A DNA stretch of 64,000 nt, from contig NZ_CP010429.1 of the NCBI RefSeq assembly GCF_000974425.1, positions 62,001 through 126,000 of the forward strand, in the 5' to 3' direction. This DNA is from Spirosoma radiotolerans. GTDB taxonomy: Bacteria; Bacteroidota; Bacteroidia; Cytophagales; Spirosomataceae. The translations under genes and the position numbers were made by a program. Below are positions 1-64,000 of the stretch, in pieces. Position 1 is the first letter of the stretch, and every line of letters begins with the position of its first letter. The notes under the pieces are model-generated. The model saw only the letters and a list, made by a program, of their open reading frames with translations. It had not been told where the DNA came from and did not search any database.

Positions 1-505
1 AAATAACTACCTGACCGGGGCAATTGTAATTGGCTGGAACAACAATCTCTTCCGTGATTTCTCCACAAACTCGCTCAATGACGTCATCGGCAAGGCCCAA
101 CACGGCCGCCATGGTCGAGGGGGCCAGATCACAGGCACGCTGCATGGCCGTTGCGCGGACAGACGCCAGCTTGAGCCCATCTTCGAACGAAAGAACACCG
201 GCCGCCGTAAGGGCTGACAACTCGCCCAGTGAGTGGCCCGCCACCATTGAGACATCGAACCCATCCGGAGCGAATGATGCAGAGGTTAGGGCCAGTATTA
301 CACCATGCAGAAAAACCGCAGGTTGCGTGTAAATTGTTTGTTTTAGGTCTTCGTCGGTGCCATTGAACATAATGTTGGTGAGGTTGTATCCCAACACCTC
401 GTTGGCTTGCTCGAACAAACGACGGGCTGCATCGGACTGTTGGTAAAGATCCTGTCCCATACCTCGGAATTGAGAACCCTGACCTGGAAATACGTATGCT
501 TTCAT
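1..505 (-). CDS. fabD: Malonyl-CoA:ACP transacylase, 5' part (runs off the window)
   Basis: Only the first 168 codons are inside the window. The protein starts MKAYVFPGQGSQ, the usual FabD opening with the oxyanion-hole GQGSQ motif. It carries the nucleophile elbow GHSLGE (encoded around 220-240), whose serine takes the malonyl group from CoA and passes it to acyl carrier protein in fatty acid synthesis. The start is the ATG read from 503-505. The gene is divergent from the sdh operon across a 371-base gap. Family assignment is secure from the two motifs. The catalytic histidine and C-terminus are not visible. Confidence 0.93.
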   Translation of the reverse strand, partial: MKAYVFPGQGSQFRGMGQDLYQQSDAARRLFEQANEVLGYNLTNIMFNGTDEDLKQTIYTQPAVFLHGVILALTSASFAPDGFDVSMVAGHSLGELSALTAAGVLSFEDGLKLASVRATAMQRACDLAPSTMAAVLGLADDVIERVCGEITEEIVVPANYNCPGQVVI

Positions 506-876
506 ATAAAGAGATAAATCGGTCGAAGGGTGCAAAATAGCTGGATAAATGTGGTTGTTCAAAAAGTTGGTACTAACTTCGATGCTATTGTATTGATAGT
601 GAATTGGTTACAATTAGTTCTTTTCCTTTGTGTAAAAATTACGTTGATCAGACATAAGTTACCGAATTAAAAACAGGACGAAACGAACAATCGACTAAAA
701 CAGGCTGTTCTTAAATTAAGCAGTTTCTGTAATTTATATAGGCTGTAAATAAGTTATAAAATGGTTGATAGTAGCGCGTAATGTTGTTTCCATCGGGTTT
801 GTGCTTTAGCTTTGAAGCGCCGTTTAAACCGGCTTTTTTTCAATCGTTTACACTATAATTTCGTGTCGTTCACCGT
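506..876. other. 371-base AT-rich divergent gap, fabD / sdhC
   Basis: No convincing ORF was seen. The gap separates two divergent genes and must hold both promoters. A good Bacteroidota-type promoter for sdhC lies at 784-814. I could not find a matching -7 box for fabD on the minus strand. Confidence 0.6.
784..814 (+). promoter_or_regulatory. Candidate promoter of the sdh operon
   Basis: TTG at 784-786, a 20-base spacer, then TAGCTTTG at 807-814. This fits the Bacteroidota sigma consensus (TTG, 17-23 bases, TAnnTTTG). It predicts transcription start near 820 and a leader of about 55 bases before the sdhC ATG at 877. Confidence 0.65.
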
Positions 877-1572
877 ATGGCTTGGGTAACACAAACTCTG
901 TCCAGCTCCCTCGGCCGCAAGGTCATAATGTCGCTGACGGGACTGTTTTTAAGTTCTTTTCTAATTGTACATATGGCTGGTAATCTCCAGCTATTTAAGA
1001 GTGACGGCGGTAGGGCCTTCAATGAGTATACGTACTTCATGACGCATAACCCGCTCATTATGACCGTATCGTACCTCCTTTATACCTCCATTCTGGTACA
1101 TGCATTGATGGCTTATGTGCTGACTCGCCACAATCAGTCGTCGCGGCCGGTTAAGTATGCGTATAGCAAGCCAGAAGCGAACAGCGACTGGTCGTCGCGC
1201 AACATGGGTATTCTGGGTACGGTTCTGTTGCTGTTCATCATCATTCACATGCGTACGTTCTGGTACGAAATGCACTTTGGTTCGGTCCCCATGGCCGAGT
1301 ACGACGGTAAACAATACAAAGACCTTTACGCGGTTGTGAAAGTGGCCTTTGGCGAGTTATGGTACGTCGTTCTGTATGTTATCTGTATGGTTGCGGTTGG
1401 TTATCACCTGGCACATGGCTTTCAGAGTGGTTTTCAAACGCTCGGTGTCCGGCATAAAAAATACACGCCACTCATCGAGATGTTAGGCAAGTATTTCTTT
1501 GCAATCATTATTCCGGCGGCTTTTGCAGCCATGCCAATTTACGTGTATTTACAGGTTCATCACATCATTTAA
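877..1572 (+). CDS. sdhC: Succinate dehydrogenase cytochrome b subunit (membrane anchor)
   Basis: 231-residue integral membrane protein with about five hydrophobic segments and membrane-placed histidines suited to haem b ligation. It opens with the Bacteroidota form of the subunit (SSLGRKVIMSLTGLFLSSFL). Families of this type use one fused cytochrome b subunit in place of separate SdhC and SdhD, and none follows here. It anchors SdhA and SdhB to the inner membrane and passes electrons to menaquinone. It is first in a three-gene operon; a 113-base gap filled by a hairpin element separates it from sdhA. Confidence 0.92.
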   Translation: MAWVTQTLSSSLGRKVIMSLTGLFLSSFLIVHMAGNLQLFKSDGGRAFNEYTYFMTHNPLIMTVSYLLYTSILVHALMAYVLTRHNQSSRPVKYAYSKPEANSDWSSRNMGILGTVLLLFIIIHMRTFWYEMHFGSVPMAEYDGKQYKDLYAVVKVAFGELWYVVLYVICMVAVGYHLAHGFQSGFQTLGVRHKKYTPLIEMLGKYFFAIIIPAAFAAMPIYVYLQVHHII

Positions 1573-1681
1573 AGGCGAAAGAGGGAAAGACTGCCTGAGC
1601 GAAAAAATGGAAATTATTCACGCTTCACTCTCCTACTGCTTCGGCGGACCAGTCTTTCACTCTTTCGCTCTTTCGCTCTTT
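1571..1681. repeat. Intergenic hairpin element, octamer family (copy 1, sdhC-sdhA)
   Basis: Left arm 1571-1592 and right arm 1651-1681 are complementary; the inner 18 bases match at 17 positions. The right arm is built from the octamer TCTTTCGC/TCTTTCAC repeated four times. It begins at the sdhC stop codon and ends four bases before the sdhA ATG. The loop contains GCTTCGGCGGACC (1638-1650), which recurs inverted with one mismatch in the glyA-tatC copy (22765-22777). Confidence 0.85.
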
Positions 1682-1685
1682 AAAT

Positions 1686-3623
1686 ATGCAACTGGAATCT
1701 AAAATCCCCGCAGGTCCTTTAGCCGAAAAATGGGCACGGCAAAAATTTTCCCTGAAGCTGGTCAATCCAGCCAACAAGCGGAAATACGATATTATTGTAG
1801 TTGGCACAGGTCTGGCCGGTGCATCCGCGGCTGCGTCGCTGGCCGAGTTAGGCTATAATGTAAAAGCGTTTTGCTTTCAGGATAGTCCCCGCCGGGCGCA
1901 CTCCATTGCGGCCCAGGGTGGAATCAACGCGGCTAAAAATTACCAGAACGATGGCGACAGCGTGTTCCGGTTATTCTACGATACCATTAAAGGTGGTGAC
2001 TATCGGGCTCGTGAAGCAAATGTTCACCGGCTGGCCGAAGTCAGTGTCAATATCATCGACCAATGTGTAGCCCAGGGCGTTCCCTTTGCCCGTGAGTACG
2101 GCGGTACCCTGGCAAACCGCTCGTTTGGTGGCGCCCAGGTATCACGTACGTTCTACGCACGTGGTCAAACGGGGCAGCAATTGCTGCTGGGTGCCTATTC
2201 GGCGTTAAGTCGTCAGGTAGCCAACGGGAAAGTGAAGCTGTACCCACGGACCGAAATGCTCGATCTGGTGGTCGAAGGAGGAAAAGCACGGGGAATCGTG
2301 ACCCGTAATCTGATCACGGGTAAAATTGAGTCGCATTCGGCTCATGCCGTGTTGCTTTGCACAGGTGGCTATGGCAACGTATTCTACTTGTCGACTAATG
2401 CGATGGGTAGCAACGTGACAGCCGCCTGGCGTGCCCACAAGAAGGGAGCTTATTTCGCAAACCCCTGTTTCACACAGATTCACCCCACCTGTATTCCGGT
2501 ATCGGGCCATTACCAGTCCAAACTGACGCTGATGTCGGAGTCGTTGCGGAATGACGGCCGGGTTTGGGCACCGAAATCAAAAGAAGATGCACGGCGGATT
2601 CAGAAAGGTGAGTTGAAACCGACTGATTTGTCCGAAGATGCTCGTGATTACTTCCTGGAGCGCCGTTATCCTGCTTTCGGTAACCTCGTACCTCGTGACG
2701 TAGCTTCTCGAAATGCGAAAAACATGTGCGACGAAGGGCGAGGAGTAAGTAAAACAGGATTGGCTGTTTACCTGGATTTTGCCGATGCCATCAAGCGCGA
2801 CGGTCAGAAAACGATTGAAGCCAAATATGGTAACCTCTTCGAAATGTACGAAAAGATCACCGGCGAAAATCCATATGAAACACCGATGATGATTTATCCC
2901 GCTGTTCACTATACGATGGGAGGTTTGTGGGTAGACTACAATTTGATGACGACCATTCCGGGTCTGTATGCCCTTGGCGAAGCGAACTTCTCGGATCACG
3001 GCGCCAACCGTCTTGGCGCTTCGGCTCTGATGCAGGGGCTTGCTGATGGTTATTTCGTGATTCCGTATACCGTTGGTGATTACCTGGCAACGATTGGGCC
3101 CGCGGATAAAATATCCGTCGATGCCCCCGCTTTTAAAGAGGCCGAAAAGAAAATCCACGACCAGGTCAATCAATTATTGACGATCAAAGGCGAACGGCCG
3201 GTTGATGATTTGCATAAAGAACTGGGCCATATTATGTGGGAGTACTGCGGTATGGCGCGGAACGAAGAAGGGCTGAAGATCGCCAAGCAAAAGATCCAGG
3301 CGCTGAAAAAAGAGTTCTGGACAAATGTGAAAGTGTTGGGCGAGTCGGAGGAGATGAACCAGGCGCTGGAGCAGGCAGGACGTGTCGCTGATTTCATTGA
3401 GCTTGGCGAACTGATGGTCGACGACGCGCTGAACCGTAACGAATCCTGCGGTGGTCACTTCCGGGAAGAGTTCCAAACGCCCGATGGGGAAGCCCTGCGT
3501 GACGATGCCAATTACGCCTATGTGGCGGCTTGGGAGTATCAGGGTGAAGGAAAACCCGAAGTACTCAACAAAGAGTTGCTTGAGTTTGAGAATGTGAAAT
3601 TGACACAGCGGAGTTATAAATAA
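1686..3623 (+). CDS. sdhA: Succinate dehydrogenase flavoprotein subunit
   Basis: 645 residues. The N-terminal dinucleotide-binding motif GTGLAG (about 40-45) is followed by [10 protein letters not shown], whose histidine (about H72) is the expected covalent FAD attachment site. Also seen are the family's substrate-side motifs ([27 protein letters not shown]) and the C-terminal [12 protein letters not shown]. It oxidises succinate to fumarate on the cytoplasmic face in the TCA cycle and respiratory complex II. The opening [16 protein letters not shown] is typical of Bacteroidota SdhA and supports the ATG at 1686. It sits between sdhC and sdhB with a hairpin element on each side. Confidence 0.97.
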
Positions 3624-3624
3624 C

Positions 3625-3700
3625 AGTTCGTGGTTTGTCGTGTGCGGTTTATGGTTGCTGACAGCCAGAACCCCACATGACAAACCACCAACCACGAACT
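3625..3700. repeat. Intergenic hairpin element, GGTTTACGG-type family (sdhA-sdhB)
   Basis: Left arm AGTTCGTGGTTTGTCGTGTG (3625-3644) pairs with the right-arm segments at 3674-3700 (CACATGACAAACCAC, then CAACCACGAACT), with one short duplicated segment bulged. It starts next to the sdhA stop and ends three bases before the preferred sdhB ATG. Its loop (GCGGTTTATGGTTGCTGAC) resembles arms of the elements at 13073-13179 and 36078-36155. Confidence 0.7.
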
Positions 3701-3703
3701 ACC

Positions 3704-4462
3704 ATGAAGATTAACCTAAAAGTCTGGAGACAGAAAAATAGTAATACAGCCGGTAAACTAGTAGAATACCACCTGGATGAGGTATCGGAAGATATGTCGT
3801 TCCTAGAAATGTTCGATGTACTAAATGACTCGCTGACCCGCAAAGGTGAAGATCCCGTAACCTTCGACCACGATTGCCGCGAGGGTATCTGTGGCATGTG
3901 TTCCATGTATATCAATGGGCGCGCACACGGGCCACAAACGGGTGCTACTACTTGCCAACTGCATATGCGCTCATTTAATGATGGCGACACTATTGTGGTT
4001 GAACCCTGGCGGGCTAGAGCTTTCCCCGTTGTGAAAGACTTGATGGTCGACCGGTCGGCTTTTGATCGGATCATCCAATCGGGTGGCTATGTGTCGGTAA
4101 ATACCGGCTCGGCACCAGACGCGAACGAGATTCTTGTTCCGCGTACCATTGCCGATGAGGCTATGGATGCAGCCGCTTGTATTGGCTGTGGTGCTTGTGT
4201 GGCTGCCTGCAAAAATGCGTCAGCTATGCTTTTTGTATCGGCCAAAGTATCGCAGCTGGCCATTCTGCCACAAGGGCATTCGGAGCACAAAGAGCGGGCC
4301 GAACGCATGGTTGCTCAAATGGATGCCGAGGGCTTTGGTGCCTGTTCGTTTACGGGTGCTTGCTCGGTTGAGTGCCCCAAATCAATTTCGCTCGATCATA
4401 TTGCCCGCCTGAATCGCGAGTATCTGGGCGCAAAATTGTCGTCGGAAAACGTACAGGGATAG
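3704..4462 (+). CDS. sdhB: Succinate dehydrogenase iron-sulfur subunit
   Basis: 252 residues from the preferred start. A plant-ferredoxin-like N-terminal domain holds the [2Fe-2S] ligands C58, C63, C66 and probably C84 (CREGICGMC). A C-terminal ferredoxin domain holds [11 protein letters not shown] and the later [12 protein letters not shown], giving the [4Fe-4S] and [3Fe-4S] clusters. It relays electrons from SdhA FAD to the cytochrome b subunit. An in-frame ATG at 3677 would add nine residues, but it lies inside the right arm of the intergenic hairpin and encodes an arm-derived peptide. ATG 3704 gives the family-like opening [12 protein letters not shown]. Last gene of the operon; a terminator follows. 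Confidence 0.96.
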
Positions 4463-4486
4463 TTCAAAAAGAAGGATTAATGATAA

Positions 4487-4526
4487 GAAAGTCCGGTTTT
4501 CGTAAGGAGGCCGGACTTTCATTTTT
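4487..4526 (+). terminator. Intrinsic terminator of the sdh operon
   Basis: GAAAGTCCGG (4487-4496) pairs with CCGGACTTTC (4511-4520), with a 14-base loop, followed by ATTTTTC. It lies 25 bases after the sdhB stop. Confidence 0.85.
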
Positions 4527-4582
4527 CGATGTACTTATTGGATTCCTGTACGGTCACATACCGATTAATGGGAAATGACCTT

Positions 4583-4590
4583 TAGCTTTG
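4583..4590 (+). promoter_or_regulatory. Candidate -7 box for the gtrA-like gene
   Basis: TAGCTTTG matches TAnnTTTG exactly and sits 19 bases before the ATG at 4609. No well-spaced TTG was found upstream, so this is a half match. Confidence 0.4.
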
Positions 4591-4608
4591 CCCCCTTATT
4601 GGTAAATC

Positions 4609-5097
4609 ATGGCAGGTGGGCTTTTCAATCGCAGGGATATCCTTGCTTACTTTATCGTTGCCGCTATCGGCGCTACCGTACAACTCATAGCAGGAAGTTT
4701 ATTTCAGGATTGGTTTCAACTGAGTTATGAACAGGCTTTGTTCGCGGGTTACGTAATTGCTTTTATTGCAGGCTTTTTTCTAACGAAACTCTTTGCTTTC
4801 AACGCAAAAAATTCAGCTAAAACACAGCGGGAAGCCGTCAAGTTTACGCTTGTGTCGATCATTTCCTGTCTCATCACTGTATATGGCGCTTCGATCCTTT
4901 ATGACTTTTCAGTTCAGAAATTTCAGATTGCTACTGTGATTATTCCCTTTTCCGTAAAAGTGGTGAATCTAAATAAACTTGTAGCGCACACGACGGGCAT
5001 GGGATTGAGCTTTATCAGTAATTACGTATTACACAAGTCGTTTACATTTCGTAATACCGGCTTCTATGAACGGTTGAAGAAACTGTTGAATTTGTAG
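4609..5097 (+). CDS. GtrA-like membrane protein
   Basis: 162 residues with four predicted membrane helices. The C-terminal signature SNYVLHKSFTFRN is typical of the GtrA/DPMS3 family (flippase-like helpers for lipid-linked sugars). The family is implicated in moving undecaprenyl-linked glucose across the membrane or in supporting polyprenol sugar synthases, but the substrate cannot be read from sequence. It stands alone behind its own candidate -7 box, separated from sdh by a terminator. No sugar synthase is adjacent. Confidence 0.75.
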   Translation: MAGGLFNRRDILAYFIVAAIGATVQLIAGSLFQDWFQLSYEQALFAGYVIAFIAGFFLTKLFAFNAKNSAKTQREAVKFTLVSIISCLITVYGASILYDFSVQKFQIATVIIPFSVKVVNLNKLVAHTTGMGLSFISNYVLHKSFTFRNTGFYERLKKLLNL

Positions 5098-5163
5098 GCC
5101 TACCAAGCTCGTGTAGTAATAAATAGCTTAATTAGCTCAGAAAAACAGTGCTGGCTCCTATCT

Positions 5164-5319
5164 CTGTGGTCCGTCAGGACACGGATCGCGAAAGGTGTCT
5201 TCTGTCTCCGTGGCCCGTGTCCTCACGAACCACATACCTGGCAGGCCAATCTACCTGACTGTAATGACGGCCCGACGCGTCTGTGGCCCTTGAGGACACG
5301 GACCACAGACGCGTCGGGC
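5164..5319. repeat. Cluster of three GGTCCGTG/CACGGACC palindrome copies
   Basis: Between the gtrA-like gene and prfA (convergent). Copy A at 5164-5183 (CTGTGGTCCGTCAGGACACG), copy B at about 5206-5235 (CCGTGGCCCGTGTCCTCACG then AACCACA) and copy C at 5281-5308 are variants of one word. Copy C lies in a longer hairpin: the arms GCCCGACGCGTCTGTGG (5270-5286) and its exact complement (5303-5319) flank a 16-base loop. The same core recurs at 28134-28157. Copy C may end transcription from both genes. Confidence 0.8.
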
Positions 5320-5334
5320 GTTGATAAACGTGAA

Positions 5335-6408
5335 TTAAGTCGTTGCTCCTTCCTTCAAGCGTTCGGCGTTCTCGGCAATGCGAAGCTGCTCGATAAACTC
5401 GCCAATACCGCCATCCATTACGGCCGGGAGGTTATAAACTGTTAGGCCAATACGGTGATCGGTCACGCGGCTTTGCGGGTAATTGTACGTTCTGATTTTA
5501 TCGGAACGATCGCCACTGCCAACCATCGTTTTGCGCTGTGACGCAATAGCGTCGTTATGCTTTTGCAATTCAATTTCGTAAAGCCTTGACCGAAGTACCG
5601 TCAGCGCTTTGTCGAAGTTTTTTAACTGCGAGCGTTCGTCCTGGCATTGCACGACCAAACCCGTCGGAATGTGCGTGAGCCGCACGGCCGAATACGTGGT
5701 GTTTACAGACTGACCACCCGCTCCCGACGAACAGAACGTATCCTTACGAATGTCGTTCATATTGAGCTCAACGTCTACCTCTTCGGCTTCGGGTAGTACC
5801 GCAACGCTGGCGGCCGAAGTATGAATCCGGCCCTGCGTTTCGGTAGCCGGTACCCGTTGCACCCGGTGAACCCCCGATTCAAATTTTAACTTGCCATATA
5901 CGTCTTCGCCTTCGATCTCGGTAACTATTTCTTTATAACCACCTGATGTTCCTTCGGTAAAGTCAACAAGCGACATTTTCCAGCCCATTTTCTCGCAAAA
6001 ACGCTGATACATTCGGAAAATATCGCCCGCAAAAATGGCTGCTTCGTCGCCACCGGTGCCCCCGCGAATTTCGAGAATGACATTTTTGCTGTCATTGGGA
6101 TCTTTCGGCATCAACATCTCTTTGAGCGTTTCTTCCTGAGCTTCCCGGCGTGGCAGCAGTTCATCTAACTCACCTTTGGCCATTTCCCGAAAATCTTCAT
6201 CTTTCTCGGTAGCAATAACTTTCCGGGCGTTCTCAATTTCTTCCAGCAGTTGCTGATAAGCCTGATACTGCACAACGATTTTTTCTAAATCTTTGTATTC
6301 TTTACTCAACTTCATAAATCGCTTCTGGTCCGAAACGACTTCGGGCTGTACAATTTGTTGAGATACTTCGTTGAAGCGTTCACGAATGGCTTCTAACTGA
6401 TCAAGCAT
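5335..6408 (-). CDS. prfA: Peptide chain release factor 1
   Basis: 357 residues. The codon-recognition tripeptide PAT (187-189, in RVPATETQGR) marks RF1, which reads UAA and UAG. The catalytic GGQ (231-233) hydrolyses peptidyl-tRNA in the ribosome. The open frame extends to 6498, but the ATG at 6406-6408 gives the standard opening MLDQLEAIRERF and the standard length. A candidate promoter at 6469-6503 lies inside the extension, which also argues for the shorter form. Confidence 0.96.
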   Translation of the reverse strand: MLDQLEAIRERFNEVSQQIVQPEVVSDQKRFMKLSKEYKDLEKIVVQYQAYQQLLEEIENARKVIATEKDEDFREMAKGELDELLPRREAQEETLKEMLMPKDPNDSKNVILEIRGGTGGDEAAIFAGDIFRMYQRFCEKMGWKMSLVDFTEGTSGGYKEIVTEIEGEDVYGKLKFESGVHRVQRVPATETQGRIHTSAASVAVLPEAEEVDVELNMNDIRKDTFCSSGAGGQSVNTTYSAVRLTHIPTGLVVQCQDERSQLKNFDKALTVLRSRLYEIELQKHNDAIASQRKTMVGSGDRSDKIRTYNYPQSRVTDHRIGLTVYNLPAVMDGGIGEFIEQLRIAENAERLKEGATT

Positions 6409-6468
6409 AAGTGTATACTTTTTTTGCCACCCTTCTGGAGTGGCAAGAGGAATTACTGATATAAGAAG

Positions 6469-6503
6469 CAAATTTACGAAATTACCGTGGTCCGGCATCC
6501 CAA
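6469..6503 (-). promoter_or_regulatory. Candidate promoter of prfA
   Basis: Read on the minus strand: TTG (6501-6503), 24 bases, then TAAATTTG (6469-6476). The -7 box is exact and the spacer is slightly long. Transcription would start near 6462, about 55 bases before the chosen ATG. Confidence 0.5.
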
Positions 6504-6597
6504 CAGTTAGACTTTGTATTTACTAATTGCAACCAAGCGGTTGATGGAATCGTTTTTCAACTAAGCTACGAAACCCAATCTTATTAAGTTCCTGTTT

Positions 6598-7185
6598 ATG
6601 ACACGCTTTCTGCTTCTTTATGGTCTATTAATCAGCTTTCTAACGGCTTGCAACCCTGAGCGGGTACGCTACACAAACGAGCTAAAGCAGGAAATGGCCG
6701 ATTCGAAAATCAAGCGTGTTACCAATGCCGATTTAGTAGAAACGGTAGACAATTTGGGAGGGAGAATTAGTACAGTGCTTGAAAAAGAACTAACTACTCA
6801 GCTTCAAAAAACAACAAATCCCGCTGAGCGCGCTAAGTTGTGTCAATTAAAAACCCTGCCAAGAGTCAAAGCCATTGCCGAGCGGTATGCGCTGGACATT
6901 CGTTTGCTGGGTGAGGTAGATATTCAGAATCAGGCCCTGAATGCCAAGGAAAGGGAAATTCTGGACGCCTACCTCTACAGCGCTAAACAGAAGGTATCGG
7001 CCATTTCCAATATTCAGAAAATTAACGATACCCTCTTCGTTTACAATGCACCAGTTCCATCAAACAGCCTGATTTGTGAAGCGTGTTTTGGCAAACAGGA
7101 AACACGATTCGCGGTTTGGCATTTAGGCTTTAACAAACGGGAAGTAATCCGCCGAATGAGCGAAACCAAGAAAAAGAAGCGGTAA
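6598..7185 (+). CDS. Putative lipoprotein, possibly DUF3365-like
   Basis: 195 residues. It begins with a lipoprotein signal (MTRFLLLYGLLISFLTAC, lipobox LTAC, C18). The mature part is mostly helical and polar. Near residue 160 it has LICEACFGKQ, where haem-binding relatives of the DUF3365 type carry C-x2-C-H; here phenylalanine replaces the histidine. This weak resemblance is the only family clue, and I do not assign a function. Its stop codon (7183-7185) directly abuts the stop of convergent selU (7186-7188), leaving no room for a terminator between them. Confidence 0.7.
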   Translation: MTRFLLLYGLLISFLTACNPERVRYTNELKQEMADSKIKRVTNADLVETVDNLGGRISTVLEKELTTQLQKTTNPAERAKLCQLKTLPRVKAIAERYALDIRLLGEVDIQNQALNAKEREILDAYLYSAKQKVSAISNIQKINDTLFVYNAPVPSNSLICEACFGKQETRFAVWHLGFNKREVIRRMSETKKKKR

Positions 7186-8220
7186 TCAGCGTTGTAGGGC
7201 GTTTGCCCACTCGATCAGCCGTTGAGCCGTTTGTGAAGGCTCGTCTTTCTGAGTATCAATAGGAGAAATTGTGGCCGAGTCGCGTTGTGCCAAGCCGTGT
7301 AAGTAGGCTTTGTCGTAATAGTCGAGGGTTAAGTCGGCCACAGTTGCATAATCATGCCGAGCCAGCGCGTCGAGGGCATCTTTAGTCACTTTTCCGCCAA
7401 GCCGTTTGCGAATTCGCTCGGTTGCTTCGACGAGTGAACCATGGTCAATAGTAGCATACTCGGCCACAAGTCGATGCACACGCTTGTCTTTCGGCATGTC
7501 GATGAAGGCAACAGATGCCATCCGCATCTGTTGCCAGAGCGCCATTGGAATGAAGCATGAGCCGATACTGCGGCTTTCATCTTCAATCCAGATTCGGCGG
7601 CTGTTGTCTAATGTCAGAAGGGTATGAAACAGTTTATTCTCAAACTGTTCCGTGGCTGGCTGAGCCAGTTGCCCAATAGCGCCATAAGACGATCCTTTAT
7701 GATTCGCGAGTCCTTCCAGATCCATAATCTGTTCGCCTTGCCGGGCTAGTTCCTTAAGGATATCCGTTTTGCCACTGCCCGTTTTGCCACCAATGATGAT
7801 CAGGTTGAGTGGTCTGGCAAAACTGGCCAGCACTTCATTCCGGTACGCTTTGTAGCCGCCAATCAGCGTAGATGCAGTCAGTCCGGCCGTATCCAGTAGC
7901 CACGCAAAAGAGCCGCTCCGCATGCCGCCCCGCCAGCAATGAACCAGCACTTCCTTGTCTTTCGGGTTAAGCTTTTTCGATTGCTTGACAAAGCTTGCCA
8001 GTTTAGGCCCTACAAAGTTGAGCCCTAGCAAAACGGCCGCATCTTTACCCGCGTTTTTGTACTTGGTGCCAACCTGCGCCCGTTCATCGTTGTCGAAAAG
8101 TGGAATGCTCACCGCACCCGGAATATGGGCATGACCGTACTCGCCCGGCGACCGAACATCAATGACGGGCAGGGTGCGCGCTTTCATTAAAAAATCTTCG
8201 ACGGATAATTGATGAATCAT
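7186..8220 (-). CDS. selU: tRNA 2-selenouridine synthase
   Basis: 344 residues, also known as mnmH or ybbB. An N-terminal rhodanese domain has the active-site cysteine C95 in HCWRGGMRSGS. A P-loop domain follows with Walker A GGKTGSGKT (144-152). SelU replaces the sulfur of 2-thiouridine at the wobble position of certain tRNAs with selenium, using selenophosphate, through a geranylated intermediate. Domain order and length are standard. A long inverted repeat lies between its start and the end of pdxJ on the same strand. No selD was seen in the window. Confidence 0.93.
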   Translation of the reverse strand: MIHQLSVEDFLMKARTLPVIDVRSPGEYGHAHIPGAVSIPLFDNDERAQVGTKYKNAGKDAAVLLGLNFVGPKLASFVKQSKKLNPKDKEVLVHCWRGGMRSGSFAWLLDTAGLTASTLIGGYKAYRNEVLASFARPLNLIIIGGKTGSGKTDILKELARQGEQIMDLEGLANHKGSSYGAIGQLAQPATEQFENKLFHTLLTLDNSRRIWIEDESRSIGSCFIPMALWQQMRMASVAFIDMPKDKRVHRLVAEYATIDHGSLVEATERIRKRLGGKVTKDALDALARHDYATVADLTLDYYDKAYLHGLAQRDSATISPIDTQKDEPSQTAQRLIEWANALQR

Positions 8221-8226
8221 ATCTGA

Positions 8227-8356
8227 ACCGCTCGGGCGGCCCCGCGGGTTTTTGTGATTTTTTGATGGACTAAGAGTCTACCAGGCTGCTTTCCGTTCCG
8301 CGAAATCATAATCTATCCGAAGTGTCATGATAATTAGGCGGGGCCGCCCGAGCGGT
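8227..8356. repeat. 19-bp perfect inverted repeat, one arm inside pdxJ
   Basis: ACCGCTCGGGCGGCCCCGC (8227-8245) is exactly complementary to 8338-8356, with about 92 bases between. The right arm lies in the last codons of pdxJ and encodes DRSGGPA. The left arm ends just upstream of the selU start. Very GC-rich compared with the surrounding gap. Confidence 0.85.
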
Positions 8357-9065
8357 CCAGGCAGCGTAAATACATCTGAATGGTGTTTTCCAGCCCAAAA
8401 TAAAGGGCATCGCAGATCAGGGCGTGGCCAATAGAAACCTCTTCTAAACCGGGTACCTGCTCATCGAAAAAACGCAGGTTTTCCAAACTTAGATCGTGCC
8501 CCGCGTTCAGTTCCAACCCTAGTTCGATTGCGCGTTTGGCCGCCCGGACAAAAGGCGCAACAGCGGCTTCACGGTTTTCTGCATAGTGAGCCGCATACGG
8601 TTCGGTATACAATTCGATACGATCTGTACCAACCGCTTTGGCGCCTTCAACCATGCGCTCATCGGCATCGACAAAAATAGAGACCCGGATGCCATCGGCC
8701 TGGAACGTCTCAACCAACTGCCGAAGATGGTCGGCATGGCGGATGGTATCCCAACCCGCATTAGACGTAATAGCGTCAACCGCATCGGGGACCAGCGTCA
8801 CCTGCGCCGGTTTTACCCGTTTAACTAACTCAATAAAGCGCTCGTCTGGGTTGCCTTCAATATTAAACTCTGTTGTTACTACGTCGTGCAAATCAAGCAC
8901 ATCCTGATAACGGATGTGCCGTTCATCGGGGCGCGGGTGAACCGTAATTCCCTGCGCACCGAAGCGTTCGCAATCAAGAGCGACGTTGACAAGATTGGGG
9001 TTATTACCACCCCGCGCATTGCGAATGGTGGCAATTTTATTGATGTTAACGCTTAACCGAGTCAT
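8334..9065 (-). CDS. pdxJ: Pyridoxine 5'-phosphate synthase
   Basis: 243 residues of the PdxJ TIM-barrel. It condenses 3-amino-2-oxopropyl phosphate with 1-deoxyxylulose 5-phosphate in the DXP-dependent vitamin B6 pathway. The opening [20 protein letters not shown] and the motifs [13 protein letters not shown] and TEFNIEGNP are family hallmarks. A longer frame starts at 9080, but that ATG falls next to the hairpin element, and ATG 9063-9065 gives the conserved start. The last seven residues come from one arm of the 8227-8356 inverted repeat, so the C-terminus may be a late addition. Confidence 0.95.
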
Positions 9066-9070
9066 TTTCC

Positions 9071-9216
9071 AATGAGCCAAAGAGTGAATGAGCGAAAGTG
9101 TGCAGCTATCCGCTCAGGTAAAGTGAATAACGTTGTTTGACTTTGTAACTTTGCCGAAACAGTGAAGGTTCATTGGTTTTTTATCGCTCTTTCGCTCATT
9201 CACGCTTTCATTCATT
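9071..9216. repeat. Intergenic hairpin element, octamer family (copy 2, pdxJ/yqeY)
   Basis: Left arm about 9071-9100 and right arm 9185-9216 share a perfect 15-base complement (GTGAATGAGCGAAAG). The arms use variants of the octamer TCTTTCGC (TCATTCAC, GCTTTCAT). This copy lies between divergent genes: the left arm adjoins the pdxJ start and the right arm ends five bases before the yqeY ATG. The candidate yqeY promoter box sits in the loop. Confidence 0.85.
9146..9153 (+). promoter_or_regulatory. Candidate -7 box for yqeY
   Basis: TAACTTTG matches TAnnTTTG. It lies in the loop of the 9071-9216 hairpin, so a transcript started here would include only the right arm. No well-spaced TTG was found. 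Confidence 0.45.
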
Positions 9217-9221
9217 AAACC

Positions 9222-9674
9222 ATGTCGTTAAAACAACAAATAGACGCCGATATCAAGCAGGCCATGCTGGCTAAGAATCAGGACAAGTTACGTGCCTTGC
9301 GGGCCCTAAAGTCGATGATTCTGCTTGAAGAAACAAAAGAAGGCCAGTCCGGCGATCTCAAACCCGAAGATGAAACTAAGATTCTGACCAAAGCTGTAAA
9401 ACAACGGAAGGATTCTGCCGATATTTATCGTCAGCAAAATCGTGCTGATTTATTGGCCGTAGAGGAGGCTGAAATTGCGGTTATCGAACAATACTTGCCC
9501 AAGCAGTTGTCGGAAGAGGAGCTAAAAGCAAAACTACAGGCAATTATGGCCCGTGTTGGCGCATCGGTTCCTTCTGACTTAGGGAAAGTAATGGGCGTAG
9601 CTTCCAAAGAACTGGCTGGTCAAGCCGATGGGAAGGCAATTTCGGCTATGGTAAAGCAACTGTTACAAGGATAG
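9222..9674 (+). CDS. GatB/YqeY domain protein
   Basis: 150 residues, all-helical YqeY family. The N-terminal part (MLAKNQDKLRALRALKSMI) and the C-terminal DLGKVMGVASKELAGQADGKAISAMVKQLL match the domain that forms the tail of GatB amidotransferase. Free-standing YqeY is thought to affect tRNA-dependent amidation, but its role is not settled. It starts a run of three co-directional genes (yqeY, cvpA-like, rlmN) whose gaps each hold a hairpin element. Confidence 0.9.
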   Translation: MSLKQQIDADIKQAMLAKNQDKLRALRALKSMILLEETKEGQSGDLKPEDETKILTKAVKQRKDSADIYRQQNRADLLAVEEAEIAVIEQYLPKQLSEEELKAKLQAIMARVGASVPSDLGKVMGVASKELAGQADGKAISAMVKQLLQG

Positions 9675-9680
9675 AATTTT

Positions 9681-9753
9681 GTGAATGATTGAGAGATTGA
9701 ATTAGGGCATATGCCATCTATTCGATCAGTCAATCATTCCGTCACTCATCATT
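9681..9753. repeat. Intergenic hairpin element, GATGAATGAT-type family (yqeY-cvpA)
   Basis: Left arm GTGAATGATTGAGAGATTGA (9681-9700) pairs with ATTCGATCAGTCAATCATTC (9720-9739); GAATGATTGA is an exact ten-base match. The loop centre is the palindrome GGCATATGCC (9706-9715). The right-hand sequence continues as CGTCACTCATCATT and ends three bases before the TTG start of the next gene. Confidence 0.8.
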
Positions 9754-9756
9754 TTA

Positions 9757-10305
9757 TTGAATACGCTCGATTTACTCATGCTCGTTCCCCTTGCCTGGGG
9801 GGCTTTTAACGGATACCGAAAAGGTCTTCTGGTGGAGATCGTTGCGGTTATTGCGTTTGTTATAGCCATGATTGTCGGGTTTAAATTTCTGGCTTTTGGC
9901 ATCGAATTGCTCAGTCCATACATCAGCCGGGAGCTAGCCCGTAAGATTCTGCCCTGGCTGGGTTTCTCCATCATATTTTTTCCTACAGTGGTGATGATCA
10001 ACCAGATGGGTTTTGCCATCCGGCGGTCGCTCAAGTATTCTGTATTAGGCACATTCGATAGCGTAGCCGGTGCCACGGTAGGCGTTTTTACGTGGGTATT
10101 TGGAATTAGTGTTATCCTTTGGTTGTTCAGCTATATGGGCGTCAAGATGCCTGCTCGCCAAGTCGAAACGGCCTTTATGTATCCCTATATCAGGCCAATA
10201 GCGCCGAAAGTAATGGATAAGGCCGCTGTTTGGGTACCTAAAGGGTTAGACGCAGGAAAGAAGTGGCGAGCTGAAATTATAAAGAGTGAAAGAGTGAAAG
10301 AATGA
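9757..10305 (+). CDS. CvpA family membrane protein
   Basis: 182 residues with four membrane helices. It begins NTLDLLMLVPLAWGAFNGYRKGLLVEI, matching the usual CvpA opening. Relatives are needed for colicin V production in E. coli, apparently through envelope function. No ATG fits the conserved opening, so translation probably starts at the TTG at 9757, immediately after a hairpin element; ATG 9778 would cut off conserved residues. The C-terminal KSERVKE is encoded by the left arm of the next hairpin element, so both ends of this gene touch repeats. Confidence 0.85.
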   Translation: MNTLDLLMLVPLAWGAFNGYRKGLLVEIVAVIAFVIAMIVGFKFLAFGIELLSPYISRELARKILPWLGFSIIFFPTVVMINQMGFAIRRSLKYSVLGTFDSVAGATVGVFTWVFGISVILWLFSYMGVKMPARQVETAFMYPYIRPIAPKVMDKAAVWVPKGLDAGKKWRAEIIKSERVKE

Positions 10306-10356
10306 AAGAGTGGCTTTGCTGCTTTCGCTCTTTCACCATTTGCTCTTTCGCTCTTT
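10281..10356. repeat. Intergenic hairpin element, octamer family (copy 3, cvpA-rlmN)
   Basis: Left arm 10281-10310 (octamers of the form AAAGAGTG repeated) pairs with right arm 10321-10356 (GCTTTCGC, TCTTTCAC, TCTTTCGC, TCTTT). The left arm overlaps the last codons of the cvpA-like gene, and the right arm ends six bases before the rlmN ATG. This is the shortest loop in the family, about ten bases. Confidence 0.85.
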
Positions 10357-10362
10357 AAAAAC

Positions 10363-11424
10363 ATGAAACAAGATATTCGCAAACTGACGGCTGTTCAGTT
10401 AAAAGACTGGTTTGCAAAAAATAACCAACAGGGGTTTCGGGCTAAACAGGTGCACGAATGGCTCTGGAAAAAATCAGCGCTTTCGTTTGAGCAGATGACT
10501 AACCTGTCGCTGCCGACGAGGGAACTGCTGAACGAACATTTTGAAATACGATCCTTGACCGTTGATCAACAGCAACGGAGCAATGATGGGACTATCAAGT
10601 CATCGTTTCGCCTGTTCGACGGAAACCTGGTTGAAGGCGTACTGATACCAGCTCTACGTACTGACGCCCGTGACGACGGACCGAGTGATCGAATGACTGC
10701 TTGTGTATCGAGCCAGGTGGGTTGTTCATTGACATGTAAGTTCTGCGCAACGGGTTATATGGATCGGAAGCGCAACCTCGATGCGGCCGAAATCTACGAC
10801 CAGGTAGTGGCCATTGACCGGCAGGCTAAAGAAAACTACGATGCATCCCTGACAAACATCGTATACATGGGCATGGGCGAACCCTTGCTTAACTACAAAA
10901 ACGTACTGGAATCGGTTGACCGCATCACATCGCCCGATGGCTTGGGCATGTCGCCCAAGCGCATCACTGTGTCGACGGCGGGTATCGCTAAAATGATCCG
11001 GCAACTTGGTGATGATGAGGTGAAGTTTAACCTCGCTTTATCGCTTCATGCGGCAAACGACCTGAAGCGCGACCAAATTATGCCCATCAACGAAAGCAAT
11101 ACGCTGGAGGTGTTGGGTGATGCACTGACTTATTTCTATAAAAAGACGGGTACGCGCGTTACATTCGAGTACATTCTCTTCTATAATTTTAACGATACGC
11201 TGCAAGACGCTCTGGAACTTTGGAAGTTTACAAAGCGGGTGCCAGCCAAGATCAATATCATTGAGTATAACCCGATTGCGGAGGCTAGTTTCAAAAATAC
11301 AGATCCGCAAACGCTGGATAAATTCGCCGGATTTTTAGAAAGCAAAGGCGTAACGGTGAATGTCCGCCGGAGCCGTGGTAAAGATATTGATGCTGCCTGT
11401 GGGCAACTGGCCGGCAAAAAGTAG
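10363..11424 (+). CDS. rlmN: Dual-specificity 23S rRNA/tRNA adenine C2-methyltransferase
   Basis: 353 residues of the radical SAM family. The cluster motif C121-x3-C125-x2-C128 (GCSLTCKFCATG) binds [4Fe-4S] and SAM. The C-terminal cysteine (about C346, IDAACGQL) is the family's resolving residue. It methylates A2503 of 23S rRNA and A37 of some tRNAs. An N-terminal helical RNA-binding region (GFRAKQVHEWLWKK) precedes the barrel. The stop codon lies inside the left arm of the GTAGAGACGC repeat that follows. Confidence 0.97.
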   Translation: MKQDIRKLTAVQLKDWFAKNNQQGFRAKQVHEWLWKKSALSFEQMTNLSLPTRELLNEHFEIRSLTVDQQQRSNDGTIKSSFRLFDGNLVEGVLIPALRTDARDDGPSDRMTACVSSQVGCSLTCKFCATGYMDRKRNLDAAEIYDQVVAIDRQAKENYDASLTNIVYMGMGEPLLNYKNVLESVDRITSPDGLGMSPKRITVSTAGIAKMIRQLGDDEVKFNLALSLHAANDLKRDQIMPINESNTLEVLGDALTYFYKKTGTRVTFEYILFYNFNDTLQDALELWKFTKRVPAKINIIEYNPIAEASFKNTDPQTLDKFAGFLESKGVTVNVRRSRGKDIDAACGQLAGKK

Positions 11425-11548
11425 AGACGCAATGTATTTCGTTTTATTCCAGTTGCGCCTAACTATCCGGAATATTATTCAAATAAGCAGCTTTCGAAGG
11501 AGGTTCTATCATTATTTAGGCTTGTGACGTAACGTGTGGCGTCTCTAC
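11421..11548. repeat. GTAGAGACGC inverted repeat after rlmN
   Basis: GTAGAGACGC (11421-11430, overlapping the rlmN TAG stop) and its exact complement GCGTCTCTAC (11539-11548) flank 108 bases with no ORF. Similar GTAGAGACGC palindromes are, from memory, common intergenic sequences in filamentous cyanobacteria. A relation here is only suggestive. Confidence 0.7.
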
Positions 11549-11585
11549 TTAACAATTTGGTAATACGGCTGTGAGTAGTTTCACG

Positions 11586-11593
11586 TACTTTTG
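11586..11593 (+). promoter_or_regulatory. Candidate -7 box for the PiT permease
   Basis: TACTTTTG matches TAnnTTTG. A TTTG at 11556-11559 is 26 bases upstream, longer than usual. Predicted transcription start is near 11600, with a leader of about 50 bases. This supports the ATG at 11651 over the in-frame TTG at 11591. Confidence 0.45.
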
Positions 11594-11650
11594 TGGCAAT
11601 CATCAGCTTACGGACCCACCGTTTGCTTTCTTATAGAAGATACTCCGCTT

Positions 11651-13072
11651 ATGTTTGGATTAGAAACGGATGTTTTTATCCTCCTATTTATCAGCCTCTT
11701 CGCTGCTTGCGCCTTTGAATTTGTTAATGGTTTCCACGATACGGCCAACGCAGTTGCTACTGTCATCTATACCAATTCGCTAAAACCAACGTACGCCGTT
11801 GTATGGTCGGGAATCTGCAACTTCACAGGCGTTCTGCTGGGTGGAATTGGTGTCGCTATGGGCATTGTCAACCTGCTCCCTGTCGAATTACTGGTCGATC
11901 AGAATGTGTATCATAGCGTGGCTATGGTACTGGCCCTGCTACTTAGTGCCATCATCTGGAACCTTGGAACGTGGTATTTTGGCTTGCCCAGTTCAAGCTC
12001 ACACACGCTGATTGGGTCTATTTTGGGCGTAGGGTTGGCGTTTGCCACCATGCCCGAAAACAAAACCGGTGCGGCTGTCAACTGGGAAAAGGCCATCGAA
12101 ACAGGGTATGCCCTATTGCTGTCGCCTTTGCTTGGTTTTAGCCTGGCTATTGTGCTGATGTTTATTCTGCGCCGATCGGTGCCAGAAGAAGCCAAAGATC
12201 AGTTGTTTAAAGAGCCCAAGAAAAACACAGAACCGCCTACCTGGATTCGGTCGATTTTGATTGCCACTTGTTCGTTGGTGAGTTTTTTTCACGGTAGCAA
12301 CGATGGTCAGAAAGGCGTTGGTCTGATCATGCTGATTCTGATTGGTATTGTGCCTTATCATTTCGCGGTTAAAGCAGACCTTGATCCGCGCCTGATGCAG
12401 ACAAATATCACGACCATTCAACAAACAATGGGGGTTCTTGACTCGACCCATTTGTCGTCGGCGAACCGTGCCCGTCTGGTTCGGACGAATGCTGAACTTG
12501 CTGAACTAAGCCGTTTAGTTAATGGCCCGCTCGTCGACAACCGAATTCCGAATGAGAAACGACTGGAAGTACGGAGTGATTTATTGCTGATTAATAGCAA
12601 CGTAAAAAAGATTGTTGAAGACGAAGGGTCAAACTTAAGTGCTAATCAGGTGGCCCAGTTGAATAAGAATCTGGGTGAAGAAGGTGGCTTACGCCGGTTT
12701 ACCGATTATGCACCCCTTTGGGTAATCCTGATGATTGCGCTGTCTCTCGGGCTTGGCACCATGATCGGCTGGCGTCGGATTGTGGTAACGGTAGGGGAGA
12801 AAATTGGTAAGCAACACCTGACCTACGCGCAGGGAGCGTCGGCTGAATTGGTCGCTGCCATGATGATTGGCCTGGCTTCCGGACTGAAGTTACCTGTTAG
12901 TACAACACACGTTCTGTCATCTGGTATTGCCGGGAGCATGGTAGCCAACAAAGGGGTTAAAAACTTACAAGCAGGAACGATTAGAAACATTGCACTGGCC
13001 TGGGTGCTAACCTTGCCTGTCTCGCTACTGTTATCTTTCACCCTCTATATTTTCTTCCGCTGGCTTCTGTAA
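11651..13072 (+). CDS. PiT-family inorganic phosphate permease
   Basis: 473 residues. Two PiT half-repeats flank a hydrophilic central region of about 150 residues. The signature GFHDTANAVATVI is in the first half; the second carries FFHGSNDGQKGVG and later LKLPVSTTHVLSSGIAGSMVANKG. It imports phosphate with protons or sodium through the inner membrane. No PhoU-like (DUF47) regulator gene is adjacent, though one often is. It is convergent with the acyltransferase gene across a hairpin element. Confidence 0.93.
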   Translation: MFGLETDVFILLFISLFAACAFEFVNGFHDTANAVATVIYTNSLKPTYAVVWSGICNFTGVLLGGIGVAMGIVNLLPVELLVDQNVYHSVAMVLALLLSAIIWNLGTWYFGLPSSSSHTLIGSILGVGLAFATMPENKTGAAVNWEKAIETGYALLLSPLLGFSLAIVLMFILRRSVPEEAKDQLFKEPKKNTEPPTWIRSILIATCSLVSFFHGSNDGQKGVGLIMLILIGIVPYHFAVKADLDPRLMQTNITTIQQTMGVLDSTHLSSANRARLVRTNAELAELSRLVNGPLVDNRIPNEKRLEVRSDLLLINSNVKKIVEDEGSNLSANQVAQLNKNLGEEGGLRRFTDYAPLWVILMIALSLGLGTMIGWRRIVVTVGEKIGKQHLTYAQGASAELVAAMMIGLASGLKLPVSTTHVLSSGIAGSMVANKGVKNLQAGTIRNIALAWVLTLPVSLLLSFTLYIFFRWLL

Positions 13073-13179
13073 GTAGTTTACAGTTGTTTGGTTTACGGTT
13101 TTGGGTTAGCTGACGTACGGGCGTTACTTTCGCAAGTATGTTGGTGCGTTAGCCAACCGTAAGCCATAAACTGATTACT
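13073..13179. repeat. Intergenic hairpin element, GGTTTACGG family (convergent gap)
   Basis: Left side 13073-13114 contains GGTTTACGG and GGGTTAGCTGAC. Right side 13147-13179 contains GCGTTAGCCAACCGTAAGCC then ATAAACTGATTACT. The two halves pair imperfectly (GGTTTACGGTT...GTTAGC against GCTAAC...CCGTAAGCC). It fills the gap between the PiT permease and the acyltransferase and reaches both stop codons, so it may end transcription from both sides. Confidence 0.7.
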
Positions 13180-13978
13180 GTGCCCACTCCGGAGCATCCT
13201 GCTCAATGGCGTGACGTACTTTGGCTACGATGTCGTCAATTGAATCGTCGGGGCCAAAATGCAGGGGAGCCTTAAATTGAACCGTAAGGAGTGTATTCCG
13301 CTTCTTGAACCGTAATCCTTTCTTATCAAAGGCTCGTCGGAACCCATTAATGACGACTGGTACCACAATGGGCTCGTTGTTCTTAATCAGATGGCCGGTT
13401 CCTTTCCGGACGGGTGCATAGGGTGTTGTTGTCCCCTGCGGGAAGCTGACTACCCAGCCGTGGGCCAATGCTTTCGCAATTTTTTCATTGGCCGTGTTGT
13501 CAACAGCCCGTTGCACTTCGCGCCCTTCTGCGCGCCAGGAGCGTTCAATCGTAAGCGCACCACCCGCTGCAAAAACGCGCGGCACTATTCCTTTGCTCAT
13601 CGTTTCTGAAGCCGCCACATAGTACTGCCGGGCTCTGGGGCCAAGCAAGTAAACCGGCGGAAGCAAGGTGTTCTGAAATCCCCATTTGACGGCGCAAAAG
13701 ATGTGGAAAAAAGCGATGACATCGGCAAAATAGGTCTGGTGATTTGATAGAAATAAGACGTTGTTGATAGGCAGATTTTCCAGATTTTCAGTGCCTTGTA
13801 TTTGAATTCGGTTCACCACCGTATATCGGGCGTAGGTCAACCAGCCTACCAAAGCAATAATCATCCGCCTAATGACCAGTGAATTGCCAAACGGATCGCA
13901 CTCGAATAAACCGAGAATGTCCAGTGGCATCAAAAAGTTTGGCAGATAGCTAAATTTGGTAGGCTTAATATATTTCAT
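13175..13978 (-). CDS. 1-acyl-glycerol-3-phosphate acyltransferase-like protein
   Basis: 267 residues from the ATG at 13976-13978; an earlier in-frame ATG at 13996 adds six residues. It resembles the PlsC superfamily: SNHQTYFADV at about 79-88 stands where the catalytic NHxxxxD is expected, and FPQGTTTP where FPEGTR is expected. The histidine-aspartate spacing is X5, not X4, and the EGTR arginine is missing, so this is a divergent member. Transfer of an acyl chain to a lipid or other acceptor is the family role; the acceptor is unknown. Confidence 0.75.
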   Translation of the reverse strand: MKYIKPTKFSYLPNFLMPLDILGLFECDPFGNSLVIRRMIIALVGWLTYARYTVVNRIQIQGTENLENLPINNVLFLSNHQTYFADVIAFFHIFCAVKWGFQNTLLPPVYLLGPRARQYYVAASETMSKGIVPRVFAAGGALTIERSWRAEGREVQRAVDNTANEKIAKALAHGWVVSFPQGTTTPYAPVRKGTGHLIKNNEPIVVPVVINGFRRAFDKKGLRFKKRNTLLTVQFKAPLHFGPDDSIDDIVAKVRHAIEQDAPEWAQ

Positions 13979-14261
13979 TGGTAGGTTAAGAATCACACGT
14001 AATTGGTAAAGTTACAAGCCCGCTACAATGTTTTCAATAAAAAGTGCAACTGTCTCATTCACAAAGAAAAAGAGCTAATAGAATTCGACTCGACGATGGC
14101 TTTTCAAAAAAGATGAAAAATTTTTTTGTAAAGCATTAATCCTTTAGCTGACTGCACTCTCTAACCATCAAATTCGCAATTAAAAACAGAGCGCCTATAG
14201 CCGACAGTGTACACAATCAAGTTCAGGTTCACCTTTTTCTAATCAGTTTTTTTATACAACC

Positions 14262-14954
14262 ATGAAACGAATTGTGCTTGCCGGTATCATCGCCCTGTTC
14301 GGCGTATTTGCTACTCAAACGTCTTTTGCTCAGGTTCAGATAGGTATCCGGGGTGGTGCCAACTGGGGCTTTGCTTCCAAACCAGAGTACCTGGGTAGCC
14401 TGACTCCTAATTTTCATTCATCCGTTGGACCCACTGGCGCTATGTTCCTGGATATTCCCTTAAGTGAGCGTGTATCGTTCCGCCCTGAAGTGGCGTATGT
14501 TCAAAAAGGCGTAGCGATAAAACAAGGTTTCGACCTCAATCTGGGTGGTTTTACCCTGCCACTTGGCGCGACGATTGCTTACCAGTCACAACACATTGAA
14601 GTGCCTCTGTTGTTTAAAGTCAATTTGACCGACGGTGCGGTACAACCTTACTTAATCGCTGGTCCTGCGGTAAGTTATGCTTTTGATGGCCGTATCCGTA
14701 CCCGGGCGTCGGCACTGGTAACGACTCGTCCATTTGACGTAGATGTCAACTATGGCGGTATGCTAAGTCGCTGGGATGTAGGTGCCGTTGGCGGACTGGG
14801 TTTGTCGATGGATGCTGGTACAGGTAAGTTCTTTATTGAAGGCCGCTACACGCAGGGCTTCACCCGGCAGGTACAGGTGCCCGTCGTAAACGTTAATGTT
14901 CGTAACCGGGGAGTGGCTTTATCGCTGGGTTATTCGTTCCCTATAGGTTATTAA
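14262..14954 (+). CDS. Outer-membrane beta-barrel protein
   Basis: 230 residues. A signal peptide (about residues 1-23, ending SFAQ) is followed by alternating hydrophobic strands from VQIGIRGGANWGFAS to a terminal aromatic-rich strand (RGVALSLGYSFPIGY). This is the layout of the OMP_b-brl family abundant in Bacteroidota. It most likely forms an eight-stranded barrel with no known substrate. It is single, with a 283-base gap upstream and a terminator downstream. Confidence 0.88.
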   Translation: MKRIVLAGIIALFGVFATQTSFAQVQIGIRGGANWGFASKPEYLGSLTPNFHSSVGPTGAMFLDIPLSERVSFRPEVAYVQKGVAIKQGFDLNLGGFTLPLGATIAYQSQHIEVPLLFKVNLTDGAVQPYLIAGPAVSYAFDGRIRTRASALVTTRPFDVDVNYGGMLSRWDVGAVGGLGLSMDAGTGKFFIEGRYTQGFTRQVQVPVVNVNVRNRGVALSLGYSFPIGY

Positions 14955-15006
14955 CAACCAATCCTACCATTCATACATAATTTCCATTGAATCAACCTGA
15001 ATCAGT

Positions 15007-15041
15007 AAAGGCGGAGTCTGTTGACTTCGCCTTTCTTGTTT
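15007..15041 (+). terminator. Intrinsic terminator of the beta-barrel gene
   Basis: AAAGGCGGAGTC (15007-15018) pairs with GACTTCGCCTTT (15023-15034) with one G-U pair, a 4-base loop, then CTTGTTT. Confidence 0.85.
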
Positions 15042-15159
15042 GGTATGAGAATGCTGTTAAAATAAGGGATTTTTGGTTGCTTAAGTAGGGATTCAATCTG
15101 TAATTGTGTTAAATTTACTTCTCGTTATTTACCGAATCTGTATTGGCGACACCCAATTT

Positions 15160-16191
15160 ATGACAATGCAAACTGATTTTGTTCGTTCGACCGCTTCCGA
15201 GCCTCATCGCATTCGTACCCGACAAATTCTGAAATCACATCCTGAAATTAAAAAACTGATTGGGCAAAAGAACCCAACCACGTTTTGGGTTACCTTAGGA
15301 TGTGTGGTTCTGATGACTGGTCTGGCTTACTTAGTGCGGGATCAATCGTGGTGGATTGTAGTAGCAACAGCCTGGTTTATCGGTGCCTTTCCGGCTCATA
15401 CCCTGTTTGTCTGCATTCATGAAGCTGCCCATAACCTGATCTTCCGCAAGCCGGAGGCTAACATGCTGACGGGTATTTTAGCCAACCTGCCAACCGTATT
15501 CCCCACGGCGCTAACGTTCAAAAGCTTCCATATTAAGCATCATGCCTTTCAGGGCGTTCATGAACTGGATGCCGACTTACCCGACTGGTATGAGGCTAAA
15601 CTGATTAAAAATTACGCTATCGGCAAGGCCATTTGGCTGTTGCTGTTCCCTCTTTTTCAAGGCGTTCGCACACTCCGGATGAAAGAGTTAGCTGTTTTTG
15701 ATAAATGGGTGATGCTCAACTTTGCGGTTCAATTAACCTTCGACGTACTAATCGTCGTGTTTTTTGGCTGGAAGGCGCTGGCCTTTATGGGTCTTTGTTT
15801 GTTCTTCTCCGTCGGTTTTCACCCACTGGGCGCCCGCTGGATTCAGGAGCATTTTCTGACACTCGATCCCGAACAGGAAACCTATAGCTATTACGGTCCG
15901 CTGAATGGCCCCAACCTGAACGTGGGTTTCCACAATGAGCACCATGATTTCCCGTCTATTCCCTGGAATAAACTACCCGAAATCAAGAAAAGCGCTCCAG
16001 AATATTACGATACCCTGAAGTACCATACTTCGTTTGTGAAGCTGTTTTTCCGTTTCCTGTTCGATCAGGAGATCTCGCTTTTCTCACGCATCGTTCGCAA
16101 AGAGCGCGGTCGAGTAAGCGTAGCCGATCAATCAAAGCCGGATTTGGAGTTGGTGCAAGCCCAGTCAGCACACGCTGAAACAGCCGCTTAA
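15160..16191 (+). CDS. Membrane desaturase resembling dihydroceramide delta-4 desaturase
   Basis: 343 residues. The three histidine boxes of di-iron membrane desaturases are H87EAAH, H124IKHH and H258NEHH. The resemblance to eukaryotic sphingolipid delta-4 desaturase (DEGS1/DES) runs along the whole chain: an N-terminal RxxQILKSHPEIKKL segment, HPLGARWIQEHF, ETYSYYGPLN, NVGFHNEHHDFPSIP, then PEYYDTL. In DEGS1, as I recall it, the boxes are at nearly the same positions (89, 128, 259). This suggests the substrate is a ceramide or sphingoid base; many Bacteroidota make sphingolipids. An in-frame GTG at 15106 is open, but ATG 15160 (or 15166) is preferred. Confidence 0.8.
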   Translation: MTMQTDFVRSTASEPHRIRTRQILKSHPEIKKLIGQKNPTTFWVTLGCVVLMTGLAYLVRDQSWWIVVATAWFIGAFPAHTLFVCIHEAAHNLIFRKPEANMLTGILANLPTVFPTALTFKSFHIKHHAFQGVHELDADLPDWYEAKLIKNYAIGKAIWLLLFPLFQGVRTLRMKELAVFDKWVMLNFAVQLTFDVLIVVFFGWKALAFMGLCLFFSVGFHPLGARWIQEHFLTLDPEQETYSYYGPLNGPNLNVGFHNEHHDFPSIPWNKLPEIKKSAPEYYDTLKYHTSFVKLFFRFLFDQEISLFSRIVRKERGRVSVADQSKPDLELVQAQSAHAETAA

Positions 16192-16205
16192 ACTGTTTTT
16201 ATCAT

Positions 16206-16248
16206 TTAACAAAAATCCCCGCCAGCATCTGGCGGGGATTTTTGTTAA
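16206..16248 (+). terminator. Intrinsic terminator of the desaturase gene
   Basis: TTAACAAAAATCCCCGCCA (16206-16224) is exactly complementary to 16230-16248, with loop GCATC. The descending arm contains TTTTT. It may act in both directions. Confidence 0.85.
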
Positions 16249-16695
16249 CGGAAGATGTGATCGAACCTCGCTTTTGTAAGGTCTTAGTACCTTAAAGCCG
16301 ATCTGTAGCCTGTACTTGGTTAGGAGCGCTATAAAGTGTAGACTTATCTCTGTCAAAACGTTGAAATAATTTTCACAGTAGTCAGAAATGTCTTGATAAT
16401 ACGAGATTAGGAATAGGCCTCCCTTGTTCTAATTTACATTTCGAGAGGTTGAAGGCCGATAGTAAGTTAATATCTAACGTTTTCTTTGTTGAAATTAAGT
16501 TGCCGAATAGTCCCACAGGAACTGAATGTTTGTAGAACAGAATGGTTTGGGCTTGAACATTGATCGCGTAGCGATCTAACTAGGCGTTTGTTGGATCACT
16601 ACGCGACCAATACCTCCTCTAAAAACGAGTTTTCTACAAACATTTGATCGCTAACGCGACCGCTGCGATATCCCACAACTTAGATTGAATTAATT
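16249..16695. other. 447-base gene-free gap between desaturase and dsbD-like gene
   Basis: No convincing ORF on either strand. It separates convergent genes, so no promoter is required. Its notable content is the nested palindrome element at 16525-16644. Confidence 0.6.
16525..16644. repeat. Nested palindromic element with GATCGCGTAGCGATC words
   Basis: Outer arms AATGTTTGTAGAA (16525-16537) and TTCTACAAACATT (16632-16644) are exact complements. Inside, TTGATCGCGTAGCGATCT (16560-16577) pairs with GGATCACTACGCGACCAA (16593-16610). GATCGCGTAGCGATC is itself palindromic, and a third variant, GATCGCTAACGCGACC, follows just outside at about 16646. No ORF is present, so it looks like a non-coding structured element. 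Confidence 0.75.
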
Positions 16696-18786
16696 TCAAA
16701 ACTTAGCCTTCCCTGAATCCAGAAACGCAACGAAGTGCGCTACATCCCGGTCGTAGTTCTTGGGCGGCACAAGCAACTTTCCGTCGGTATTGACCAGGCA
16801 GTAATGCGGCTGTGCATTGTTATTAAATTTCGTGATCTGCAGATCAGCGTTTTGAGCGCCGATACTCTTCTTGACTTTTTGATCATACGTGGACGTGTAC
16901 CATTCTGCTTCGGGCAATTCGGTCTTGTCGTCTACGTAGAGAGCCAAAATAACGAAGTCGTTCTGTAAACGGGTCATCACCGCCGGATCTGACCAGACAC
17001 GGGCTTCCATCTCGCGGCAGTTCACACAACCGTGCCCCGTGAAGTCAATGAATACAGGTTTATTCACTTTTTTGGCGTAGGCCAAGGCTTGTTTGTAATC
17101 GAAAAAGCCTTGTAAGCCACGTGGCAAGCGAAACAGATCTCCATATTTTGGCGTCTCGGTTAGGCTATTCGCGGATGGAGCCGCAACTTGCTGATTCGTC
17201 AGGTTAAAATCCTGCGAAGTCTCGGGAGGGAGGTAGCCAGACAGGGCTTTCAATGGAGCGCCCCAAAGGCCAGGAATCATGTAGACCACAAACGAGAGTG
17301 TAGCAATGGCTAACAGCAGCTTCTGGACGCTGATAAATTTGGTTTCGCTGTCATGCGGTAACCGAATTTTCCCCAAGAAATAAAAGCCGATCAAGGCGAA
17401 AATGACGATCCAGAGAGACAAAAATACTTCGCGGTCAAGCAAGCCCCAATGATATACCTGGTCGGCAATACTCAGGAATTTTAGCGCCAGCGCCAATTCC
17501 AGAAAGCCCAATACGACTTTTACCGAATTAAGCCATCCTCCCGAGCGGGGTAAGCTTTTTAACCATTGCGGAAAAGCAGCAAACAACGTGAATGGAATCG
17601 CGAAGGCCGACGAGAAGGCTGCCATGCCTAAAATAGGCTTGATTACTTCTCCTCCGGCCGATGCAACCAGCAAGCTACCAACAATGGGTCCTGTGCAGGA
17701 GAACGACACTAGCACCAGGGTGAAGGCCATAAAGAAAATCCCGGCAATACCACCCTGTTCTGACTTCGCGTCGGCCTGGTTAATGAGCGAATTGGGCAGA
17801 ACAATTTCAAAAAGACCCAGAAAAGACAGACCAAAAATAAAGAAGATGGCAAAAAACAGGATGTTGGGAAGCCAGTGCGTACTAACGAAATTGGCAAATG
17901 CAGGGCCGTTGAACCGGGATACCACCGTGCCAATGAGCACATAGATACCAATGATGAAAAAGCCATACAAAAGAGCTTTCCATTGGCCACCCTGCTGATT
18001 GGTGAAGAAACTAACTGTGGCAGGAATAATTGGGAAGACACAAGGCGTGAGCAACGCAACCAAACCTGATAGAAAAGCGGCCAGCATAAAACTCCACAGC
18101 GATCCATCGACTGCTTTAGTTGTTTCATCGACAACGACGTCTGGCTCATTAGCCGTGGTCGTACTGGTCGAGGTTAGGGACTCCGTTGCTTCAGTAGCTG
18201 CTACAGCCGCTTCTGGCGTCGTGCCTGAAATGGCCGTTTCAGATGTTGGCTGCGTAACCGTCGACGCGGCAGTGGGTGAAGAAACTGCCACTGCTGGGGT
18301 AGCTGTTGGGCCCTCTACGAGCAAACCTGTTATGGCGAAATCGTCATTACCCGGAATACACTGGCCATCGCTATCCGTACAGACTTGATAGTCGATATTA
18401 CCCTCAAGAATAGGCTTGTCCGTTAAAATTTTGATCCGTTGAGAAAACTGGGCAGGGCCGTGCATCAGGTACGTATCCCCTTCAAACACCTCTTCGAACT
18501 TGGTTTCTACCTTGCTGACTGGTTTTATCTTTCCAACTAATTCATAAGTCTTATTCGGCGTAAACTTAATGACTGTTGGCAGAGGCCCATCAATTTTGGG
18601 GTTGACATCTGAAGAGTAAATATGGTACCCGTCTTTGATATTGGCGGTAAACCGTACCTCAACAACATCACCAATTTTGGCCGAAGATTTGGTTGACTTA
18701 TAAGTCCAGGAGACTGGTTTAATGATTTGGGCAAACGTAGTGAGGGGTAGCAATAGCCACACAACGAGCGTACTAATTGATTTCAT
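16696..18786 (-). CDS. DsbD-like thiol:disulfide interchange protein
   Basis: 696 residues. Signal peptide (MKSISTLVVWLLLPLTTFAQ), then a DsbD-alpha-like periplasmic domain, a Thr/Ala/Ser-rich linker (about 180-240), a polytopic membrane domain (CVFPIIPATVSFF, SCTGPIVGSLL), and a C-terminal thioredoxin-like domain with C587-VN-C590 (GHGCVNCREME). It carries electrons from cytoplasmic thioredoxin across the membrane to periplasmic substrates. The open frame extends to 18846, but ATG 18784-18786 gives the clean signal peptide. A cytochrome-maturation role is possible but not shown by neighbours. Confidence 0.9.
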   Translation of the reverse strand: MKSISTLVVWLLLPLTTFAQIIKPVSWTYKSTKSSAKIGDVVEVRFTANIKDGYHIYSSDVNPKIDGPLPTVIKFTPNKTYELVGKIKPVSKVETKFEEVFEGDTYLMHGPAQFSQRIKILTDKPILEGNIDYQVCTDSDGQCIPGNDDFAITGLLVEGPTATPAVAVSSPTAASTVTQPTSETAISGTTPEAAVAATEATESLTSTSTTTANEPDVVVDETTKAVDGSLWSFMLAAFLSGLVALLTPCVFPIIPATVSFFTNQQGGQWKALLYGFFIIGIYVLIGTVVSRFNGPAFANFVSTHWLPNILFFAIFFIFGLSFLGLFEIVLPNSLINQADAKSEQGGIAGIFFMAFTLVLVSFSCTGPIVGSLLVASAGGEVIKPILGMAAFSSAFAIPFTLFAAFPQWLKSLPRSGGWLNSVKVVLGFLELALALKFLSIADQVYHWGLLDREVFLSLWIVIFALIGFYFLGKIRLPHDSETKFISVQKLLLAIATLSFVVYMIPGLWGAPLKALSGYLPPETSQDFNLTNQQVAAPSANSLTETPKYGDLFRLPRGLQGFFDYKQALAYAKKVNKPVFIDFTGHGCVNCREMEARVWSDPAVMTRLQNDFVILALYVDDKTELPEAEWYTSTYDQKVKKSIGAQNADLQITKFNNNAQPHYCLVNTDGKLLVPPKNYDRDVAHFVAFLDSGKAKF

Positions 18787-18860
18787 ACCGCTTTGGGTAA
18801 GTGATGGTTTGGTAGGTGAACAGCAATTGAACGAAAATATTTCCATTTCTCATCTAACTG

Positions 18861-18891
18861 CAAAAGAAAACCCCGGTACTGGCCGGGGTTT
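18861..18891 (-). terminator. Intrinsic terminator of the PhyH-family gene
   Basis: On the minus strand AAACCCCGG (from 18891) and CCGGGGTTT (ending 18868) form a hairpin followed by TCTTTTG. It lies between the PhyH stop at 18918 and the next minus-strand gene. Confidence 0.8.
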
Positions 18892-18917
18892 CTCAATAAA
18901 GGTACGAAAGCTGTTTA

Positions 18918-19751
18918 TTAATAACTGAATAGTATAGGATTCAGATCATCTTGTGGATGACTGCCGACGGGAACATTATTAAGCCACTTGGCGTGGTCAG
19001 CCACCTGAAATTTGTTGCGCGGCTGCATAATAACCTGATCCATATCCATATAAATCATTGTCATAACCTTGCGTGGTCGGTCGGAAATATTGGGCCCTGC
19101 CCGGTGAAATGTCCAGCCGGCATGATAGCTCACTTCGCCCAGATCGAACGGAGCATCGTGCATTGGGAAATTCTGCTGTTGGAGTGTATCGGCAAGAGTT
19201 TTTTCGCTAGCGTCGCTGATCTCAATATCGCGTCCAATCTCAATGTGCTGGCTTCCTTCGGCGAAAGCCAGCGGGCCCATGTCCATAGGTGTTTGCTGGA
19301 GCGGAATCCAAACCGTAACCGTGTTGGGCGATGCCAGCGGCCAGTAAAACTGGTCGGCGTGCCAGGGCGTAATGCCGCCCGATGGCTCTTTGTACAACGC
19401 CTGGTCGTGGTAGATGCGAACGCCCTTCACGCCCATCAGATCGGTGGCAATTTTGGCAAGCCGTCTGGAGAAAACAAACTCCTTCGCCTGGTCGTCCTCG
19501 CGCCACAAGTTCATGATTTGAAGAAAAGCCCGCTCGTAGGTAGTGCGTTCTTCCATCGGTTTGATAAGCGTATTGAGCTTAAATACCAGATTAGTAATAA
19601 TGGTGCCATAATAGTCAAGCACGGCCGGGCTAAGTACATCTTTCAGCTTAACGTAGCCTTTCTCACGATAGGAGGCAATCGCTTTCGGTTCGACCACGTA
19701 GGGGGCCTGTAGTTCACTCAGCAGTGTTTCCCGATCAATTGTAGCGTCCAT
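18918..19751 (-). CDS. Phytanoyl-CoA dioxygenase (PhyH) family protein
   Basis: 277 residues. The Fe(II) triad of a 2-oxoglutarate oxygenase appears as H131-x-D133 (TPWHADQFYWP) with a distal histidine in YHAGWTFHRAGPN (H216 probable); an arginine in ISDRPRK could bind 2-oxoglutarate. Family members hydroxylate varied small molecules, and the substrate here is unknown. An upstream ATG at 19784 is in frame, but it overlaps the candidate promoter, so ATG 19749-19751 is preferred. Divergently paired with an AraC-type regulator, which probably controls it. Confidence 0.85.
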   Translation of the reverse strand: MDATIDRETLLSELQAPYVVEPKAIASYREKGYVKLKDVLSPAVLDYYGTIITNLVFKLNTLIKPMEERTTYERAFLQIMNLWREDDQAKEFVFSRRLAKIATDLMGVKGVRIYHDQALYKEPSGGITPWHADQFYWPLASPNTVTVWIPLQQTPMDMGPLAFAEGSQHIEIGRDIEISDASEKTLADTLQQQNFPMHDAPFDLGEVSYHAGWTFHRAGPNISDRPRKVMTMIYMDMDQVIMQPRNKFQVADHAKWLNNVPVGSHPQDDLNPILFSY

Positions 19752-19781
19752 TGGGGAATCGTTTAAAGATAGTTTATACAA

Positions 19782-19844
19782 CAAAAGTAAAGCGTCGATA
19801 GAGGAGCTATCGACATAGATTTTACAGATTCCTGTTTAATTTTG
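19782..19844. promoter_or_regulatory. Divergent promoter region with candidate operator
   Basis: A minus-strand -7 box, TACTTTTG (19782-19789), faces the PhyH gene. A plus-strand -7 box, TAATTTTG (19837-19844), faces the araC-type gene. Between them is a perfect inverted repeat, GTCGATAG-AGGAG-CTATCGAC (19794-19814), placed just upstream of the PhyH -7 box. This is a plausible binding site, but AraC proteins often prefer direct repeats, so the assignment to the neighbouring regulator is inference. Confidence 0.5.
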
Positions 19845-19893
19845 ACCCACATACTGTTATACATCCACCAGACGTGTTAAAATAAGACTTCTT

Positions 19894-20766
19894 ATGAAGG
19901 CTCTTTTCGAGAAAGTAATGTTCAATGAGCAGAGTTCGCTACTGGTTCGCCGGTTTGAGTTGCTCTATTTTGATGCGCCCTGGCATTATCATCCGGAATA
20001 TGAACTGACATACATTGTTAGGAGTCATGGCCGACGTTTTGTTGGCGACCATGTAGAACCGTTTCTGGCGGGCGATTTAGTGTTGCTTGGCCCTGATTTG
20101 CCTCACTTCTGGCGGAATGATGACGAATTTTATCAGACAGATTCACCGCATCTGGTCGAATCAATCGTCGTCCAGTTTCCGGCTTCGTTTACCGAACGCG
20201 GACTCGCATCGATACCTGAAGCAGCCTTAGTGCGCGAACTACTTGAACGCGCCCGGTATGGGCTTCGGTTTAGTTTGGAAATGAGCCAAACAGTTGCTGA
20301 GAGGATGGAACAGTTGCCACAGCAGACTGGATTAACTCAATTATTGAGCTTGCTGACTATCTTAAACGTATTGGCGACTGACCAGAATGCCCAACTGCTG
20401 GCAAGTGACGGGTATCAGCTAGCGCCGGGTGCCGCCGAAACCGAGCGGATGAAGCGAGTTCTGGAGTTTGTATTAGGCCATTTTCGGGAAGAAATCAGAG
20501 TCGAGCAGATCGCTTCTGTCGCGGGTATGGCCCCGGCGGCTTTCTGTCGATATTTCAAGAATCGTACGCGAAAAACATTTGTCGAATACCTTAATGAACT
20601 GCGCATTGGGCATGCGCGTAAGCTACTCACCAATGTGGATATGAGTATTGGCCAAGTGGGTCTGGAGTGCGGATATAACAACAATTCCCATTTTCACCGG
20701 CAATTTAAATTAAGCACGGGCATAACTCCCTTCCAGTATCAGGCGCTGGCACGAGGGAAAGGATAA
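19894..20766 (+). CDS. AraC-family transcriptional regulator
   Basis: 290 residues. The N-terminal half is a cupin-like sensor (DAPWHYHPEYELTYIV, then GDLVLLGPDLPHFWRND). The C-terminal hundred residues hold two helix-turn-helix motifs ending GLECGYNNNSHFHRQFKLSTGITPFQYQ, the AraC signature. It binds DNA and probably senses a small ligand in the cupin pocket. The divergent PhyH gene and the inverted repeat between them make that gene the likely target. A perfect hairpin terminator follows. Confidence 0.92.
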   Translation: MKALFEKVMFNEQSSLLVRRFELLYFDAPWHYHPEYELTYIVRSHGRRFVGDHVEPFLAGDLVLLGPDLPHFWRNDDEFYQTDSPHLVESIVVQFPASFTERGLASIPEAALVRELLERARYGLRFSLEMSQTVAERMEQLPQQTGLTQLLSLLTILNVLATDQNAQLLASDGYQLAPGAAETERMKRVLEFVLGHFREEIRVEQIASVAGMAPAAFCRYFKNRTRKTFVEYLNELRIGHARKLLTNVDMSIGQVGLECGYNNNSHFHRQFKLSTGITPFQYQALARGKG

Positions 20767-20788
20767 TAATGATGAATCCCTGTATACT

Positions 20789-20840
20789 TCATTTAGATTG
20801 GGAGCTGGTTGAGCAATTAACCAGCTCCCAATCTAAATGA
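20789..20840. terminator. Bidirectional hairpin, araC-type gene / YXWGXW gene
   Basis: A 22-base arm at 20789-20810 is exactly complementary to 20819-20840, with the 8-base loop GAGCAATT. It lies between convergent genes, eight bases before the stop of the minus-strand gene. Confidence 0.85.
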
Positions 20841-20847
20841 TTATTGA

Positions 20848-21150
20848 TTACCGCCAGTGGCCTTCAACCCATATTGGCCCCCGGCGAGACTGCCGCCAGT
20901 AGCCAGGTGCCCAGGCTCTATAGCGGGCTGGAGCCATTTGGTAATACCCATTTACCCAAATATAATTTCGCCCCCGGCGTATATAATGCCCCGGAATCCA
21001 AATATGTCGTACGGAAGGGGCGACGGGAATCACCTCAACGCGTGCCGGTGGAGGCCCTTGAACTGTTGTTGTTGCCGTAGCTGTACAGGCTGAAAATAAC
21101 GTTGGTAATAGCAATCCGGCCAATACCAAAAATTTTACTTGCTTTTTCAT
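20848..21150 (-). CDS. YXWGXW-repeat lipoprotein
   Basis: 100 residues. Lipoprotein signal with lipobox FSAC (C22). The mature part has repeated aromatic units (HIWIPGHYIRRGRNYIWVNG, then RAWAPGYW and IWVEGHW), the pattern of YXWGXW/BcpO-related repeat proteins. These small envelope proteins have no established function. It stands alone with a shared terminator at its end. Confidence 0.8.
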   Translation of the reverse strand: MKKQVKFLVLAGLLLPTLFSACTATATTTVQGPPPARVEVIPVAPSVRHIWIPGHYIRRGRNYIWVNGYYQMAPARYRAWAPGYWRQSRRGPIWVEGHWR

Positions 21151-21359
21151 GGTATATACCTGGTTAAGAATGGGCAGTTGATACAGGTCTTTGGCAACAA
21201 ATGCCGAACTGTCCTGAATCGTCCGTTTGGAAATATGATGTATTTTTAAGTCGATGGTTTAGGTAGCGTTCGTGTTCAGGTAAAAAATTAATATCATTTT
21301 ATCTCTTTCATCTTGCAGGATAGCGCTCAAAATCTTCCAAATCCTACCATTTTCTACCG

Positions 21360-21367
21360 TACCTTTG
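21360..21367 (+). promoter_or_regulatory. Candidate -7 box for glyA
   Basis: TACCTTTG matches TAnnTTTG; no well-spaced TTG was found. It predicts a transcript starting at about 21374, which makes the ATG at 21375 leaderless and favours the ATG at 21450. Confidence 0.45.
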
Positions 21368-21449
21368 TGCCTTAATGAGTTGGTTGTTTGCCCGTTCGCA
21401 AAAGCAGCAGCCAGAGACCAAAATAACCGAATACAAAAACGCTCGTAGC

Positions 21450-22739
21450 ATGACGACCGCCACTACCACCCGCGATACGCAGGTATTTGACCTGATTGCC
21501 AAAGAACAGCACCGGCAGGAGTCGGGTATTGAATTAATCGCTTCCGAAAATTTCGTATCGCCTGCCGTTATGGAAGCGGCTGGCAGTGTTCTGACCAACA
21601 AATATGCGGAGGGGCTTCCCGGCAAACGGTATTATGGCGGTTGCGAAGTGGTTGATCAGGTTGAGCAAATTGCCATTGATCGGGCTAAAGAACTCTTTGG
21701 GGCTAGCTGGGTCAACGTGCAGCCGCACTCAGGCGCCAATGCAAACACGGCCGTATTTCTGGCGTGTCTACATCCTGGCGATACGATCCTGGGATTTGAC
21801 TTGTCGCACGGTGGGCACCTAACCCATGGCTCATCGGTCAATATTTCGGGAAAATATTTCCGGCCAACCTTCTATGGGGTCGAACGGGAAACCGGCGTTA
21901 TTAACTACGATGTTGTTGAAGAAACCGCGAAACGGGAACGGCCTAAACTGCTGATATGTGGAGCTTCTGCCTACAGCCGTGACTGGGATTACGCTCGTCT
22001 GCGGGCCATTGCCGATGAAATTGGCGCGCTCCTGCTGGCCGATGTATCGCACCCGGCTGGCCTGATTGCCAAGGGTTTGTTGAATGACCCGCTGGCGCAC
22101 GCACACATCGTTACTACAACCACGCATAAAACGCTGCGGGGCACACGGGGTGGCATTATCATGATGCGGAATGATTTCGAAAACCCATTCGGTATTAAAA
22201 CCGTGAAGGGTGAAACGCGGTTAATGTCGTCGCTGTTGGATTCAGGCGTATTTCCGGGTACGCAGGGCGGTCCTTTGGAGCACATCATTGCGGCCAAAGC
22301 CGTTGCGTTTGGCGAAGCGCTAAGCGACGATTTTTATGATTATGCGGTTCAGGTGAAAGCCAACGCCCAAGCTATGGCCAACGCATTCCTGAGCCGGGGC
22401 TACGAAATTATTTCGGGCGGTACAGACAATCACCTGATGCTGATCGATCTGCGGTCGAAAGGGCTGACGGGTAAATTAGCTGAAAATACGCTTATTAAAG
22501 CGGATATCACAATTAACAAGAACATGGTTCCCTTCGATGATAAATCGCCGATGGTTACCTCAGGAATACGAGTTGGAACGGCGGCTATGACAACGCGCGG
22601 TCTGAAAGAATCGGACATGGAACAAATTGTCGTATATATCGACAAGGTGCTGATGAATCACGACGACGCGGCTACATTAGCAACCGTTAAAGAAGAAATC
22701 AACGAGTGGATGAAAGCATTTCCGCTCTATAAAAGTTAA
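21450..22739 (+). CDS. glyA: Serine hydroxymethyltransferase
   Basis: 429 residues from ATG 21450; the frame is open from ATG 21375, but the 25 extra residues (basic, glutamine-rich) are not family-like. The PLP lysine is K227 in [15 protein letters not shown]. Substrate and cofactor motifs include [23 protein letters not shown] and [13 protein letters not shown]. It interconverts serine and glycine with tetrahydrofolate, supplying one-carbon units. It is followed by tatC across an octamer-family hairpin element. Confidence 0.97.
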
Positions 22740-22749
22740 TTACTAAGGT

Positions 22750-22879
22750 TTAAAGAGCGAAATCGGACCGCCGAAGCGGAATGGAAAGAGTGAAAAGCGA
22801 AAACTGGCCGCCAGAACCTACAGAAATTCGCATCACTTTTCTCTTTCGCTCTTTCACTCTTTTACTCTTTCGCTCTTTA
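22750..22879. repeat. Intergenic hairpin element, octamer family (copy 4, glyA-tatC)
   Basis: Left half contains TTAAAGAGCGAAA (22750-22762) and GGAAAGAGTGAAAAGCGAAA (22783-22802). The right half (about 22836-22879) is five units of TCTTTCGC/TCTTTCAC/TCTTTTAC ending five bases before the tatC ATG. GGACCGCCGAAGC at 22765-22777 is the inverted, one-mismatch counterpart of the loop motif of copy 1. Confidence 0.85.
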
Positions 22880-22884
22880 AGCAC

Positions 22885-23742
22885 ATGCCACTAGATCAAC
22901 TGACTGACGAAGAGATCGAGTCCGAAGGCAAGGAAATGTCCTTTCTGGACCATCTGGAAGAACTCCGCTGGCACATCATCCGGGCGGTTGGATCCATTTT
23001 TTTGTTCGCGATCATTGCCTTCATTTTTATAGACGATATTTTCAGAGTCGTTATTCTGGGACCTAAAAACCCTGATTTCTGGACATATCGGATGATGTGT
23101 AAACTAGCCGACGTTACTGGGTATACTGACTTATGCGTAACCAAGCTTAACTTTGAGTTACAATCCCTTGGTGTATCCGATCAATTTACAATGGCCATGA
23201 CTTCATCGGCCATTATTGGTCTATGCTTTGCCTTCCCCTATGCCTTCTGGGAAGTGTGGCGGTTTATCAAGCCAGGCCTTCGTAATGTGGAAAAGCAGGC
23301 CGCTCGAGGTGCTGTATTCTATGTTTCCCTGTTGTTCATGATGGGCTTACTGTTTGGCTATTTTATCGTATCGCCTTTAGCCATCAACTTCCTGGCCAAC
23401 TTTCAGATTACGCCTGAAATCAAAAACCAGTTCGACATTACATCGTACATTGGCATACTCGTGACCCTTTCATTAGGGTGCGCACTCATATTTCAGATGC
23501 CAATGGTTGCTTATGTGCTGTCGAAAGTGGGCGTTTTAACACCAAAGTACATGCGTGAGTACCGCAAACATGCCTGGATTGTGATTCTGGTTGTGGCGGG
23601 GATCATCACGCCATCCCCTGATATTTACAGCCAGGTGCTGGTAGCGCTGCCGTTAACATTGCTTTATGAAGTGAGTATTATCGTGTCGGGGCGGATTGAA
23701 AAAGCGCGGCTAAAAGCACAGGCCGAACTGGATAAACTATAG
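22885..23742 (+). CDS. tatC: Sec-independent protein translocase TatC
   Basis: 285 residues with six membrane helices. N-terminal MSFLDHLEELRWHIIRA is the TatC signature contacted by twin-arginine signal peptides, and the conserved glutamate in FWEVWRFIKPGL is present. With TatA it exports folded proteins; the GMC-partner subunit at 35435 carries a twin-arginine motif and is a plausible client. No tatA is adjacent. A terminator follows. Confidence 0.95.
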   Translation: MPLDQLTDEEIESEGKEMSFLDHLEELRWHIIRAVGSIFLFAIIAFIFIDDIFRVVILGPKNPDFWTYRMMCKLADVTGYTDLCVTKLNFELQSLGVSDQFTMAMTSSAIIGLCFAFPYAFWEVWRFIKPGLRNVEKQAARGAVFYVSLLFMMGLLFGYFIVSPLAINFLANFQITPEIKNQFDITSYIGILVTLSLGCALIFQMPMVAYVLSKVGVLTPKYMREYRKHAWIVILVVAGIITPSPDIYSQVLVALPLTLLYEVSIIVSGRIEKARLKAQAELDKL

Positions 23743-23762
23743 TAGTACACAACATAGTGAAG

Positions 23763-23793
23763 AGGCCCTTTTTAACCGAAAGGGCCTTTTTCT
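23763..23793 (+). terminator. Intrinsic terminator of tatC
   Basis: AGGCCCTTT (23763-23771) pairs with AAAGGGCCT (23779-23787), 7-base loop, then TTTTC. Confidence 0.88.
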
Positions 23794-23836
23794 TTGTCGC
23801 TGATACGTGTATCTTTACTAAAAAGCGGACAGACGG

Positions 23837-24457
23837 ATGCAGGCTTTAGCGAAAATACAATTGACTGATGAGCAGCTAGAAACACTTGAAGCTGGAGAGT
23901 TAATCACTTTTCCGGCAACCTAGGAGGAGTTTGAGAATTTTTTGATTGAGACGGACTATCGCGTTGAGTATCACGACGGAGAGATTATCCTAATGGGGCT
24001 GGCAACATTTATACATGAGTTATTGGTAACACAAATCATTTACCTGCTTAAAGGCTTTTATCAAGGTAAACCCTTTTATGTCGCTGGAAGTAACGCTGGT
24101 ATTCGAAAGAGTGGTCGGTTGGGACATTATAATGGTGATATTCTGGTTATTAAAGGCCAGCCTGAATACTAGGGCAAATTGAAGTCAATTCTCGTAAATC
24201 CATACTTGATTGTTGAAGTACTATCGAAATCGACGTTCAATTATGATTTAGGTGCTAAGCGACGGAAATACAAACAGATGTATACGGTTCAGGAAATTGT
24301 ATTCGTTGACCCTTTCGACAAAGAAGTAATTGTTTGTCGGCGTACTGACCAGGCAAATGTCTGGACAGAAACCTTGTATAACCTGCTTAATGAGTCGATA
24401 AATATAGATGGGTTTCAGATGCCGCTCAGCGAAGTCTTTGCTAATCTGCCCGAATAA
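23837..24457 (+). pseudogene. Uma2-family protein gene with two in-frame amber codons
   Basis: One reading frame of 206 codons runs from ATG 23837 to TAA 24457, broken only by TAG at 23921-23923 and TAG at 24170-24172. The conceptual product is a complete Uma2 (DUF820, PD-(D/E)XK-like) protein: EEFENFLIETDYRVEYHDGE, GDILVIKG, then NPYLIVEVLSKST and the YKQMYTVQEIVFVDP core. The first TAG stands where relatives usually have tryptophan (T-W-EEF), consistent with TGG to TAG; the second follows PEY. There is no frameshift. TAG is an ordinary stop elsewhere here (sdhB, rlmN), so recent decay is likelier than recoding. Confidence 0.85.
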
Positions 24458-24470
24458 TTAGTTTGAAGAA

Positions 24471-24692
24471 ATGACACAGTACGATTTCAAAAAATACCAT
24501 TACCGCTCCATCAACGCGGCTACCGATGCCGAGCGGGCTGCCATCAATCAGGAGCTGAAAGACTTGTATTCGGCCTTACCCGACTCGGAGAAAGAAGAAT
24601 TTAATCGCCAGTTACAAGCGTTTTTAGCAAAAGAAATGGGGAGACTAAAATCTAATTATGAATCAGTAAAGGGAAATCTGGGCGATAATTAA
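24471..24692 (+). CDS. Small hypothetical protein downstream of the Uma2 remnant
   Basis: 73 residues, helical and highly charged (ATDAERAAINQELKDLYSALPDSEKEEFNRQL), with no signal peptide. I do not recognise a family. It starts 13 bases after the Uma2 stop, so it was probably co-transcribed with it. Its stop is six bases from the convergent DUF58 gene. It could also be a short coiled-coil partner of the Uma2 protein, but nothing demonstrates this. Confidence 0.6.
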   Translation: MTQYDFKKYHYRSINAATDAERAAINQELKDLYSALPDSEKEEFNRQLQAFLAKEMGRLKSNYESVKGNLGDN

Positions 24693-24698
24693 ACAACT

Positions 24699-26051
24699 CT
24701 AAATCATTCCCCGTGCTTTCAGTTCCAGGTATTTATTCACGGTGTTGGCGGTCAGGTTCTGCGGTGCCGTCAGAATAGTCTGGATGCCGTATTGGGCTAA
24801 CTCTCTCACAATCTGTTTTTTCTCGAACGCGAATTTTTCGCCGATCGTCTTAAGGTAAATCTGTTCGGTATCCGAGGCTGGCAGATCAAGTAAGCTGCGT
24901 AACTCTGTATTTTCGAAGAAAATAACCAATAACAGATGATCTTTGGCCAGCCGACGCAGATAGGGTAGCTGCCGATGCATGGCGTTTACCGTTTCAAAAT
25001 TGGTAAATAATAGCAACAAGCTTCGCTGGCGAATGTGTGTTCTGACGCTGGCATACAGGCTCTCGAAGTCTGTTTCCAGAAATTGCGTTTTCTGGCGGTA
25101 TAGGAGTTCCAGAATCCGGAGCATGTGCCCTGTGCGACGGTCGGCAGGGAGAAGTTGACCTACCTGACTGGAAAAGGTCAGAATACCCGCCCGGTCCTGT
25201 TTGAGGAGAGCAATGTTACTCAACACCAAACTGGCGTTGATGGCATAATCCAGTAAAGTAAGCCCATCGAAGGGTGATTGCATCACACGGCCCTTATCGA
25301 TCAGGCAATAAACGGGTTGGGATCGTTCGTCCTGATAGGCATTAATCATGAGTGATGTTCCCTGGGCATCACTTCGGCGGGAGGTTGCCTTCCAGTTAAT
25401 TGTTCTGACATCGTCGCCGGTAGCATAGGGGCGCACCTGCTCAAATTCCATGCTGTGCCCAAGGCGACGAATCCGCTTCACTCCCACTTCATTCAGGCGA
25501 TTGGTAGCAGCCAGAAGCTCATACTGGCGCATTTGTAGATACGATGGATACACGGCCACCATCTTGCCCTGCTCAAACTGAAAGCGCCGTTTTAATAGTC
25601 CTAAAGGCGATAAGGCAAAAACGTTGACCGCGCCAAAGCTGTATTCGCCCCGCCGGGTTGGCCGGAGTTCGTAGCGAATAGCCCGTGTTTCGCGTGGGTT
25701 CAGGTGGGCATTGAACAGGACATCGCGCCGTTGGAACTGGAACGGAATTTCGTCAATCACTTCCACACGGGTTCGGAAAGCGTATTGGTTTTCGAGATAA
25801 ATTGTAATCGGGTTCTCATCGCCATTCGACAGCCGGTCGGGAACTTCACGACGGGCAAACACGGCACGTCGGGCCTGATTCCGAAATAAAAGCCAGGCGT
25901 CTAATCCAATCAGGATAACGAACGCGACAAAGGCGACACGGACCAGCGGAAACAAAATCGGTAACGCATAGGCCGCGATAAACAACAACACCAGCACAAT
26001 GAGCGTAAACCACAGGCGCATAGCGACGAAAAGGGAGCGGAAAATTGGCAT
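24699..26051 (-). CDS. DUF58 domain protein of the MoxR cluster
   Basis: 450 residues. Two N-terminal membrane helices (about 10-50) precede a soluble part with the DUF58 core (RPYATGDDVRTINWKATSRR). A von Willebrand A-like fold follows, with degenerate metal-site residues (VYCLIDKGRVM). DUF58 proteins accompany MoxR ATPases and are thought to be their clients or adaptors. It is the last gene of the minus-strand cluster. Confidence 0.88.
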   Translation of the reverse strand: MPIFRSLFVAMRLWFTLIVLVLLFIAAYALPILFPLVRVAFVAFVILIGLDAWLLFRNQARRAVFARREVPDRLSNGDENPITIYLENQYAFRTRVEVIDEIPFQFQRRDVLFNAHLNPRETRAIRYELRPTRRGEYSFGAVNVFALSPLGLLKRRFQFEQGKMVAVYPSYLQMRQYELLAATNRLNEVGVKRIRRLGHSMEFEQVRPYATGDDVRTINWKATSRRSDAQGTSLMINAYQDERSQPVYCLIDKGRVMQSPFDGLTLLDYAINASLVLSNIALLKQDRAGILTFSSQVGQLLPADRRTGHMLRILELLYRQKTQFLETDFESLYASVRTHIRQRSLLLLFTNFETVNAMHRQLPYLRRLAKDHLLLVIFFENTELRSLLDLPASDTEQIYLKTIGEKFAFEKKQIVRELAQYGIQTILTAPQNLTANTVNKYLELKARGMI

Positions 26052-26056
26052 GCTTG

Positions 26057-26872
26057 CTACGGTTTGGTTTTTAGCTGGCTGATGGCCTCGTCAATTTCTT
26101 CTTCGTAAATCGGATTAAAGTCATCTTCCTGATAGTCGCCAGTCCGTTCGGCACGCAGGGCTTTAACGAAAAATGACGCATCCTGAAAAGCAGTTCGGGC
26201 TTCGGCCGTGCGGCCCAGTTGTAACAACGCCCGTCCTTTATGATAGGCAACCAGCGCACTTCGGTTGAAGTTTTTGGTGGCCTGCGCCAGATCAGTCAGG
26301 GCTTTATCGGCTTGCCCAATAGCCATATAACTCACTGCCCTGCTAACGAAATGTTTATAGTTGACCCATTCGGCCCCATGCTTTCGGGCGAGCGAATCTA
26401 TGGCGATACAAAACTGCTCAATGGCTTTCGGATGATTGTTGAGGCCACGATAGGCCAATCCGCGTAGGTAACTGACGGGATTGTGGCTGATCATGTCATC
26501 GAAATTGGGCGTCAGGGCGTCGTAGGCGTCAAGATGCTGGAGCGCACGAGGGTAATCCTTAAGCGATCTCAAATAAACTTCTCCGATCATGCCATTTTCT
26601 TTTGGGTAGCTGTTGCCTGTTTTTTCCAGCCACAAAGTGGCTTCTTCGTAATTCTGTCGCCAAAGATGATAGAAGGAGTGGGACCGGTAATTCTGAGCCG
26701 ACGCCGATAGGGTATCAAGATGGCTTTTTTGTCGGCTTGTTGCGCCAAAGAATACTAATTCAGGATTGCGGTTAATCGCCAGCATGGATGCCGACGATTT
26801 TAGAAACTGCTCGGCAGGCTGCGCGAAGGCTGCCATACGAAGCAAAAGGCAAAGAAATAAAGCAGTCTTCAT
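26057..26872 (-). CDS. Secreted tetratricopeptide-repeat protein of the MoxR cluster
   Basis: 271 residues. Short signal peptide (MKTALFLCLLLRMAAFAQ) then TPR-type helical pairs (GEVYLRSLKDYPRALQHLDAYDALTP, LRGLAYRGLNNHPKAIEQF, VAYHKGRALLQLGRTAEARTAFQDA). Probably a periplasmic scaffold. Its ATG overlaps the stop of the upstream gene by four bases (ATGA) and it ends six bases before the DUF58 start, so the three are translationally coupled. Confidence 0.8.
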   Translation of the reverse strand: MKTALFLCLLLRMAAFAQPAEQFLKSSASMLAINRNPELVFFGATSRQKSHLDTLSASAQNYRSHSFYHLWRQNYEEATLWLEKTGNSYPKENGMIGEVYLRSLKDYPRALQHLDAYDALTPNFDDMISHNPVSYLRGLAYRGLNNHPKAIEQFCIAIDSLARKHGAEWVNYKHFVSRAVSYMAIGQADKALTDLAQATKNFNRSALVAYHKGRALLQLGRTAEARTAFQDASFFVKALRAERTGDYQEDDFNPIYEEEIDEAISQLKTKP

Positions 26873-27945
26873 GGCAGAATGTCGGTTACACGCCCATCCT
26901 TAAGTCGGAACGTAACCACAAGGGATACATCGTGTGGCGGATCTGTCGGTTGTGATTGACGCAAGGTTGGGTCTGTTCCGACGCGGTTCTGACAAATGTC
27001 CCGCAATTGATCTGTTATTCGCCTATCAAACAGTTTGGGACAATAGTCTTCGCCAAAGCCGCTCAGTTCAAATGGTCCCTGCTCACCTTCGCAGTTAAGG
27101 ACAAACCGGACCCGGATCAGGCCCGACTGGCCGATCTGCTGAACAGGTTGATAATAGTTGGTAATTAATTGTATGAGGTCATACCGTTTTGAGGGATTGC
27201 TGACTGACCTTGAATTCCACGTTTGTGAAAAACAATTACTACAAGGCTGAAAATCAGTGGGGTGGCACACTTCACCCGCTGGTATGTCCCGGATTAACCG
27301 AAATGTTTCTGTCGTTACAGTACACCCATTCCAGCCGATAGCCTGCATCTGGTTTGCATTCAGATTGGCAATCTGCCACAGGGGCTTAAAATCCCCGTCC
27401 TTGTTGTGTTGATTTCCCCGAATCACCAGAAAAACCGATGATCCGAATCGCACTACCTGCCAGAAATGAACGGTTTTCTTTTTCGTCGCTGTGTTTTCCA
27501 CACTAACCTGACCATTGCTATAGAAGCTAATGGTCAGGTTATTTGATTGCCAAACCCGTCCGTTAAGTTGCTGATAGGTATTGGCTGAATCGACCGGAAT
27601 AGCGCTGAACTTCCGAAATACCATTGGATAGAGCGTGCCGATCCGGAGCAGGCCACCTTGAAGACTAACTAGCCGGGGCGCATAATGAACGGTATCTAAA
27701 CGGACTGTATCGCCCTGAACAGCCCAGGTGGATACCAGCGGCTGCGCTGAATTATCGACCATGCCAAGCTGGTAAGCTCCATCGGGCTCTAACCGAAGAT
27801 AAGTTGGGAGTGGGCAAAAAAAATCAGCTTCCCATTCAGCGTGAACGCCAATCCATGTACCGATCAACTGCTCCCGGCTGGGCGACTGCGCCTGAAGCAG
27901 TAAAGCTGAAAGAAGAAAAGAGATGATGTAGACGGTCCGCTGCAT
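26869..27945 (-). CDS. Secreted hypothetical protein of the MoxR cluster
   Basis: 358 residues from the ATG at 27943-27945, which yields a good signal peptide (MQRTVYIISFLLSALLLQAQ); the frame is open to 28050. The N-terminal half resembles a lipocalin-like small barrel (LIGTWIGVHAEWEADF, then repeated strands). A later part, QIGQSGLIRVRFVLNCEGEQGPFEL, resembles a TonB C-terminal-like fold. Both are weak impressions and I do not assign a function. It overlaps the TPR gene by four bases. Confidence 0.65.
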   Translation of the reverse strand: MQRTVYIISFLLSALLLQAQSPSREQLIGTWIGVHAEWEADFFCPLPTYLRLEPDGAYQLGMVDNSAQPLVSTWAVQGDTVRLDTVHYAPRLVSLQGGLLRIGTLYPMVFRKFSAIPVDSANTYQQLNGRVWQSNNLTISFYSNGQVSVENTATKKKTVHFWQVVRFGSSVFLVIRGNQHNKDGDFKPLWQIANLNANQMQAIGWNGCTVTTETFRLIRDIPAGEVCHPTDFQPCSNCFSQTWNSRSVSNPSKRYDLIQLITNYYQPVQQIGQSGLIRVRFVLNCEGEQGPFELSGFGEDYCPKLFDRRITDQLRDICQNRVGTDPTLRQSQPTDPPHDVSLVVTFRLKDGRVTDILP

Positions 27946-28118
27946 TTGCACAAACACCTTTCTGGTACGCCCGTTTTGGCTGGGACGTAGGTGCCTGTAG
28001 CAGTACAGGAAGTTGTTAACCAATAAGGTTTCTATCCGCTTCATTGGCATTGTCTATTCTTAGTATCAGTTACTCAAATTCCTGGGTCTGTTGTCACGGA
28101 TTTATTTACTTGGACGGT

Positions 28119-28206
28119 TTCGCTGACGCGAGCCTGGTCCGTGTCTTCACGGACCAGGGAGTGAACCTAAGTCTTCGCAGACTTGGGATACAAACTGATC
28201 GAACCG
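28119..28206. repeat. Stem-loop cluster with GGTCCGTG palindrome upstream of 27945
   Basis: Outer arms ACGGTTTCG (about 28114-28122) and CGAACCGT (28200-28207) enclose two short hairpins: CTGGTCCGTG-TCTT-CACGGACCAG (28134-28157, perfect) and CCTAAGTCT-TCGC-AGACTTGGG (28166-28187, one G-U pair). The first shares its core with the three copies at 5164-5319. It sits in the 272-base gap between the moxR gene and the secreted protein gene, within a same-strand cluster, and could be a processing or partial termination site. Confidence 0.75.
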
Positions 28207-28217
28207 TGATTCATCGT

Positions 28218-29192
28218 TCATCGGGGTACTTCAATTTTCTGCACCAATTGGCTAATAACGTCATCGGCGGTCGCCCCTTCCATTTCACGTTCGGGTGTGA
28301 GCAGCACGCGGTGGCGGAGCACCGAAGGCGCTAATTCCTGCACATCTTCGGGTGTGATGAAGTCACGTCCCCGGAGTGTGGCCAGGGCTTTAGCGCTATT
28401 GAGCAACGCGACCGACGCGCGGGGCGACGCACCCAAATAGAGCGATTTACTAGCTCGGGTAGCCTGCACAATCTGGGCGATATAGTCGAACAACTTGTCT
28501 TCAACATAAACCTGATGTACTAACCCGCGCAGGGCTGTCAACTGATCGGCTGTGAGGACGGTAGTAACCGCGTCGAGCGCATCGGCCAGATTGCGCCGTT
28601 GGTGGTTACCCCGCAGAATAGCGACCTCTTCGCTGGCCGTAGGATATCCGACGATTATTTTAAACAGGAACCGGTCCAGTTGCGCTTCGGGCAACCGGTA
28701 GGTGCCTTCCTGCTCAATGGGATTTTGAGTGGCCAGTACCATAAAAGGGGCATCGAGCGGATAGGTTGTCCCGTCATTGGTTACCTGCCGCTCTTCCATT
28801 ACTTCAAATAAAGCCGCCTGTGTTTTGGCCGGAGCCCGGTTAATTTCGTCGATCAGTACCAGGTTGGCGAAAATGGGCCCTTGTCTAAATACGAAGTCGC
28901 CGGTTTTGGGTGTGAAGACCGAGTTGCCCAATACGTCAGAGGGCATTAGATCGGGGGTGAACTGAATCCGGCTGAAACCCACTGACATCGTTTTGGCCAG
29001 TAGTTTGGCCGTCAGGGTTTTGGCTACACCTGGTACACCCTCAATGAGTACGTGGCCATCGGCAAGCAACGCCGTCAGTAGCAAATCGACCGTCTGATGC
29101 TGCCCAACAATGACTTTTCCGACCTCAGCGCGGATGGCCTCAACGGCCGAGGTGAGCGAAGTAAGGTCTAAGCGAGTTTGTAATGAGTCCAT
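28218..29192 (-). CDS. MoxR-type AAA+ ATPase
   Basis: 324 residues. Walker A GVPGVAKT (about 52-59), Walker B LVLIDEINRA, and the MoxR-specific FTPDLMPSDVLGNSVF, with a C-terminal helical lid (LGASPRASVALLNSAKALA). MoxR ATPases act as chaperones that assemble or activate enzymes, usually with DUF58 or VWA proteins such as those encoded here. Located mid-cluster; a hairpin overlaps the 54-base gap to the upstream gene. Confidence 0.93.
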   Translation of the reverse strand: MDSLQTRLDLTSLTSAVEAIRAEVGKVIVGQHQTVDLLLTALLADGHVLIEGVPGVAKTLTAKLLAKTMSVGFSRIQFTPDLMPSDVLGNSVFTPKTGDFVFRQGPIFANLVLIDEINRAPAKTQAALFEVMEERQVTNDGTTYPLDAPFMVLATQNPIEQEGTYRLPEAQLDRFLFKIIVGYPTASEEVAILRGNHQRRNLADALDAVTTVLTADQLTALRGLVHQVYVEDKLFDYIAQIVQATRASKSLYLGASPRASVALLNSAKALATLRGRDFITPEDVQELAPSVLRHRVLLTPEREMEGATADDVISQLVQKIEVPR

Positions 29193-29200
29193 AGGGATTG

Positions 29201-29251
29201 TCTGAACCAGGATTTAATTGATTTTTCTGATCAACTAAATCCTGGTTCAGA
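29201..29251 (-). terminator. Hairpin in the DUF4350-moxR gap
   Basis: TCTGAACCAGGATTTA (29201-29216) is exactly complementary to 29236-29251, with a further inner TTGAT/ATCAA pairing. It overlaps the stop codon of the upstream gene and ends nine bases before the moxR ATG. There is no clear U-tract, so attenuation or mRNA protection is as likely as full termination. Confidence 0.6.
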
Positions 29252-30431
29252 TAGCTTGTTTAAAGTTTTCTATTGCCCGATTCAGGGTAATCAAATCGTA
29301 TTCTGATAAGGATATGCTTTTTTGTGCATCACGTAGAAGTCGTACTAAATCGGCCGTTTCGTCCAGCGGTGCGCCACTTTTCCGGGCCAGGGTTTCGGTG
29401 AATTCCTTGTCCAGACTGGTGGTAGTTAACCCATATCGTTCGCGAAGGTCGGCCAGAAAGTACTGGATTTTCTTGCGGGCGAGGTTTTCATGATCGCCTT
29501 GCTGAAAGTACATACGGCCAATGGTTTGCACAAAATCCACCGAGGTATTTTTAGGGGCCTCTATAACCGGAATGATACGCTGTGTTCGCTTGCCCGCAAA
29601 AATTACGTAAAAAATCAGGCCAAACGCCACCAAGTAATAAGCCCAGTTAAGGGCGGGCTGGGAGTGGATGTATCGGAAAATAGACTGCTCGTCTTCACTG
29701 AACCGGCCTTGTTTCTGATACTCGTCCCAATAGGTTGGTCGGGCAGGCAGGTAAGCAAGTGCTTTAAAGGCATAATCGGACGTCTTCGGGTCCAGCACAT
29801 AGTAATTGGTAAAGGCCAACGGCAGGTTATGGATGAAAAAATGCCCTTTCCCGTATTGAATACGAATGAAAACAGGTTCCTTTCTGGCGTTGCGGCCTAG
29901 TACCGTGATGTGTGCGGGTTGCTTAATGGTCAGGAAGTTTCGGCCATCATCATGAACGAAATTATACCCCGCAGTCTTACGAAGCGACGGATTGACGAAG
30001 TTTTGCCGAAGGGTCGAGTCCGCCTTCGACTCATCTTTCACATCGGCTCTGAAACCAAGAGTTATCCCCAATGAATCAGGAAACTCATACGCCGAAATAA
30101 ATGCATTGTTGCCCCGACGGACAAAGGTCAAGAGTTGCTCGCGGTCGTTTTTATCCACGTCGAACTCCCGGCAGACAGCTATGTAATTGCTTGGCGTCGG
30201 CAACTTCGTCTCGGTCAATAACGTGTAGACGGGCAAACGTACCGTCCTGATTGCCGACGGCTGTATAACATCCGGCAATAGCTCAAACAACGCCTGTGTA
30301 CCAAACGGAATTTTATCATCGTTCTCGTAGGTCGCCCTCCAGTCAATTGGTTTCGGACGATAGTACTCAAAGAGCACATAGGCCGTTATGGTAACAAGCA
30401 GGATGAGCAGGTATTTATTGGGTTTTTGCAA
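29247..30431 (-). CDS. DUF4350 domain membrane protein
   Basis: 394 residues. One N-terminal helix (LLILLVTITAYVLFEYY), an extracytoplasmic DUF4350 domain (YENDDKIPFGTQALFELLP, a GATase-like fold), a second helix (about 265-285, LNWAYYLVAFGLIFYVIFAG), then a cytoplasmic helical tail. A regular partner in Bacteroidota MoxR clusters, with unproven function. It lies between the DUF4129 gene and moxR on the same strand. Confidence 0.85.
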   Translation of the reverse strand: MQKPNKYLLILLVTITAYVLFEYYRPKPIDWRATYENDDKIPFGTQALFELLPDVIQPSAIRTVRLPVYTLLTETKLPTPSNYIAVCREFDVDKNDREQLLTFVRRGNNAFISAYEFPDSLGITLGFRADVKDESKADSTLRQNFVNPSLRKTAGYNFVHDDGRNFLTIKQPAHITVLGRNARKEPVFIRIQYGKGHFFIHNLPLAFTNYYVLDPKTSDYAFKALAYLPARPTYWDEYQKQGRFSEDEQSIFRYIHSQPALNWAYYLVAFGLIFYVIFAGKRTQRIIPVIEAPKNTSVDFVQTIGRMYFQQGDHENLARKKIQYFLADLRERYGLTTTSLDKEFTETLARKSGAPLDETADLVRLLRDAQKSISLSEYDLITLNRAIENFKQAI

Positions 30432-30461
30432 AATCAGTTGTGCCGGATTACCAGTCAGTGC

Positions 30462-31256
30462 TTAGTTGATGGGTTGATGTTGCCCCGATTTGTTGAAGGC
30501 GACAAAGGCCGTTCGTAAGGAAGCGAACTGTCTTTCATCTATCGGAAAATCACCATACCAAACGAATTCAAACTGGGCCGTCAGACGCTCAAAATCAGCC
30601 TGGAGCGGAGAGTTCGCCAGTTCATAGACATACTGGCGGTTAGTTTTCTCGGGCTTATAGGCAATACGACCTGCATCGGTTAGCTGCTTAATCGTTTTGA
30701 GGTACAAAAGCCGTACTGCCAGCCGGAAGTTTCGATGGCTGACAGCTTCGTCAATAGCTGTATCAAAATCAATCTCGTGAATATCTTCGGCCGTATTTTC
30801 ATACGCCAGCCCTGCTGACTGCGCTTTTTTAGGAAGCAGAAATGTCAGCACTTCGGCCTTCAGAAGCAGGTAGATGGCACTCCCGGCGATGATAACCAGA
30901 ATTACGTATTGCCAAACATTTTCGTATGCTTCGCTCGACAGAAAAGCGCCAAGTTTTCGGAGAAACCAGGCCCAAAGCCTTGCCAGGGGGTTTTCAGGCG
31001 GAGGAGCGTCATATCCATACTGGTAGTCATGATCGGTCTGAAGATCGCGCAGATGGTCTTTTTCGGGATAACGAACCTGCAGCGGAGTTCGGTCATCGCG
31101 CGTATTGACAGCTTTCGTCGTATCGTTCGACTGTGCCAACGCCACGGGTGAAGCAAGAAGCAACAGGCATAAGCAACCCGCCGTCAGATAATACCGACCA
31201 AGGCTTGTTATCCGTAAACCGTACAGAGCAAACCAGCTATTAATACTCTCCTTCAT
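30462..31256 (-). CDS. DUF4129 domain membrane protein
   Basis: 264 residues from the ATG at 31254-31256; the frame is open to 31298 and both starts overlap the upstream gene. Signal or anchor helix (about 20-40), a membrane helix near 115-135 (VILVIIAGSAIYLLLKAEVLTF), and the C-terminal DUF4129 region (HRNFRLAVRLLYLKTIKQLTDAGRIAYKPEKTNRQYV). Typical MoxR-cluster component related to transglutaminase-linked C-terminal domains. The overlap with the preceding gene suggests translational coupling. Confidence 0.82.
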   Translation of the reverse strand: MKESINSWFALYGLRITSLGRYYLTAGCLCLLLLASPVALAQSNDTTKAVNTRDDRTPLQVRYPEKDHLRDLQTDHDYQYGYDAPPPENPLARLWAWFLRKLGAFLSSEAYENVWQYVILVIIAGSAIYLLLKAEVLTFLLPKKAQSAGLAYENTAEDIHEIDFDTAIDEAVSHRNFRLAVRLLYLKTIKQLTDAGRIAYKPEKTNRQYVYELANSPLQADFERLTAQFEFVWYGDFPIDERQFASLRTAFVAFNKSGQHQPIN

Positions 31257-32130
31257 CCGTTGCTCGGGGCTGAGTTGGTGATGTACCGATGGAGTCAATG
31301 GCCGAAATCAGGCCCCGGCCTTCCTGCCGTTCAACCAGGTTGGTGTACTGAAAACCAATGGCGGTGTAAAGAACGACGTTCAATAAGGTACGGCCCACCA
31401 GATTGATGACGTTGCCCAAAATGAGCCACACCACAGAAACGTTGGGAAGCATCTTGGCACCTGTCAGAAAAGCGATAAGGGTAGCGGGTACTGCGAAGAG
31501 AAGGCCAACAACGGCCACAATGATGCCCATAACCACAATCAGCCCGAACGTAGACCACCATTTATCCCGAATAAGCTGAAAACAACGAGACCATGTCGTG
31601 CCGAAATCGGTATTTTCGAAAGCCGTAACCGCCAGGGAAAGAGACAGGACAACCGCCACATAGAGGCCCGGAATAAACAAAAACACAAACCCGATACCGA
31701 TAATAATTGAGTTGAGGACCGAGATAATGATGGCTCGCCCAATCATCGGTTGCACTTCCGCCCAAACGTCGGCCACGGAAATGGTGTTGCTCTTGGTTCG
31801 GTCGTAAATTCTCATGTGGGCATAGGTCGTCACAATAACAGCCACGTTCGCCAGAACACTAAAGAACATAGCCAGCCAGAAGGTGGGTGATATGAATTTA
31901 GTCATCAATTGAAAGGGTGCCATTGGGTTCTGCTCATCCATTTCGCCAGAATCTCGCGCAAACTGAAGCATATCCGATTGCATAACGCCGGTAGCAATAC
32001 CCGCCACTAACGCCACAGGTCCCACAATGTAAATAAGTGCCATGCCCAGACTACGCATATTCTGAATAATATACTGGAAGGTGGCGTTGATTTTGTTGCC
32101 AAAATCGCGTTGTTCGAAGAGTTGAATCAT
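31240..32130 (-). CDS. Multi-pass membrane protein of the MoxR cluster
   Basis: 296 residues with about six membrane helices and short loops; the N-terminus (MIQLFEQRDFGNKINATFQYI) is cytoplasmic-like. Proteins of this kind occur between DUF4129 and SpoIIM genes in related clusters, but I do not recognise a named domain with confidence. Its start overlaps the SpoIIM-like stop by four bases, and its end overlaps the DUF4129 start. Confidence 0.8.
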   Translation of the reverse strand: MIQLFEQRDFGNKINATFQYIIQNMRSLGMALIYIVGPVALVAGIATGVMQSDMLQFARDSGEMDEQNPMAPFQLMTKFISPTFWLAMFFSVLANVAVIVTTYAHMRIYDRTKSNTISVADVWAEVQPMIGRAIIISVLNSIIIGIGFVFLFIPGLYVAVVLSLSLAVTAFENTDFGTTWSRCFQLIRDKWWSTFGLIVVMGIIVAVVGLLFAVPATLIAFLTGAKMLPNVSVVWLILGNVINLVGRTLLNVVLYTAIGFQYTNLVERQEGRGLISAIDSIGTSPTQPRATDEGEY

Positions 32131-33071
32131 GGTTGTCGATTACGGTTTAGGGAGATAGGATAGAGAATAAAATACCAGATAATGAAAGACGCCGATGTCA
32201 GGATTATTCCCCCGCTGATAAGGGGCGGCAGCGTCAATCGCGTGACGAAGCTTTCCAGAAACCCAGCCATGATGAAAACGGGGACCAGGCCAATGGCAAT
32301 TTTAAGTCCCTGCTTAATGCCCCGTTTGAACGAGGTTAACCGCGAGTAGGTGCCCGGAAATAAGAGGCTATTGCCAACCGTTAGACCCGCACAACCGGCA
32401 ATAATAATCGCGGATATTTCAAGCGTGCCATGAATCCAGATTTTGAGGACTGAATCAAGCAGCAGCCCGCGCTCGTAAAAGAAATATTGAAAGGCACCCA
32501 GCATGACACCGTTGTAAAACAGCATCGCCATGGTGCCAAACGACGCAAACAACCCAAATATGAAGGTTCGGAATGCTACATAAATGTTATTCAACGTGAT
32601 CTGAACGAACATTGTCGATTGACCGCTGCTGTTATACACACCGAGCGGATCCCCTTTTTTGATATTTTCGAGCGTCATGTTCACGTACCTATCGCCCAGA
32701 ATCAGCTGTACGAACGTATGGTCGTGGGCCGCCGACACCCACCCCAAAATGCCAGCCGCCAGAAAAATTCCCGCCGATATGGCCAGCAACCGGTGCGACT
32801 GCCGAAAAAGCATAGGCAACTCATACGTCCAGAAGGTAATGAACCGGCTTCGGTCGTCGCGCCGGTTTTGCATGAGGCTCCGGTGCATCTGAGCCGCTAA
32901 TCCGTTGAGGTAACGCGTTACATTCGAATCAGGATAAAACGTTTGTGCATACGATAGGTCATCGGTCAGTTCCACAAAACGGGCTGTCAGTTCATCGGGA
33001 TCACGCGTAGGATTTTGCTCCATATCGCGCCATTTGTCGGTATTGCGTTTAACGAAAAGAGCTTCGCGCAT
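32127..33071 (-). CDS. SpoIIM-like (stage II sporulation protein M) membrane protein
   Basis: 314 residues. A soluble N-terminal part of about 95 residues is followed by five or six membrane helices with the SpoIIM/DUF95 pattern (NNIYVAFRTFIFGLFASFGTM, GVMLGAFQYFF, IWIHGTLEISAIIIAG). The organism need not sporulate; the family is widespread in MoxR/RDD clusters. First gene of the minus-strand cluster and divergent from the RDD gene, so the promoters of both lie in 33072-33240. Confidence 0.87.
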   Translation of the reverse strand: MREALFVKRNTDKWRDMEQNPTRDPDELTARFVELTDDLSYAQTFYPDSNVTRYLNGLAAQMHRSLMQNRRDDRSRFITFWTYELPMLFRQSHRLLAISAGIFLAAGILGWVSAAHDHTFVQLILGDRYVNMTLENIKKGDPLGVYNSSGQSTMFVQITLNNIYVAFRTFIFGLFASFGTMAMLFYNGVMLGAFQYFFYERGLLLDSVLKIWIHGTLEISAIIIAGCAGLTVGNSLLFPGTYSRLTSFKRGIKQGLKIAIGLVPVFIMAGFLESFVTRLTLPPLISGGIILTSASFIIWYFILYPISLNRNRQP

Positions 33072-33240
33072 AAAGTAGGCCGATGCACATCGGGAAATCG
33101 TGGTAAAGTATGTTAAGTTGAGGCAAAAATCTCTTTTTAGAAAGACTTAAGTCGCTTTTGTCGTAAATATTTTGACCTCATTGCTGTACTAACGACTTTT
33201 GGCGTTTAGCCGCCGGGCGGTTTCGTTTTGATTTATACGC

Positions 33241-33936
33241 ATGTCTCTTACAATCCGCACTTCCCAAAACGTTTCGGTAGCGTACGAACCCGCCAGCGTT
33301 GGCGACCGGATTCTGGCCGCTATGCTGGATTACCTGGTCATTTTCGGCTGGACACTGCTCGTCTTCGGGATTCCGGCCAGGCTGAACCTAACGCCAGGGA
33401 CTTTTTACGTCGTCGTCTCCCTGTTTCCGATTGTGGTTTATGACCTGCTTTCCGAATGGTTTCTGAATGGTCGCAGCGTTGGCAAAATTGCCATGGGTAT
33501 CCGGGTCGTTATGCTGGATGGCTCGCAGCCTGGCCTGGGAGCTTATCTGCTCCGGTGGTTATTGCGAATTATCGAGTCGGTCGCTTTCCTGGGCGGTGTT
33601 GTTCCTATCATTACTGTGGCGGCCAATGGGAAAGGCCAGCGGCTGGGCGATATTGCGGCCGGAACTACCGTTGTCAAACTGAAGCCAGCCGTTTCGTTGG
33701 ACGATGTTTTGATTCGACCGTTACCAGAGAATTATGTGTTGCAATTTCCCGATGTGCGCTTGCTTTCAGATCGGGACGTGGGCATTATTCGTCAAACGCT
33801 GCGTCAGGGCGACGGATGGGTAATTGGGCGCACGGCCGATAAAATTAAGCAGGTGACTGGCGTTCAGAGCGATTTGCCGGATCGGGCTTTTCTGGAAACG
33901 GTTATTAGCGATTATCAGTTTATAACAACACAGTAG
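33241..33936 (+). CDS. RDD family membrane protein
   Basis: 231 residues. The RDD signature appears as VGDRILAAMLDYLVIFGW, then GRSVGKIAMGIRVV and RLGDIAAGTTVVKLKP. Three membrane helices and a C-terminal cytoplasmic tail of about 85 residues. RDD proteins are linked to transport and to MoxR clusters. Here it is divergent from the SpoIIM-like gene, which strengthens the functional tie. The next gene begins within a few dozen bases. Confidence 0.88.
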   Translation: MSLTIRTSQNVSVAYEPASVGDRILAAMLDYLVIFGWTLLVFGIPARLNLTPGTFYVVVSLFPIVVYDLLSEWFLNGRSVGKIAMGIRVVMLDGSQPGLGAYLLRWLLRIIESVAFLGGVVPIITVAANGKGQRLGDIAAGTTVVKLKPAVSLDDVLIRPLPENYVLQFPDVRLLSDRDVGIIRQTLRQGDGWVIGRTADKIKQVTGVQSDLPDRAFLETVISDYQFITTQ

Positions 33937-33994
33937 CGTGGCTTTTCAGCCGCAGCAATCCGAAATTAAAGGTGGCTTCTTGGCCGCACGACCT

Positions 33995-35185
33995 ATGCTC
34001 GATTCCATAAAATCCCTTGCCCGTCAATACGCATCCGATATTGTTCAGACGCGCCGACATCTACACGCCCATCCCGAACTGTCCTTTCAGGAACGGAACA
34101 CGGCTCGCTTTGTGGCCGATCAGTTAAAAGCGATTGGTATAACGCCACAGGAGGGCGTGGCCGATACAGGCCTGGTGGCGCTCATTGAAGGGCGTAAATC
34201 GGCCGGGTCGAAAGTGGTGGCGTTGCGGGCCGATATGGACGCCTTGCCCATTCATGAAGCCAACGACGTGCCGTATAAGTCGACGGTTGAGGGCGTCATG
34301 CACGCCTGTGGGCATGACGCCCACACAGCCAGTTTGTTGGGTGTTGCCCGAATATTGCACGTTCTGCGGGATCAGTTCGACGGAACGGTAAAGCTGGTTT
34401 TTCAGCCGGGCGAAGAAAAAGCACCCGGTGGAGCCTCATTGATGATTAAGGAAGGCGTCCTGGAAAATCCGGCGCCTGTCAGCATGATTGGTCAGCACGT
34501 AGCGCCTAATATTCCGGTGGGAAAAATCGGCTTTCGCGAAGGCATGTACATGGCCAGTACAGATGAGATTTATATGACTGTACGGGGTAAAGGCGGCCAC
34601 GCAGCCATGCCCGACAATCTGGTTGATCCTGTTCTGATTGCTTCGCACATTATCGTTGCTCTGCAACAGATTATCAGCCGAAATCGTCCCCCGGCCAGCC
34701 CATCGGTGTTGTCGTTTGGGCGGTTCATTGCCGATGGCGTTACGAATGTGATTCCAAACGAAGTGACCATCCAGGGCACATTCCGGTGCATGAACGAAGA
34801 ATGGCGCGAAGAGGGAAAAAAGCGTATGGTCAAGCTGGCCGAAGGCATTGCCGAAGCCATGGGTGGCTCCTGTGAATTTACCATTGTGCATGGCTATCCT
34901 TTTCTCAAAAATCATCCTGAGTTGACCCGGCGCGTACGTTCACAGGCCGTCGAGTATATGGGCGCTGATAATGTCATTGATCTTGATCTGTGGATGGCTG
35001 GCGAAGACTTTGCCTTTTATTCGCAGGTAGTCGATTCGTGTTTTTACCGGCTTGGTACTCGCAATGAAGCACGCGGCATTGTGTCGGGCGTTCATACGCC
35101 GACTTTCGATATTGATGAAGCGGCTCTAGAAACGGGTGCGGGTTTGATGAGTTGGCTGGCGGTTCAGGAATTGGGGGTGATGTAG
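33995..35185 (+). CDS. M20-family amidohydrolase
   Basis: 396 residues from ATG 33995; a GTG at 33938, two bases after the RDD stop, would add 19 residues and cannot be excluded. Metal-site motifs are HACGHDAHTAS (with D103-type bridging aspartate upstream in ALRADMDALPI) and PGEEKAPGGA. The M20D group contains hippurate hydrolase, N-acetyl-diaminopimelate deacetylase and IAA-amino acid hydrolases, and the substrate is not resolved here. Cytosolic, and probably expressed with the RDD gene. Confidence 0.9.
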   Translation: MLDSIKSLARQYASDIVQTRRHLHAHPELSFQERNTARFVADQLKAIGITPQEGVADTGLVALIEGRKSAGSKVVALRADMDALPIHEANDVPYKSTVEGVMHACGHDAHTASLLGVARILHVLRDQFDGTVKLVFQPGEEKAPGGASLMIKEGVLENPAPVSMIGQHVAPNIPVGKIGFREGMYMASTDEIYMTVRGKGGHAAMPDNLVDPVLIASHIIVALQQIISRNRPPASPSVLSFGRFIADGVTNVIPNEVTIQGTFRCMNEEWREEGKKRMVKLAEGIAEAMGGSCEFTIVHGYPFLKNHPELTRRVRSQAVEYMGADNVIDLDLWMAGEDFAFYSQVVDSCFYRLGTRNEARGIVSGVHTPTFDIDEAALETGAGLMSWLAVQELGVM

Positions 35186-35352
35186 TCTTCAGAAACGGTT
35201 TATTTACTGCTAAAATGCCTGTGTGTCTTCGCTGATTAGGCTAGTGAGCCAGTGGGTCAGGAACGCCCTGTTCGATTCCTGGCCGACCGGTTTACTGACT
35301 AGTCCGTAGCCTTATTCTAAATAGAGCTATTCGGCAAAACTGTGTCCTCAAA

Positions 35353-35386
35353 TTGCACAATCCAATCCTTGATTGTTATACATTTG
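35353..35386 (+). promoter_or_regulatory. Candidate promoter of the GMC dehydrogenase pair
   Basis: TTG (35353-35355), 23 bases, then TACATTTG (35379-35386), within the Bacteroidota consensus. It predicts a leader of about 40 bases before the ATG at 35435. Confidence 0.6.
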
Positions 35387-35434
35387 TACTTACTAATATC
35401 GTTCTATTTGAAAGCTTAATTTCGCTCTACGCAC

Positions 35435-36073
35435 ATGAACAGAAGAGACGCCCTCATGCGGGTGGCCATGCTGGCTGGCGCAACCATGTCGTTGCCCGCT
35501 TTGGCTGATACGCTCGAAGCTTCGGCTGCCCGGCGCGCCCTGACGGGTAAGCCGCTTTTCTTGACGGCCGATCAGGATGCGACCGTTGCTGAACTGGCTG
35601 AAACCATTATTCCAACGACAACCACCCCAGGCGCTAAAGCCGCCAAGGTGAATGAATTTATCGATCTGATGCTGAAAGATTGCTACAAAGCAGATGATCA
35701 GAAACGGTTTGTAGATGGCCTGACACAGACCAATAAACTGAGCCAGGATACCTATAGTAAAGCCTTTGTGCAGCTTGATCCAACGCAGCGGATTGAGATC
35801 GTGAAAAAATTACAGGCCGATGCCAAGCAGGAACTGGCGCAGATGAACACCACTAAAGCTGCCGCTAAAGTAGAAAACGCCCAGGCTGATCTACAGATGC
35901 CAGATGCTAAGAAACGGTATACGCCTTTCTTCATGATCCTGAAAGACCTTACGATGACCGGCTATTTTACGTCCGAGATTGGTGCGACCCAGGCACTTGA
36001 GTATGTAGCGGTTCCTGGCCGTTATGACGGTTGCGTTACACTTAAACCCGGCCAAAAGGCGTGGGCCCTCTAA
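35435..36073 (+). CDS. Gluconate 2-dehydrogenase subunit 3-type protein, Tat signal
   Basis: 212 residues. It starts MNRRDALMRVAMLAGATMSLPAL, a twin-arginine signal, and the mature part matches the subunit 3/gamma family (DQDATVAELAETIIPTTTTPGAKAAKVNEFIDLML). In FAD-dependent sugar dehydrogenases the small subunit carries the Tat signal and ferries or folds the catalytic GMC subunit, which is the next gene. The 99-base gap holds a GGTTTACGG-family hairpin. The tatC at 22885 could serve its export. Confidence 0.88.
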   Translation: MNRRDALMRVAMLAGATMSLPALADTLEASAARRALTGKPLFLTADQDATVAELAETIIPTTTTPGAKAAKVNEFIDLMLKDCYKADDQKRFVDGLTQTNKLSQDTYSKAFVQLDPTQRIEIVKKLQADAKQELAQMNTTKAAAKVENAQADLQMPDAKKRYTPFFMILKDLTMTGYFTSEIGATQALEYVAVPGRYDGCVTLKPGQKAWAL

Positions 36074-36077
36074 ATGA

Positions 36078-36155
36078 GTTTACCGGTTTCGGTTTAGTGT
36101 TGGCTAACCCAAGATTATTGATGTATCAGCCAATTGTAAACCGAAAACGGTAAAC
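36078..36155. repeat. Intergenic hairpin element, GGTTTACGG family (copy before GMC gene)
   Basis: Left arm 36078-36107 and right arm 36126-36155, 30 bases each, are complementary at 25 of 30 positions, with an 18-base loop. Both arms carry GTTTACCG and GGTTTA words and a GTTGGCTAA/TCAGCCAA end, as at 13073-13179. It starts four bases after the upstream stop and ends 17 bases before the GMC ATG. Confidence 0.85.
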
Positions 36156-36172
36156 AGAAAGCTTATAAAGAC

Positions 36173-37891
36173 ATGAATCTTAATATAGACGCAAAAAAAG
36201 ATATGACCTACGACGCCATTGTCGTTGGGTCGGGTATTTCTGGCGGTTGGGCTGCTAAAGAGCTTACGCAGAAAGGGTTGAAAGTGTTAATGCTGGAGCG
36301 TGGCCGTGATGTAAAGCACATTGAAGGCTATCCAACTGCCACCAATAACCCCTGGGATTTTCCCCACCGGGGCCGCGTAACAACGATGGCTGCCGAAGAA
36401 TACTGGGCCAACATGCGGACCGGTTATACCGCTAATGAAGAGTGGCGCCATTTTTTTGAGAACGATAAAGAAAACCCATACCTCGAAAAACGGAAAGTAG
36501 ACTGGATTCGGGGTTACCACGTGGGCGGACGGTCGTTGATGTGGGGGCGGCAAAGTTACCGCTGGAATAAGGAAGACTTCATGGCGAATGCCAAAGAGGG
36601 CATTGGTGTCGACTGGCCAATCCGGTATGAAGACGTGGCTCCCTGGTACGATTATGTAGAAACCTTCGTTGGCGTATCAGGTAGTAAAGATGGTCTGGAT
36701 GTGCTGCCTGATGGCAACTACCAGCCAGCTATGCAGATGAATTGCCTGGAAAAAGAAGCAAAGAAACGCATTGAAAAGGCGTTTCCGGCTCGTACCGTTA
36801 CGATGGGTCGCACGGCCCACCTGACGGCACCCAAACAAATTCATTACGATCTCGGACGGGCGGCCTGCCAGTTCCGTAACCAGTGTATGCGCGGCTGCCC
36901 TTATGGCGCCTATTTCAGCACGCAGGCAGGAACGTTGCCCGCAGCCATGAAAACCGGTAGATTAACCCTGCGCCCTGATTCGATTGTGTCGGAAGTACTC
37001 TTCGACGAAAAGAAAAATAAAGCGACCGGTGTTCGGGTTATTGATCAGAATACGAAGGAAGTACGTGAGTACTACGCCCGGATTATCTTCCTGAATGCAT
37101 CGGCTTTTGCGAGTACATCCATCCTGATGAACTCGAAATCGCACCGTTTCCCAAATGGTATGGGCAACGATTCCGATCAACTCGGACGTAACATCATGGA
37201 TCACCATCTGGCGGCTGGTGCTGCCGGCACGTTTGACGGCATGGAAGATCAGTATTACTATGGTCGGCGTGCCAATGGTGTTTATATCCCGCGTTACCGG
37301 AACTGGCATAACGACAAGCGCGATTACGTTCGTGGCTTCGGTTACCAGGGCGGTGCTGGTCGGGGTGGCTGGAACCGGGGTAATGGGATTGATGGATTCG
37401 GTGCCGAGTTTAAAGACAGCCTGACCACACCCGGCCAATGGACAATGAGTCTTGGTGGTTTTGGCGAGATGATCGCGAATCCAGATAACCGGATGACTCT
37501 CTCACCTGATCAAAAAGATAAGTGGGGATTGCCCCTGATCGTGTTCGACGCAGCTTACGGGGAAAACGAAAAGAAAATGCGGATCGACATGATGAACGAT
37601 GCGGCTGAGATGCTCGAAGCGGCCGGACTGAAAAACGTGACGCCTTACAACGACGAATCGAAGCATCCTGGTATTGGTATTCACGAAATGGGAACCGCCC
37701 GGATGGGCCGTGACCCTAAAACGTCTGTACTGAATGCACACAACCAACTGCATGCTGTAAAGAACGTATTCAATACCGATGGAGCTTGTATGACCTCGGC
37801 ATCGTGCGTGAACCCTTCTCTGACGTACATGGCGTTAACCGCTCGCGCGGCCGATTTCGCTGTGAAAGAAATGAAGAAAGGTACATTGTAA
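36173..37891 (+). CDS. GMC-family FAD dehydrogenase with [3Fe-4S] motif
   Basis: 572 residues. FAD-binding GSGISGG sits near residue 20, and the GMC C-terminal region has the catalytic HEMGTARMG and the late NPSLTYMALTARA. Around residues 232-243 the sequence CQFRNQCMRGCP has the spacing C-x5-C-x3-C-P that binds a [3Fe-4S] cluster in FAD-dependent glucose, sorbitol and gluconate dehydrogenases. The preceding gene encodes the matching Tat subunit, so the complex is probably periplasmic. The usual cytochrome c subunit gene is absent nearby. Sugar specificity is unknown. ATG 36173 and ATG 36203 are both possible. Confidence 0.9.
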   Translation: MNLNIDAKKDMTYDAIVVGSGISGGWAAKELTQKGLKVLMLERGRDVKHIEGYPTATNNPWDFPHRGRVTTMAAEEYWANMRTGYTANEEWRHFFENDKENPYLEKRKVDWIRGYHVGGRSLMWGRQSYRWNKEDFMANAKEGIGVDWPIRYEDVAPWYDYVETFVGVSGSKDGLDVLPDGNYQPAMQMNCLEKEAKKRIEKAFPARTVTMGRTAHLTAPKQIHYDLGRAACQFRNQCMRGCPYGAYFSTQAGTLPAAMKTGRLTLRPDSIVSEVLFDEKKNKATGVRVIDQNTKEVREYYARIIFLNASAFASTSILMNSKSHRFPNGMGNDSDQLGRNIMDHHLAAGAAGTFDGMEDQYYYGRRANGVYIPRYRNWHNDKRDYVRGFGYQGGAGRGGWNRGNGIDGFGAEFKDSLTTPGQWTMSLGGFGEMIANPDNRMTLSPDQKDKWGLPLIVFDAAYGENEKKMRIDMMNDAAEMLEAAGLKNVTPYNDESKHPGIGIHEMGTARMGRDPKTSVLNAHNQLHAVKNVFNTDGACMTSASCVNPSLTYMALTARAADFAVKEMKKGTL

Positions 37892-37912
37892 GCTTTATTT
37901 CGTAGTCAATCG

Positions 37913-37956
37913 AAGCGGGTAGTCAGTAATTCTTTGCTGACTACCCGCTTTTACTT
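37913..37956 (+). terminator. Intrinsic terminator of the GMC gene
   Basis: AAGCGGGTAGTCAG (37913-37926) pairs with CTGACTACCCGCTT (37937-37950), 10-base loop, then TTACTTT. Confidence 0.87.
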
Positions 37957-38071
37957 TACAGAAAAAAATAGCCATTAGTGAAAAAAAGCAAAAAAAAATA
38001 AACACTTGCCAATTTAGTTGAGTTATACCATAGACTAAACAGTAAACTAGTCGGAAAAACATAACTCAACG

Positions 38072-38641
38072 ATGAAAAAAATAATGATTATGGGTTGGAT
38101 GCTAGTAGCTGGCATGGCCCTAAACGCGACAGCACAAACAACGAACTCAACGACCAATTCTGGTTCAACGGGTACGACTGGAACAACAACAGGAACAACC
38201 GGCACTGGTACTATGGGTACGAGTGGTACAACCGGCACAACGAGTGGTAGTACCATGGGTACAACGGGTACAGGCACCATGGGTACTACTGGTACAACAT
38301 CTGGCTCGTACCAGACGCAACCACCAACCAACTCGAACCAGTCTAGAACGAATGGAACAACTACCAACGGAACGACGATGGGTACGAGTGGCACAACAGG
38401 AACAACCAGCACCGGTTCTACGACGAGTAGCGGTAGCAGCACATATGGTACGGGTACAGGTACAATGAATTCAGGTACCAGCACCGGTACAATGAACTCG
38501 GGTTCGACGGTACCACCAAGCACGACAGATCGGTCAAACTCTGGTTCGACAGGTAACAATAGCCGGCGTACAAGAAGCGGTTCGTCAACAACAACGACGA
38601 CTACGACGCCAACAACGACATCAACACCCCCTGAAAAATAG
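38072..38641 (+). CDS. Secreted Thr/Gly/Ser-rich low-complexity protein
   Basis: 189 residues. Signal peptide MKKIMIMGWMLVAGMALNATAQ, then about 165 residues made almost only of Thr, Gly, Ser, Asn and Met in imperfect repeats such as TGTTGTGTMGTSGTTGTTSG, with a Pro/Gln patch near 80 and a basic patch (NSRRTRSGSS) before a poly-Thr tail. No folded domain is recognisable. Such sequences suit an extracytoplasmic spacer, adhesin tail or heavily O-glycosylated protein, all inference. The DNA repeat makes length variation by slippage likely. Confidence 0.75.
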   Translation: MKKIMIMGWMLVAGMALNATAQTTNSTTNSGSTGTTGTTTGTTGTGTMGTSGTTGTTSGSTMGTTGTGTMGTTGTTSGSYQTQPPTNSNQSRTNGTTTNGTTMGTSGTTGTTSTGSTTSSGSSTYGTGTGTMNSGTSTGTMNSGSTVPPSTTDRSNSGSTGNNSRRTRSGSSTTTTTTTPTTTSTPPEK

Positions 38642-38666
38642 GGTGCAAGTGTCGTAGAAAATACCC

Positions 38667-38702
38667 AGGGCCATACCTTTGCAAAGGTATGGCCCTATTT
38701 TT
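38667..38702 (+). terminator. Intrinsic terminator with a -7-like box inside
   Basis: AGGGCCATACCTTTG (38667-38681) and its complement CAAAGGTATGGCCCT (38682-38696) form a perfect 15-base stem, followed by ATTTTTA. The left arm contains TACCTTTG (38674-38681), a match to TAnnTTTG, 22 bases before the ABC gene ATG. Confidence 0.85.
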
Positions 38703-40145
38703 ATGCTCGAACAAACTCCGTTAATCCATTTAAACGTGCTAACCGTCCGGCGTGGTGGTGTACCTATACTGCACGATCTTACGTTTCAACTCAAATCAGG
38801 TGAATGCTGGTGCGTTTTAGGACCAACGGGTAGCGGTAAAACGACATTTCTACAAACACTGGCCGGACAGTTTCCAGCCCCTCCAGGCACTTTAACCCGC
38901 CGGATACCAACCGAATTTGTTTCGTTTAAAGAGCAATCCAGCCGGTTTTCGTATGGTAGTTACTTTTATCAGCAACGGTATCAGGCAACGATGAGTGACA
39001 ACGTTGAGGGAAGCGACGCCGGCTACACGGCGATTCCCTCGTTACGCGATTTTTTGCAGGTATCCGACACGCCAGAGGAAATGGAATTGCTTGAGCGTTT
39101 AGGTCTGCTGCCTTTGCTGAACCGCTCGTTTATCAAACTGTCGAATGGGCAAACCCGGAAAGCACGCATTGGCAAAGCCCTGTTGCAGCAGCCGACTGTG
39201 TTGTTACTGGACAATCCTTTTATGGGCCTGGATGCTGCCTTTCGGACGGAGCTAACCAACTGGCTGGGCGACCTGACAAACCACGGCCTGACGCTCGTGC
39301 TGGTGACCGAATCTGAGGATGTTCCACCGTTTGCAACACATGTTGCCGTTATGGGGGAGGGGAAACTTCGTTGGTCGGGAGCTGTAGAAGACTACCAGCC
39401 AACGCATCAGCTCGACACAGAGCAGGTAGAGTTACCTGTCTTACGCACAAAGCCACCGCTTATTGATTTTGCCGAAGCTTTTCGGCTTCAGGATGTTACG
39501 GTTCGCTACGGTGATACAGTGATCCTGGACGATGTCAACTGGGTTGTTCGGGCGGGCGAACGATGGGCTTTGTTTGGACAAAATGGCGCGGGTAAATCGG
39601 TACTTCTTAGCTTACTGTACGGTGATCATCCGCAAGCGTATGCTAACCAGGTAAGTGTGTTCGGACATCGTCGGGGCAAATCGGGTGAAAGCATCTGGGA
39701 TGTTAAACGACGGATCGGGTTTGTGTCACCTGAGTTGCATCTGTATTTTCCCCAACATTTATCGGTACGGCAAGTAGCGCTTACAGGCATGACCGACACC
39801 CTCACTCCCCCCGTTCGGGTGTCGATCGAGACCGAAGCCGATTTAGTTAGTTTGCTTTCCTACTTTGAGCTGGCTCACGCCCTTGCGCGGCCTTTTGGAA
39901 CTTTATCAGCGGGTGAGCAACGACTAGTACTACTGGTACGGGCTTTCCTGAAGAATGCACCCGTATTGTTATTGGACGAGCCATTTCAGGCCATTGACAA
40001 CCGTCATATAGAACGGGCAAGAAAACTGATTGATAGCTTCACTGACAAAACAATTCTGTTTGTAACACATAACCGAGACGAGCTTCCCCAATCTGTTGAT
40101 CAGATCTTCACAATTTCTACCCATAACAGCCAGCCAATTCAGTAA
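38703..40145 (+). CDS. Double ATP-binding ABC protein (ModF/PhrA-like)
   Basis: 480 residues with two ABC ATPase domains and no membrane segments. Walker A motifs are GPTGSGKT (first domain) and GQNGAGKS (second). Signature/Walker B pairs are LSNGQTRKARIGKALLQQP with LLLDNP (Asp-Asn instead of Asp-Glu) and LSAGEQRLVLLVRAFL with LLLDEP. The second site looks catalytic, the first possibly impaired. The layout matches ModF-like proteins, whose role is poorly known. A TTG at 38679 is in frame but lies in the terminator; ATG 38703 is chosen. Confidence 0.85.
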   Translation: MLEQTPLIHLNVLTVRRGGVPILHDLTFQLKSGECWCVLGPTGSGKTTFLQTLAGQFPAPPGTLTRRIPTEFVSFKEQSSRFSYGSYFYQQRYQATMSDNVEGSDAGYTAIPSLRDFLQVSDTPEEMELLERLGLLPLLNRSFIKLSNGQTRKARIGKALLQQPTVLLLDNPFMGLDAAFRTELTNWLGDLTNHGLTLVLVTESEDVPPFATHVAVMGEGKLRWSGAVEDYQPTHQLDTEQVELPVLRTKPPLIDFAEAFRLQDVTVRYGDTVILDDVNWVVRAGERWALFGQNGAGKSVLLSLLYGDHPQAYANQVSVFGHRRGKSGESIWDVKRRIGFVSPELHLYFPQHLSVRQVALTGMTDTLTPPVRVSIETEADLVSLLSYFELAHALARPFGTLSAGEQRLVLLVRAFLKNAPVLLLDEPFQAIDNRHIERARKLIDSFTDKTILFVTHNRDELPQSVDQIFTISTHNSQPIQ

Positions 40146-40402
40146 TAAAGCCTGAGTTAAGTAAGCTATGCTTCTTATACAATTAGTGAAGAATTGGCTT
40201 ATTTGTTAACTTGTTGTATATGCTAAGTTATTTATCTTACATACAGGTAGTACAACCTTGGCATGGTTTGTGATGCAACAGCTGTGTTTTTCAGCTCATT
40301 GATTAGAAACATATATTCACAAAAATCAGCGTTATGAAGTACTACTATTATCTGAAAAAGTAGCGATGCTAGTAGTCTGTTTAAACAAAAAATAGGCTTG
40401 GC

Positions 40403-42592
40403 ATGATATTCGTCTTAGTATGGCGTAATCAGCTTTCCTATATGGCGATACAATTACCAAATAAATTTATCGGTAACTATTTGTATATAGCTATCTTGTT
40501 AGTAATGACAAGTCGTGGCGTCGCTTCTGCGTATATACAAGCCGATAGCTGCCAGCACCCAACCCCACCTGTCATCACAGGTTCGGCGAAGGATATCTGT
40601 CGCGGTGAGTCTGTCACACTCACAGCCACAGGCTGTAGTGGTACCGTTATTTGGTCAAATGGAGAAGCTGGATCTTCTATAGAGGTGAAGCCACAGCAAA
40701 CGACGAAGTACACAGCTATCTGCCGGGCACAGCCTGGTTGCATTAGCTGTTTTGCCGAAGTCTGGAAAATAACGGTCAACACACCCAACGCACCCATCCT
40801 GACAAGTTCGGCAACAATCAGTTGCCAGACAGACGCAGTCACCCTGGCAGCGACAAATTGTAGCGGTACTGTTCACTGGTCTGACCATAGCATAGGCACT
40901 ACCTGGACCGGTAAGTTGCAGCAAACAGCCACCTTTCAAGCCACCTGCGAACAGAATAATTGCCTTAGTAATCCATCGGCCAGGGTTACCGTACAGATAG
41001 CCGCCCCGGCTACACCTATCGTATCCGCTAGTCAAATAGAAATCTGCGCCCGTCAATCGACGCAGCTTACAGCATCCGGTTGCCTGGGCACAATCCGCTG
41101 GTCAGACGGCAGCGAAGGATCGGCCAGAATAGTAACACCGGACAAAACGACAACTTACCGCGCCGTTTGCCAGCTAGGTACATGCCGGAGCGACAGTTCC
41201 GAAGCGGTATTAATCGCCGTTCGTAGGGCCGAACAAAAACTTGAGTTGGCAACGACATTGCGTAATGGATGCCCTTTTCAAACCGCCGATTTGTCGCAGG
41301 CAATTACGGCCAAAAACGTATCCTTAAGTAATTACTATCAGTTTCGGATGGGACCGTCCATTAGTTCCGCTCCTGTTCAGTCACCAGGTGCGGTGCTGGC
41401 GGGGACATACTATGTTTTTGGCCGAGATTCGGCGGGTTGCTACACCGCTCCGGTAGCTGTAAACGTGACGATTACACCCTGTGCGCAAGCTGTTCCACCT
41501 TGCCTGAGTGATCCGGCTACGGTTGCGATACGACTTGACTCGCTTGACTGGGCAAAAGGCGTTGTTCGCTTAACGGCTCAACTGGGTGGTTCGGCCAATT
41601 TACCTGCCTGGCAAAGCGACGGGGGCGGTTTATTCACGACAGATGGCTTGACTGCTCGCTATCTGTTGTCCGAAACAGACCGGCAGCGAGGTAAGGTACT
41701 TTTTACCGCTTCTACGCCGGACCCCGACGGCTCTGGCCCCTGCAGTGGTGCATCGGTTCAGCAAACGATAGCGGCTCCATCCCGAGCGGCTCCATCCCGC
41801 GAAATCATTGGGCTTGGTAAGAAAGCAAGTGAACCAATCTGGTTAACGGAGCATAACACCAATCTGATCGAGTTAACCTATCAGCTGGTTGTATCAAACC
41901 TGGGAGCGAATCCGTTAACTACTGTACAGATTGCTGATGATCTGGATGCTGCTTTTTCCGCTACGGGTGCACTAATCCAGTCGGTTACGGTTCGTGCTGA
42001 CAGTGGTCTGGTTGTGAACCCGAATTACTCTGGCCGTGGTGCCGATACAACCTTGTTGAGTGCCGGAAACCTGGCAGTCGGCAAACAAAGCCGCGTTTGG
42101 TTAACTGTTCGTTTGGATGTAAGTCAGGCAAATACATTGACATTTACCAACAAAGCAACGGCTACAGGCGTTGATGTGAACGGGGTAATCTGCCGGGATC
42201 GTTCGACAAACGGCGTAGAGGCTGACCCTGACCAGAATGGCGACCCTTCAGACAATGATGAACCAACCCAGGTAACCCTTCACTCGCTTCGACCCGAAGA
42301 AAGTGAAACCGTATTTATTCCGGAAGGCTTTTCGCCGAACGGCGATGGAATCAACGATCGGTTTGTTATTCAGCACTTACCTGTTGACCTAACCGTACAA
42401 TTGGAAGTCTATAATAAGTGGGGCAATCTCGTGTACCGGAGTGTCAATTACAAAAATGACTGGGACGGCACCGCAAATCAGGGCATCAACCTGTCTGCGG
42501 CTAAAGGAGAGCTACCCGATGGAACCTATTACTATCAGATTCGACTGAGCGATGGTCGTGACTATGTGCGGTTTATGACCCTGGCCCGATGA
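40403..42592 (+). CDS. Surface protein with T9SS type B (CHU_C) sorting domain
   Basis: 729 residues; ATG 40403 and ATG 40442 both precede a signal helix (YLYIAILLVMTSRGVASA). Three immunoglobulin-like repeats of about 90 residues each contain ICRGESVTLTATGCSGTVIW or a variant. A DUF11-type domain follows (LVVSNLGANPLTTVQIADDL). The C-terminal 90 residues are the gliding-motility-associated/CHU_C domain (FIPEGFSPNGDGINDRFVI, YYYQIRLSDGRDYVRFM), which directs secretion by the type IX system. A 15-base tandem duplication at 41771-41800 encodes AAPSR twice. Followed after 82 bases by the PorE-like gene. Confidence 0.87.
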   Translation: MIFVLVWRNQLSYMAIQLPNKFIGNYLYIAILLVMTSRGVASAYIQADSCQHPTPPVITGSAKDICRGESVTLTATGCSGTVIWSNGEAGSSIEVKPQQTTKYTAICRAQPGCISCFAEVWKITVNTPNAPILTSSATISCQTDAVTLAATNCSGTVHWSDHSIGTTWTGKLQQTATFQATCEQNNCLSNPSARVTVQIAAPATPIVSASQIEICARQSTQLTASGCLGTIRWSDGSEGSARIVTPDKTTTYRAVCQLGTCRSDSSEAVLIAVRRAEQKLELATTLRNGCPFQTADLSQAITAKNVSLSNYYQFRMGPSISSAPVQSPGAVLAGTYYVFGRDSAGCYTAPVAVNVTITPCAQAVPPCLSDPATVAIRLDSLDWAKGVVRLTAQLGGSANLPAWQSDGGGLFTTDGLTARYLLSETDRQRGKVLFTASTPDPDGSGPCSGASVQQTIAAPSRAAPSREIIGLGKKASEPIWLTEHNTNLIELTYQLVVSNLGANPLTTVQIADDLDAAFSATGALIQSVTVRADSGLVVNPNYSGRGADTTLLSAGNLAVGKQSRVWLTVRLDVSQANTLTFTNKATATGVDVNGVICRDRSTNGVEADPDQNGDPSDNDEPTQVTLHSLRPEESETVFIPEGFSPNGDGINDRFVIQHLPVDLTVQLEVYNKWGNLVYRSVNYKNDWDGTANQGINLSAAKGELPDGTYYYQIRLSDGRDYVRFMTLAR

Positions 42593-42674
42593 CTGGATAG
42601 TACTGATTTTAGGCAGATCCGTTTGCCGATTGAATATGAGCATAGCGCCTTAACGGCATGGCATAACGTCACAA

Positions 42675-45110
42675 ATGAATAAGAACTGGAGAGTACTAAT
42701 TTTGGGAGGATTGCTGTGGCTAAGCTCGTTAACGGCTTGGGCACAGACAGACTCTTTGCTGCAGCAGGCTAATCGACTGCTCAGCTATAAAGCGTATGGG
42801 CGTGCCATTGAAGCGTACTCGGAACTCTTGAACGAGTATGATACCAAACTTACCAATACACAGCGATTTGCTATACAGAGTGGCCTGGCATCGGCTTATC
42901 AGCAAGTAGGCGATACGCAGAAAGCCGAGCGGTTCTTTCGGGAAGCGGCTGCCAATAGCGCTGAGGAAAGTCCACAACAGATACTGGAATTTGCCCAGAC
43001 ATTAGTCAAAAATGGTAAGCTTCAGGAGGGGCAGAAGCAGTACGAGCGCTACCTGCAGGTAAAAGCAAAGCAGCCTGAACGGGCAATGCCAACCGGGCCG
43101 GTAGCGGGCACAAGAAAAGACGCCGTTCGCTATCGGCTTGAGTATCTGGACTTAAATTCACAGGGTGAAGAGTTTAGTCCGGCGTTTTATCAGGATGGGC
43201 TCGTGTACGTAGCTGGTAAAAAAGGGGGCGCAACCATCGAAACCACAGGTAGTGGGGGCGGCTCTGGTTACCTCGATTTATTTTATGCGCCGAATCGAAA
43301 TAACCTGAAGGTTGCCAGCATCATTAATGCGGATGGCAGCGTTAGCAAAGCGCCGGATACCCGCTCCAAAACTCAATACGTGGTGGGGCAGGATAACTAC
43401 TCCCGGCCAACGGCCAATGATTCGCGCACCGTTCCGAATTTCTATGAGGGTATCAACATCTCCGAAGGCCTGGGTTATCAGGATCAGAGTGTTGATCCGG
43501 CAAAACAGTTTAGCAAGACACTAAATACAAAATATCATGAAGGCCCGGCTACCTTCTCGCGGGATGGGTCGCGCATAATTTTTACGCGCAACAACTACAA
43601 CAATGGCCGCGCCAGTAAAAGTACCACCGGTGTAAATAAGCTTAAGCTATACACGGCGACTCAGCAAAACGGCTCCTGGATGAACATTGAAGAATTGCCC
43701 TTCAATAATGACGAGTACTCGGTTGGTCACCCAACGTTAAGCCGCGATGAGCAGTATCTTTACTTTGCTTCGGATATGCCAGGTGGTTCGGGAGGTACGG
43801 ATTTGTATGTAAGCCGGTATCAAAATGGCCGATGGGGCCGACCAGTCAATTTAGGGCCGACTATTAATACAAGAGGAAACGAGTTATTTCCTTTTGTTGA
43901 TGACAACGGAAATCTGTATTTCTCATCGGATGGCCGCAAAGGCCTTGGTGCATTAGACGTGTTTTTTGCGACCTTGTCGGATGCGGTAACCGTACAAGCC
44001 GTCGAGCACCTCGATGCGCCCATTAACTCCGAGCAGGACGATTTTGGCTTCATAACCGATGCCAGTAGGCAGGGTGGCTACTTCAGCAGCAACCGGCGTA
44101 ATGGCAATGATGACATTTACCGTTTTGTGCGGGAAAGTTCGCTGTTTGGGTGCCGCGACCTGACCATACGCCTGTATGACACCAATTCGGAACAGCCCCT
44201 GGACAGCGTGACGGTGCTGATTAAATCGCGGGGCGAAGGCCGACCGGATCGTACCTTAGTTAGTGACGCCAATGGATTCATGCGCATCTGTCTGGAAGGC
44301 AATAATGCGTTTACCTTTCAGGCTAGCCGGGATGGATATATCAATAGTACAGTAGGTTTTACCACAACATCTTTAACCGATGACCAGCCCAGCCGACTGG
44401 AAATTGGGCTTATAAAGCCAACCGTCGTCATGGATACTATTGCGACCGACAATGCCATCAACGCTGGCCCCTTAACCCAGTCGCGCATAAGCGGTGTAGT
44501 GATGAGCGCCCGAGATCGAAAACCGATAGATGGAGTAACTGTCCGGCTTCGGAACGAGTGCGATCGTTCTCTACGAGAGTACGTAACGGGCCCCGATGGA
44601 CGTTATACCTTTAACGTGGTCGAGGGCTGCGATTACACGCTTGTGGCCTCTAAGCCAGCGTTTGGAACGAATACAAACCGAATCAAACGGTTGCCTAAAA
44701 AGACGAAACCCAAAGAGGTTTCGGCCGACTTGCGCATGTTGAGCGTTGGTGATGTAGTTACAATTGATAACATTTATTACGATCTCGACCGTTTCAGTCT
44801 GCGAGCCGATGCCGCCCGCGAGCTGGATAAAGTCGTGGCAACCATGCGTAAATATCCTTCCCTGATCATTGAAATTCGCTCCCATACCGACAGCCGGGGT
44901 GAGGCAGAACATAACAAAGCCCTATCGCTGCAACGCGCCAAAGCCGTTGCCAATTACCTGGTGTCGAAAGGCATTAGCCGACGCCGTATGTCGACGCTGG
45001 GTATGGGCGAATCGCAGCTGGTGAATAACTGCACTGACGGTGTTATTTGTACCGATGCCGAACACCAGCGTAACCGCAGAACGGAGTTTCGGGTAGTGGA
45101 AATAAAATAA
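42675..45110 (+). CDS. OmpA-family protein with TPR, propeller and carboxypeptidase-like domains (PorE-like)
   Basis: 811 residues. Signal peptide (about 1-24), TPR units (about 30-130), PD40/WD40-like propeller blades (FSRDGSRIIFTRN, HPTLSRDEQYLYFASDMPGG, NLYFSSDGRKG), a carboxypeptidase regulatory-like domain (RISGVVMSARDRKPIDGVTV), and a C-terminal OmpA domain (IEIRSHTDSRGEAEHNKALS, LQRAKAVANYL) that binds peptidoglycan. This order matches PorE, which anchors the type IX secretion system to the cell wall. Many paralogues exist, so this need not be the core PorE. It sits directly after a gene for a type IX cargo protein. Confidence 0.85.
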   Translation: MNKNWRVLILGGLLWLSSLTAWAQTDSLLQQANRLLSYKAYGRAIEAYSELLNEYDTKLTNTQRFAIQSGLASAYQQVGDTQKAERFFREAAANSAEESPQQILEFAQTLVKNGKLQEGQKQYERYLQVKAKQPERAMPTGPVAGTRKDAVRYRLEYLDLNSQGEEFSPAFYQDGLVYVAGKKGGATIETTGSGGGSGYLDLFYAPNRNNLKVASIINADGSVSKAPDTRSKTQYVVGQDNYSRPTANDSRTVPNFYEGINISEGLGYQDQSVDPAKQFSKTLNTKYHEGPATFSRDGSRIIFTRNNYNNGRASKSTTGVNKLKLYTATQQNGSWMNIEELPFNNDEYSVGHPTLSRDEQYLYFASDMPGGSGGTDLYVSRYQNGRWGRPVNLGPTINTRGNELFPFVDDNGNLYFSSDGRKGLGALDVFFATLSDAVTVQAVEHLDAPINSEQDDFGFITDASRQGGYFSSNRRNGNDDIYRFVRESSLFGCRDLTIRLYDTNSEQPLDSVTVLIKSRGEGRPDRTLVSDANGFMRICLEGNNAFTFQASRDGYINSTVGFTTTSLTDDQPSRLEIGLIKPTVVMDTIATDNAINAGPLTQSRISGVVMSARDRKPIDGVTVRLRNECDRSLREYVTGPDGRYTFNVVEGCDYTLVASKPAFGTNTNRIKRLPKKTKPKEVSADLRMLSVGDVVTIDNIYYDLDRFSLRADAARELDKVVATMRKYPSLIIEIRSHTDSRGEAEHNKALSLQRAKAVANYLVSKGISRRRMSTLGMGESQLVNNCTDGVICTDAEHQRNRRTEFRVVEIK

Positions 45111-45112
45111 GT

Positions 45113-45218
45113 GCGTTAAAAATGATGAATGATATTGTTAGTCGAAGCGTTGAGGGCGTGTTAGCTATGTGCTACTCTGGTAATCATTCATCCTTTATCT
45201 TTTATCATTCTTGTTAAC
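45113..45218. repeat. Intergenic hairpin element, GATGAATGAT family (before ispE)
   Basis: GATGAATGAT (45124-45133) is exactly complementary to ATCATTCATC (45183-45192). Further out, GTTAAAAATGAT on the left faces ATCATTCTTGTTAAC on the right, with extra TTTATCTTTT words in the right arm. The right arm contains the TTG used as the ispE start. Confidence 0.75.
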
Positions 45219-46017
45219 CTTTCCTGCCTGTAAAATCAACATCGGCTTACGAATTACGGAGAAACGTTCCGATGGCTTTCATAATCTGGAGTCGTGTTTT
45301 TATCCAGTTCGGTGGGGTGATATTCTGGAAATAATACCCGCTCCTGAGTTTCGCTTCACGGATAGTGGGTTGTCCATTCCTGGTAGTCTAAGTCATAATT
45401 TGTGCGTTAAGGCGTATAACCTGTTGAAGGCTGATTTCGAGCTGCCTCCTGTTCAGATGCACCTTCACAAAATTGTCCCTATTGGTGCAGGGCTGGGCGG
45501 TGGTTCGGCTGATGCGGCCTTTACGCTGAAGCTACTGAATGATCAGTTTCGCTTGCAACTTAGTATAGCCCAATTGGAAGATTATGCCCGGCTGCTCGGG
45601 AGCGATTGTGCGTTTTTTATTCAGAATCGCCCTTTGTACTGTACCGGGAAAGGGGACGTCTTCTCAGAAATTGGCGTTAGCCTCAGTGGTTATCACATCT
45701 TACTTATTTACCCCAATCTGGCTATTTCGACCGCCGAAGCTTATGCTGGTGTAAAGCCCCGAAAAACCGACGTTTCGCTACACGATCAGTTGGTGGCGCC
45801 CATTGATCATTGGCATACAACCATTCATAATGATTTCGAAGATAGCCTCTTTCCTGCTTACCCAATTCTTGGGCAGATTAAGCAGCAACTTTACGAGGCA
45901 GGGGCTGTTTATGCCAGTATGAGCGGGTCTGGGTCAACCGTCTACGGTATTTTTAATGCGCCAATACTTATACCAAACCAATTTTCAACTTACCGCGTTT
46001 GGGAAGGAAAGCTATAA
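45211..46017 (+). CDS. ispE: 4-diphosphocytidyl-2-C-methyl-D-erythritol kinase
   Basis: 268 residues of the GHMP kinase family. ATP-binding motif PIGAGLGGGSADAAF near residue 92, and the C-terminal SMSGSGSTVYGIF loop. It phosphorylates CDP-methylerythritol in the non-mevalonate isoprenoid pathway. The conserved opening (LTFPACKINIGLRITEKRSDGFH) has no ATG in frame, and the frame is closed by TAA at 45181. So the TTG at 45211, inside the right arm of a hairpin repeat, is the only plausible start. Confidence 0.93.
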   Translation: MLTFPACKINIGLRITEKRSDGFHNLESCFYPVRWGDILEIIPAPEFRFTDSGLSIPGSLSHNLCVKAYNLLKADFELPPVQMHLHKIVPIGAGLGGGSADAAFTLKLLNDQFRLQLSIAQLEDYARLLGSDCAFFIQNRPLYCTGKGDVFSEIGVSLSGYHILLIYPNLAISTAEAYAGVKPRKTDVSLHDQLVAPIDHWHTTIHNDFEDSLFPAYPILGQIKQQLYEAGAVYASMSGSGSTVYGIFNAPILIPNQFSTYRVWEGKL

Positions 46018-46089
46018 AATAGTTTAGTGTTTGTCGTTTTGCCCTGCTGAAAATTGCGAATTCCGGACGACAAGCCACATACCGACCCT

Positions 46090-46698
46090 ATGAGTAATAT
46101 GATAACGAAACGGCGGGAGCCGTTCCGCTTTATGGTGTGGTTGGGCATCGCCAGCAGCGTGCTGTTGTTTACAATACTGCTGGTCGCTTATGTCGTTCGC
46201 CAAACGGGGCCGGGCTGGGTGGCTACGAAGCTACCGAATGTATTTCTGGTTAGCACAGGGGTTATTTTGCTAAGTAGCCTGACGCTAAAAAACGCCATTC
46301 AGGCGTTTCGACATGAGCGGTTTGGTACGTATCGCGCCAATATTGCCACCACCTTTGGGCTGGGTATTCTGTTCGTTATCCTCCAGGCCTGGGGATGGCG
46401 CCAGATGACCCAGATGGGTATCGAACTGAAAGGAAACCCGGCTGGTGGGTTTGTATATATTATTTCGGGTATTCACCTGCTCCACATCGTAATCGGTCTT
46501 ATCTTCTTAGCCATTCTGCTGGTCGAAGCCATGCGCCGTCGGCTCTATGTCGACTCATTTGTATACAGTGTCAATCCGCCGAACTGGTTAAAAATCAGGT
46601 TAATTTCATTGTACTGGCACTTTGTTGATATACTCTGGCTCGGTTTGTTTGCCTTTTTAGTTATTCATCACGGCCTCAATCTACGCCTATCTCTCTAA
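46090..46698 (+). CDS. Haem-copper oxidase subunit III-like membrane protein
   Basis: 202 residues with five membrane helices and no long loops. The pattern matches cytochrome c oxidase subunit III (AGGFVYIISGIHLLHIVIGL, then LISLYWHFVDILWLGLF). Subunits I and II are not in the window, so it may work with a distant oxidase or be a lone paralogue, as is frequent in Bacteroidota. A TTG at 46054 is in frame, but ATG 46090 is preferred. The gap to ispE contains a weak TTTGTCGT/ACGACAAG pairing. Confidence 0.82.
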   Translation: MSNMITKRREPFRFMVWLGIASSVLLFTILLVAYVVRQTGPGWVATKLPNVFLVSTGVILLSSLTLKNAIQAFRHERFGTYRANIATTFGLGILFVILQAWGWRQMTQMGIELKGNPAGGFVYIISGIHLLHIVIGLIFLAILLVEAMRRRLYVDSFVYSVNPPNWLKIRLISLYWHFVDILWLGLFAFLVIHHGLNLRLSL

Positions 46699-46763
46699 GA
46701 ATTACCCGATTTCGGGGCTTTATACCGTTATTTGTTTATTATAAAGTCCGTATTTAACTATTC

Positions 46764-48740
46764 ATGAAAAAAATCGCTCTCTGGGCAGGATTATGGGCAT
46801 TAAGTGTAATGTCCTTCGCTCAAACTGCACCTTCATCGACTTCCGTTCCGGGGTCAAAATATGATCCGCTAGCGCTGTTTCATCCGTTATTCAATATGCA
46901 ACCCGGTAACGACTATCGTACCGGCAGCGGTGCTCCCGGCCCCCGATATTGGCAAAATCGGTCGGATTACCAGATCAATGTCGCGCTCGATGATCAGCAA
47001 AACACCATCACCGGCGACGTAACCATTACGTACAAGAATAACTCGCCCGAATCATTGGCCTACCTATGGCTGCAACTGGATCAGAATGCTTTTAGTGATA
47101 CCTCACGGGCCTCGAAAACGACACCTGTTTCGGGTGGGCGATTTGGAAACCTGGGGTTTGCGGGTGGATTGACCATTTCGAGCGTGACGGTTGAAGAGGG
47201 AAAGGGCAAGTTTTCGGCGATGCCTTTCACCATTACCGATACGCGTATGCAAATCCGTCTGGCAGAGCCCGTAAAACCAAATGGCGATGTCGTGAAAATA
47301 AAAATTGCCTATTCGTTTAAAATTCCGGAATATGGGTCTGATCGCATGGGTCAGTTGAAACGGAAAGATGGCATTATTTACGAAATAGCCCAGTGGTATC
47401 CACGCATGTGCGTCTATGATGATATAGAAGGCTGGAACGTACTGCCTTATCTGGGCGCAGGTGAGTTTTACCTCGACTATGGCGATTATGAATACACGAT
47501 AACCGCACCCTGGGATCACATTGTGGTTGGTTCGGGTGAATTGCTGAACCCGAATGAAGTGCTTACCGCCGAACAACTGAAGCGCCTGGATCAGGCGCGT
47601 AAGAGCGATCAAACGGTGATCATCCGGGGGAAAGATGAGGTGAACAACCCCAACAGCCGTCCGAAAAAATCAGGTACCTTAACCTGGAAATTTCGTTGCC
47701 AGAACAGCCGCGATGTAGCCTGGGCTTCGTCGAAAGCGTTTGTATGGGATGCGGCAAAAATGAATCTGCCCAGTGGCAAGCCTGCCCTTGCGCAATCGGT
47801 TTATCCCGTCGAAAGTGCGACCAACGATTCCTGGGGACGTTCTACAGAGTATGTAAAGGGCTGTCTTGAGTTTTATTCTAAATACCTGTATGAGTTCAGC
47901 TACCCCGTAGCGACCAACGTGGCGGGTATTGTGGGCGGTATGGAATACCCCGGCATCGTTTTCTGCGATCATAAGGACAAAAAGGATGCTCTCTGGGGTG
48001 TGACTGACCACGAGTTTGGCCACAACTGGTTCCCGATGATTGTGGGTAACAACGAGCGTAAATTCCCTTGGATGGATGAAGGCTTTAATACCTTTATCAA
48101 TACGCTCTCCACCGCTAACTTCAACAAAGGCGAGTATAACCGGGAGCGGGGAACGATGCACGACATTGCACCAGCTCTTTTTTATCCTGCTGAACCCATC
48201 ATGACCATTCCCGATGTGCAACAGCCACGGGCGTTGGGCATACTGGCCTACTACAAGCCGGGCATGGGCCTGAAACTACTTCGTGAGGTCATTCTGGGAC
48301 CCGATCGGTTCGACTTTGCTTTCAAGAATTACGTGAGCCGCTGGGCTTTCAAACACCCAACGCCTTATGACTTTTTCCGGAGTATTGAAGATGGAGCCGG
48401 TGAGGATTTAGGCTGGTTCTGGCGGGGCTACTTCTACGAAACCTGGAAACTCGATCAGGGCGTACGCGATGTAAAATATGTTGATGGGGCCGCCGATAAA
48501 GGATCGCTGATTTCAATCGAAAACCTGGATAAGCTGGCCATGCCAGTCACGATTGAAGTGACGGAAAGCAATGGAAAAAAAGGCCGGGTAAATTTACCCA
48601 TCGAAGTTTGGCAGCGCGGTGGAACCTGGACGTTCAAATACAACTCGACATCGTCGTTAAAAACAGTGGTTGTTGATCCTGATCAACTGCTACCGGATGT
48701 CAACAGCAAGAACAACACCTGGCGGGCCGAAGCCCAATAA
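46764..48740 (+). CDS. M1-family metallopeptidase
   Basis: 658 residues. Signal peptide (about 1-19, ending SFAQ). Zinc site H416-EFG-H420 with the third ligand E439 (FPWMDEG), that is HExxH-x18-E. Exopeptidase motif GGMEYPG is present in place of GAMEN. The N-terminal beta-domain covers about residues 60-260. It is probably a periplasmic or surface aminopeptidase that trims peptides for nutrition. No type IX sorting domain is visible at its C-terminus. Confidence 0.92.
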
Positions 48741-48756
48741 GCAGTAAAGCCATACG

Positions 48757-48837
48757 TTTACAAGTCAAAAAGTCGAAAGTGGCTGACGCAGGATGAATCC
48801 TAACACGTCAGCCACTTTCGACTTTTTGACTTGTAAA
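48757..48837. terminator. Perfect 32-bp hairpin between convergent genes
   Basis: The arm at 48757-48788 is exactly complementary to 48806-48837 with a 17-base loop; CCATAC/GTATGG extends the pairing on the outside. It separates the M1 peptidase from the convergent KAS III gene, so it probably acts in both directions. The stem is longer than needed for termination and is made of AAGTCAAAAAGTCGAAAGTG-type words, like the other intergenic elements. Confidence 0.85.
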
Positions 48838-48847
48838 TAGTATGGTT

Positions 48848-49786
48848 CTATACTTCCACTAGCATAGCCCCAAAAGAATATCCTCCTCCAAAGACCGTAA
48901 TAACGATACGCTCACCTTTCTGGAAACTGTCCCACCGCTCCGAAAGAGCAATGGCGCAACCAGCGCAACCCGTATTGCCATATCGCTGAATGTTTGAAAT
49001 CAGCTTTTCTTCAGGTAAGCCCAATGTTTTCATCACATTGCGCGAGATGCGAAGATTGGCCTGGTGAGGCAGAATATAATCCACATCGGCAAGCTCCAGG
49101 CCGCACTGCTCGATTACCTGTAAACTGGCTTTGGGCATGTATACGCAAGCGTTAATAAACACATCGCGGCCGTGTGGCATTGTAACGCCCCCATCGGCGG
49201 GTTTCATCATTACGCCTGTCGTCGCTTTGGGTGTATGCGCTGCCCCACCGGTTTGCAAGGCTTTAATTGCGAAATCACCTTCACTCTGCCGTTCTTTGGT
49301 GATCAGCAATGCGGCTGCTCCATCGCCCCACAAATGCCCTGAGATAGTATCGGTTTCGTTGTAGTACAGCGTATTGTGTTCCGATACAATGACCAAAGCA
49401 CGGCTCGCTTTGTTAAGCGCAAAATAGCCCTCGACCACTTCAATCGCATTTAATAATGACGAACAGGCGGTTGAAATGGAAACGACTGGAATGTCGGCAA
49501 TGCCCAGGTAGTGCTGCGCTTCGTGAGCAATCGAGACAATGGTATCGTAAGGCGTATAGGTACCTCCTACAATTAAATCAATATTGGTCAGGTCGGCTTT
49601 TTCCATGAGTCGTTGAACGACGTCAACCGTCATGGTATTTGAGTTCTCGCCGGGAGCGGCTTTGCGTCGCTCCACAATTCCTGTTCGCTCGATAATCCAC
49701 TCGCTGGACAGACCATTGAGCTGCGTAAAATGTTCATTGCCGACTACCTGCGAGGGCAGATAATGGCTTACTGCATGTATGTACAT
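48848..49786 (-). CDS. 3-oxoacyl-ACP synthase III family protein
   Basis: 312 residues of the thiolase fold. Catalytic triad C108 (STACSSLLNAIEV), H241 (ILPHQANLRI) and N271 (IQRYGNTGCAG), as in FabH. It condenses an acyl-CoA starter with malonyl-ACP. Divergence from the housekeeping form (GTYTPYDTIVSIAHEAQHYLG) suggests a specialised ketosynthase III, for example for branched or aryl starters, but this is inference. It stands alone. Confidence 0.88.
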   Translation of the reverse strand: MYIHAVSHYLPSQVVGNEHFTQLNGLSSEWIIERTGIVERRKAAPGENSNTMTVDVVQRLMEKADLTNIDLIVGGTYTPYDTIVSIAHEAQHYLGIADIPVVSISTACSSLLNAIEVVEGYFALNKASRALVIVSEHNTLYYNETDTISGHLWGDGAAALLITKERQSEGDFAIKALQTGGAAHTPKATTGVMMKPADGGVTMPHGRDVFINACVYMPKASLQVIEQCGLELADVDYILPHQANLRISRNVMKTLGLPEEKLISNIQRYGNTGCAGCAIALSERWDSFQKGERIVITVFGGGYSFGAMLVEV

Positions 49787-49929
49787 CAGGCCAAATAAGT
49801 AGGGCTAATCCAGGTATAACCTGAATTAGGCCTTAAAGTTAAATCCTTCCGGGAAAACGTGGTATTGCTCATTAGAACAATACTATAACGTATTTGATTT
49901 TTTATGTAAAAGTAAGTCAGATTCACTAA

Positions 49930-51054
49930 CTAGTTTGTATGAATTACCTGTTCATAAAACTGAAGTAGCTTTTTAGCTTCGCTCGTCCAATTATAAAGTT
50001 GTTGCACAGCTTGTTGTCCGCGTTGTCCCATGGAGCGGGCTTCGTCGGGATGCTCAATCAAATAAGCGAGTGCATCAGCCACCTGTACCGGGTCATAAGG
50101 TGAAACGCAAAAGCCGCATTTATGTCGATCAACAATAGCACGATAAAGAGGAAAGTCGGATGTAACGACGGGGAGGCCCAGGGCCATATATTCAAACAAT
50201 TTTGTTGTATAGGATTCTGGATAATCACCAACCGGTTTGAGTAACGCCAATCCAGCCGTTGCCTGGGCAGCGTAGGGAAAAGCAGCACGCTGGTCGGTGT
50301 AGCCATAAAAACAAAGATGACTCCGTACCAAGTCGTAATCAGTCAGTTTCTCCAGTTTATCGACTGTAAAGGTACGCCGGCCAAACAGATGGACAATAAA
50401 CCGGGGGTGTGTTATTTTCAATTTTGCCAAGCTGGCAACGAGTGTGTCGATTGCCCGGTCAAAACTAAGTAAGCCAATGTAGAAAAACGATGGCTCTTCC
50501 CGACTCGGGTTGTAAGGAATTTGAAACGGTTTGAGAAAAGAAAGAAGTGGGTAATTGTAGAGGATAACATGAGGCTTCGCTAGCCCAGAATAGGTGCTTA
50601 CGTAGCCGTGTTCGGTGAAAATAAAATAGAAATGCTGCCGGGCGAGCTGGTCAAACCAGCGAAATGATTTTTCCAGCCAGTAGCCTTTATTGACGTCTTT
50701 CCGATGTAGTTTCTTGTGCAGGTTTTCCTGTACCTCATAAATGATCCGCGCGCCAAAGAGCCGAAATACATACGCAAATGGAATGAACTCCGGCACATAT
50801 ACATGAACAAGCCGAGGACGCAGCCAAAGGCCGCGAAGCAAAATAAACGGGCAGGTAATCAGCACCCGCCAACCTACTCGCTGAAAATAAGGCAGACGAA
50901 TGAAACGAATGTCAGGAGCAGCAGACGCATCGGCATGGGGAAGCGCACAAAATACGTCGTATGTTGCGGCAAGCGTTTGGCATTGTTTAAACACCACTCG
51001 GGGGTCATGAGCAGGGTGGGCCGTGCTAACATGCAAAACGCGGATCTTTTTCAC
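49930..51054 (-). CDS. Family 4-type glycosyltransferase
   Basis: 374 residues with two Rossmann domains (GT-B). The N-terminus KIRVLHVSTAHPAHDPRVVF and the C-terminal donor site SYTTKLFEYMALGLPVVTSDFPLYRAIV are typical of GT4 enzymes. It probably adds a sugar in surface-glycan synthesis. Its ATG overlaps the end of the DUF922 gene by four bases. The main polysaccharide locus begins beyond secA, about 5 kb away. Confidence 0.87.
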   Translation of the reverse strand: MKKIRVLHVSTAHPAHDPRVVFKQCQTLAATYDVFCALPHADASAAPDIRFIRLPYFQRVGWRVLITCPFILLRGLWLRPRLVHVYVPEFIPFAYVFRLFGARIIYEVQENLHKKLHRKDVNKGYWLEKSFRWFDQLARQHFYFIFTEHGYVSTYSGLAKPHVILYNYPLLSFLKPFQIPYNPSREEPSFFYIGLLSFDRAIDTLVASLAKLKITHPRFIVHLFGRRTFTVDKLEKLTDYDLVRSHLCFYGYTDQRAAFPYAAQATAGLALLKPVGDYPESYTTKLFEYMALGLPVVTSDFPLYRAIVDRHKCGFCVSPYDPVQVADALAYLIEHPDEARSMGQRGQQAVQQLYNWTSEAKKLLQFYEQVIHTN

Positions 51055-52133
51055 TTGATTACTCCCAGGCTACGTAATTCAGCATCGATCTTTTGATTCC
51101 AGCGTTCCTGAGCTGGCTGGTTCAGGCTATGATTCGTCTCGTCATCATACTGGGTTTGCATCTTGCTCATCTCCCGAAACGACTCAATAAACTGGTACTG
51201 AGTAATGCTGTTATAATCTTCCAGCGTAAGGCTATCCGGGTGAATTTTTCGCTTGAAGCGCTCGACAATGATCTTCGTAATGTCGAAATGGCGTTGTTCA
51301 TGGTTCAGTGCGTAGGCATTACGCGCATCCGAACGCGCCCAGGAAGAGGGTTTCAACATATACGCTTTGGCTTGAAGGTTCAGTATGATGATGCCATCTT
51401 TCACCATGCTCTTGCCTTCGTACGAAAAACTGGTAAACACTTCGGCAGCATAGTGACTACCTTGCCGTGGCGCTGCCTGAAAGTCGGCCCAGGTTAGTTT
51501 TCGGGCGGTATTATAATGAACCGTATCGTCGTCTGTAATTCGGGTATCGTCGATAAAGTTGATTTTCAGGCTTCGGGCAAGTTTCTCATTTCGTCCGCTT
51601 TCTCGTTTCATGTACTCGTTCAGGCTGCGTAAAGACGATACGACTGCCTGCCGAATAGTGGATTCGATAACGTCCAGATTGCCTAGCGGCCGGGTGTAGG
51701 TCGCGCTTCCCTGATAGTCAGTCAGCCGGGTGCTGGTGGTAACACCGGCGTCATCTTTACCCAACAATTCGAACGTTACGGCAAACGAAAACTGTCCGGA
51801 TACACGATTTCCAACGGCGGTTTCGCTCACCCGGCACTGGCGAACGCGCATGGCAATGGGCCGTAGCGCCTTGTTCTGCCTTACTCCCTGATCGATGAAA
51901 TGATGAAGACTAATGGCAACGCCTTTGTCCAGATCAACGGGTTGCGGTGCCTGATTGAGGACCAGAGCCAATCGGGCAACGGGGCCACGGTCGGGGCGCT
52001 GATCGGTAACGGCGGCAATGTAAAATTCTTTTGGGGTAAATGGGAACTGCTCTGAACGGAGCCGAATAGGGTCAGGAGCTATTGAGAAGGCGAATGACCC
52101 AACCAGGAACAGAAATAAAAAGACCTTATTCAT
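51051..52133 (-). CDS. Secreted DUF922-like protein
   Basis: 360 residues. Signal peptide (MNKVFLFLFLVGSFAFS). The C-terminal half resembles DUF922: RKLTWADFQAAP and ALNHEQRHFDITKIIVERFK, where HExxH-like His/Glu residues suggest a zinc-dependent hydrolase; this activity is predicted, not shown. The N-terminal half is unassigned. Coupled to the glycosyltransferase by a four-base overlap. Confidence 0.78.
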   Translation of the reverse strand: MNKVFLFLFLVGSFAFSIAPDPIRLRSEQFPFTPKEFYIAAVTDQRPDRGPVARLALVLNQAPQPVDLDKGVAISLHHFIDQGVRQNKALRPIAMRVRQCRVSETAVGNRVSGQFSFAVTFELLGKDDAGVTTSTRLTDYQGSATYTRPLGNLDVIESTIRQAVVSSLRSLNEYMKRESGRNEKLARSLKINFIDDTRITDDDTVHYNTARKLTWADFQAAPRQGSHYAAEVFTSFSYEGKSMVKDGIIILNLQAKAYMLKPSSWARSDARNAYALNHEQRHFDITKIIVERFKRKIHPDSLTLEDYNSITQYQFIESFREMSKMQTQYDDETNHSLNQPAQERWNQKIDAELRSLGVIK

Positions 52134-52263
52134 ACTACCCTAATAACGGCTCGTTTTAGCAAAAAGTGCAGCGTAGATGCTATCACGCTTGTTCAACAAA
52201 TGCTATGCCACAGGTGTGGTTAGGAATTGACTATCATGGTGTAAGACGAACTCCCGTATAGGC

Positions 52264-52299
52264 AGAACGCCCCCTGAATGGATATTCAGGGGGCGTTCT
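52264..52299 (-). terminator. Hairpin terminator downstream of secA
   Basis: AGAACGCCCCCTGAAT (52264-52279) is exactly complementary to 52284-52299 with loop GGAT. It lies 20 bases after the secA stop. There is no strong U-tract on the minus side. Confidence 0.75.
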
Positions 52300-52318
52300 C
52301 TATATTGCTGTAAGAACC

Positions 52319-55300
52319 TTAGTCAATCAACATGGCCTTGCCACTCACAACGTCATTTTCAACAGTTTTGAACTTAACATCCCGCTTAACGGAGCCGTCA
52401 ACATATTGCACATTGACACGAGCGTTGCGGTCTAACTTAGCGACGCGCATAGGTGCCTGACGGGGAGGCATCGGTGGCGCTCCAGCGCCCATCGCATCAT
52501 TTTCGGCCATACGGCGGGCGTATTCTTCCGGACCGGTAGCCAGATGATCGTCGTCAAAATCCTCCATGTTCGTATGGAGTTGTGGCTGCGGCTTCGGACG
52601 TTGCTGCACTGGCGCCTGCCGGATCTCCTGCTGTACCTCTTCAGCATCCTGCGCCGGAATATCGGCTTTGGTCAGGAAGCTGATGGTGTCGAAATTAACT
52701 TTATTCAGGAAGCGTTTGAACAACTCAACGGACTCGAACTTATAGACAAGCAACGGGTCTTTCTGCTCAAAAACAGCGTTCTGTACCGATTGCTTCAGGT
52801 CGTCCATTTCGCGAAGGTGTTCTTTCCACTCCTGGTCAATAACCGATAGCGTTACGGCTTTTTCCATTTCGGTCACGATCTCCCGCGCTCCTGATTCAAC
52901 CGCTTTTCGTAAATCCGAAACAACGGTCAACTCATGGATACCATCGGAGAAGGGTACAACGATGTTTTTAATCTGATGCCCTTGATCGGCCAACACCTGT
53001 GTCAGAACAGGCAGTGCTTTCTCGGCAATAGCCTGATTTTTTGCCTGGTAATTCGCTTCGGCCTCTTCATACAATCGGCGAATTTGATCCGGCTTTTTCA
53101 GGCGGTTAAACTCATCGGCACTTAAGGCGGGCGAAAGGCCAAGCGTGGTCAACAACTGGAGCTTTATTTCCTCGTAATTACCCTCGGCGTTGTTTACCGT
53201 TTCTTCCACTACGTCATACATCGTGTTGGCGATGTCGAGGGGGAGACGATCCCCAAACAACGCATTCCGACGGCGTTTGTAGATGGCCTCACGCTGGTAG
53301 TTCATCACGTCGTCATACTCCAGCAACCGCTTCCGAATGCCGAAGTTGTTTTCTTCGACTTTCTTCTGGGCGCGCTCGATCGATTTGGTAATCATGGAGT
53401 GCTGAATAACTTCGCCTTCTTCCAGCCCCATCCGGTCCATCACTTTCGCAATTCGCTCCGAACCGAACAAGCGCATCAAGCTATCTTCGAGCGAAACGAA
53501 AAACTGCGACGTACCCGGATCGCCCTGACGACCAGCCCGTCCGCGCAACTGCCGGTCGACCCGACGTGACTCGTGACGTTCTGTACCGATAATGGCCAGA
53601 CCACCGGCCGCCTTCGATTCGGGCGTCAGTTTAATATCCGTACCACGACCGGCCATGTTGGTCGCAATCGTAACAGTGCCGGGGAAACCGGCCGAAGCAA
53701 CAATCTCGGCTTCGCGCTGGTGGTATTTGGCGTTCAGGACCTGGTGCTGAATCTTACGAAGCGTCAGCAGGCGGCTTAATAATTCCGAGTTTTCGACCGA
53801 CGTCGTACCAACCAGTACGGGGCGTCCTTTTTCGACCAGACTAGTGATTTCATCGACAACGGCATTGTATTTTTCGCGCACTGACCGGTAAACCTTGTCC
53901 TCTTCGTCGGCCCGGCTAATGGCCCGGTTCGTTGGAATAACGACTACGTCCATTTTGTAGATCTGCCAGAATTCAGACGCTTCGGTCTCGGCCGTACCCG
54001 TCATACCCGCCCGTTTGTGGTACATGCGGAAGTAGTTCTGAAGCGTAACCGTCGCGTAGGTCTGTGTGGCGTCTTCAACTTTCACATTTTCCTTCGCTTC
54101 AACCGCCTGGTGCAACCCATCCGACCACCGACGGCCTTCCATGATCCGCCCTGTTTGCTCATCGACGATTTTCACCTTGCCGTCCATGATGACGTACTCA
54201 GTATCTTTCTCGAACAAGCAATACGCTTTTAGTAATTGGTTAACCGTATTAATACGCTGCGTTTTGACGGCATAATCACGAACAACGGATTCTTTATGCA
54301 GAATTTTCTCCTGTTCCGAGAACTCGTCATCTTTATCTATCGCGTTCAGGTCAATGGACAGATCGGGTAGGATAAAGAAGTTCGGATCTTCGCCCGAGCC
54401 AGTGATGTAATCAATGCCTTTCTCGGTCAAGTCAATGCCATTATGCCGCTCATCGATGGTAAAATACAGAGGAGCGTCGGCCTCTGGCATCAGCTTCTGG
54501 TTTTCGGCCAGGTAGATCGACTCTGTTTTTTGCAGCAGGGCTTTGTTACCCGTTTCGCTCAAAAACTTAATAAGTGGTTTGTGTTTTGGCAAGCCGCGAT
54601 AGGCCCGAAATAACGACAAGCCACCCTCTTTCTCATCGCCAGCAGCAATTTTCTTCTTGGCATCGTTCAGGTAATCGTAGACTAATTTACGCTGCGCTTC
54701 AACCAGACGGGATACACGGGGCTTCAGTTCAATATAATCCTGCTCATCGCCACGGGGCACCGGGCCACTGATAATAAGCGGTGTCCGGGCATCGTCGATC
54801 AGGACGGAGTCAACCTCATCGACCATGGCGTAATGGTGTTTCCGCTGCACGAGTTCACCCGTTTCGCGGGCCATATTGTCGCGCAGATAGTCGAAGCCAA
54901 ATTCGTTATTGGTTCCGTACGTAATATCGGCCAGGTAAGCTTGTTTCCGTTGTTCCGAGTTAGGCTGGTGCTTATCAATACAGTCTACCCGCATGCCATG
55001 AAACTCGAACAAGGGAGCCATCCACTCGGAGTCACGCTTGGCCAGGTAGTCGTTCACTGTTACAATGTGCACACCCCGACCGGCCAAACCGTTCAGGAAG
55101 GCAGGAAACGTAGCCACGAGGGTTTTTCCTTCACCCGTTGCCATCTCCGCGATTTTGCCCTGATGGAGCACGACACCCCCAATAATCTGAACGTTGTAAT
55201 GCACCATGTCCCATTTAATGGGTGTTCCGGCAGCATCCCAGGTGTTGGCCCAGTGAGCCTGATCGCCATCAATGACAACGTTTCTCTTCCGGGAAGCGAT

Positions 55301-55711
55301 CTCGCGGTCGAAGTCGGTCGTTGTCACAGTTAGCTGCTCGTTTTCAGCAAAGCGACGGGCCGTTTCTTTAACGACGGCAAAAGCGCGGGGTAAAATATCC
55401 AGTAACACCCGTTCCAGTTCGGTATTCCGATCCGCTTCGAGTTTATCGATCTGGTTAAAAATCCGCTCCTTCTCGTTAACGTCTACGTCAGCGTGGCTGC
55501 CTAAGTCGTTAAGTTCGGCCAACTGAGCATCGATACCGCCCAATTCCTGAGCGATATGCGCTTTAAGTTCGGCCGAAACGCGACGTAATTCGTCGTTGGA
55601 AAGTTCTTTTAACTGAGCAAATTCGGCATTCACCTTCTCGACATAGGGAAGCAGTTCCTTAATATCCCGTTGCGATTTGGTTCCGAAAAATTTAGCTATG
55701 AGATTAATCAT
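52319..55711 (-). CDS. secA: Preprotein translocase ATPase SecA
   Basis: 1130 residues, longer than the roughly 900 of E. coli, as is usual in Bacteroidota, owing to insertions in the first nucleotide-binding domain. Walker A MATGEGKT near residue 190, the [19 protein letters not shown] motif, the second ATPase domain ([23 protein letters not shown]), and the C-terminal helical scaffold. The cysteine-rich zinc tail found in many SecA proteins is absent; the protein ends [19 protein letters not shown]. It drives Sec export at SecYEG. Confidence 0.97.
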
Positions 55712-55797
55712 CGTATCATTAATAATTAGTCGTCAATGGTCTACTGTAGAGATCAACGTGGGCGGTCCCTGTTGACTGACCAACCGACTTTTTTCTA

Positions 55798-55827
55798 CAA
55801 ATTTAGTGCATTACAGCGGGACTACAA
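55798..55827 (-). promoter_or_regulatory. Candidate promoter of secA
   Basis: On the minus strand: TTG (55825-55827), 19 bases, then TAAATTTG (55798-55805). It is a full match to the Bacteroidota consensus and predicts a leader of about 80 bases. Confidence 0.65.
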
Positions 55828-55890
55828 CCTAAGAGGCTCATGGATAGTCACTCCTTATCCTAAGGAAGTGGTGTTTTGACGAGAATCCAT

Positions 55891-55898
55891 TACTTTTG
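55891..55898 (+). promoter_or_regulatory. Candidate -7 box for the polysaccharide locus
   Basis: TACTTTTG matches TAnnTTTG, 32 bases before the ATG at 55931. The nearest TTTG (55875-55878) is too close for the usual spacing. Confidence 0.45.
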
Positions 55899-55930
55899 CA
55901 GTTCAAATTTTGGCCCAATAGCCATTGTTT

Positions 55931-58327
55931 ATGTTTCTTAAGGACAAATTGTCACGCTTTACCCATCAAATTCGCTCCTGTCACGTCGTTTTCATATTGT
56001 TAGTATTGACAGGATCATACCAAGCTATAGCTCAACAACCCCGTTCGCGGGTCGATCAGTTGAGTGATGAGGACGTACAAAACTTCTACCGGAAGGCCCA
56101 GGCAAGTGGGCTAAGTGAAGTACAGATTGAGCAGGCTGCTATGTCGCAGGGGTATACCCTAGATGACATAGCCAAGATGCGGAAACGCATGGCCCAGATT
56201 CGAACGCTGACCTCGTTGCCACAAAATAATCTCCCACCCGAAAGCTTCAAAGGCAGATCGTTTCCTTCAGATCTTTCGGTACGCAGGGATACACTACTGC
56301 CTGACACAATGCGTAGGGATACTAGTCGTAAGTTAAAGGTTTTTGGGGCTTCCCTGTTCGAAAATGCCAAAATGTCATTTGAGCCGAACTTGCGTATCGC
56401 AACACCCCGTAACTATGTAGTTGGCCCGGACGATGAAATAAAAGTGGACATTTCTGGGGCATCGACGGGCGCTTTTGACTTAAAAGTTAGTCCGGATGGA
56501 ACCGTAAAAGTGCCTGATCTGGCGCCCATTTTTGTTAGTGGGTTGACTATTGAACAAGCTGAGCAACGGATCATTGCCCGATTACGGCAGGGCGGCTACC
56601 AGGGATTGGGTAAAGCAGGAAGTGGCACCAGCGCTAATGTAAGCCTAACGAATATCCGGAGTATCCGGGTCATTCTGGTTGGTGAAGTCGTTCGACCGGG
56701 TACCTATACCATTTCATCGTTGGGTTCTGTGCTGAATGCCCTTTATCTGGCGGGTGGACCTAATCCTGAAACCGGGTCTTTCCGGAAAATCCAGGTTATA
56801 CGGGGCAACCGCGTCGTCAGAACCCTTGACCTGTACGATTTCATTCTTCGTGCTGACCAGCGGGATAATATACCTTTACGGGATCAGGACGTAATCCGCG
56901 TGGCCGATTACGAAACACATGTTGAGCTAAACGGGCAGGTGCGCCGACCCGCTATTTTTGAAGTATTACCGGGCGAAACGCTGAAGACGGTGCTGGGTTT
57001 TGCCGGTGGTTTTGGCGAAGATGCCTACCGGGCGTCTATCACGCTACGGCGCAATACGGCCCGCGAACGTCGCATTGTGACCATTACTGAAGAGCAGATT
57101 GCTACATTTGTACCAAAAGCTGGCGACAAATACAACGTCGGTAAAATTCTCGAACGGTACGAAAACCGAGTTCAGATAGCGGGCGCTGTCATGCGGCCCG
57201 GCGACTATGCACTTGAGCCGGGTTTAGAAACGGTCAAGCAGTTAATTACGCGAGCGGAGGGACTTCGTAAAGACGCCTTCACGAACCGGGCAACCATCAT
57301 TCGCGAGCGCGCGGATATGGATCGAGAGAATCTATCCTTCGATTTAGGGAAATTAGTACGGGGCGAAGTGGCTGATATACCTTTACAGAGCCAGGACAGC
57401 CTGACCGTATTGTCGATTCGCGATCTTCGTGAGGCTTATTACGTTACGATTGAAGGGGCTGTCAATCGCCCAGACACGGTTGAATTCGTGGCTAATATGA
57501 GCGTGGCGGATCTTATCGCCCATGCCGGTGGCTTTCAGGAAGGCGCTAAGCCAAATTTAGTTGAAGTTGCCCGTCGGATTCGGCAGGACTCGGTTGGTGT
57601 ACGTACAACAACGCAGGAAATACACCGTTTTTCGATAGATCGTAATTTGAAAATTACGGCTATGGAAGGTAGCGCAGACAATGCTTCATTTCGACTTCAG
57701 CCGTTTGATATCGTCTACGTCCGTACCTCAATCAATTACGAGGAACAACGTCAGGTGAATGTATATGGAGAAGTGATGCAACCGGGTAACTATGTTATAT
57801 ACAACCGACAGGAACGAATTGGCGATATCATTCAACGAGCTGGAGGCCTAAAGCCAGAAGCTTATTTGGCGGGTGCTCAATTCAAGCGAAAAGGCCAGTT
57901 GATTGGGAATGACTTACGCAACCTCATCGCCGATCCAGGCGGTGAAGAAAACCTATTGCTTCAGGATGAAGATACATTATTTATTCCCCGGCGCTCCGAA
58001 ATTATTACTGTGCAAGGTGCTGTGCTAAACCCGGCATCAGTCAGTTACAAAGCGGATTATTCATTTAACGATTACATCAGCGAAGCGGGAGGGTTTACCG
58101 ATAACGCCCGTCAACGTAAAGCGTACGTGAATTATCCTAACGGGCGTAAGGACCGAACTCATAATTTTTTATTCTTTACATCGCGTCCCCATGTTGAGCC
58201 TGGCTCAACAATTGTTGTGCCTTTCAAGCCCATCGACTCTAATCGATTAAGTTCAGCAGAGCGAATCGGTATCTTGTCATTATTGGCGACGGTCTCTATT
58301 GCGCTTATTAATGTTATACTTCGTTAA
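55931..58327 (+). CDS. SLBB-domain polysaccharide export protein (Wza-like)
   Basis: 798 residues from ATG 55931; a TTG at 55925 is in frame. Signal helix ending YQAIAQ, a Poly_export domain (RNYVVGPDDEIKVDISG, then VSPDGTVKVPDLAPIFVSGL), then about six SLBB repeats (for example RVILVGEVVRPGTYTISSLG, VELNGQVRRPAIFEVLPGET, VNVYGEVMQPGNYVIYN), and a C-terminal helix. It forms the outer-membrane exit pore for capsule or exopolysaccharide. First gene of the surface-glycan locus, 20 bases before wzz. Confidence 0.93.
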   Translation: MFLKDKLSRFTHQIRSCHVVFILLVLTGSYQAIAQQPRSRVDQLSDEDVQNFYRKAQASGLSEVQIEQAAMSQGYTLDDIAKMRKRMAQIRTLTSLPQNNLPPESFKGRSFPSDLSVRRDTLLPDTMRRDTSRKLKVFGASLFENAKMSFEPNLRIATPRNYVVGPDDEIKVDISGASTGAFDLKVSPDGTVKVPDLAPIFVSGLTIEQAEQRIIARLRQGGYQGLGKAGSGTSANVSLTNIRSIRVILVGEVVRPGTYTISSLGSVLNALYLAGGPNPETGSFRKIQVIRGNRVVRTLDLYDFILRADQRDNIPLRDQDVIRVADYETHVELNGQVRRPAIFEVLPGETLKTVLGFAGGFGEDAYRASITLRRNTARERRIVTITEEQIATFVPKAGDKYNVGKILERYENRVQIAGAVMRPGDYALEPGLETVKQLITRAEGLRKDAFTNRATIIRERADMDRENLSFDLGKLVRGEVADIPLQSQDSLTVLSIRDLREAYYVTIEGAVNRPDTVEFVANMSVADLIAHAGGFQEGAKPNLVEVARRIRQDSVGVRTTTQEIHRFSIDRNLKITAMEGSADNASFRLQPFDIVYVRTSINYEEQRQVNVYGEVMQPGNYVIYNRQERIGDIIQRAGGLKPEAYLAGAQFKRKGQLIGNDLRNLIADPGGEENLLLQDEDTLFIPRRSEIITVQGAVLNPASVSYKADYSFNDYISEAGGFTDNARQRKAYVNYPNGRKDRTHNFLFFTSRPHVEPGSTIVVPFKPIDSNRLSSAERIGILSLLATVSIALINVILR

Positions 58328-58347
58328 CTATTCCTTCTGTTATACTT

Positions 58348-59433
58348 ATGTCAGTTACGGAGACTAAAAAAGAAAAAAATACTGAAGACGAGGAGATAGA
58401 GATTCGGCTAAAAGATATTGTACAGTTTCTGAAAACTAGTCGTAAAACAGTTATTATATGTTGCTTAACTTTTCTACTGATTGGTGCCCTTTATTCGTAT
58501 TCGAAGCCTGACCTTTATAGCGCTCAGGTAACGGTTTTGCCTGAGATTCAGGCAAAAGTAGGTGGGCTAGGCGGATTAGGGTCATTAGCAGGTTTAGCCG
58601 GAATTGATATAGCAAATGTACCTAATGGAAATACGGATGCTATCCGGCCTGACATATATCCTGATGTGTTACAAAGTACTCCATTTGCCCTACAGCTTTT
58701 ACAGAAACCAGTATACTCACAACTTCTGGGAAAAGAAGCATCATTACAAATTTTTATTGAGGAGCAAAGTAAGCAATCTTGGTTGGGAGGGTTGATTAGC
58801 TCGGATGATAGTAATAACAAGGAAGGGGTACTGCCAGATCCGAAGAATCGAAGCAGGGCTCTACAGATTACGAAAAAGCAAGAAGATCTAATTAAGCGGG
58901 TGCATAATGCTGTATCAGCTACATATGATAAGAAGACTGGGGTTATTACTGTGGCTGCTACATTTTCTGACCGGGTTGTGGCGGCATCTGTAGCTCGCTT
59001 ATCGTTAGAATACTTAACGAATTACATGATTAGTTATAGAACGGGAAAAGCTAGAAACCAAGTTCATTTTTTAACCCGTCAAGTAGACGACGCAAAAAAT
59101 CGATATCAACGAGCGGAATACGCCCTATCTAACTATCGGGATCAGAATCGTAGTCTGTATTTGAACACAGCAAAGATTGAAGAGCAAAGGCTTCAGGCAG
59201 ACTTTATACTCACACAAAGTGTTTTTAATGACCTTTCTAAGCAGCTTGAGCAAGCAAAGATTAAGGTATCCGAAGAATCACCAGTATTCAAGATCTTAGA
59301 ACCAGCTCGGATACCTTTGAAAAAAAGTGCTCCTAAGCGAAGTTTGATAATAGTGGGTTTTGCAATTGCTGGAATCTTCTTGGGACTTTTCATTCAAGTG
59401 GTACGCTTGTTCATTCTTAACTCAAAAATGTGA
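58348..59433 (+). CDS. Wzz/chain-length determinant protein
   Basis: 361 residues with membrane helices near 30-50 and 330-350 flanking a coiled-coil-rich periplasmic part, the Wzz/PCP-1 layout. A Gly/Leu-rich stretch (KVGGLGGLGSLAGLAGIDIA) follows the first strand. There is no cytoplasmic kinase domain. It controls polymer length together with Wzy. From here on the DNA becomes clearly more AT-rich than the preceding 58 kb. Confidence 0.88.
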   Translation: MSVTETKKEKNTEDEEIEIRLKDIVQFLKTSRKTVIICCLTFLLIGALYSYSKPDLYSAQVTVLPEIQAKVGGLGGLGSLAGLAGIDIANVPNGNTDAIRPDIYPDVLQSTPFALQLLQKPVYSQLLGKEASLQIFIEEQSKQSWLGGLISSDDSNNKEGVLPDPKNRSRALQITKKQEDLIKRVHNAVSATYDKKTGVITVAATFSDRVVAASVARLSLEYLTNYMISYRTGKARNQVHFLTRQVDDAKNRYQRAEYALSNYRDQNRSLYLNTAKIEEQRLQADFILTQSVFNDLSKQLEQAKIKVSEESPVFKILEPARIPLKKSAPKRSLIIVGFAIAGIFLGLFIQVVRLFILNSKM

Positions 59434-59437
59434 TATT

Positions 59438-60388
59438 GTGAAGACAGCATTAATATGTGGTGTATCTGGTCAAGACGGAGCATACTTAGCTAAGCTTTTA
59501 TTAGATCGAGGGTATAAAGTTTTCGGCGGATCTAGGGATGCGCAAATGTCTTCATTCAGCAGTTTGAATAAATTGAACATTAGACAGGATATAGAAACGG
59601 TTTCAATTAGCATTAGTGATTTTCGTTCCGTCTTGCAGACGTTACAGCGCACAAAGCCTGATGAAGTTTATAATTTAGCGGGCCAAAGCTCAGTTGGACT
59701 ATCCTTTGAACAACCAGTAGAAACCTTGGAAAGCATTAGCGTCGGAACACTTAACCTTCTAGAAGCTATACGTTTTACAGGAAATCCCATTCGTTTTTAC
59801 AATGCAGGTTCTAGCGAGTGTTTTGGTGACACGGGTAGTGTAGCTGCAGATGAGATGACACCATTTCGTCCACGTAGTCCTTACGGAGTTGCTAAAGCGG
59901 CTGCATTCTGGCAAGTAGCGAATTATAGAGAAGCATACCAATTACATGCCTCTACGGGTATCCTATTTAATCATGAATCTCCTCTTAGACCGGAGCGCTT
60001 TGTAACACAAAAGATAGTTTCGGCTGCCTGCCGTATTGCTAATGGGAGCAAAGAAGTGCTCACTCTTGGTAATATTGATGTTGCTCGGGATTGGGGTTGG
60101 GCACCTGATTACGTTGAAGCTATGTGGTTGATGCTACAACAGAATCAAGCTGACGACTATGTAATCGCTACTGGACAAACGAGAAAACTGAGAGATTTTA
60201 TTGATATAGTTTTTAAAACGGTCGGTTTAAGTTGGGAAGAACATATTCACATAGATACTGGTTTTTTCCGTCCAACAGATATTGCCGAGGGGCATGCTAA
60301 TCCGAAAAAGGCTCATCATCAATTGAATTGGAAGGCTCGTCATAATATGGATAAAGTAGCACAAATGATGATATATCAGAAGCTTTAA
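59438..60388 (+). CDS. GDP-mannose 4,6-dehydratase-like NAD-dependent dehydratase
   Basis: 316 residues from a GTG four bases after the wzz stop; no ATG fits the conserved opening KTALICGVSGQDGAYLAKLL. Rossmann GVSGQDG (8-14), catalytic Ser/Glu in AGSSECFG (about 124-130), and Y149-x3-K153. NHESPLRPERFVTQKIV is a GDP-mannose dehydratase hallmark. It would make GDP-4-keto-6-deoxymannose, the precursor of fucose, rhamnose or perosamine sugars. It is somewhat shorter than classical Gmd, so the exact nucleotide sugar is uncertain. Confidence 0.83.
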   Translation: MKTALICGVSGQDGAYLAKLLLDRGYKVFGGSRDAQMSSFSSLNKLNIRQDIETVSISISDFRSVLQTLQRTKPDEVYNLAGQSSVGLSFEQPVETLESISVGTLNLLEAIRFTGNPIRFYNAGSSECFGDTGSVAADEMTPFRPRSPYGVAKAAAFWQVANYREAYQLHASTGILFNHESPLRPERFVTQKIVSAACRIANGSKEVLTLGNIDVARDWGWAPDYVEAMWLMLQQNQADDYVIATGQTRKLRDFIDIVFKTVGLSWEEHIHIDTGFFRPTDIAEGHANPKKAHHQLNWKARHNMDKVAQMMIYQKL

Positions 60389-60455
60389 TTTAAAAGATCA
60401 GCGAAAATTGATAACAATAAAGGTTTACGTTTTCTAGAGATAATTTAATTATGTA

Positions 60456-60498
60456 ATACCTAGGGAAATATTTTATGTTGAAATATTTCCCTAGGTAT
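60456..60498. terminator. Perfect 18-bp hairpin between the dehydratase and wzx genes
   Basis: ATACCTAGGGAAATATTT (60456-60473) is exactly complementary to 60481-60498 with loop TATGTTG. There is no U-tract. It could mark a partial terminator or a module boundary, since gene spacing elsewhere in this locus is tight. Confidence 0.65.
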
Positions 60499-60528
60499 GT
60501 TCGGTATTTAATTAATTAATTGATTGTT

Positions 60529-61845
60529 ATGAAACTTGTTTTATATGATTTGTATCATAAAATAAAAAGTCTGAGGAGTTATAAGCCTATAGCATTAAAT
60601 TTTCTTGCCCTTTCTACGGTACAGCTTACAAACTTTATTGTTCCGATTTTAAGTTTTCCATATTTAATAAAAATTTTAGGATCAAGTAACTTTGGTATTG
60701 TTTCATATGGTCTGACTATAATGTTATATTTCAATACGTTCACAGATTATGGATTCAATCTATCTTCTACACGTGAAGTGTCAATGAAACAAGGAGATGT
60801 AAAGCAACTCTCAATAATTTTTTGTAATGTGCTGGCTACAAAAGCTATACTATTCTTAATTAGTATAATAATTTTATTAATATTAATAATTTTACTACCT
60901 AAATTTCAAAAAGAATCAGAGTTATTTTTGATAGGTATAATATATATATTCGGAAACGCAATTATGCCAGTTTGGTACTTTCAAGGGATTGAAAAAATGA
61001 ATCATCTGACTGTTGCTAACTTGATTTCAAAAATCATTTTAATAACGCTTATTTACCTTATAATTAAAAGCCCTCAAGATTACAAATATGTACTGGGAAT
61101 CTATGGGTCAGCTAATCTAATTTCTGGTATTTACGGTATTTATATTGCTTACAGTAAGTATGGTTTGTTAGTGGTATTACCAAAATGGAAAAATATTTTT
61201 AATAATTTACGTGATGGGTGGAGTATGCTTATATCAAACTTGTCAATAATAGGCTTTAGTAGTTCTAATATAATAATTCTTAGTTTTTTTGTAAGTGACA
61301 AAATTATAGGTAATTATAGCATTGCTGAAAAAATAATATTTGCTTTATGGCAAATATTATCTGTGTTTTCACAAGCTACTTTTCCATACGTATGCAAGTT
61401 GATACAATCTAATTTTCTCGAAGTGAAAAAATATATTAGAAATATTTATTTGCCATTTAACCTATTTGTTTTAATGATGTGCATTTGCTTATTCACTTAT
61501 GCTGAGCAAATCGTATTCTGGACGACTAATAGTCTTGAGAGACAAACTATAGATTTGTTGAAATTAATGAGTCCCGTAATATATATAGTGTGTCTAAATA
61601 TTCCTGCCTACCAAATTTTGCTGGCAAAGAACTTAAAAAGACAATATGCAATAATATTTAATTCAGCTACCTTCATTAATCTACTGGCTTGTCCTATCTT
61701 AGTAAGAGTATACGGAGTAAATGGTGCTGCTTTATCATTGTTACTCATTCAAATACTCGTTACGTGCTCATTACATACCGTTTTAGAGATAAAAATGGGC
61801 AAATATTCTATTTGGCGTAAACAAACAAACATTCAAAGTCTGTGA
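60529..61845 (+). CDS. Wzx-type oligosaccharide flippase
   Basis: 438 residues with about twelve membrane helices, MATE/Polysacc_synt family; the region FVVPILSFPYLIKILGSSNFG-like near the N-terminus is typical (here FIVPILSFPYLIKILGSSNF). It flips undecaprenyl-linked repeat units to the periplasm. A TTG at 60520 is in frame; ATG 60529 is preferred. Strongly AT-rich, and it overlaps the next gene by four bases. Confidence 0.88.
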   Translation: MKLVLYDLYHKIKSLRSYKPIALNFLALSTVQLTNFIVPILSFPYLIKILGSSNFGIVSYGLTIMLYFNTFTDYGFNLSSTREVSMKQGDVKQLSIIFCNVLATKAILFLISIIILLILIILLPKFQKESELFLIGIIYIFGNAIMPVWYFQGIEKMNHLTVANLISKIILITLIYLIIKSPQDYKYVLGIYGSANLISGIYGIYIAYSKYGLLVVLPKWKNIFNNLRDGWSMLISNLSIIGFSSSNIIILSFFVSDKIIGNYSIAEKIIFALWQILSVFSQATFPYVCKLIQSNFLEVKKYIRNIYLPFNLFVLMMCICLFTYAEQIVFWTTNSLERQTIDLLKLMSPVIYIVCLNIPAYQILLAKNLKRQYAIIFNSATFINLLACPILVRVYGVNGAALSLLLIQILVTCSLHTVLEIKMGKYSIWRKQTNIQSL

Positions 61846-62837
61846 ATAAAACTAACGAAAAAGTCTGCAGGATCTGTGGTAGTAGTGATCTAACTACATT
61901 CAACGTTCGTGAAATGATGTTTGGTACAAAGGTTGAGTTCTTGTACGCTGAATGTAAAACATGCGGCTGCTTTCAACTTTGCGATATCCCAAAAGATATG
62001 TCTCCATATTATCCGAACAGTTATTATAGTTTGTTAGCTAGTCCAGATGATAATTATAAAAATCCACTAGAGAAAATTACTAGGAAAATAAGAGATAAGT
62101 ATGCCGTTAGTTCAAAGGGTTTATTAGGAAAACTTCTTTATAAATTTTATCCTAATGAAACTATAATGAGCTTAGCGCAGGCAAAGATTAAATCTACAAC
62201 CCGCATTTTAGATGTCGGTTGTGGTAAAGGTCAATTGCTTTATAGTCTTAGAGAATTAGGGTATGAAAACCTACTAGGCGTGGACCCTTATCTTGAACAA
62301 GATATAAAATATTCGAACGGACTTGCTATACAAAAGAAGCCTATTGATCAGATAGAAGGCGAATGGGATTTAATTATGCTTCATCATGTAATCGAGCATT
62401 TGGAATCTCCTGCGCTAACGCTTCAAGTTATAGACAAGCATTTATCAAAAGATGGAATATGCCTTATACGAACTCCAATAGTTCCATGCTTAGTTTGGGA
62501 TCAATATAATTCAGATTGGATTCAACTTGATGCCCCTAGACATCTAACAATATTTAGTGTCTTAGGTATAAAATGTCTATTAGAAAATACAAATCTTAGA
62601 ATTGACAAAGCTTTCTATGATTCGACTACCTTGCAATTTTGGGGAAGCGAACAATACAAAAACGATATATCTCTTTGGGCGGAAAATTCTTATCGTATCA
62701 ATGCAGAAAAATCTATTTTTAGCAAAGAAGTAATTAAAGATTTTCAACGTCAAACTACTAACTTAAATAAGATGTCCGCTCTTGAAGGAAATAAAGGAGC
62801 GGATCAGATAGTTATATATTTGACACATAAATCATAA
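61842..62837 (+). CDS. Class I SAM-dependent methyltransferase with N-terminal zinc motif
   Basis: 331 residues. GTG start overlapping the wzx stop (GTGA). Two cysteine pairs, C9-x2-C12 and C38-x2-C41, form a probable zinc ribbon. The SAM-binding motif I is ILDVGCGKGQLL (about 120), followed by DLIMLHHVIEHL. In such loci this type methylates sugars or acts on sugar nucleotides, and the target is unknown. Confidence 0.83.
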   Translation: MNKTNEKVCRICGSSDLTTFNVREMMFGTKVEFLYAECKTCGCFQLCDIPKDMSPYYPNSYYSLLASPDDNYKNPLEKITRKIRDKYAVSSKGLLGKLLYKFYPNETIMSLAQAKIKSTTRILDVGCGKGQLLYSLRELGYENLLGVDPYLEQDIKYSNGLAIQKKPIDQIEGEWDLIMLHHVIEHLESPALTLQVIDKHLSKDGICLIRTPIVPCLVWDQYNSDWIQLDAPRHLTIFSVLGIKCLLENTNLRIDKAFYDSTTLQFWGSEQYKNDISLWAENSYRINAEKSIFSKEVIKDFQRQTTNLNKMSALEGNKGADQIVIYLTHKS

Positions 62838-62853
62838 TATAAATCATACTTTT

Positions 62854-63876
62854 ATGGTTTACATAATTATTTTAAATTACAACGGATGGCGAGATACTAT
62901 CGAATGCTTAGAAAGCCTTCTGAAAATTGATAATTGCAACTTTAAAATAATTGTTATTGATAACCTATCAACTGATGATTCATTATCGAAAATTATAAGT
63001 TGGTCCAAGGATAAATTTTTAATTGATAGTTGTACAATAGAGTCGGAATTTGACTTGATGTATATAAAGCATGATTTTTCAGATAAATTAAGTGATTCGA
63101 GTTTAGGCGCAAAAAGCTACTCCTTCTACCAATCAAAACAAAATGGGGGCTACAGTGCTGGTAATAATAACGGCATCCGTCATGCAATGGAGAATTCGGA
63201 TGCTGAGTATATTTGGATATTGAACAATGATACAATAGTAGATAAAAATTCTCTTGGTGAAATGCTGAACGTGTATGCTTTAGCAGAAAAAAGAAAGTTG
63301 AAATTAGGAATCGTTGGTTGCAAGCTATTGTATTATAATAATCCTAATGTTATTCAGTGTCTAGGCGGAGTTTTATATAATCCCTATATAGGAATTATTC
63401 GCCAGGTGGGAAATAACGAGGCCGACACAGGAACAATAAAATATAACATTAAGCCTAAAGTAAGTTACATACCAGGTACATCTATGCTGGTATCCGTCAA
63501 TTTTGTAAAAGATGTGGGGTTATTAAGCGAGGAGTATTTCCTGTATTTTGAAGAGTTAGATTGGACTAAGCGAGGAGAGAAACGAGGTTGGCAGATTGAT
63601 TATACACTTGAAGCATTTGTTTTACATAAAGAAGGAGGTACAATAAATAAAGATAATTATTTGAATAAGAGTGCACTTTCTGATTACTGTTTTTTAAGAA
63701 GTAAACTACTTTATACCAGAAAATATGAAAATTCTTTTTGCAAAGTCACGATATTTCTTGGTGTTATTTTGAGTTTCTTGCTTCGTATTTATAAAGGTCA
63801 GTTTGATCGAATACTAACAATGGCTAGAATAGTTTTTAACCCAAATTCAAGATTTTTTCTACCTAAAATTGATTAA
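62854..63876 (+). CDS. Family 2 glycosyltransferase (rhamnosyltransferase-like)
   Basis: 340 residues. GT-A fold: VYIIILNYNGWRDTIECLESLL, donor aspartates in IWILNNDTIVD, and the later FLYFEELDWTKRGEKRGW. It resembles WbbL-type rhamnosyltransferases, and a deoxy sugar donor would fit the nearby dehydratase gene, but specificity cannot be read. A C-terminal hydrophobic stretch (ITIFLGVILSFLLRIY-like) suggests membrane association. Confidence 0.85.
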   Translation: MVYIIILNYNGWRDTIECLESLLKIDNCNFKIIVIDNLSTDDSLSKIISWSKDKFLIDSCTIESEFDLMYIKHDFSDKLSDSSLGAKSYSFYQSKQNGGYSAGNNNGIRHAMENSDAEYIWILNNDTIVDKNSLGEMLNVYALAEKRKLKLGIVGCKLLYYNNPNVIQCLGGVLYNPYIGIIRQVGNNEADTGTIKYNIKPKVSYIPGTSMLVSVNFVKDVGLLSEEYFLYFEELDWTKRGEKRGWQIDYTLEAFVLHKEGGTINKDNYLNKSALSDYCFLRSKLLYTRKYENSFCKVTIFLGVILSFLLRIYKGQFDRILTMARIVFNPNSRFFLPKID

Positions 63877-63878
63877 CT

Positions 63879-64000
63879 GTGCTATGTTTTGACGCGTTAT
63901 TTGGAGCCGTAAGTGCAAATGGGTGGTTAATTATTTTATCACTTTTATTTATTGGACATTTTATATGGTCTTATTATAAGTATTGTTATCGGTTAGGATT
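63879..64000 (+). CDS. Start of a hydrophobic membrane protein (runs off the window)
   Basis: An open frame begins at GTG 63879, two bases after the GT2 stop, and stays open for 40 codons to the window end. The peptide is hydrophobic (WLIILSLLFIGHFIWSYY). By position it could be the O-antigen polymerase Wzy or another membrane component of the glycan locus, which is inference only. Confidence 0.5.
   Translation, partial: MLCFDALFGAVSANGWLIILSLLFIGHFIWSYYKYCYRLG

Follow-up and report, generated by a model that had tools for sequence, protein, structure and literature searches.

Many gene junctions in the genus Spirosoma, most of them inside operons, appear to be filled by self-renewing palindromic spacers whose units come and go by slippage and whose arms are kept matched by template switching within limits set by selection, a reading to which we give a probability of about one half. 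Each spacer would be a local loop flanked by two arms, both arrays of short tandem units. Units would be gained or lost through replication slippage, and polymerase template switching would copy one arm into the other and sometimes flip the loop; complementarity would thus persist even as the letters of the arms drift and give way to others. Selection would not mainly hold RNA pairs but only set limits: the array is bounded by the stop and start codons, and the start-proximal arm is kept almost free of G.

The window is a 64,000-nt stretch of Spirosoma radiotolerans (GCF_000974425.1, contig NZ_CP010429.1, positions 62,001–126,000 of the forward strand). Coordinates below are window positions, the 7.03-Mb genome is referred to as the own genome, and G-numbers denote other genomes of the Spirosoma genus. 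A sequence-only reading of this DNA had described four gaps with octamer-built inverted repeats, each with a right arm ending 4–6 bases before the ATG of sdhA, yqeY, rlmN or tatC. Inspection of each gap bore this out, gene identities included, with spacings of 4, 5, 6 and 6 bases before the ATGs at 1686, 9222, 10363 and 22885. The four hairpins stand, but three points are amended: the yqeY copy sits between divergently oriented genes, and its left arm also comes close to the pdxJ start; the left arm of the rlmN copy takes in the stop codon of the upstream gene cvpA; and the window holds other palindromes with different units, before cvpA and sdhB. The features are as follows.

1575..1684, + strand: sdhC–sdhA junction palindrome with octamer unit CTCTTTCR, supported by the inverted repeat, pattern matches, folding and the orthologous junction; left arm about 1575–1600, right arm 1652–1684; the sdhC stop ends at 1572 and the sdhA ATG is at 1686
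3625..3700, + strand: sdhA–sdhB junction palindrome with a different unit (GTTTGTGG-like); sdhB ATG at 3704
9071..9216, + strand: pdxJ/yqeY divergent-gap palindrome; left arm 9071–9102, separated by 5 nt from the minus-strand pdxJ start codon ending at 9065; right arm 9187–9216, 5 nt from the yqeY ATG at 9222
9146..9153, + strand: promoter-like TAACTTTG between the pdxJ/yqeY arms
9683..9756, + strand: yqeY–cvpA junction palindrome with the related unit CAATCATT/CATTCAAT, reaching the TTG start at 9757
10281..10356, + strand: cvpA–rlmN junction palindrome; left arm 10281–10312, which contains the cvpA stop codon (10303–10305); right arm 10322–10356; rlmN ATG at 10363
22750..22879, + strand: glyA–tatC junction palindrome; right arm 22841–22878, about five octamers; tatC ATG at 22885
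22764..22779, + strand: GC-rich 16-nt motif CGGACCGCCGAAGCGG breaking the left arm of the tatC copy

Relatives of CGGACCGCCGAAGCGG, as judged by eye, are present or absent as inserts within the arrays of close species.

At up to two mismatches, CTCTTTCRCTCTTT matches the window 20 times, whereas 100 shuffles averaged 0.64 matches and never gave more than 4. An inverted-repeat search of the window recovered three of the four copies (1563–1688, 9071–9216 and 10281–10341); the tatC copy, with its more interrupted arms, is missing from that list yet folds well. Predicted RNA folding energies of the four copies were −37.8, −48.7, −38.7 and −50.7 kcal/mol (z between −4.2 and −6.8), and 200 shuffles per copy yielded no fold as good as the native one. 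An Rfam scan of the window at the gathering score returned no matches.

The octamer hairpins form a dispersed family that abuts start codons and is larger than first reported. The sequence-only reading had staked its case on further copies elsewhere in the genome; the octamer pattern gave 291 overlapping matches in the 7.03 Mb, and the reversed pattern none. A 1.6-Mb tile contains 24 elements with one arm at up to two mismatches and the other at up to three, placed in co-directional (21), divergent (3) and convergent (0) gaps. Relative to gene starts from our own ORF caller rather than annotation, the right-hand ends of 18 of the 21 co-directional elements stop between −3 and +7 nt from the next start, and the end of the upstream gene overlaps the left arm in 13. 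Single-arm matches at two mismatches numbered 30 + 33, against 5 + 4 for the reversed pattern; those at three mismatches (87 + 103 versus 60 + 51) were discarded as background. The loops of the 24 copies are mutually unrelated, the best match score being 10 and due to the GC-rich insert, and the order of units differs from copy to copy. Most genus members also have octamer matches, with counts of 4 to 464 among those with any. Strong inverted repeats are also found in 17 of 132 co-directional gaps in a 400-kb stretch of G079. A literature search, judged mainly from its listings, found no description of the family.

We followed nine junctions across the genus, a non-random sample because seven were picked for an octamer copy in the own genome; the ubiE/menG junction is outside this set. 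Each junction was located in at most 30 of 36 genus genomes. At cydB, 24 genomes matched and 21 were used, leaving out G131 (a fragment), G140 (26% identity) and G201 (less than 120 nt upstream); sdhB had no match in G197, nor cvpA in G140. The menA and sdhA loci of G200 are mis-anchored, because the match begins within the protein, and were kept in n as junctions without a hairpin. A strong inverted repeat was present in 217 of 259 junction cases and in 0 of 142 coding-sequence windows. At the eight co-directional junctions 192 of 229 cases have a hairpin, and the units that build it change.

The units, mostly of 8 nt and sometimes 7 nt in tandem within the arms, vary by species and by junction, yet the two arms of one junction match. 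The sequence-only reading had looked to orthologous gaps for compensatory change, and there the arms are indeed altered between species and still complementary. The same junctions are filled by different units in most species examined; in G126, for example, seven junctions carry unit type A, whereas sdhB has type M and yqeY type D, with types assigned by our own simple string rules. A proposal that the octamer exists as a binding site for a protein or RNA does not fit orthologous junctions that carry other units, and we rejected a genome-wide octamer recognition factor, as junctions within one genome use different units. Whole junctions switch type between close species (sdhA in G161/G146; the cvpA gap in G004 versus G173 and G167), and at the rlmN junction the arrays of G161 and G146 differ in length by exactly 8 nt, a change of one unit. 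Gaps without a hairpin can be very short by eye (rlmN in G106 and G201, sdhB in G167 and G173), and in other such cases the upstream neighbour is different (rlmN in G167, G004 and G173). Stems resembling terminators were noted by eye at these junctions in a few species (sdhB in G121, menA in G106).

Each copy has its own arm-to-arm match. When the two variable positions of the unit were compared between the arms of 21 octamer copies, 27 of 32 and 31 of 35 cases agreed, whereas 2,000 shuffles gave averages of 16 and 17 and never exceeded 25 and 27. Two loops are inverted in place between close species, at xseA (G164/G182) and at cydB (G161/G146), the latter a 10-nt loop within a 45-nt exact match in inverted orientation; it lies below the size cut of our systematic loop comparison and was found separately. 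That comparison has a background of 32 direct matches outside yqeY, many of them not independent, and six other inverted rows, of which three come from the GC-rich insert in opposite arms, one from a shared apex motif and two from weak matches between arrays. PMC8604942 describes homogenised arms and inverted spacers as products of template switching, and the Spirosoma palindromes have both. At menA in G068/G149, three paired sites differ on both sides and none on one side only. Over 30 close-species comparisons, which are not independent, changed pairs were one-sided in 67 cases, double pair-to-pair changes in 10 and of another kind in 1; since most are one-sided, arm copying is not visible at every step.

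The start-proximal arm has a composition of its own. Only 6.4% of right-arm bases are G, and start codons occur there at 0.65 per 100 nt compared with 10.73 in left arms, the scarcity of start codons following from that of G; G exceeds C in the left arm of 188 of the 192 co-directional hairpins. In the own-genome tile this G/C polarity is 40:6 near starts, 25:20 farther off and 25:23 in convergent gaps; near starts in the G079 stretch it is 6:1. The near-absence of G and start codons from the right arm holds whatever the unit, which suggests that selection on the leader filters the sequences that survive.

Private arm identity and the two loop inversions, together with the lack of a standing G–U excess described below, argue for DNA-level template switching over a conserved RNA fold as the probable cause of arm matching. 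Palindromes are presumably tolerated at these junctions because they would be read through within one mRNA. An occupancy of 192 of 229 cases is high if nothing selects for the palindrome itself and counts against template switching, as does the occurrence of one octamer at many loci, which requires an extra spreading step. It is only a guess that template switching between loci at shared octamers carries the unit to unlinked sites whose loops are unrelated.

Selection for operon translation could instead act on an RNA hairpin of no fixed sequence, which would join the upstream stop to the downstream start or close the start unless the upstream gene is translated; we consider this alternative rather unlikely. 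Any unit would serve such a hairpin, so letters would turn over while the hairpin stays, in keeping with junctions that remain filled despite unit change, with the strong predicted folds and with arms lying close to stop and start, including the 13 of 21 left arms overlapped by the upstream gene. TAnnTTTG occurs within 170 nt before the start in only 4 of 229 co-directional gaps, so these gaps look operon-internal, as this alternative expects. The short gaps seen by eye where the hairpin is absent would also fit, but gain and loss of palindromes in short gaps predicts them just as well, and some hairpin-less cases, the three at rlmN, have another upstream neighbour. Mismatches speak both ways. 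Standing mismatches in the 192 co-directional hairpins are symmetric (156 G–U and 142 A–C), whereas six control tRNAs have 10 and 0; newer one-sided changes in the close-species comparisons, again not independent, number 35 G–U and 14 A–C and lean towards RNA pairing.

The pdxJ/yqeY gap counts against the translational hairpin: it is divergent and built in the same way, yet has no stop to bridge. Complementary arms were found there in 25 of 30 species (13 G–U and 30 A–C mismatches). TAACTTTG, promoter-like by the motif consensus given in PMC7366714, is present in 30 of 30 species and lies within the hairpin loop in 25 of 25, so the two arms are probably in different transcripts. The suggestion that arms fold over the translation start survives in part: the predicted fold adjoins the start, but standing mismatches, unlike the newer changes, have no G–U preference and the yqeY arms flank a promoter-like motif.

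Ongoing insertion at stop–start junctions of a non-autonomous mobile repeat, either MIRU-like or MITE/REP-like, while old copies decay or are deleted and replaced, seems quite improbable. It would account for one unit at very many sites in the own genome and most genus members, and for whole-junction type switches between close species. Among 15 compared of 20 adjacent gene pairs conserved between G079 and the own genome there is also an empty site for another palindrome family (TGAATG in G079, where the own genome has a palindrome), and the apex motif GCTGACGC is common to palindromes with different arms, in 17 of 152 strong-repeat gaps versus 3 of 480 low-scoring gaps (gap score under 22, about 90 intermediate gaps being excluded). 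Simple mobile-element models nevertheless fit the octamer palindromes poorly. Random insertion is not expected to keep the same nine junctions filled, and by eye no target duplication was recognised at the few empty sites. A small element with a strict insertion preference, in the simple form proposed by the sequence-only reading, is not supported, given unrelated loops, private unit order and junctions holding different units; copying of whole elements was rejected on the first two grounds.

Members of REP families share a conserved palindrome sequence and have a Y1-type transposase relative (RAYT). The Spirosoma elements resemble REPs, as outlined in PMC12306157, in being dispersed intergenic palindromes, but differ in their unrelated loops and unit order. 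A search for a RAYT-like Y1 transposase (PF01797) came up empty in 7 of 36 genomes. Two of these, G098 and G140, have 180 and 179 octamer matches, and we rejected RAYT/REP as the driver. The shared internal sequence of MITEs is likewise absent from the 24 loops (best score 10). MIRU, as described in PMC12548453, also comprises repeats at start codons beside closely spaced genes and carries an ORF coupled to the next gene; the Spirosoma element is instead a palindrome whose sequence is not conserved at a site, and a scan of its right arms gave only 0.65 start codons per 100 nt. Intrinsic terminators or attenuators can be set aside almost entirely: strong intergenic hairpins and the occasional terminator-like stem would suit them, but a T run is missing after the stem in 4 of 4 window copies, where A-rich sequence leads into the start codon instead, and 0 of 24 octamer elements lie in convergent gaps.

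The closest parallel to spacers renewed by template switching is found in quasipalindromes, which PMC8604942 and PMC8794818 report from short repeats in yeast genes and from stems of RNA genes. Both show arms homogenised to one sequence and spacers that invert; joint change at paired sites, a further trait of quasipalindromes, is seen at some Spirosoma sites next to many one-sided changes. Unlike the quasipalindromes of those accounts, the Spirosoma arms are genome-dispersed tandem arrays of octamers or heptamers, renewed at the same junctions throughout the genus and tied to start codons.

The host phylum lacks Shine–Dalgarno sequences, and the palindromes bear on how translation of internal operon genes begins where a strong predicted hairpin reaches to within a few bases of the start codon. 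It is conceivable, though we rather doubt it, that the genus has a sequence-free device in which operon junctions are kept as palindromes with a G-free, start-codon-free arm at the start codon. Stop and start would then be joined in space, and translation handed over a gap of about 100 nt. With its letters free to change, such a device would be invisible to sequence searches, and would represent a class of regulatory element set by symmetry and position alone and maintained by DNA copying. Complementary arms with changed letters across species are usually taken as proof of a functional RNA fold. The Spirosoma junctions bear this signature while their standing mismatches are symmetric, loops have inverted and, at the divergent gap, the arms flank a promoter-like motif; they thus offer a natural test of how far DNA copying alone can mimic RNA covariation.

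The sequence-only reading had described, in four gaps of the window, inverted repeats with arms made up of degenerate TCTTTCGC/TCTTTCAC copies, each ending just before a start codon. Such repeats were found in all four gaps, and the right, start-proximal arm stops short of the ATG by 4 bases at sdhA, 5 at yqeY, 6 at rlmN and 6 at tatC; the families of these four genes were confirmed.

1575-1684: hairpin in the sdhC-sdhA gap
9071-9216: hairpin in the divergent pdxJ/yqeY gap
10281-10356: hairpin in the cvpA-rlmN gap
22750-22879: hairpin in the glyA-tatC gap

The octamer pair pattern (≤2 mismatches) matches the window 20 times, against a mean of 0.64 in shuffles; the four gap sequences fold as RNA with z-scores of -4.2 to -6.8, and no Rfam family matched in the window at gathering score. 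The proposed dispersal beyond these copies is borne out by a 22-mer octamer pattern (≤3 mismatches, overlapping matches tallied separately), which gave 139 + 152 matches in the 7,029,352-base single-contig genome and 0 when reversed. At least one octamer match (≤2 mismatches) occurs in 57 of 200 genomes of the family; among 33 other genus members a match is missing only in G191 (84% complete), and the rest carry 4 to 464 each. The rlmN gaps of two comparison genomes, G068 and G161, read identically to Spirosoma lacussanchae and Spirosoma sp. 48-14.

Position relative to genes was examined in a contiguous 1.6-Mb tile of the same genome using our own gene calls rather than the annotation. Its 24 paired octamer elements lie in 21 co-directional, 3 divergent and 0 convergent gaps, convergent gaps making up 184 of 1,160. 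The start-proximal arm ends -3 to +7 nt from the start in 18 of the 21 co-directional elements (21, 80 and 150 nt in the other three), and the upstream gene's end overlaps the left arm in 13. Strong inverted repeats of any kind (score ≥30; gaps of 30-320 nt) occupy 96/500 co-directional, 7/108 divergent and 49/114 convergent gaps, and no shuffled gaps; the octamer family is thus one among several palindrome families.

We then compared nine junctions across species: the four above, the neighbouring sdhB and cvpA, and cydB, menA and xseA, picked for a good octamer copy in S. radiotolerans. Hairpins scoring ≥22 (the highest of 120 shuffles scored 21) were present at tatC in 30/30, rlmN 19/30, sdhA 20/30, sdhB 21/29, cvpA 28/29, cydB 18/21, menA 28/30, xseA 28/30 and yqeY 25/30. 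For five of the nine genes, windows within coding sequence gave 0/142 and 170-nt post-stop stretches 38/142, half of these after tatC. The units vary across species and also among junctions within one genome. By our own assignment rules, the menA gaps of close relatives G004, G173 and G167 hold three unit types, those of G004 and G173 being related octamers. The start-proximal arms of 217 hairpins have a period of 8 in 119, of 7 in 29 and no clear period in 63 (206 when shuffled).

Homogenisation of inverted-repeat arms and inversion of spacers have been reported for template switching (PMC8604942, accessible text), as have creation and repair of hairpins (PMC8794818, in the part available). 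Combined with slippage of short units, it would yield arm identity, loop flips and unit drift, with stop codon, start codon and leader limits setting element position and polarity, an explanation to which we assign a probability of roughly 0.5. In S. radiotolerans the arms of one copy match at variable positions far above shuffles, and unit order varies from copy to copy. Between close species G161 and G146, rlmN arrays differ in length by one unit, and the loop is inverted in place at cydB; another in-place loop inversion separates G164 from G182 at xseA.

RNA pairing tolerates G-U mismatches but not A-C. Across the 192 co-directional hairpins the two are about equal, at 156 G-U and 142 A-C; they number 13 and 30 in hairpins of the divergent yqeY gap and 10 and 0 in six control tRNAs. 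Selection of the hairpins as translation bridges or locks, which would suit the high junction occupancy and the stop-start position, is less likely given its poor fit to these symmetric standing mismatches and to the divergent pdxJ/yqeY gap. Weak selection on arm pairing may nevertheless act, since one-sided changes in 30 overlapping close-species comparisons were G-U 35, A-C 14 and other 18, with 10 double changes. Repeated insertion of a mobile repeat, which could account for replacement of a whole unit type and for some empty sites, is more improbable still, being at odds with high occupancy and with unrelated loops among octamer copies. Template switching with slippage does not account for the recurrence of one octamer at many sites with unrelated loops.

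Template switching with slippage would act equally in co-directional and divergent gaps. In the pdxJ/yqeY gap, the promoter-like TAACTTTG is present in 30/30 species and lies within the loop in 25/25 hairpins, so the matching arms there probably belong to different transcripts. By eye, many species share a similar GGTTCA-containing stretch after TAACTTTG (9146-9185), in contrast to the flanking arms. The -7 consensus TAnnTTTG (PMC7366714, accessible portion) occurs in just 4/229 co-directional gaps, and the eight co-directional junctions therefore look operon-internal.

By eye, at 10281-10363, the cvpA stop sits within the array, and the CvpA C-terminus and RlmN N-terminus (M-KQD, M-QD, M-EKQD and others) vary among species at the palindrome ends; arrays therefore seem to rewrite protein ends at this junction. 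Other motifs and palindromes were as follows.

22764-22779: GC-rich motif TGCTTCGGCGGTCCGA / CGCTCCGGCGGCCCGG and relatives, also in sdhA arrays of G161 and G114 and the tatC array of G152
29192-29251, minus strand: palindrome family TCTGAACCAGGATTTAATTGAT, between stop and start
36078-36155: palindrome with GTTTACCGG-like arms
48757-48837: palindrome with TTTACAAGTCAAAAAGTCG arms and GGCTGACG apex
Tile 178981, 1099333, 1100708, 463612, 1102838: dispersed palindrome TTTGTCATTCCGACG...AGGAATCTT recurring near starts; 10 such gaps of the tile form one linked group

The TGCTTCGGCGGTCCGA / CGCTCCGGCGGCCCGG motif appears as a clean 16-nt insert, there or missing in arrays of close species. In G079 the junction orthologous to 29192-29251 is TGAATG, with no bases between stop and start. 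The apex GCTGACGC is common to palindromes with unrelated arms, in the tile and in junction loops of other species; it occurs in 17/152 strong palindrome gaps of the tile versus 3/480 gaps scoring <22, and its 7-mer in 14/217 junction hairpins versus 0.95 expected from shuffling.

The junction palindromes resemble template-switched quasipalindromes in their way of working and MIRU in location (PMC12548453, accessible text), yet MIRU, MITE and REP each have at least one tested feature that they lack. Literature searches, with most subscription journals outside their coverage, showed no description of such a family among the papers listed.

G exceeds C in the left arms of 188/192 co-directional hairpins. 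Polarity in the tile is 40:6 for repeats ending ≤25 nt from a start (25:6 minus the octamer family), 25:20 for those at greater distances and 25:23 for those of convergent gaps; gene leaders are mildly G-poor overall. G makes up 6.4% of the right arms, and start codons number 0.65 per 100 nt there, compared with 10.73 in left arms. In Flavobacterium johnsoniae, upstream adenines and mRNA structure tune initiation (PMC6847099, in the text available). The near-G-free, start-codon-poor arm beside the start therefore looks like what selection keeps.
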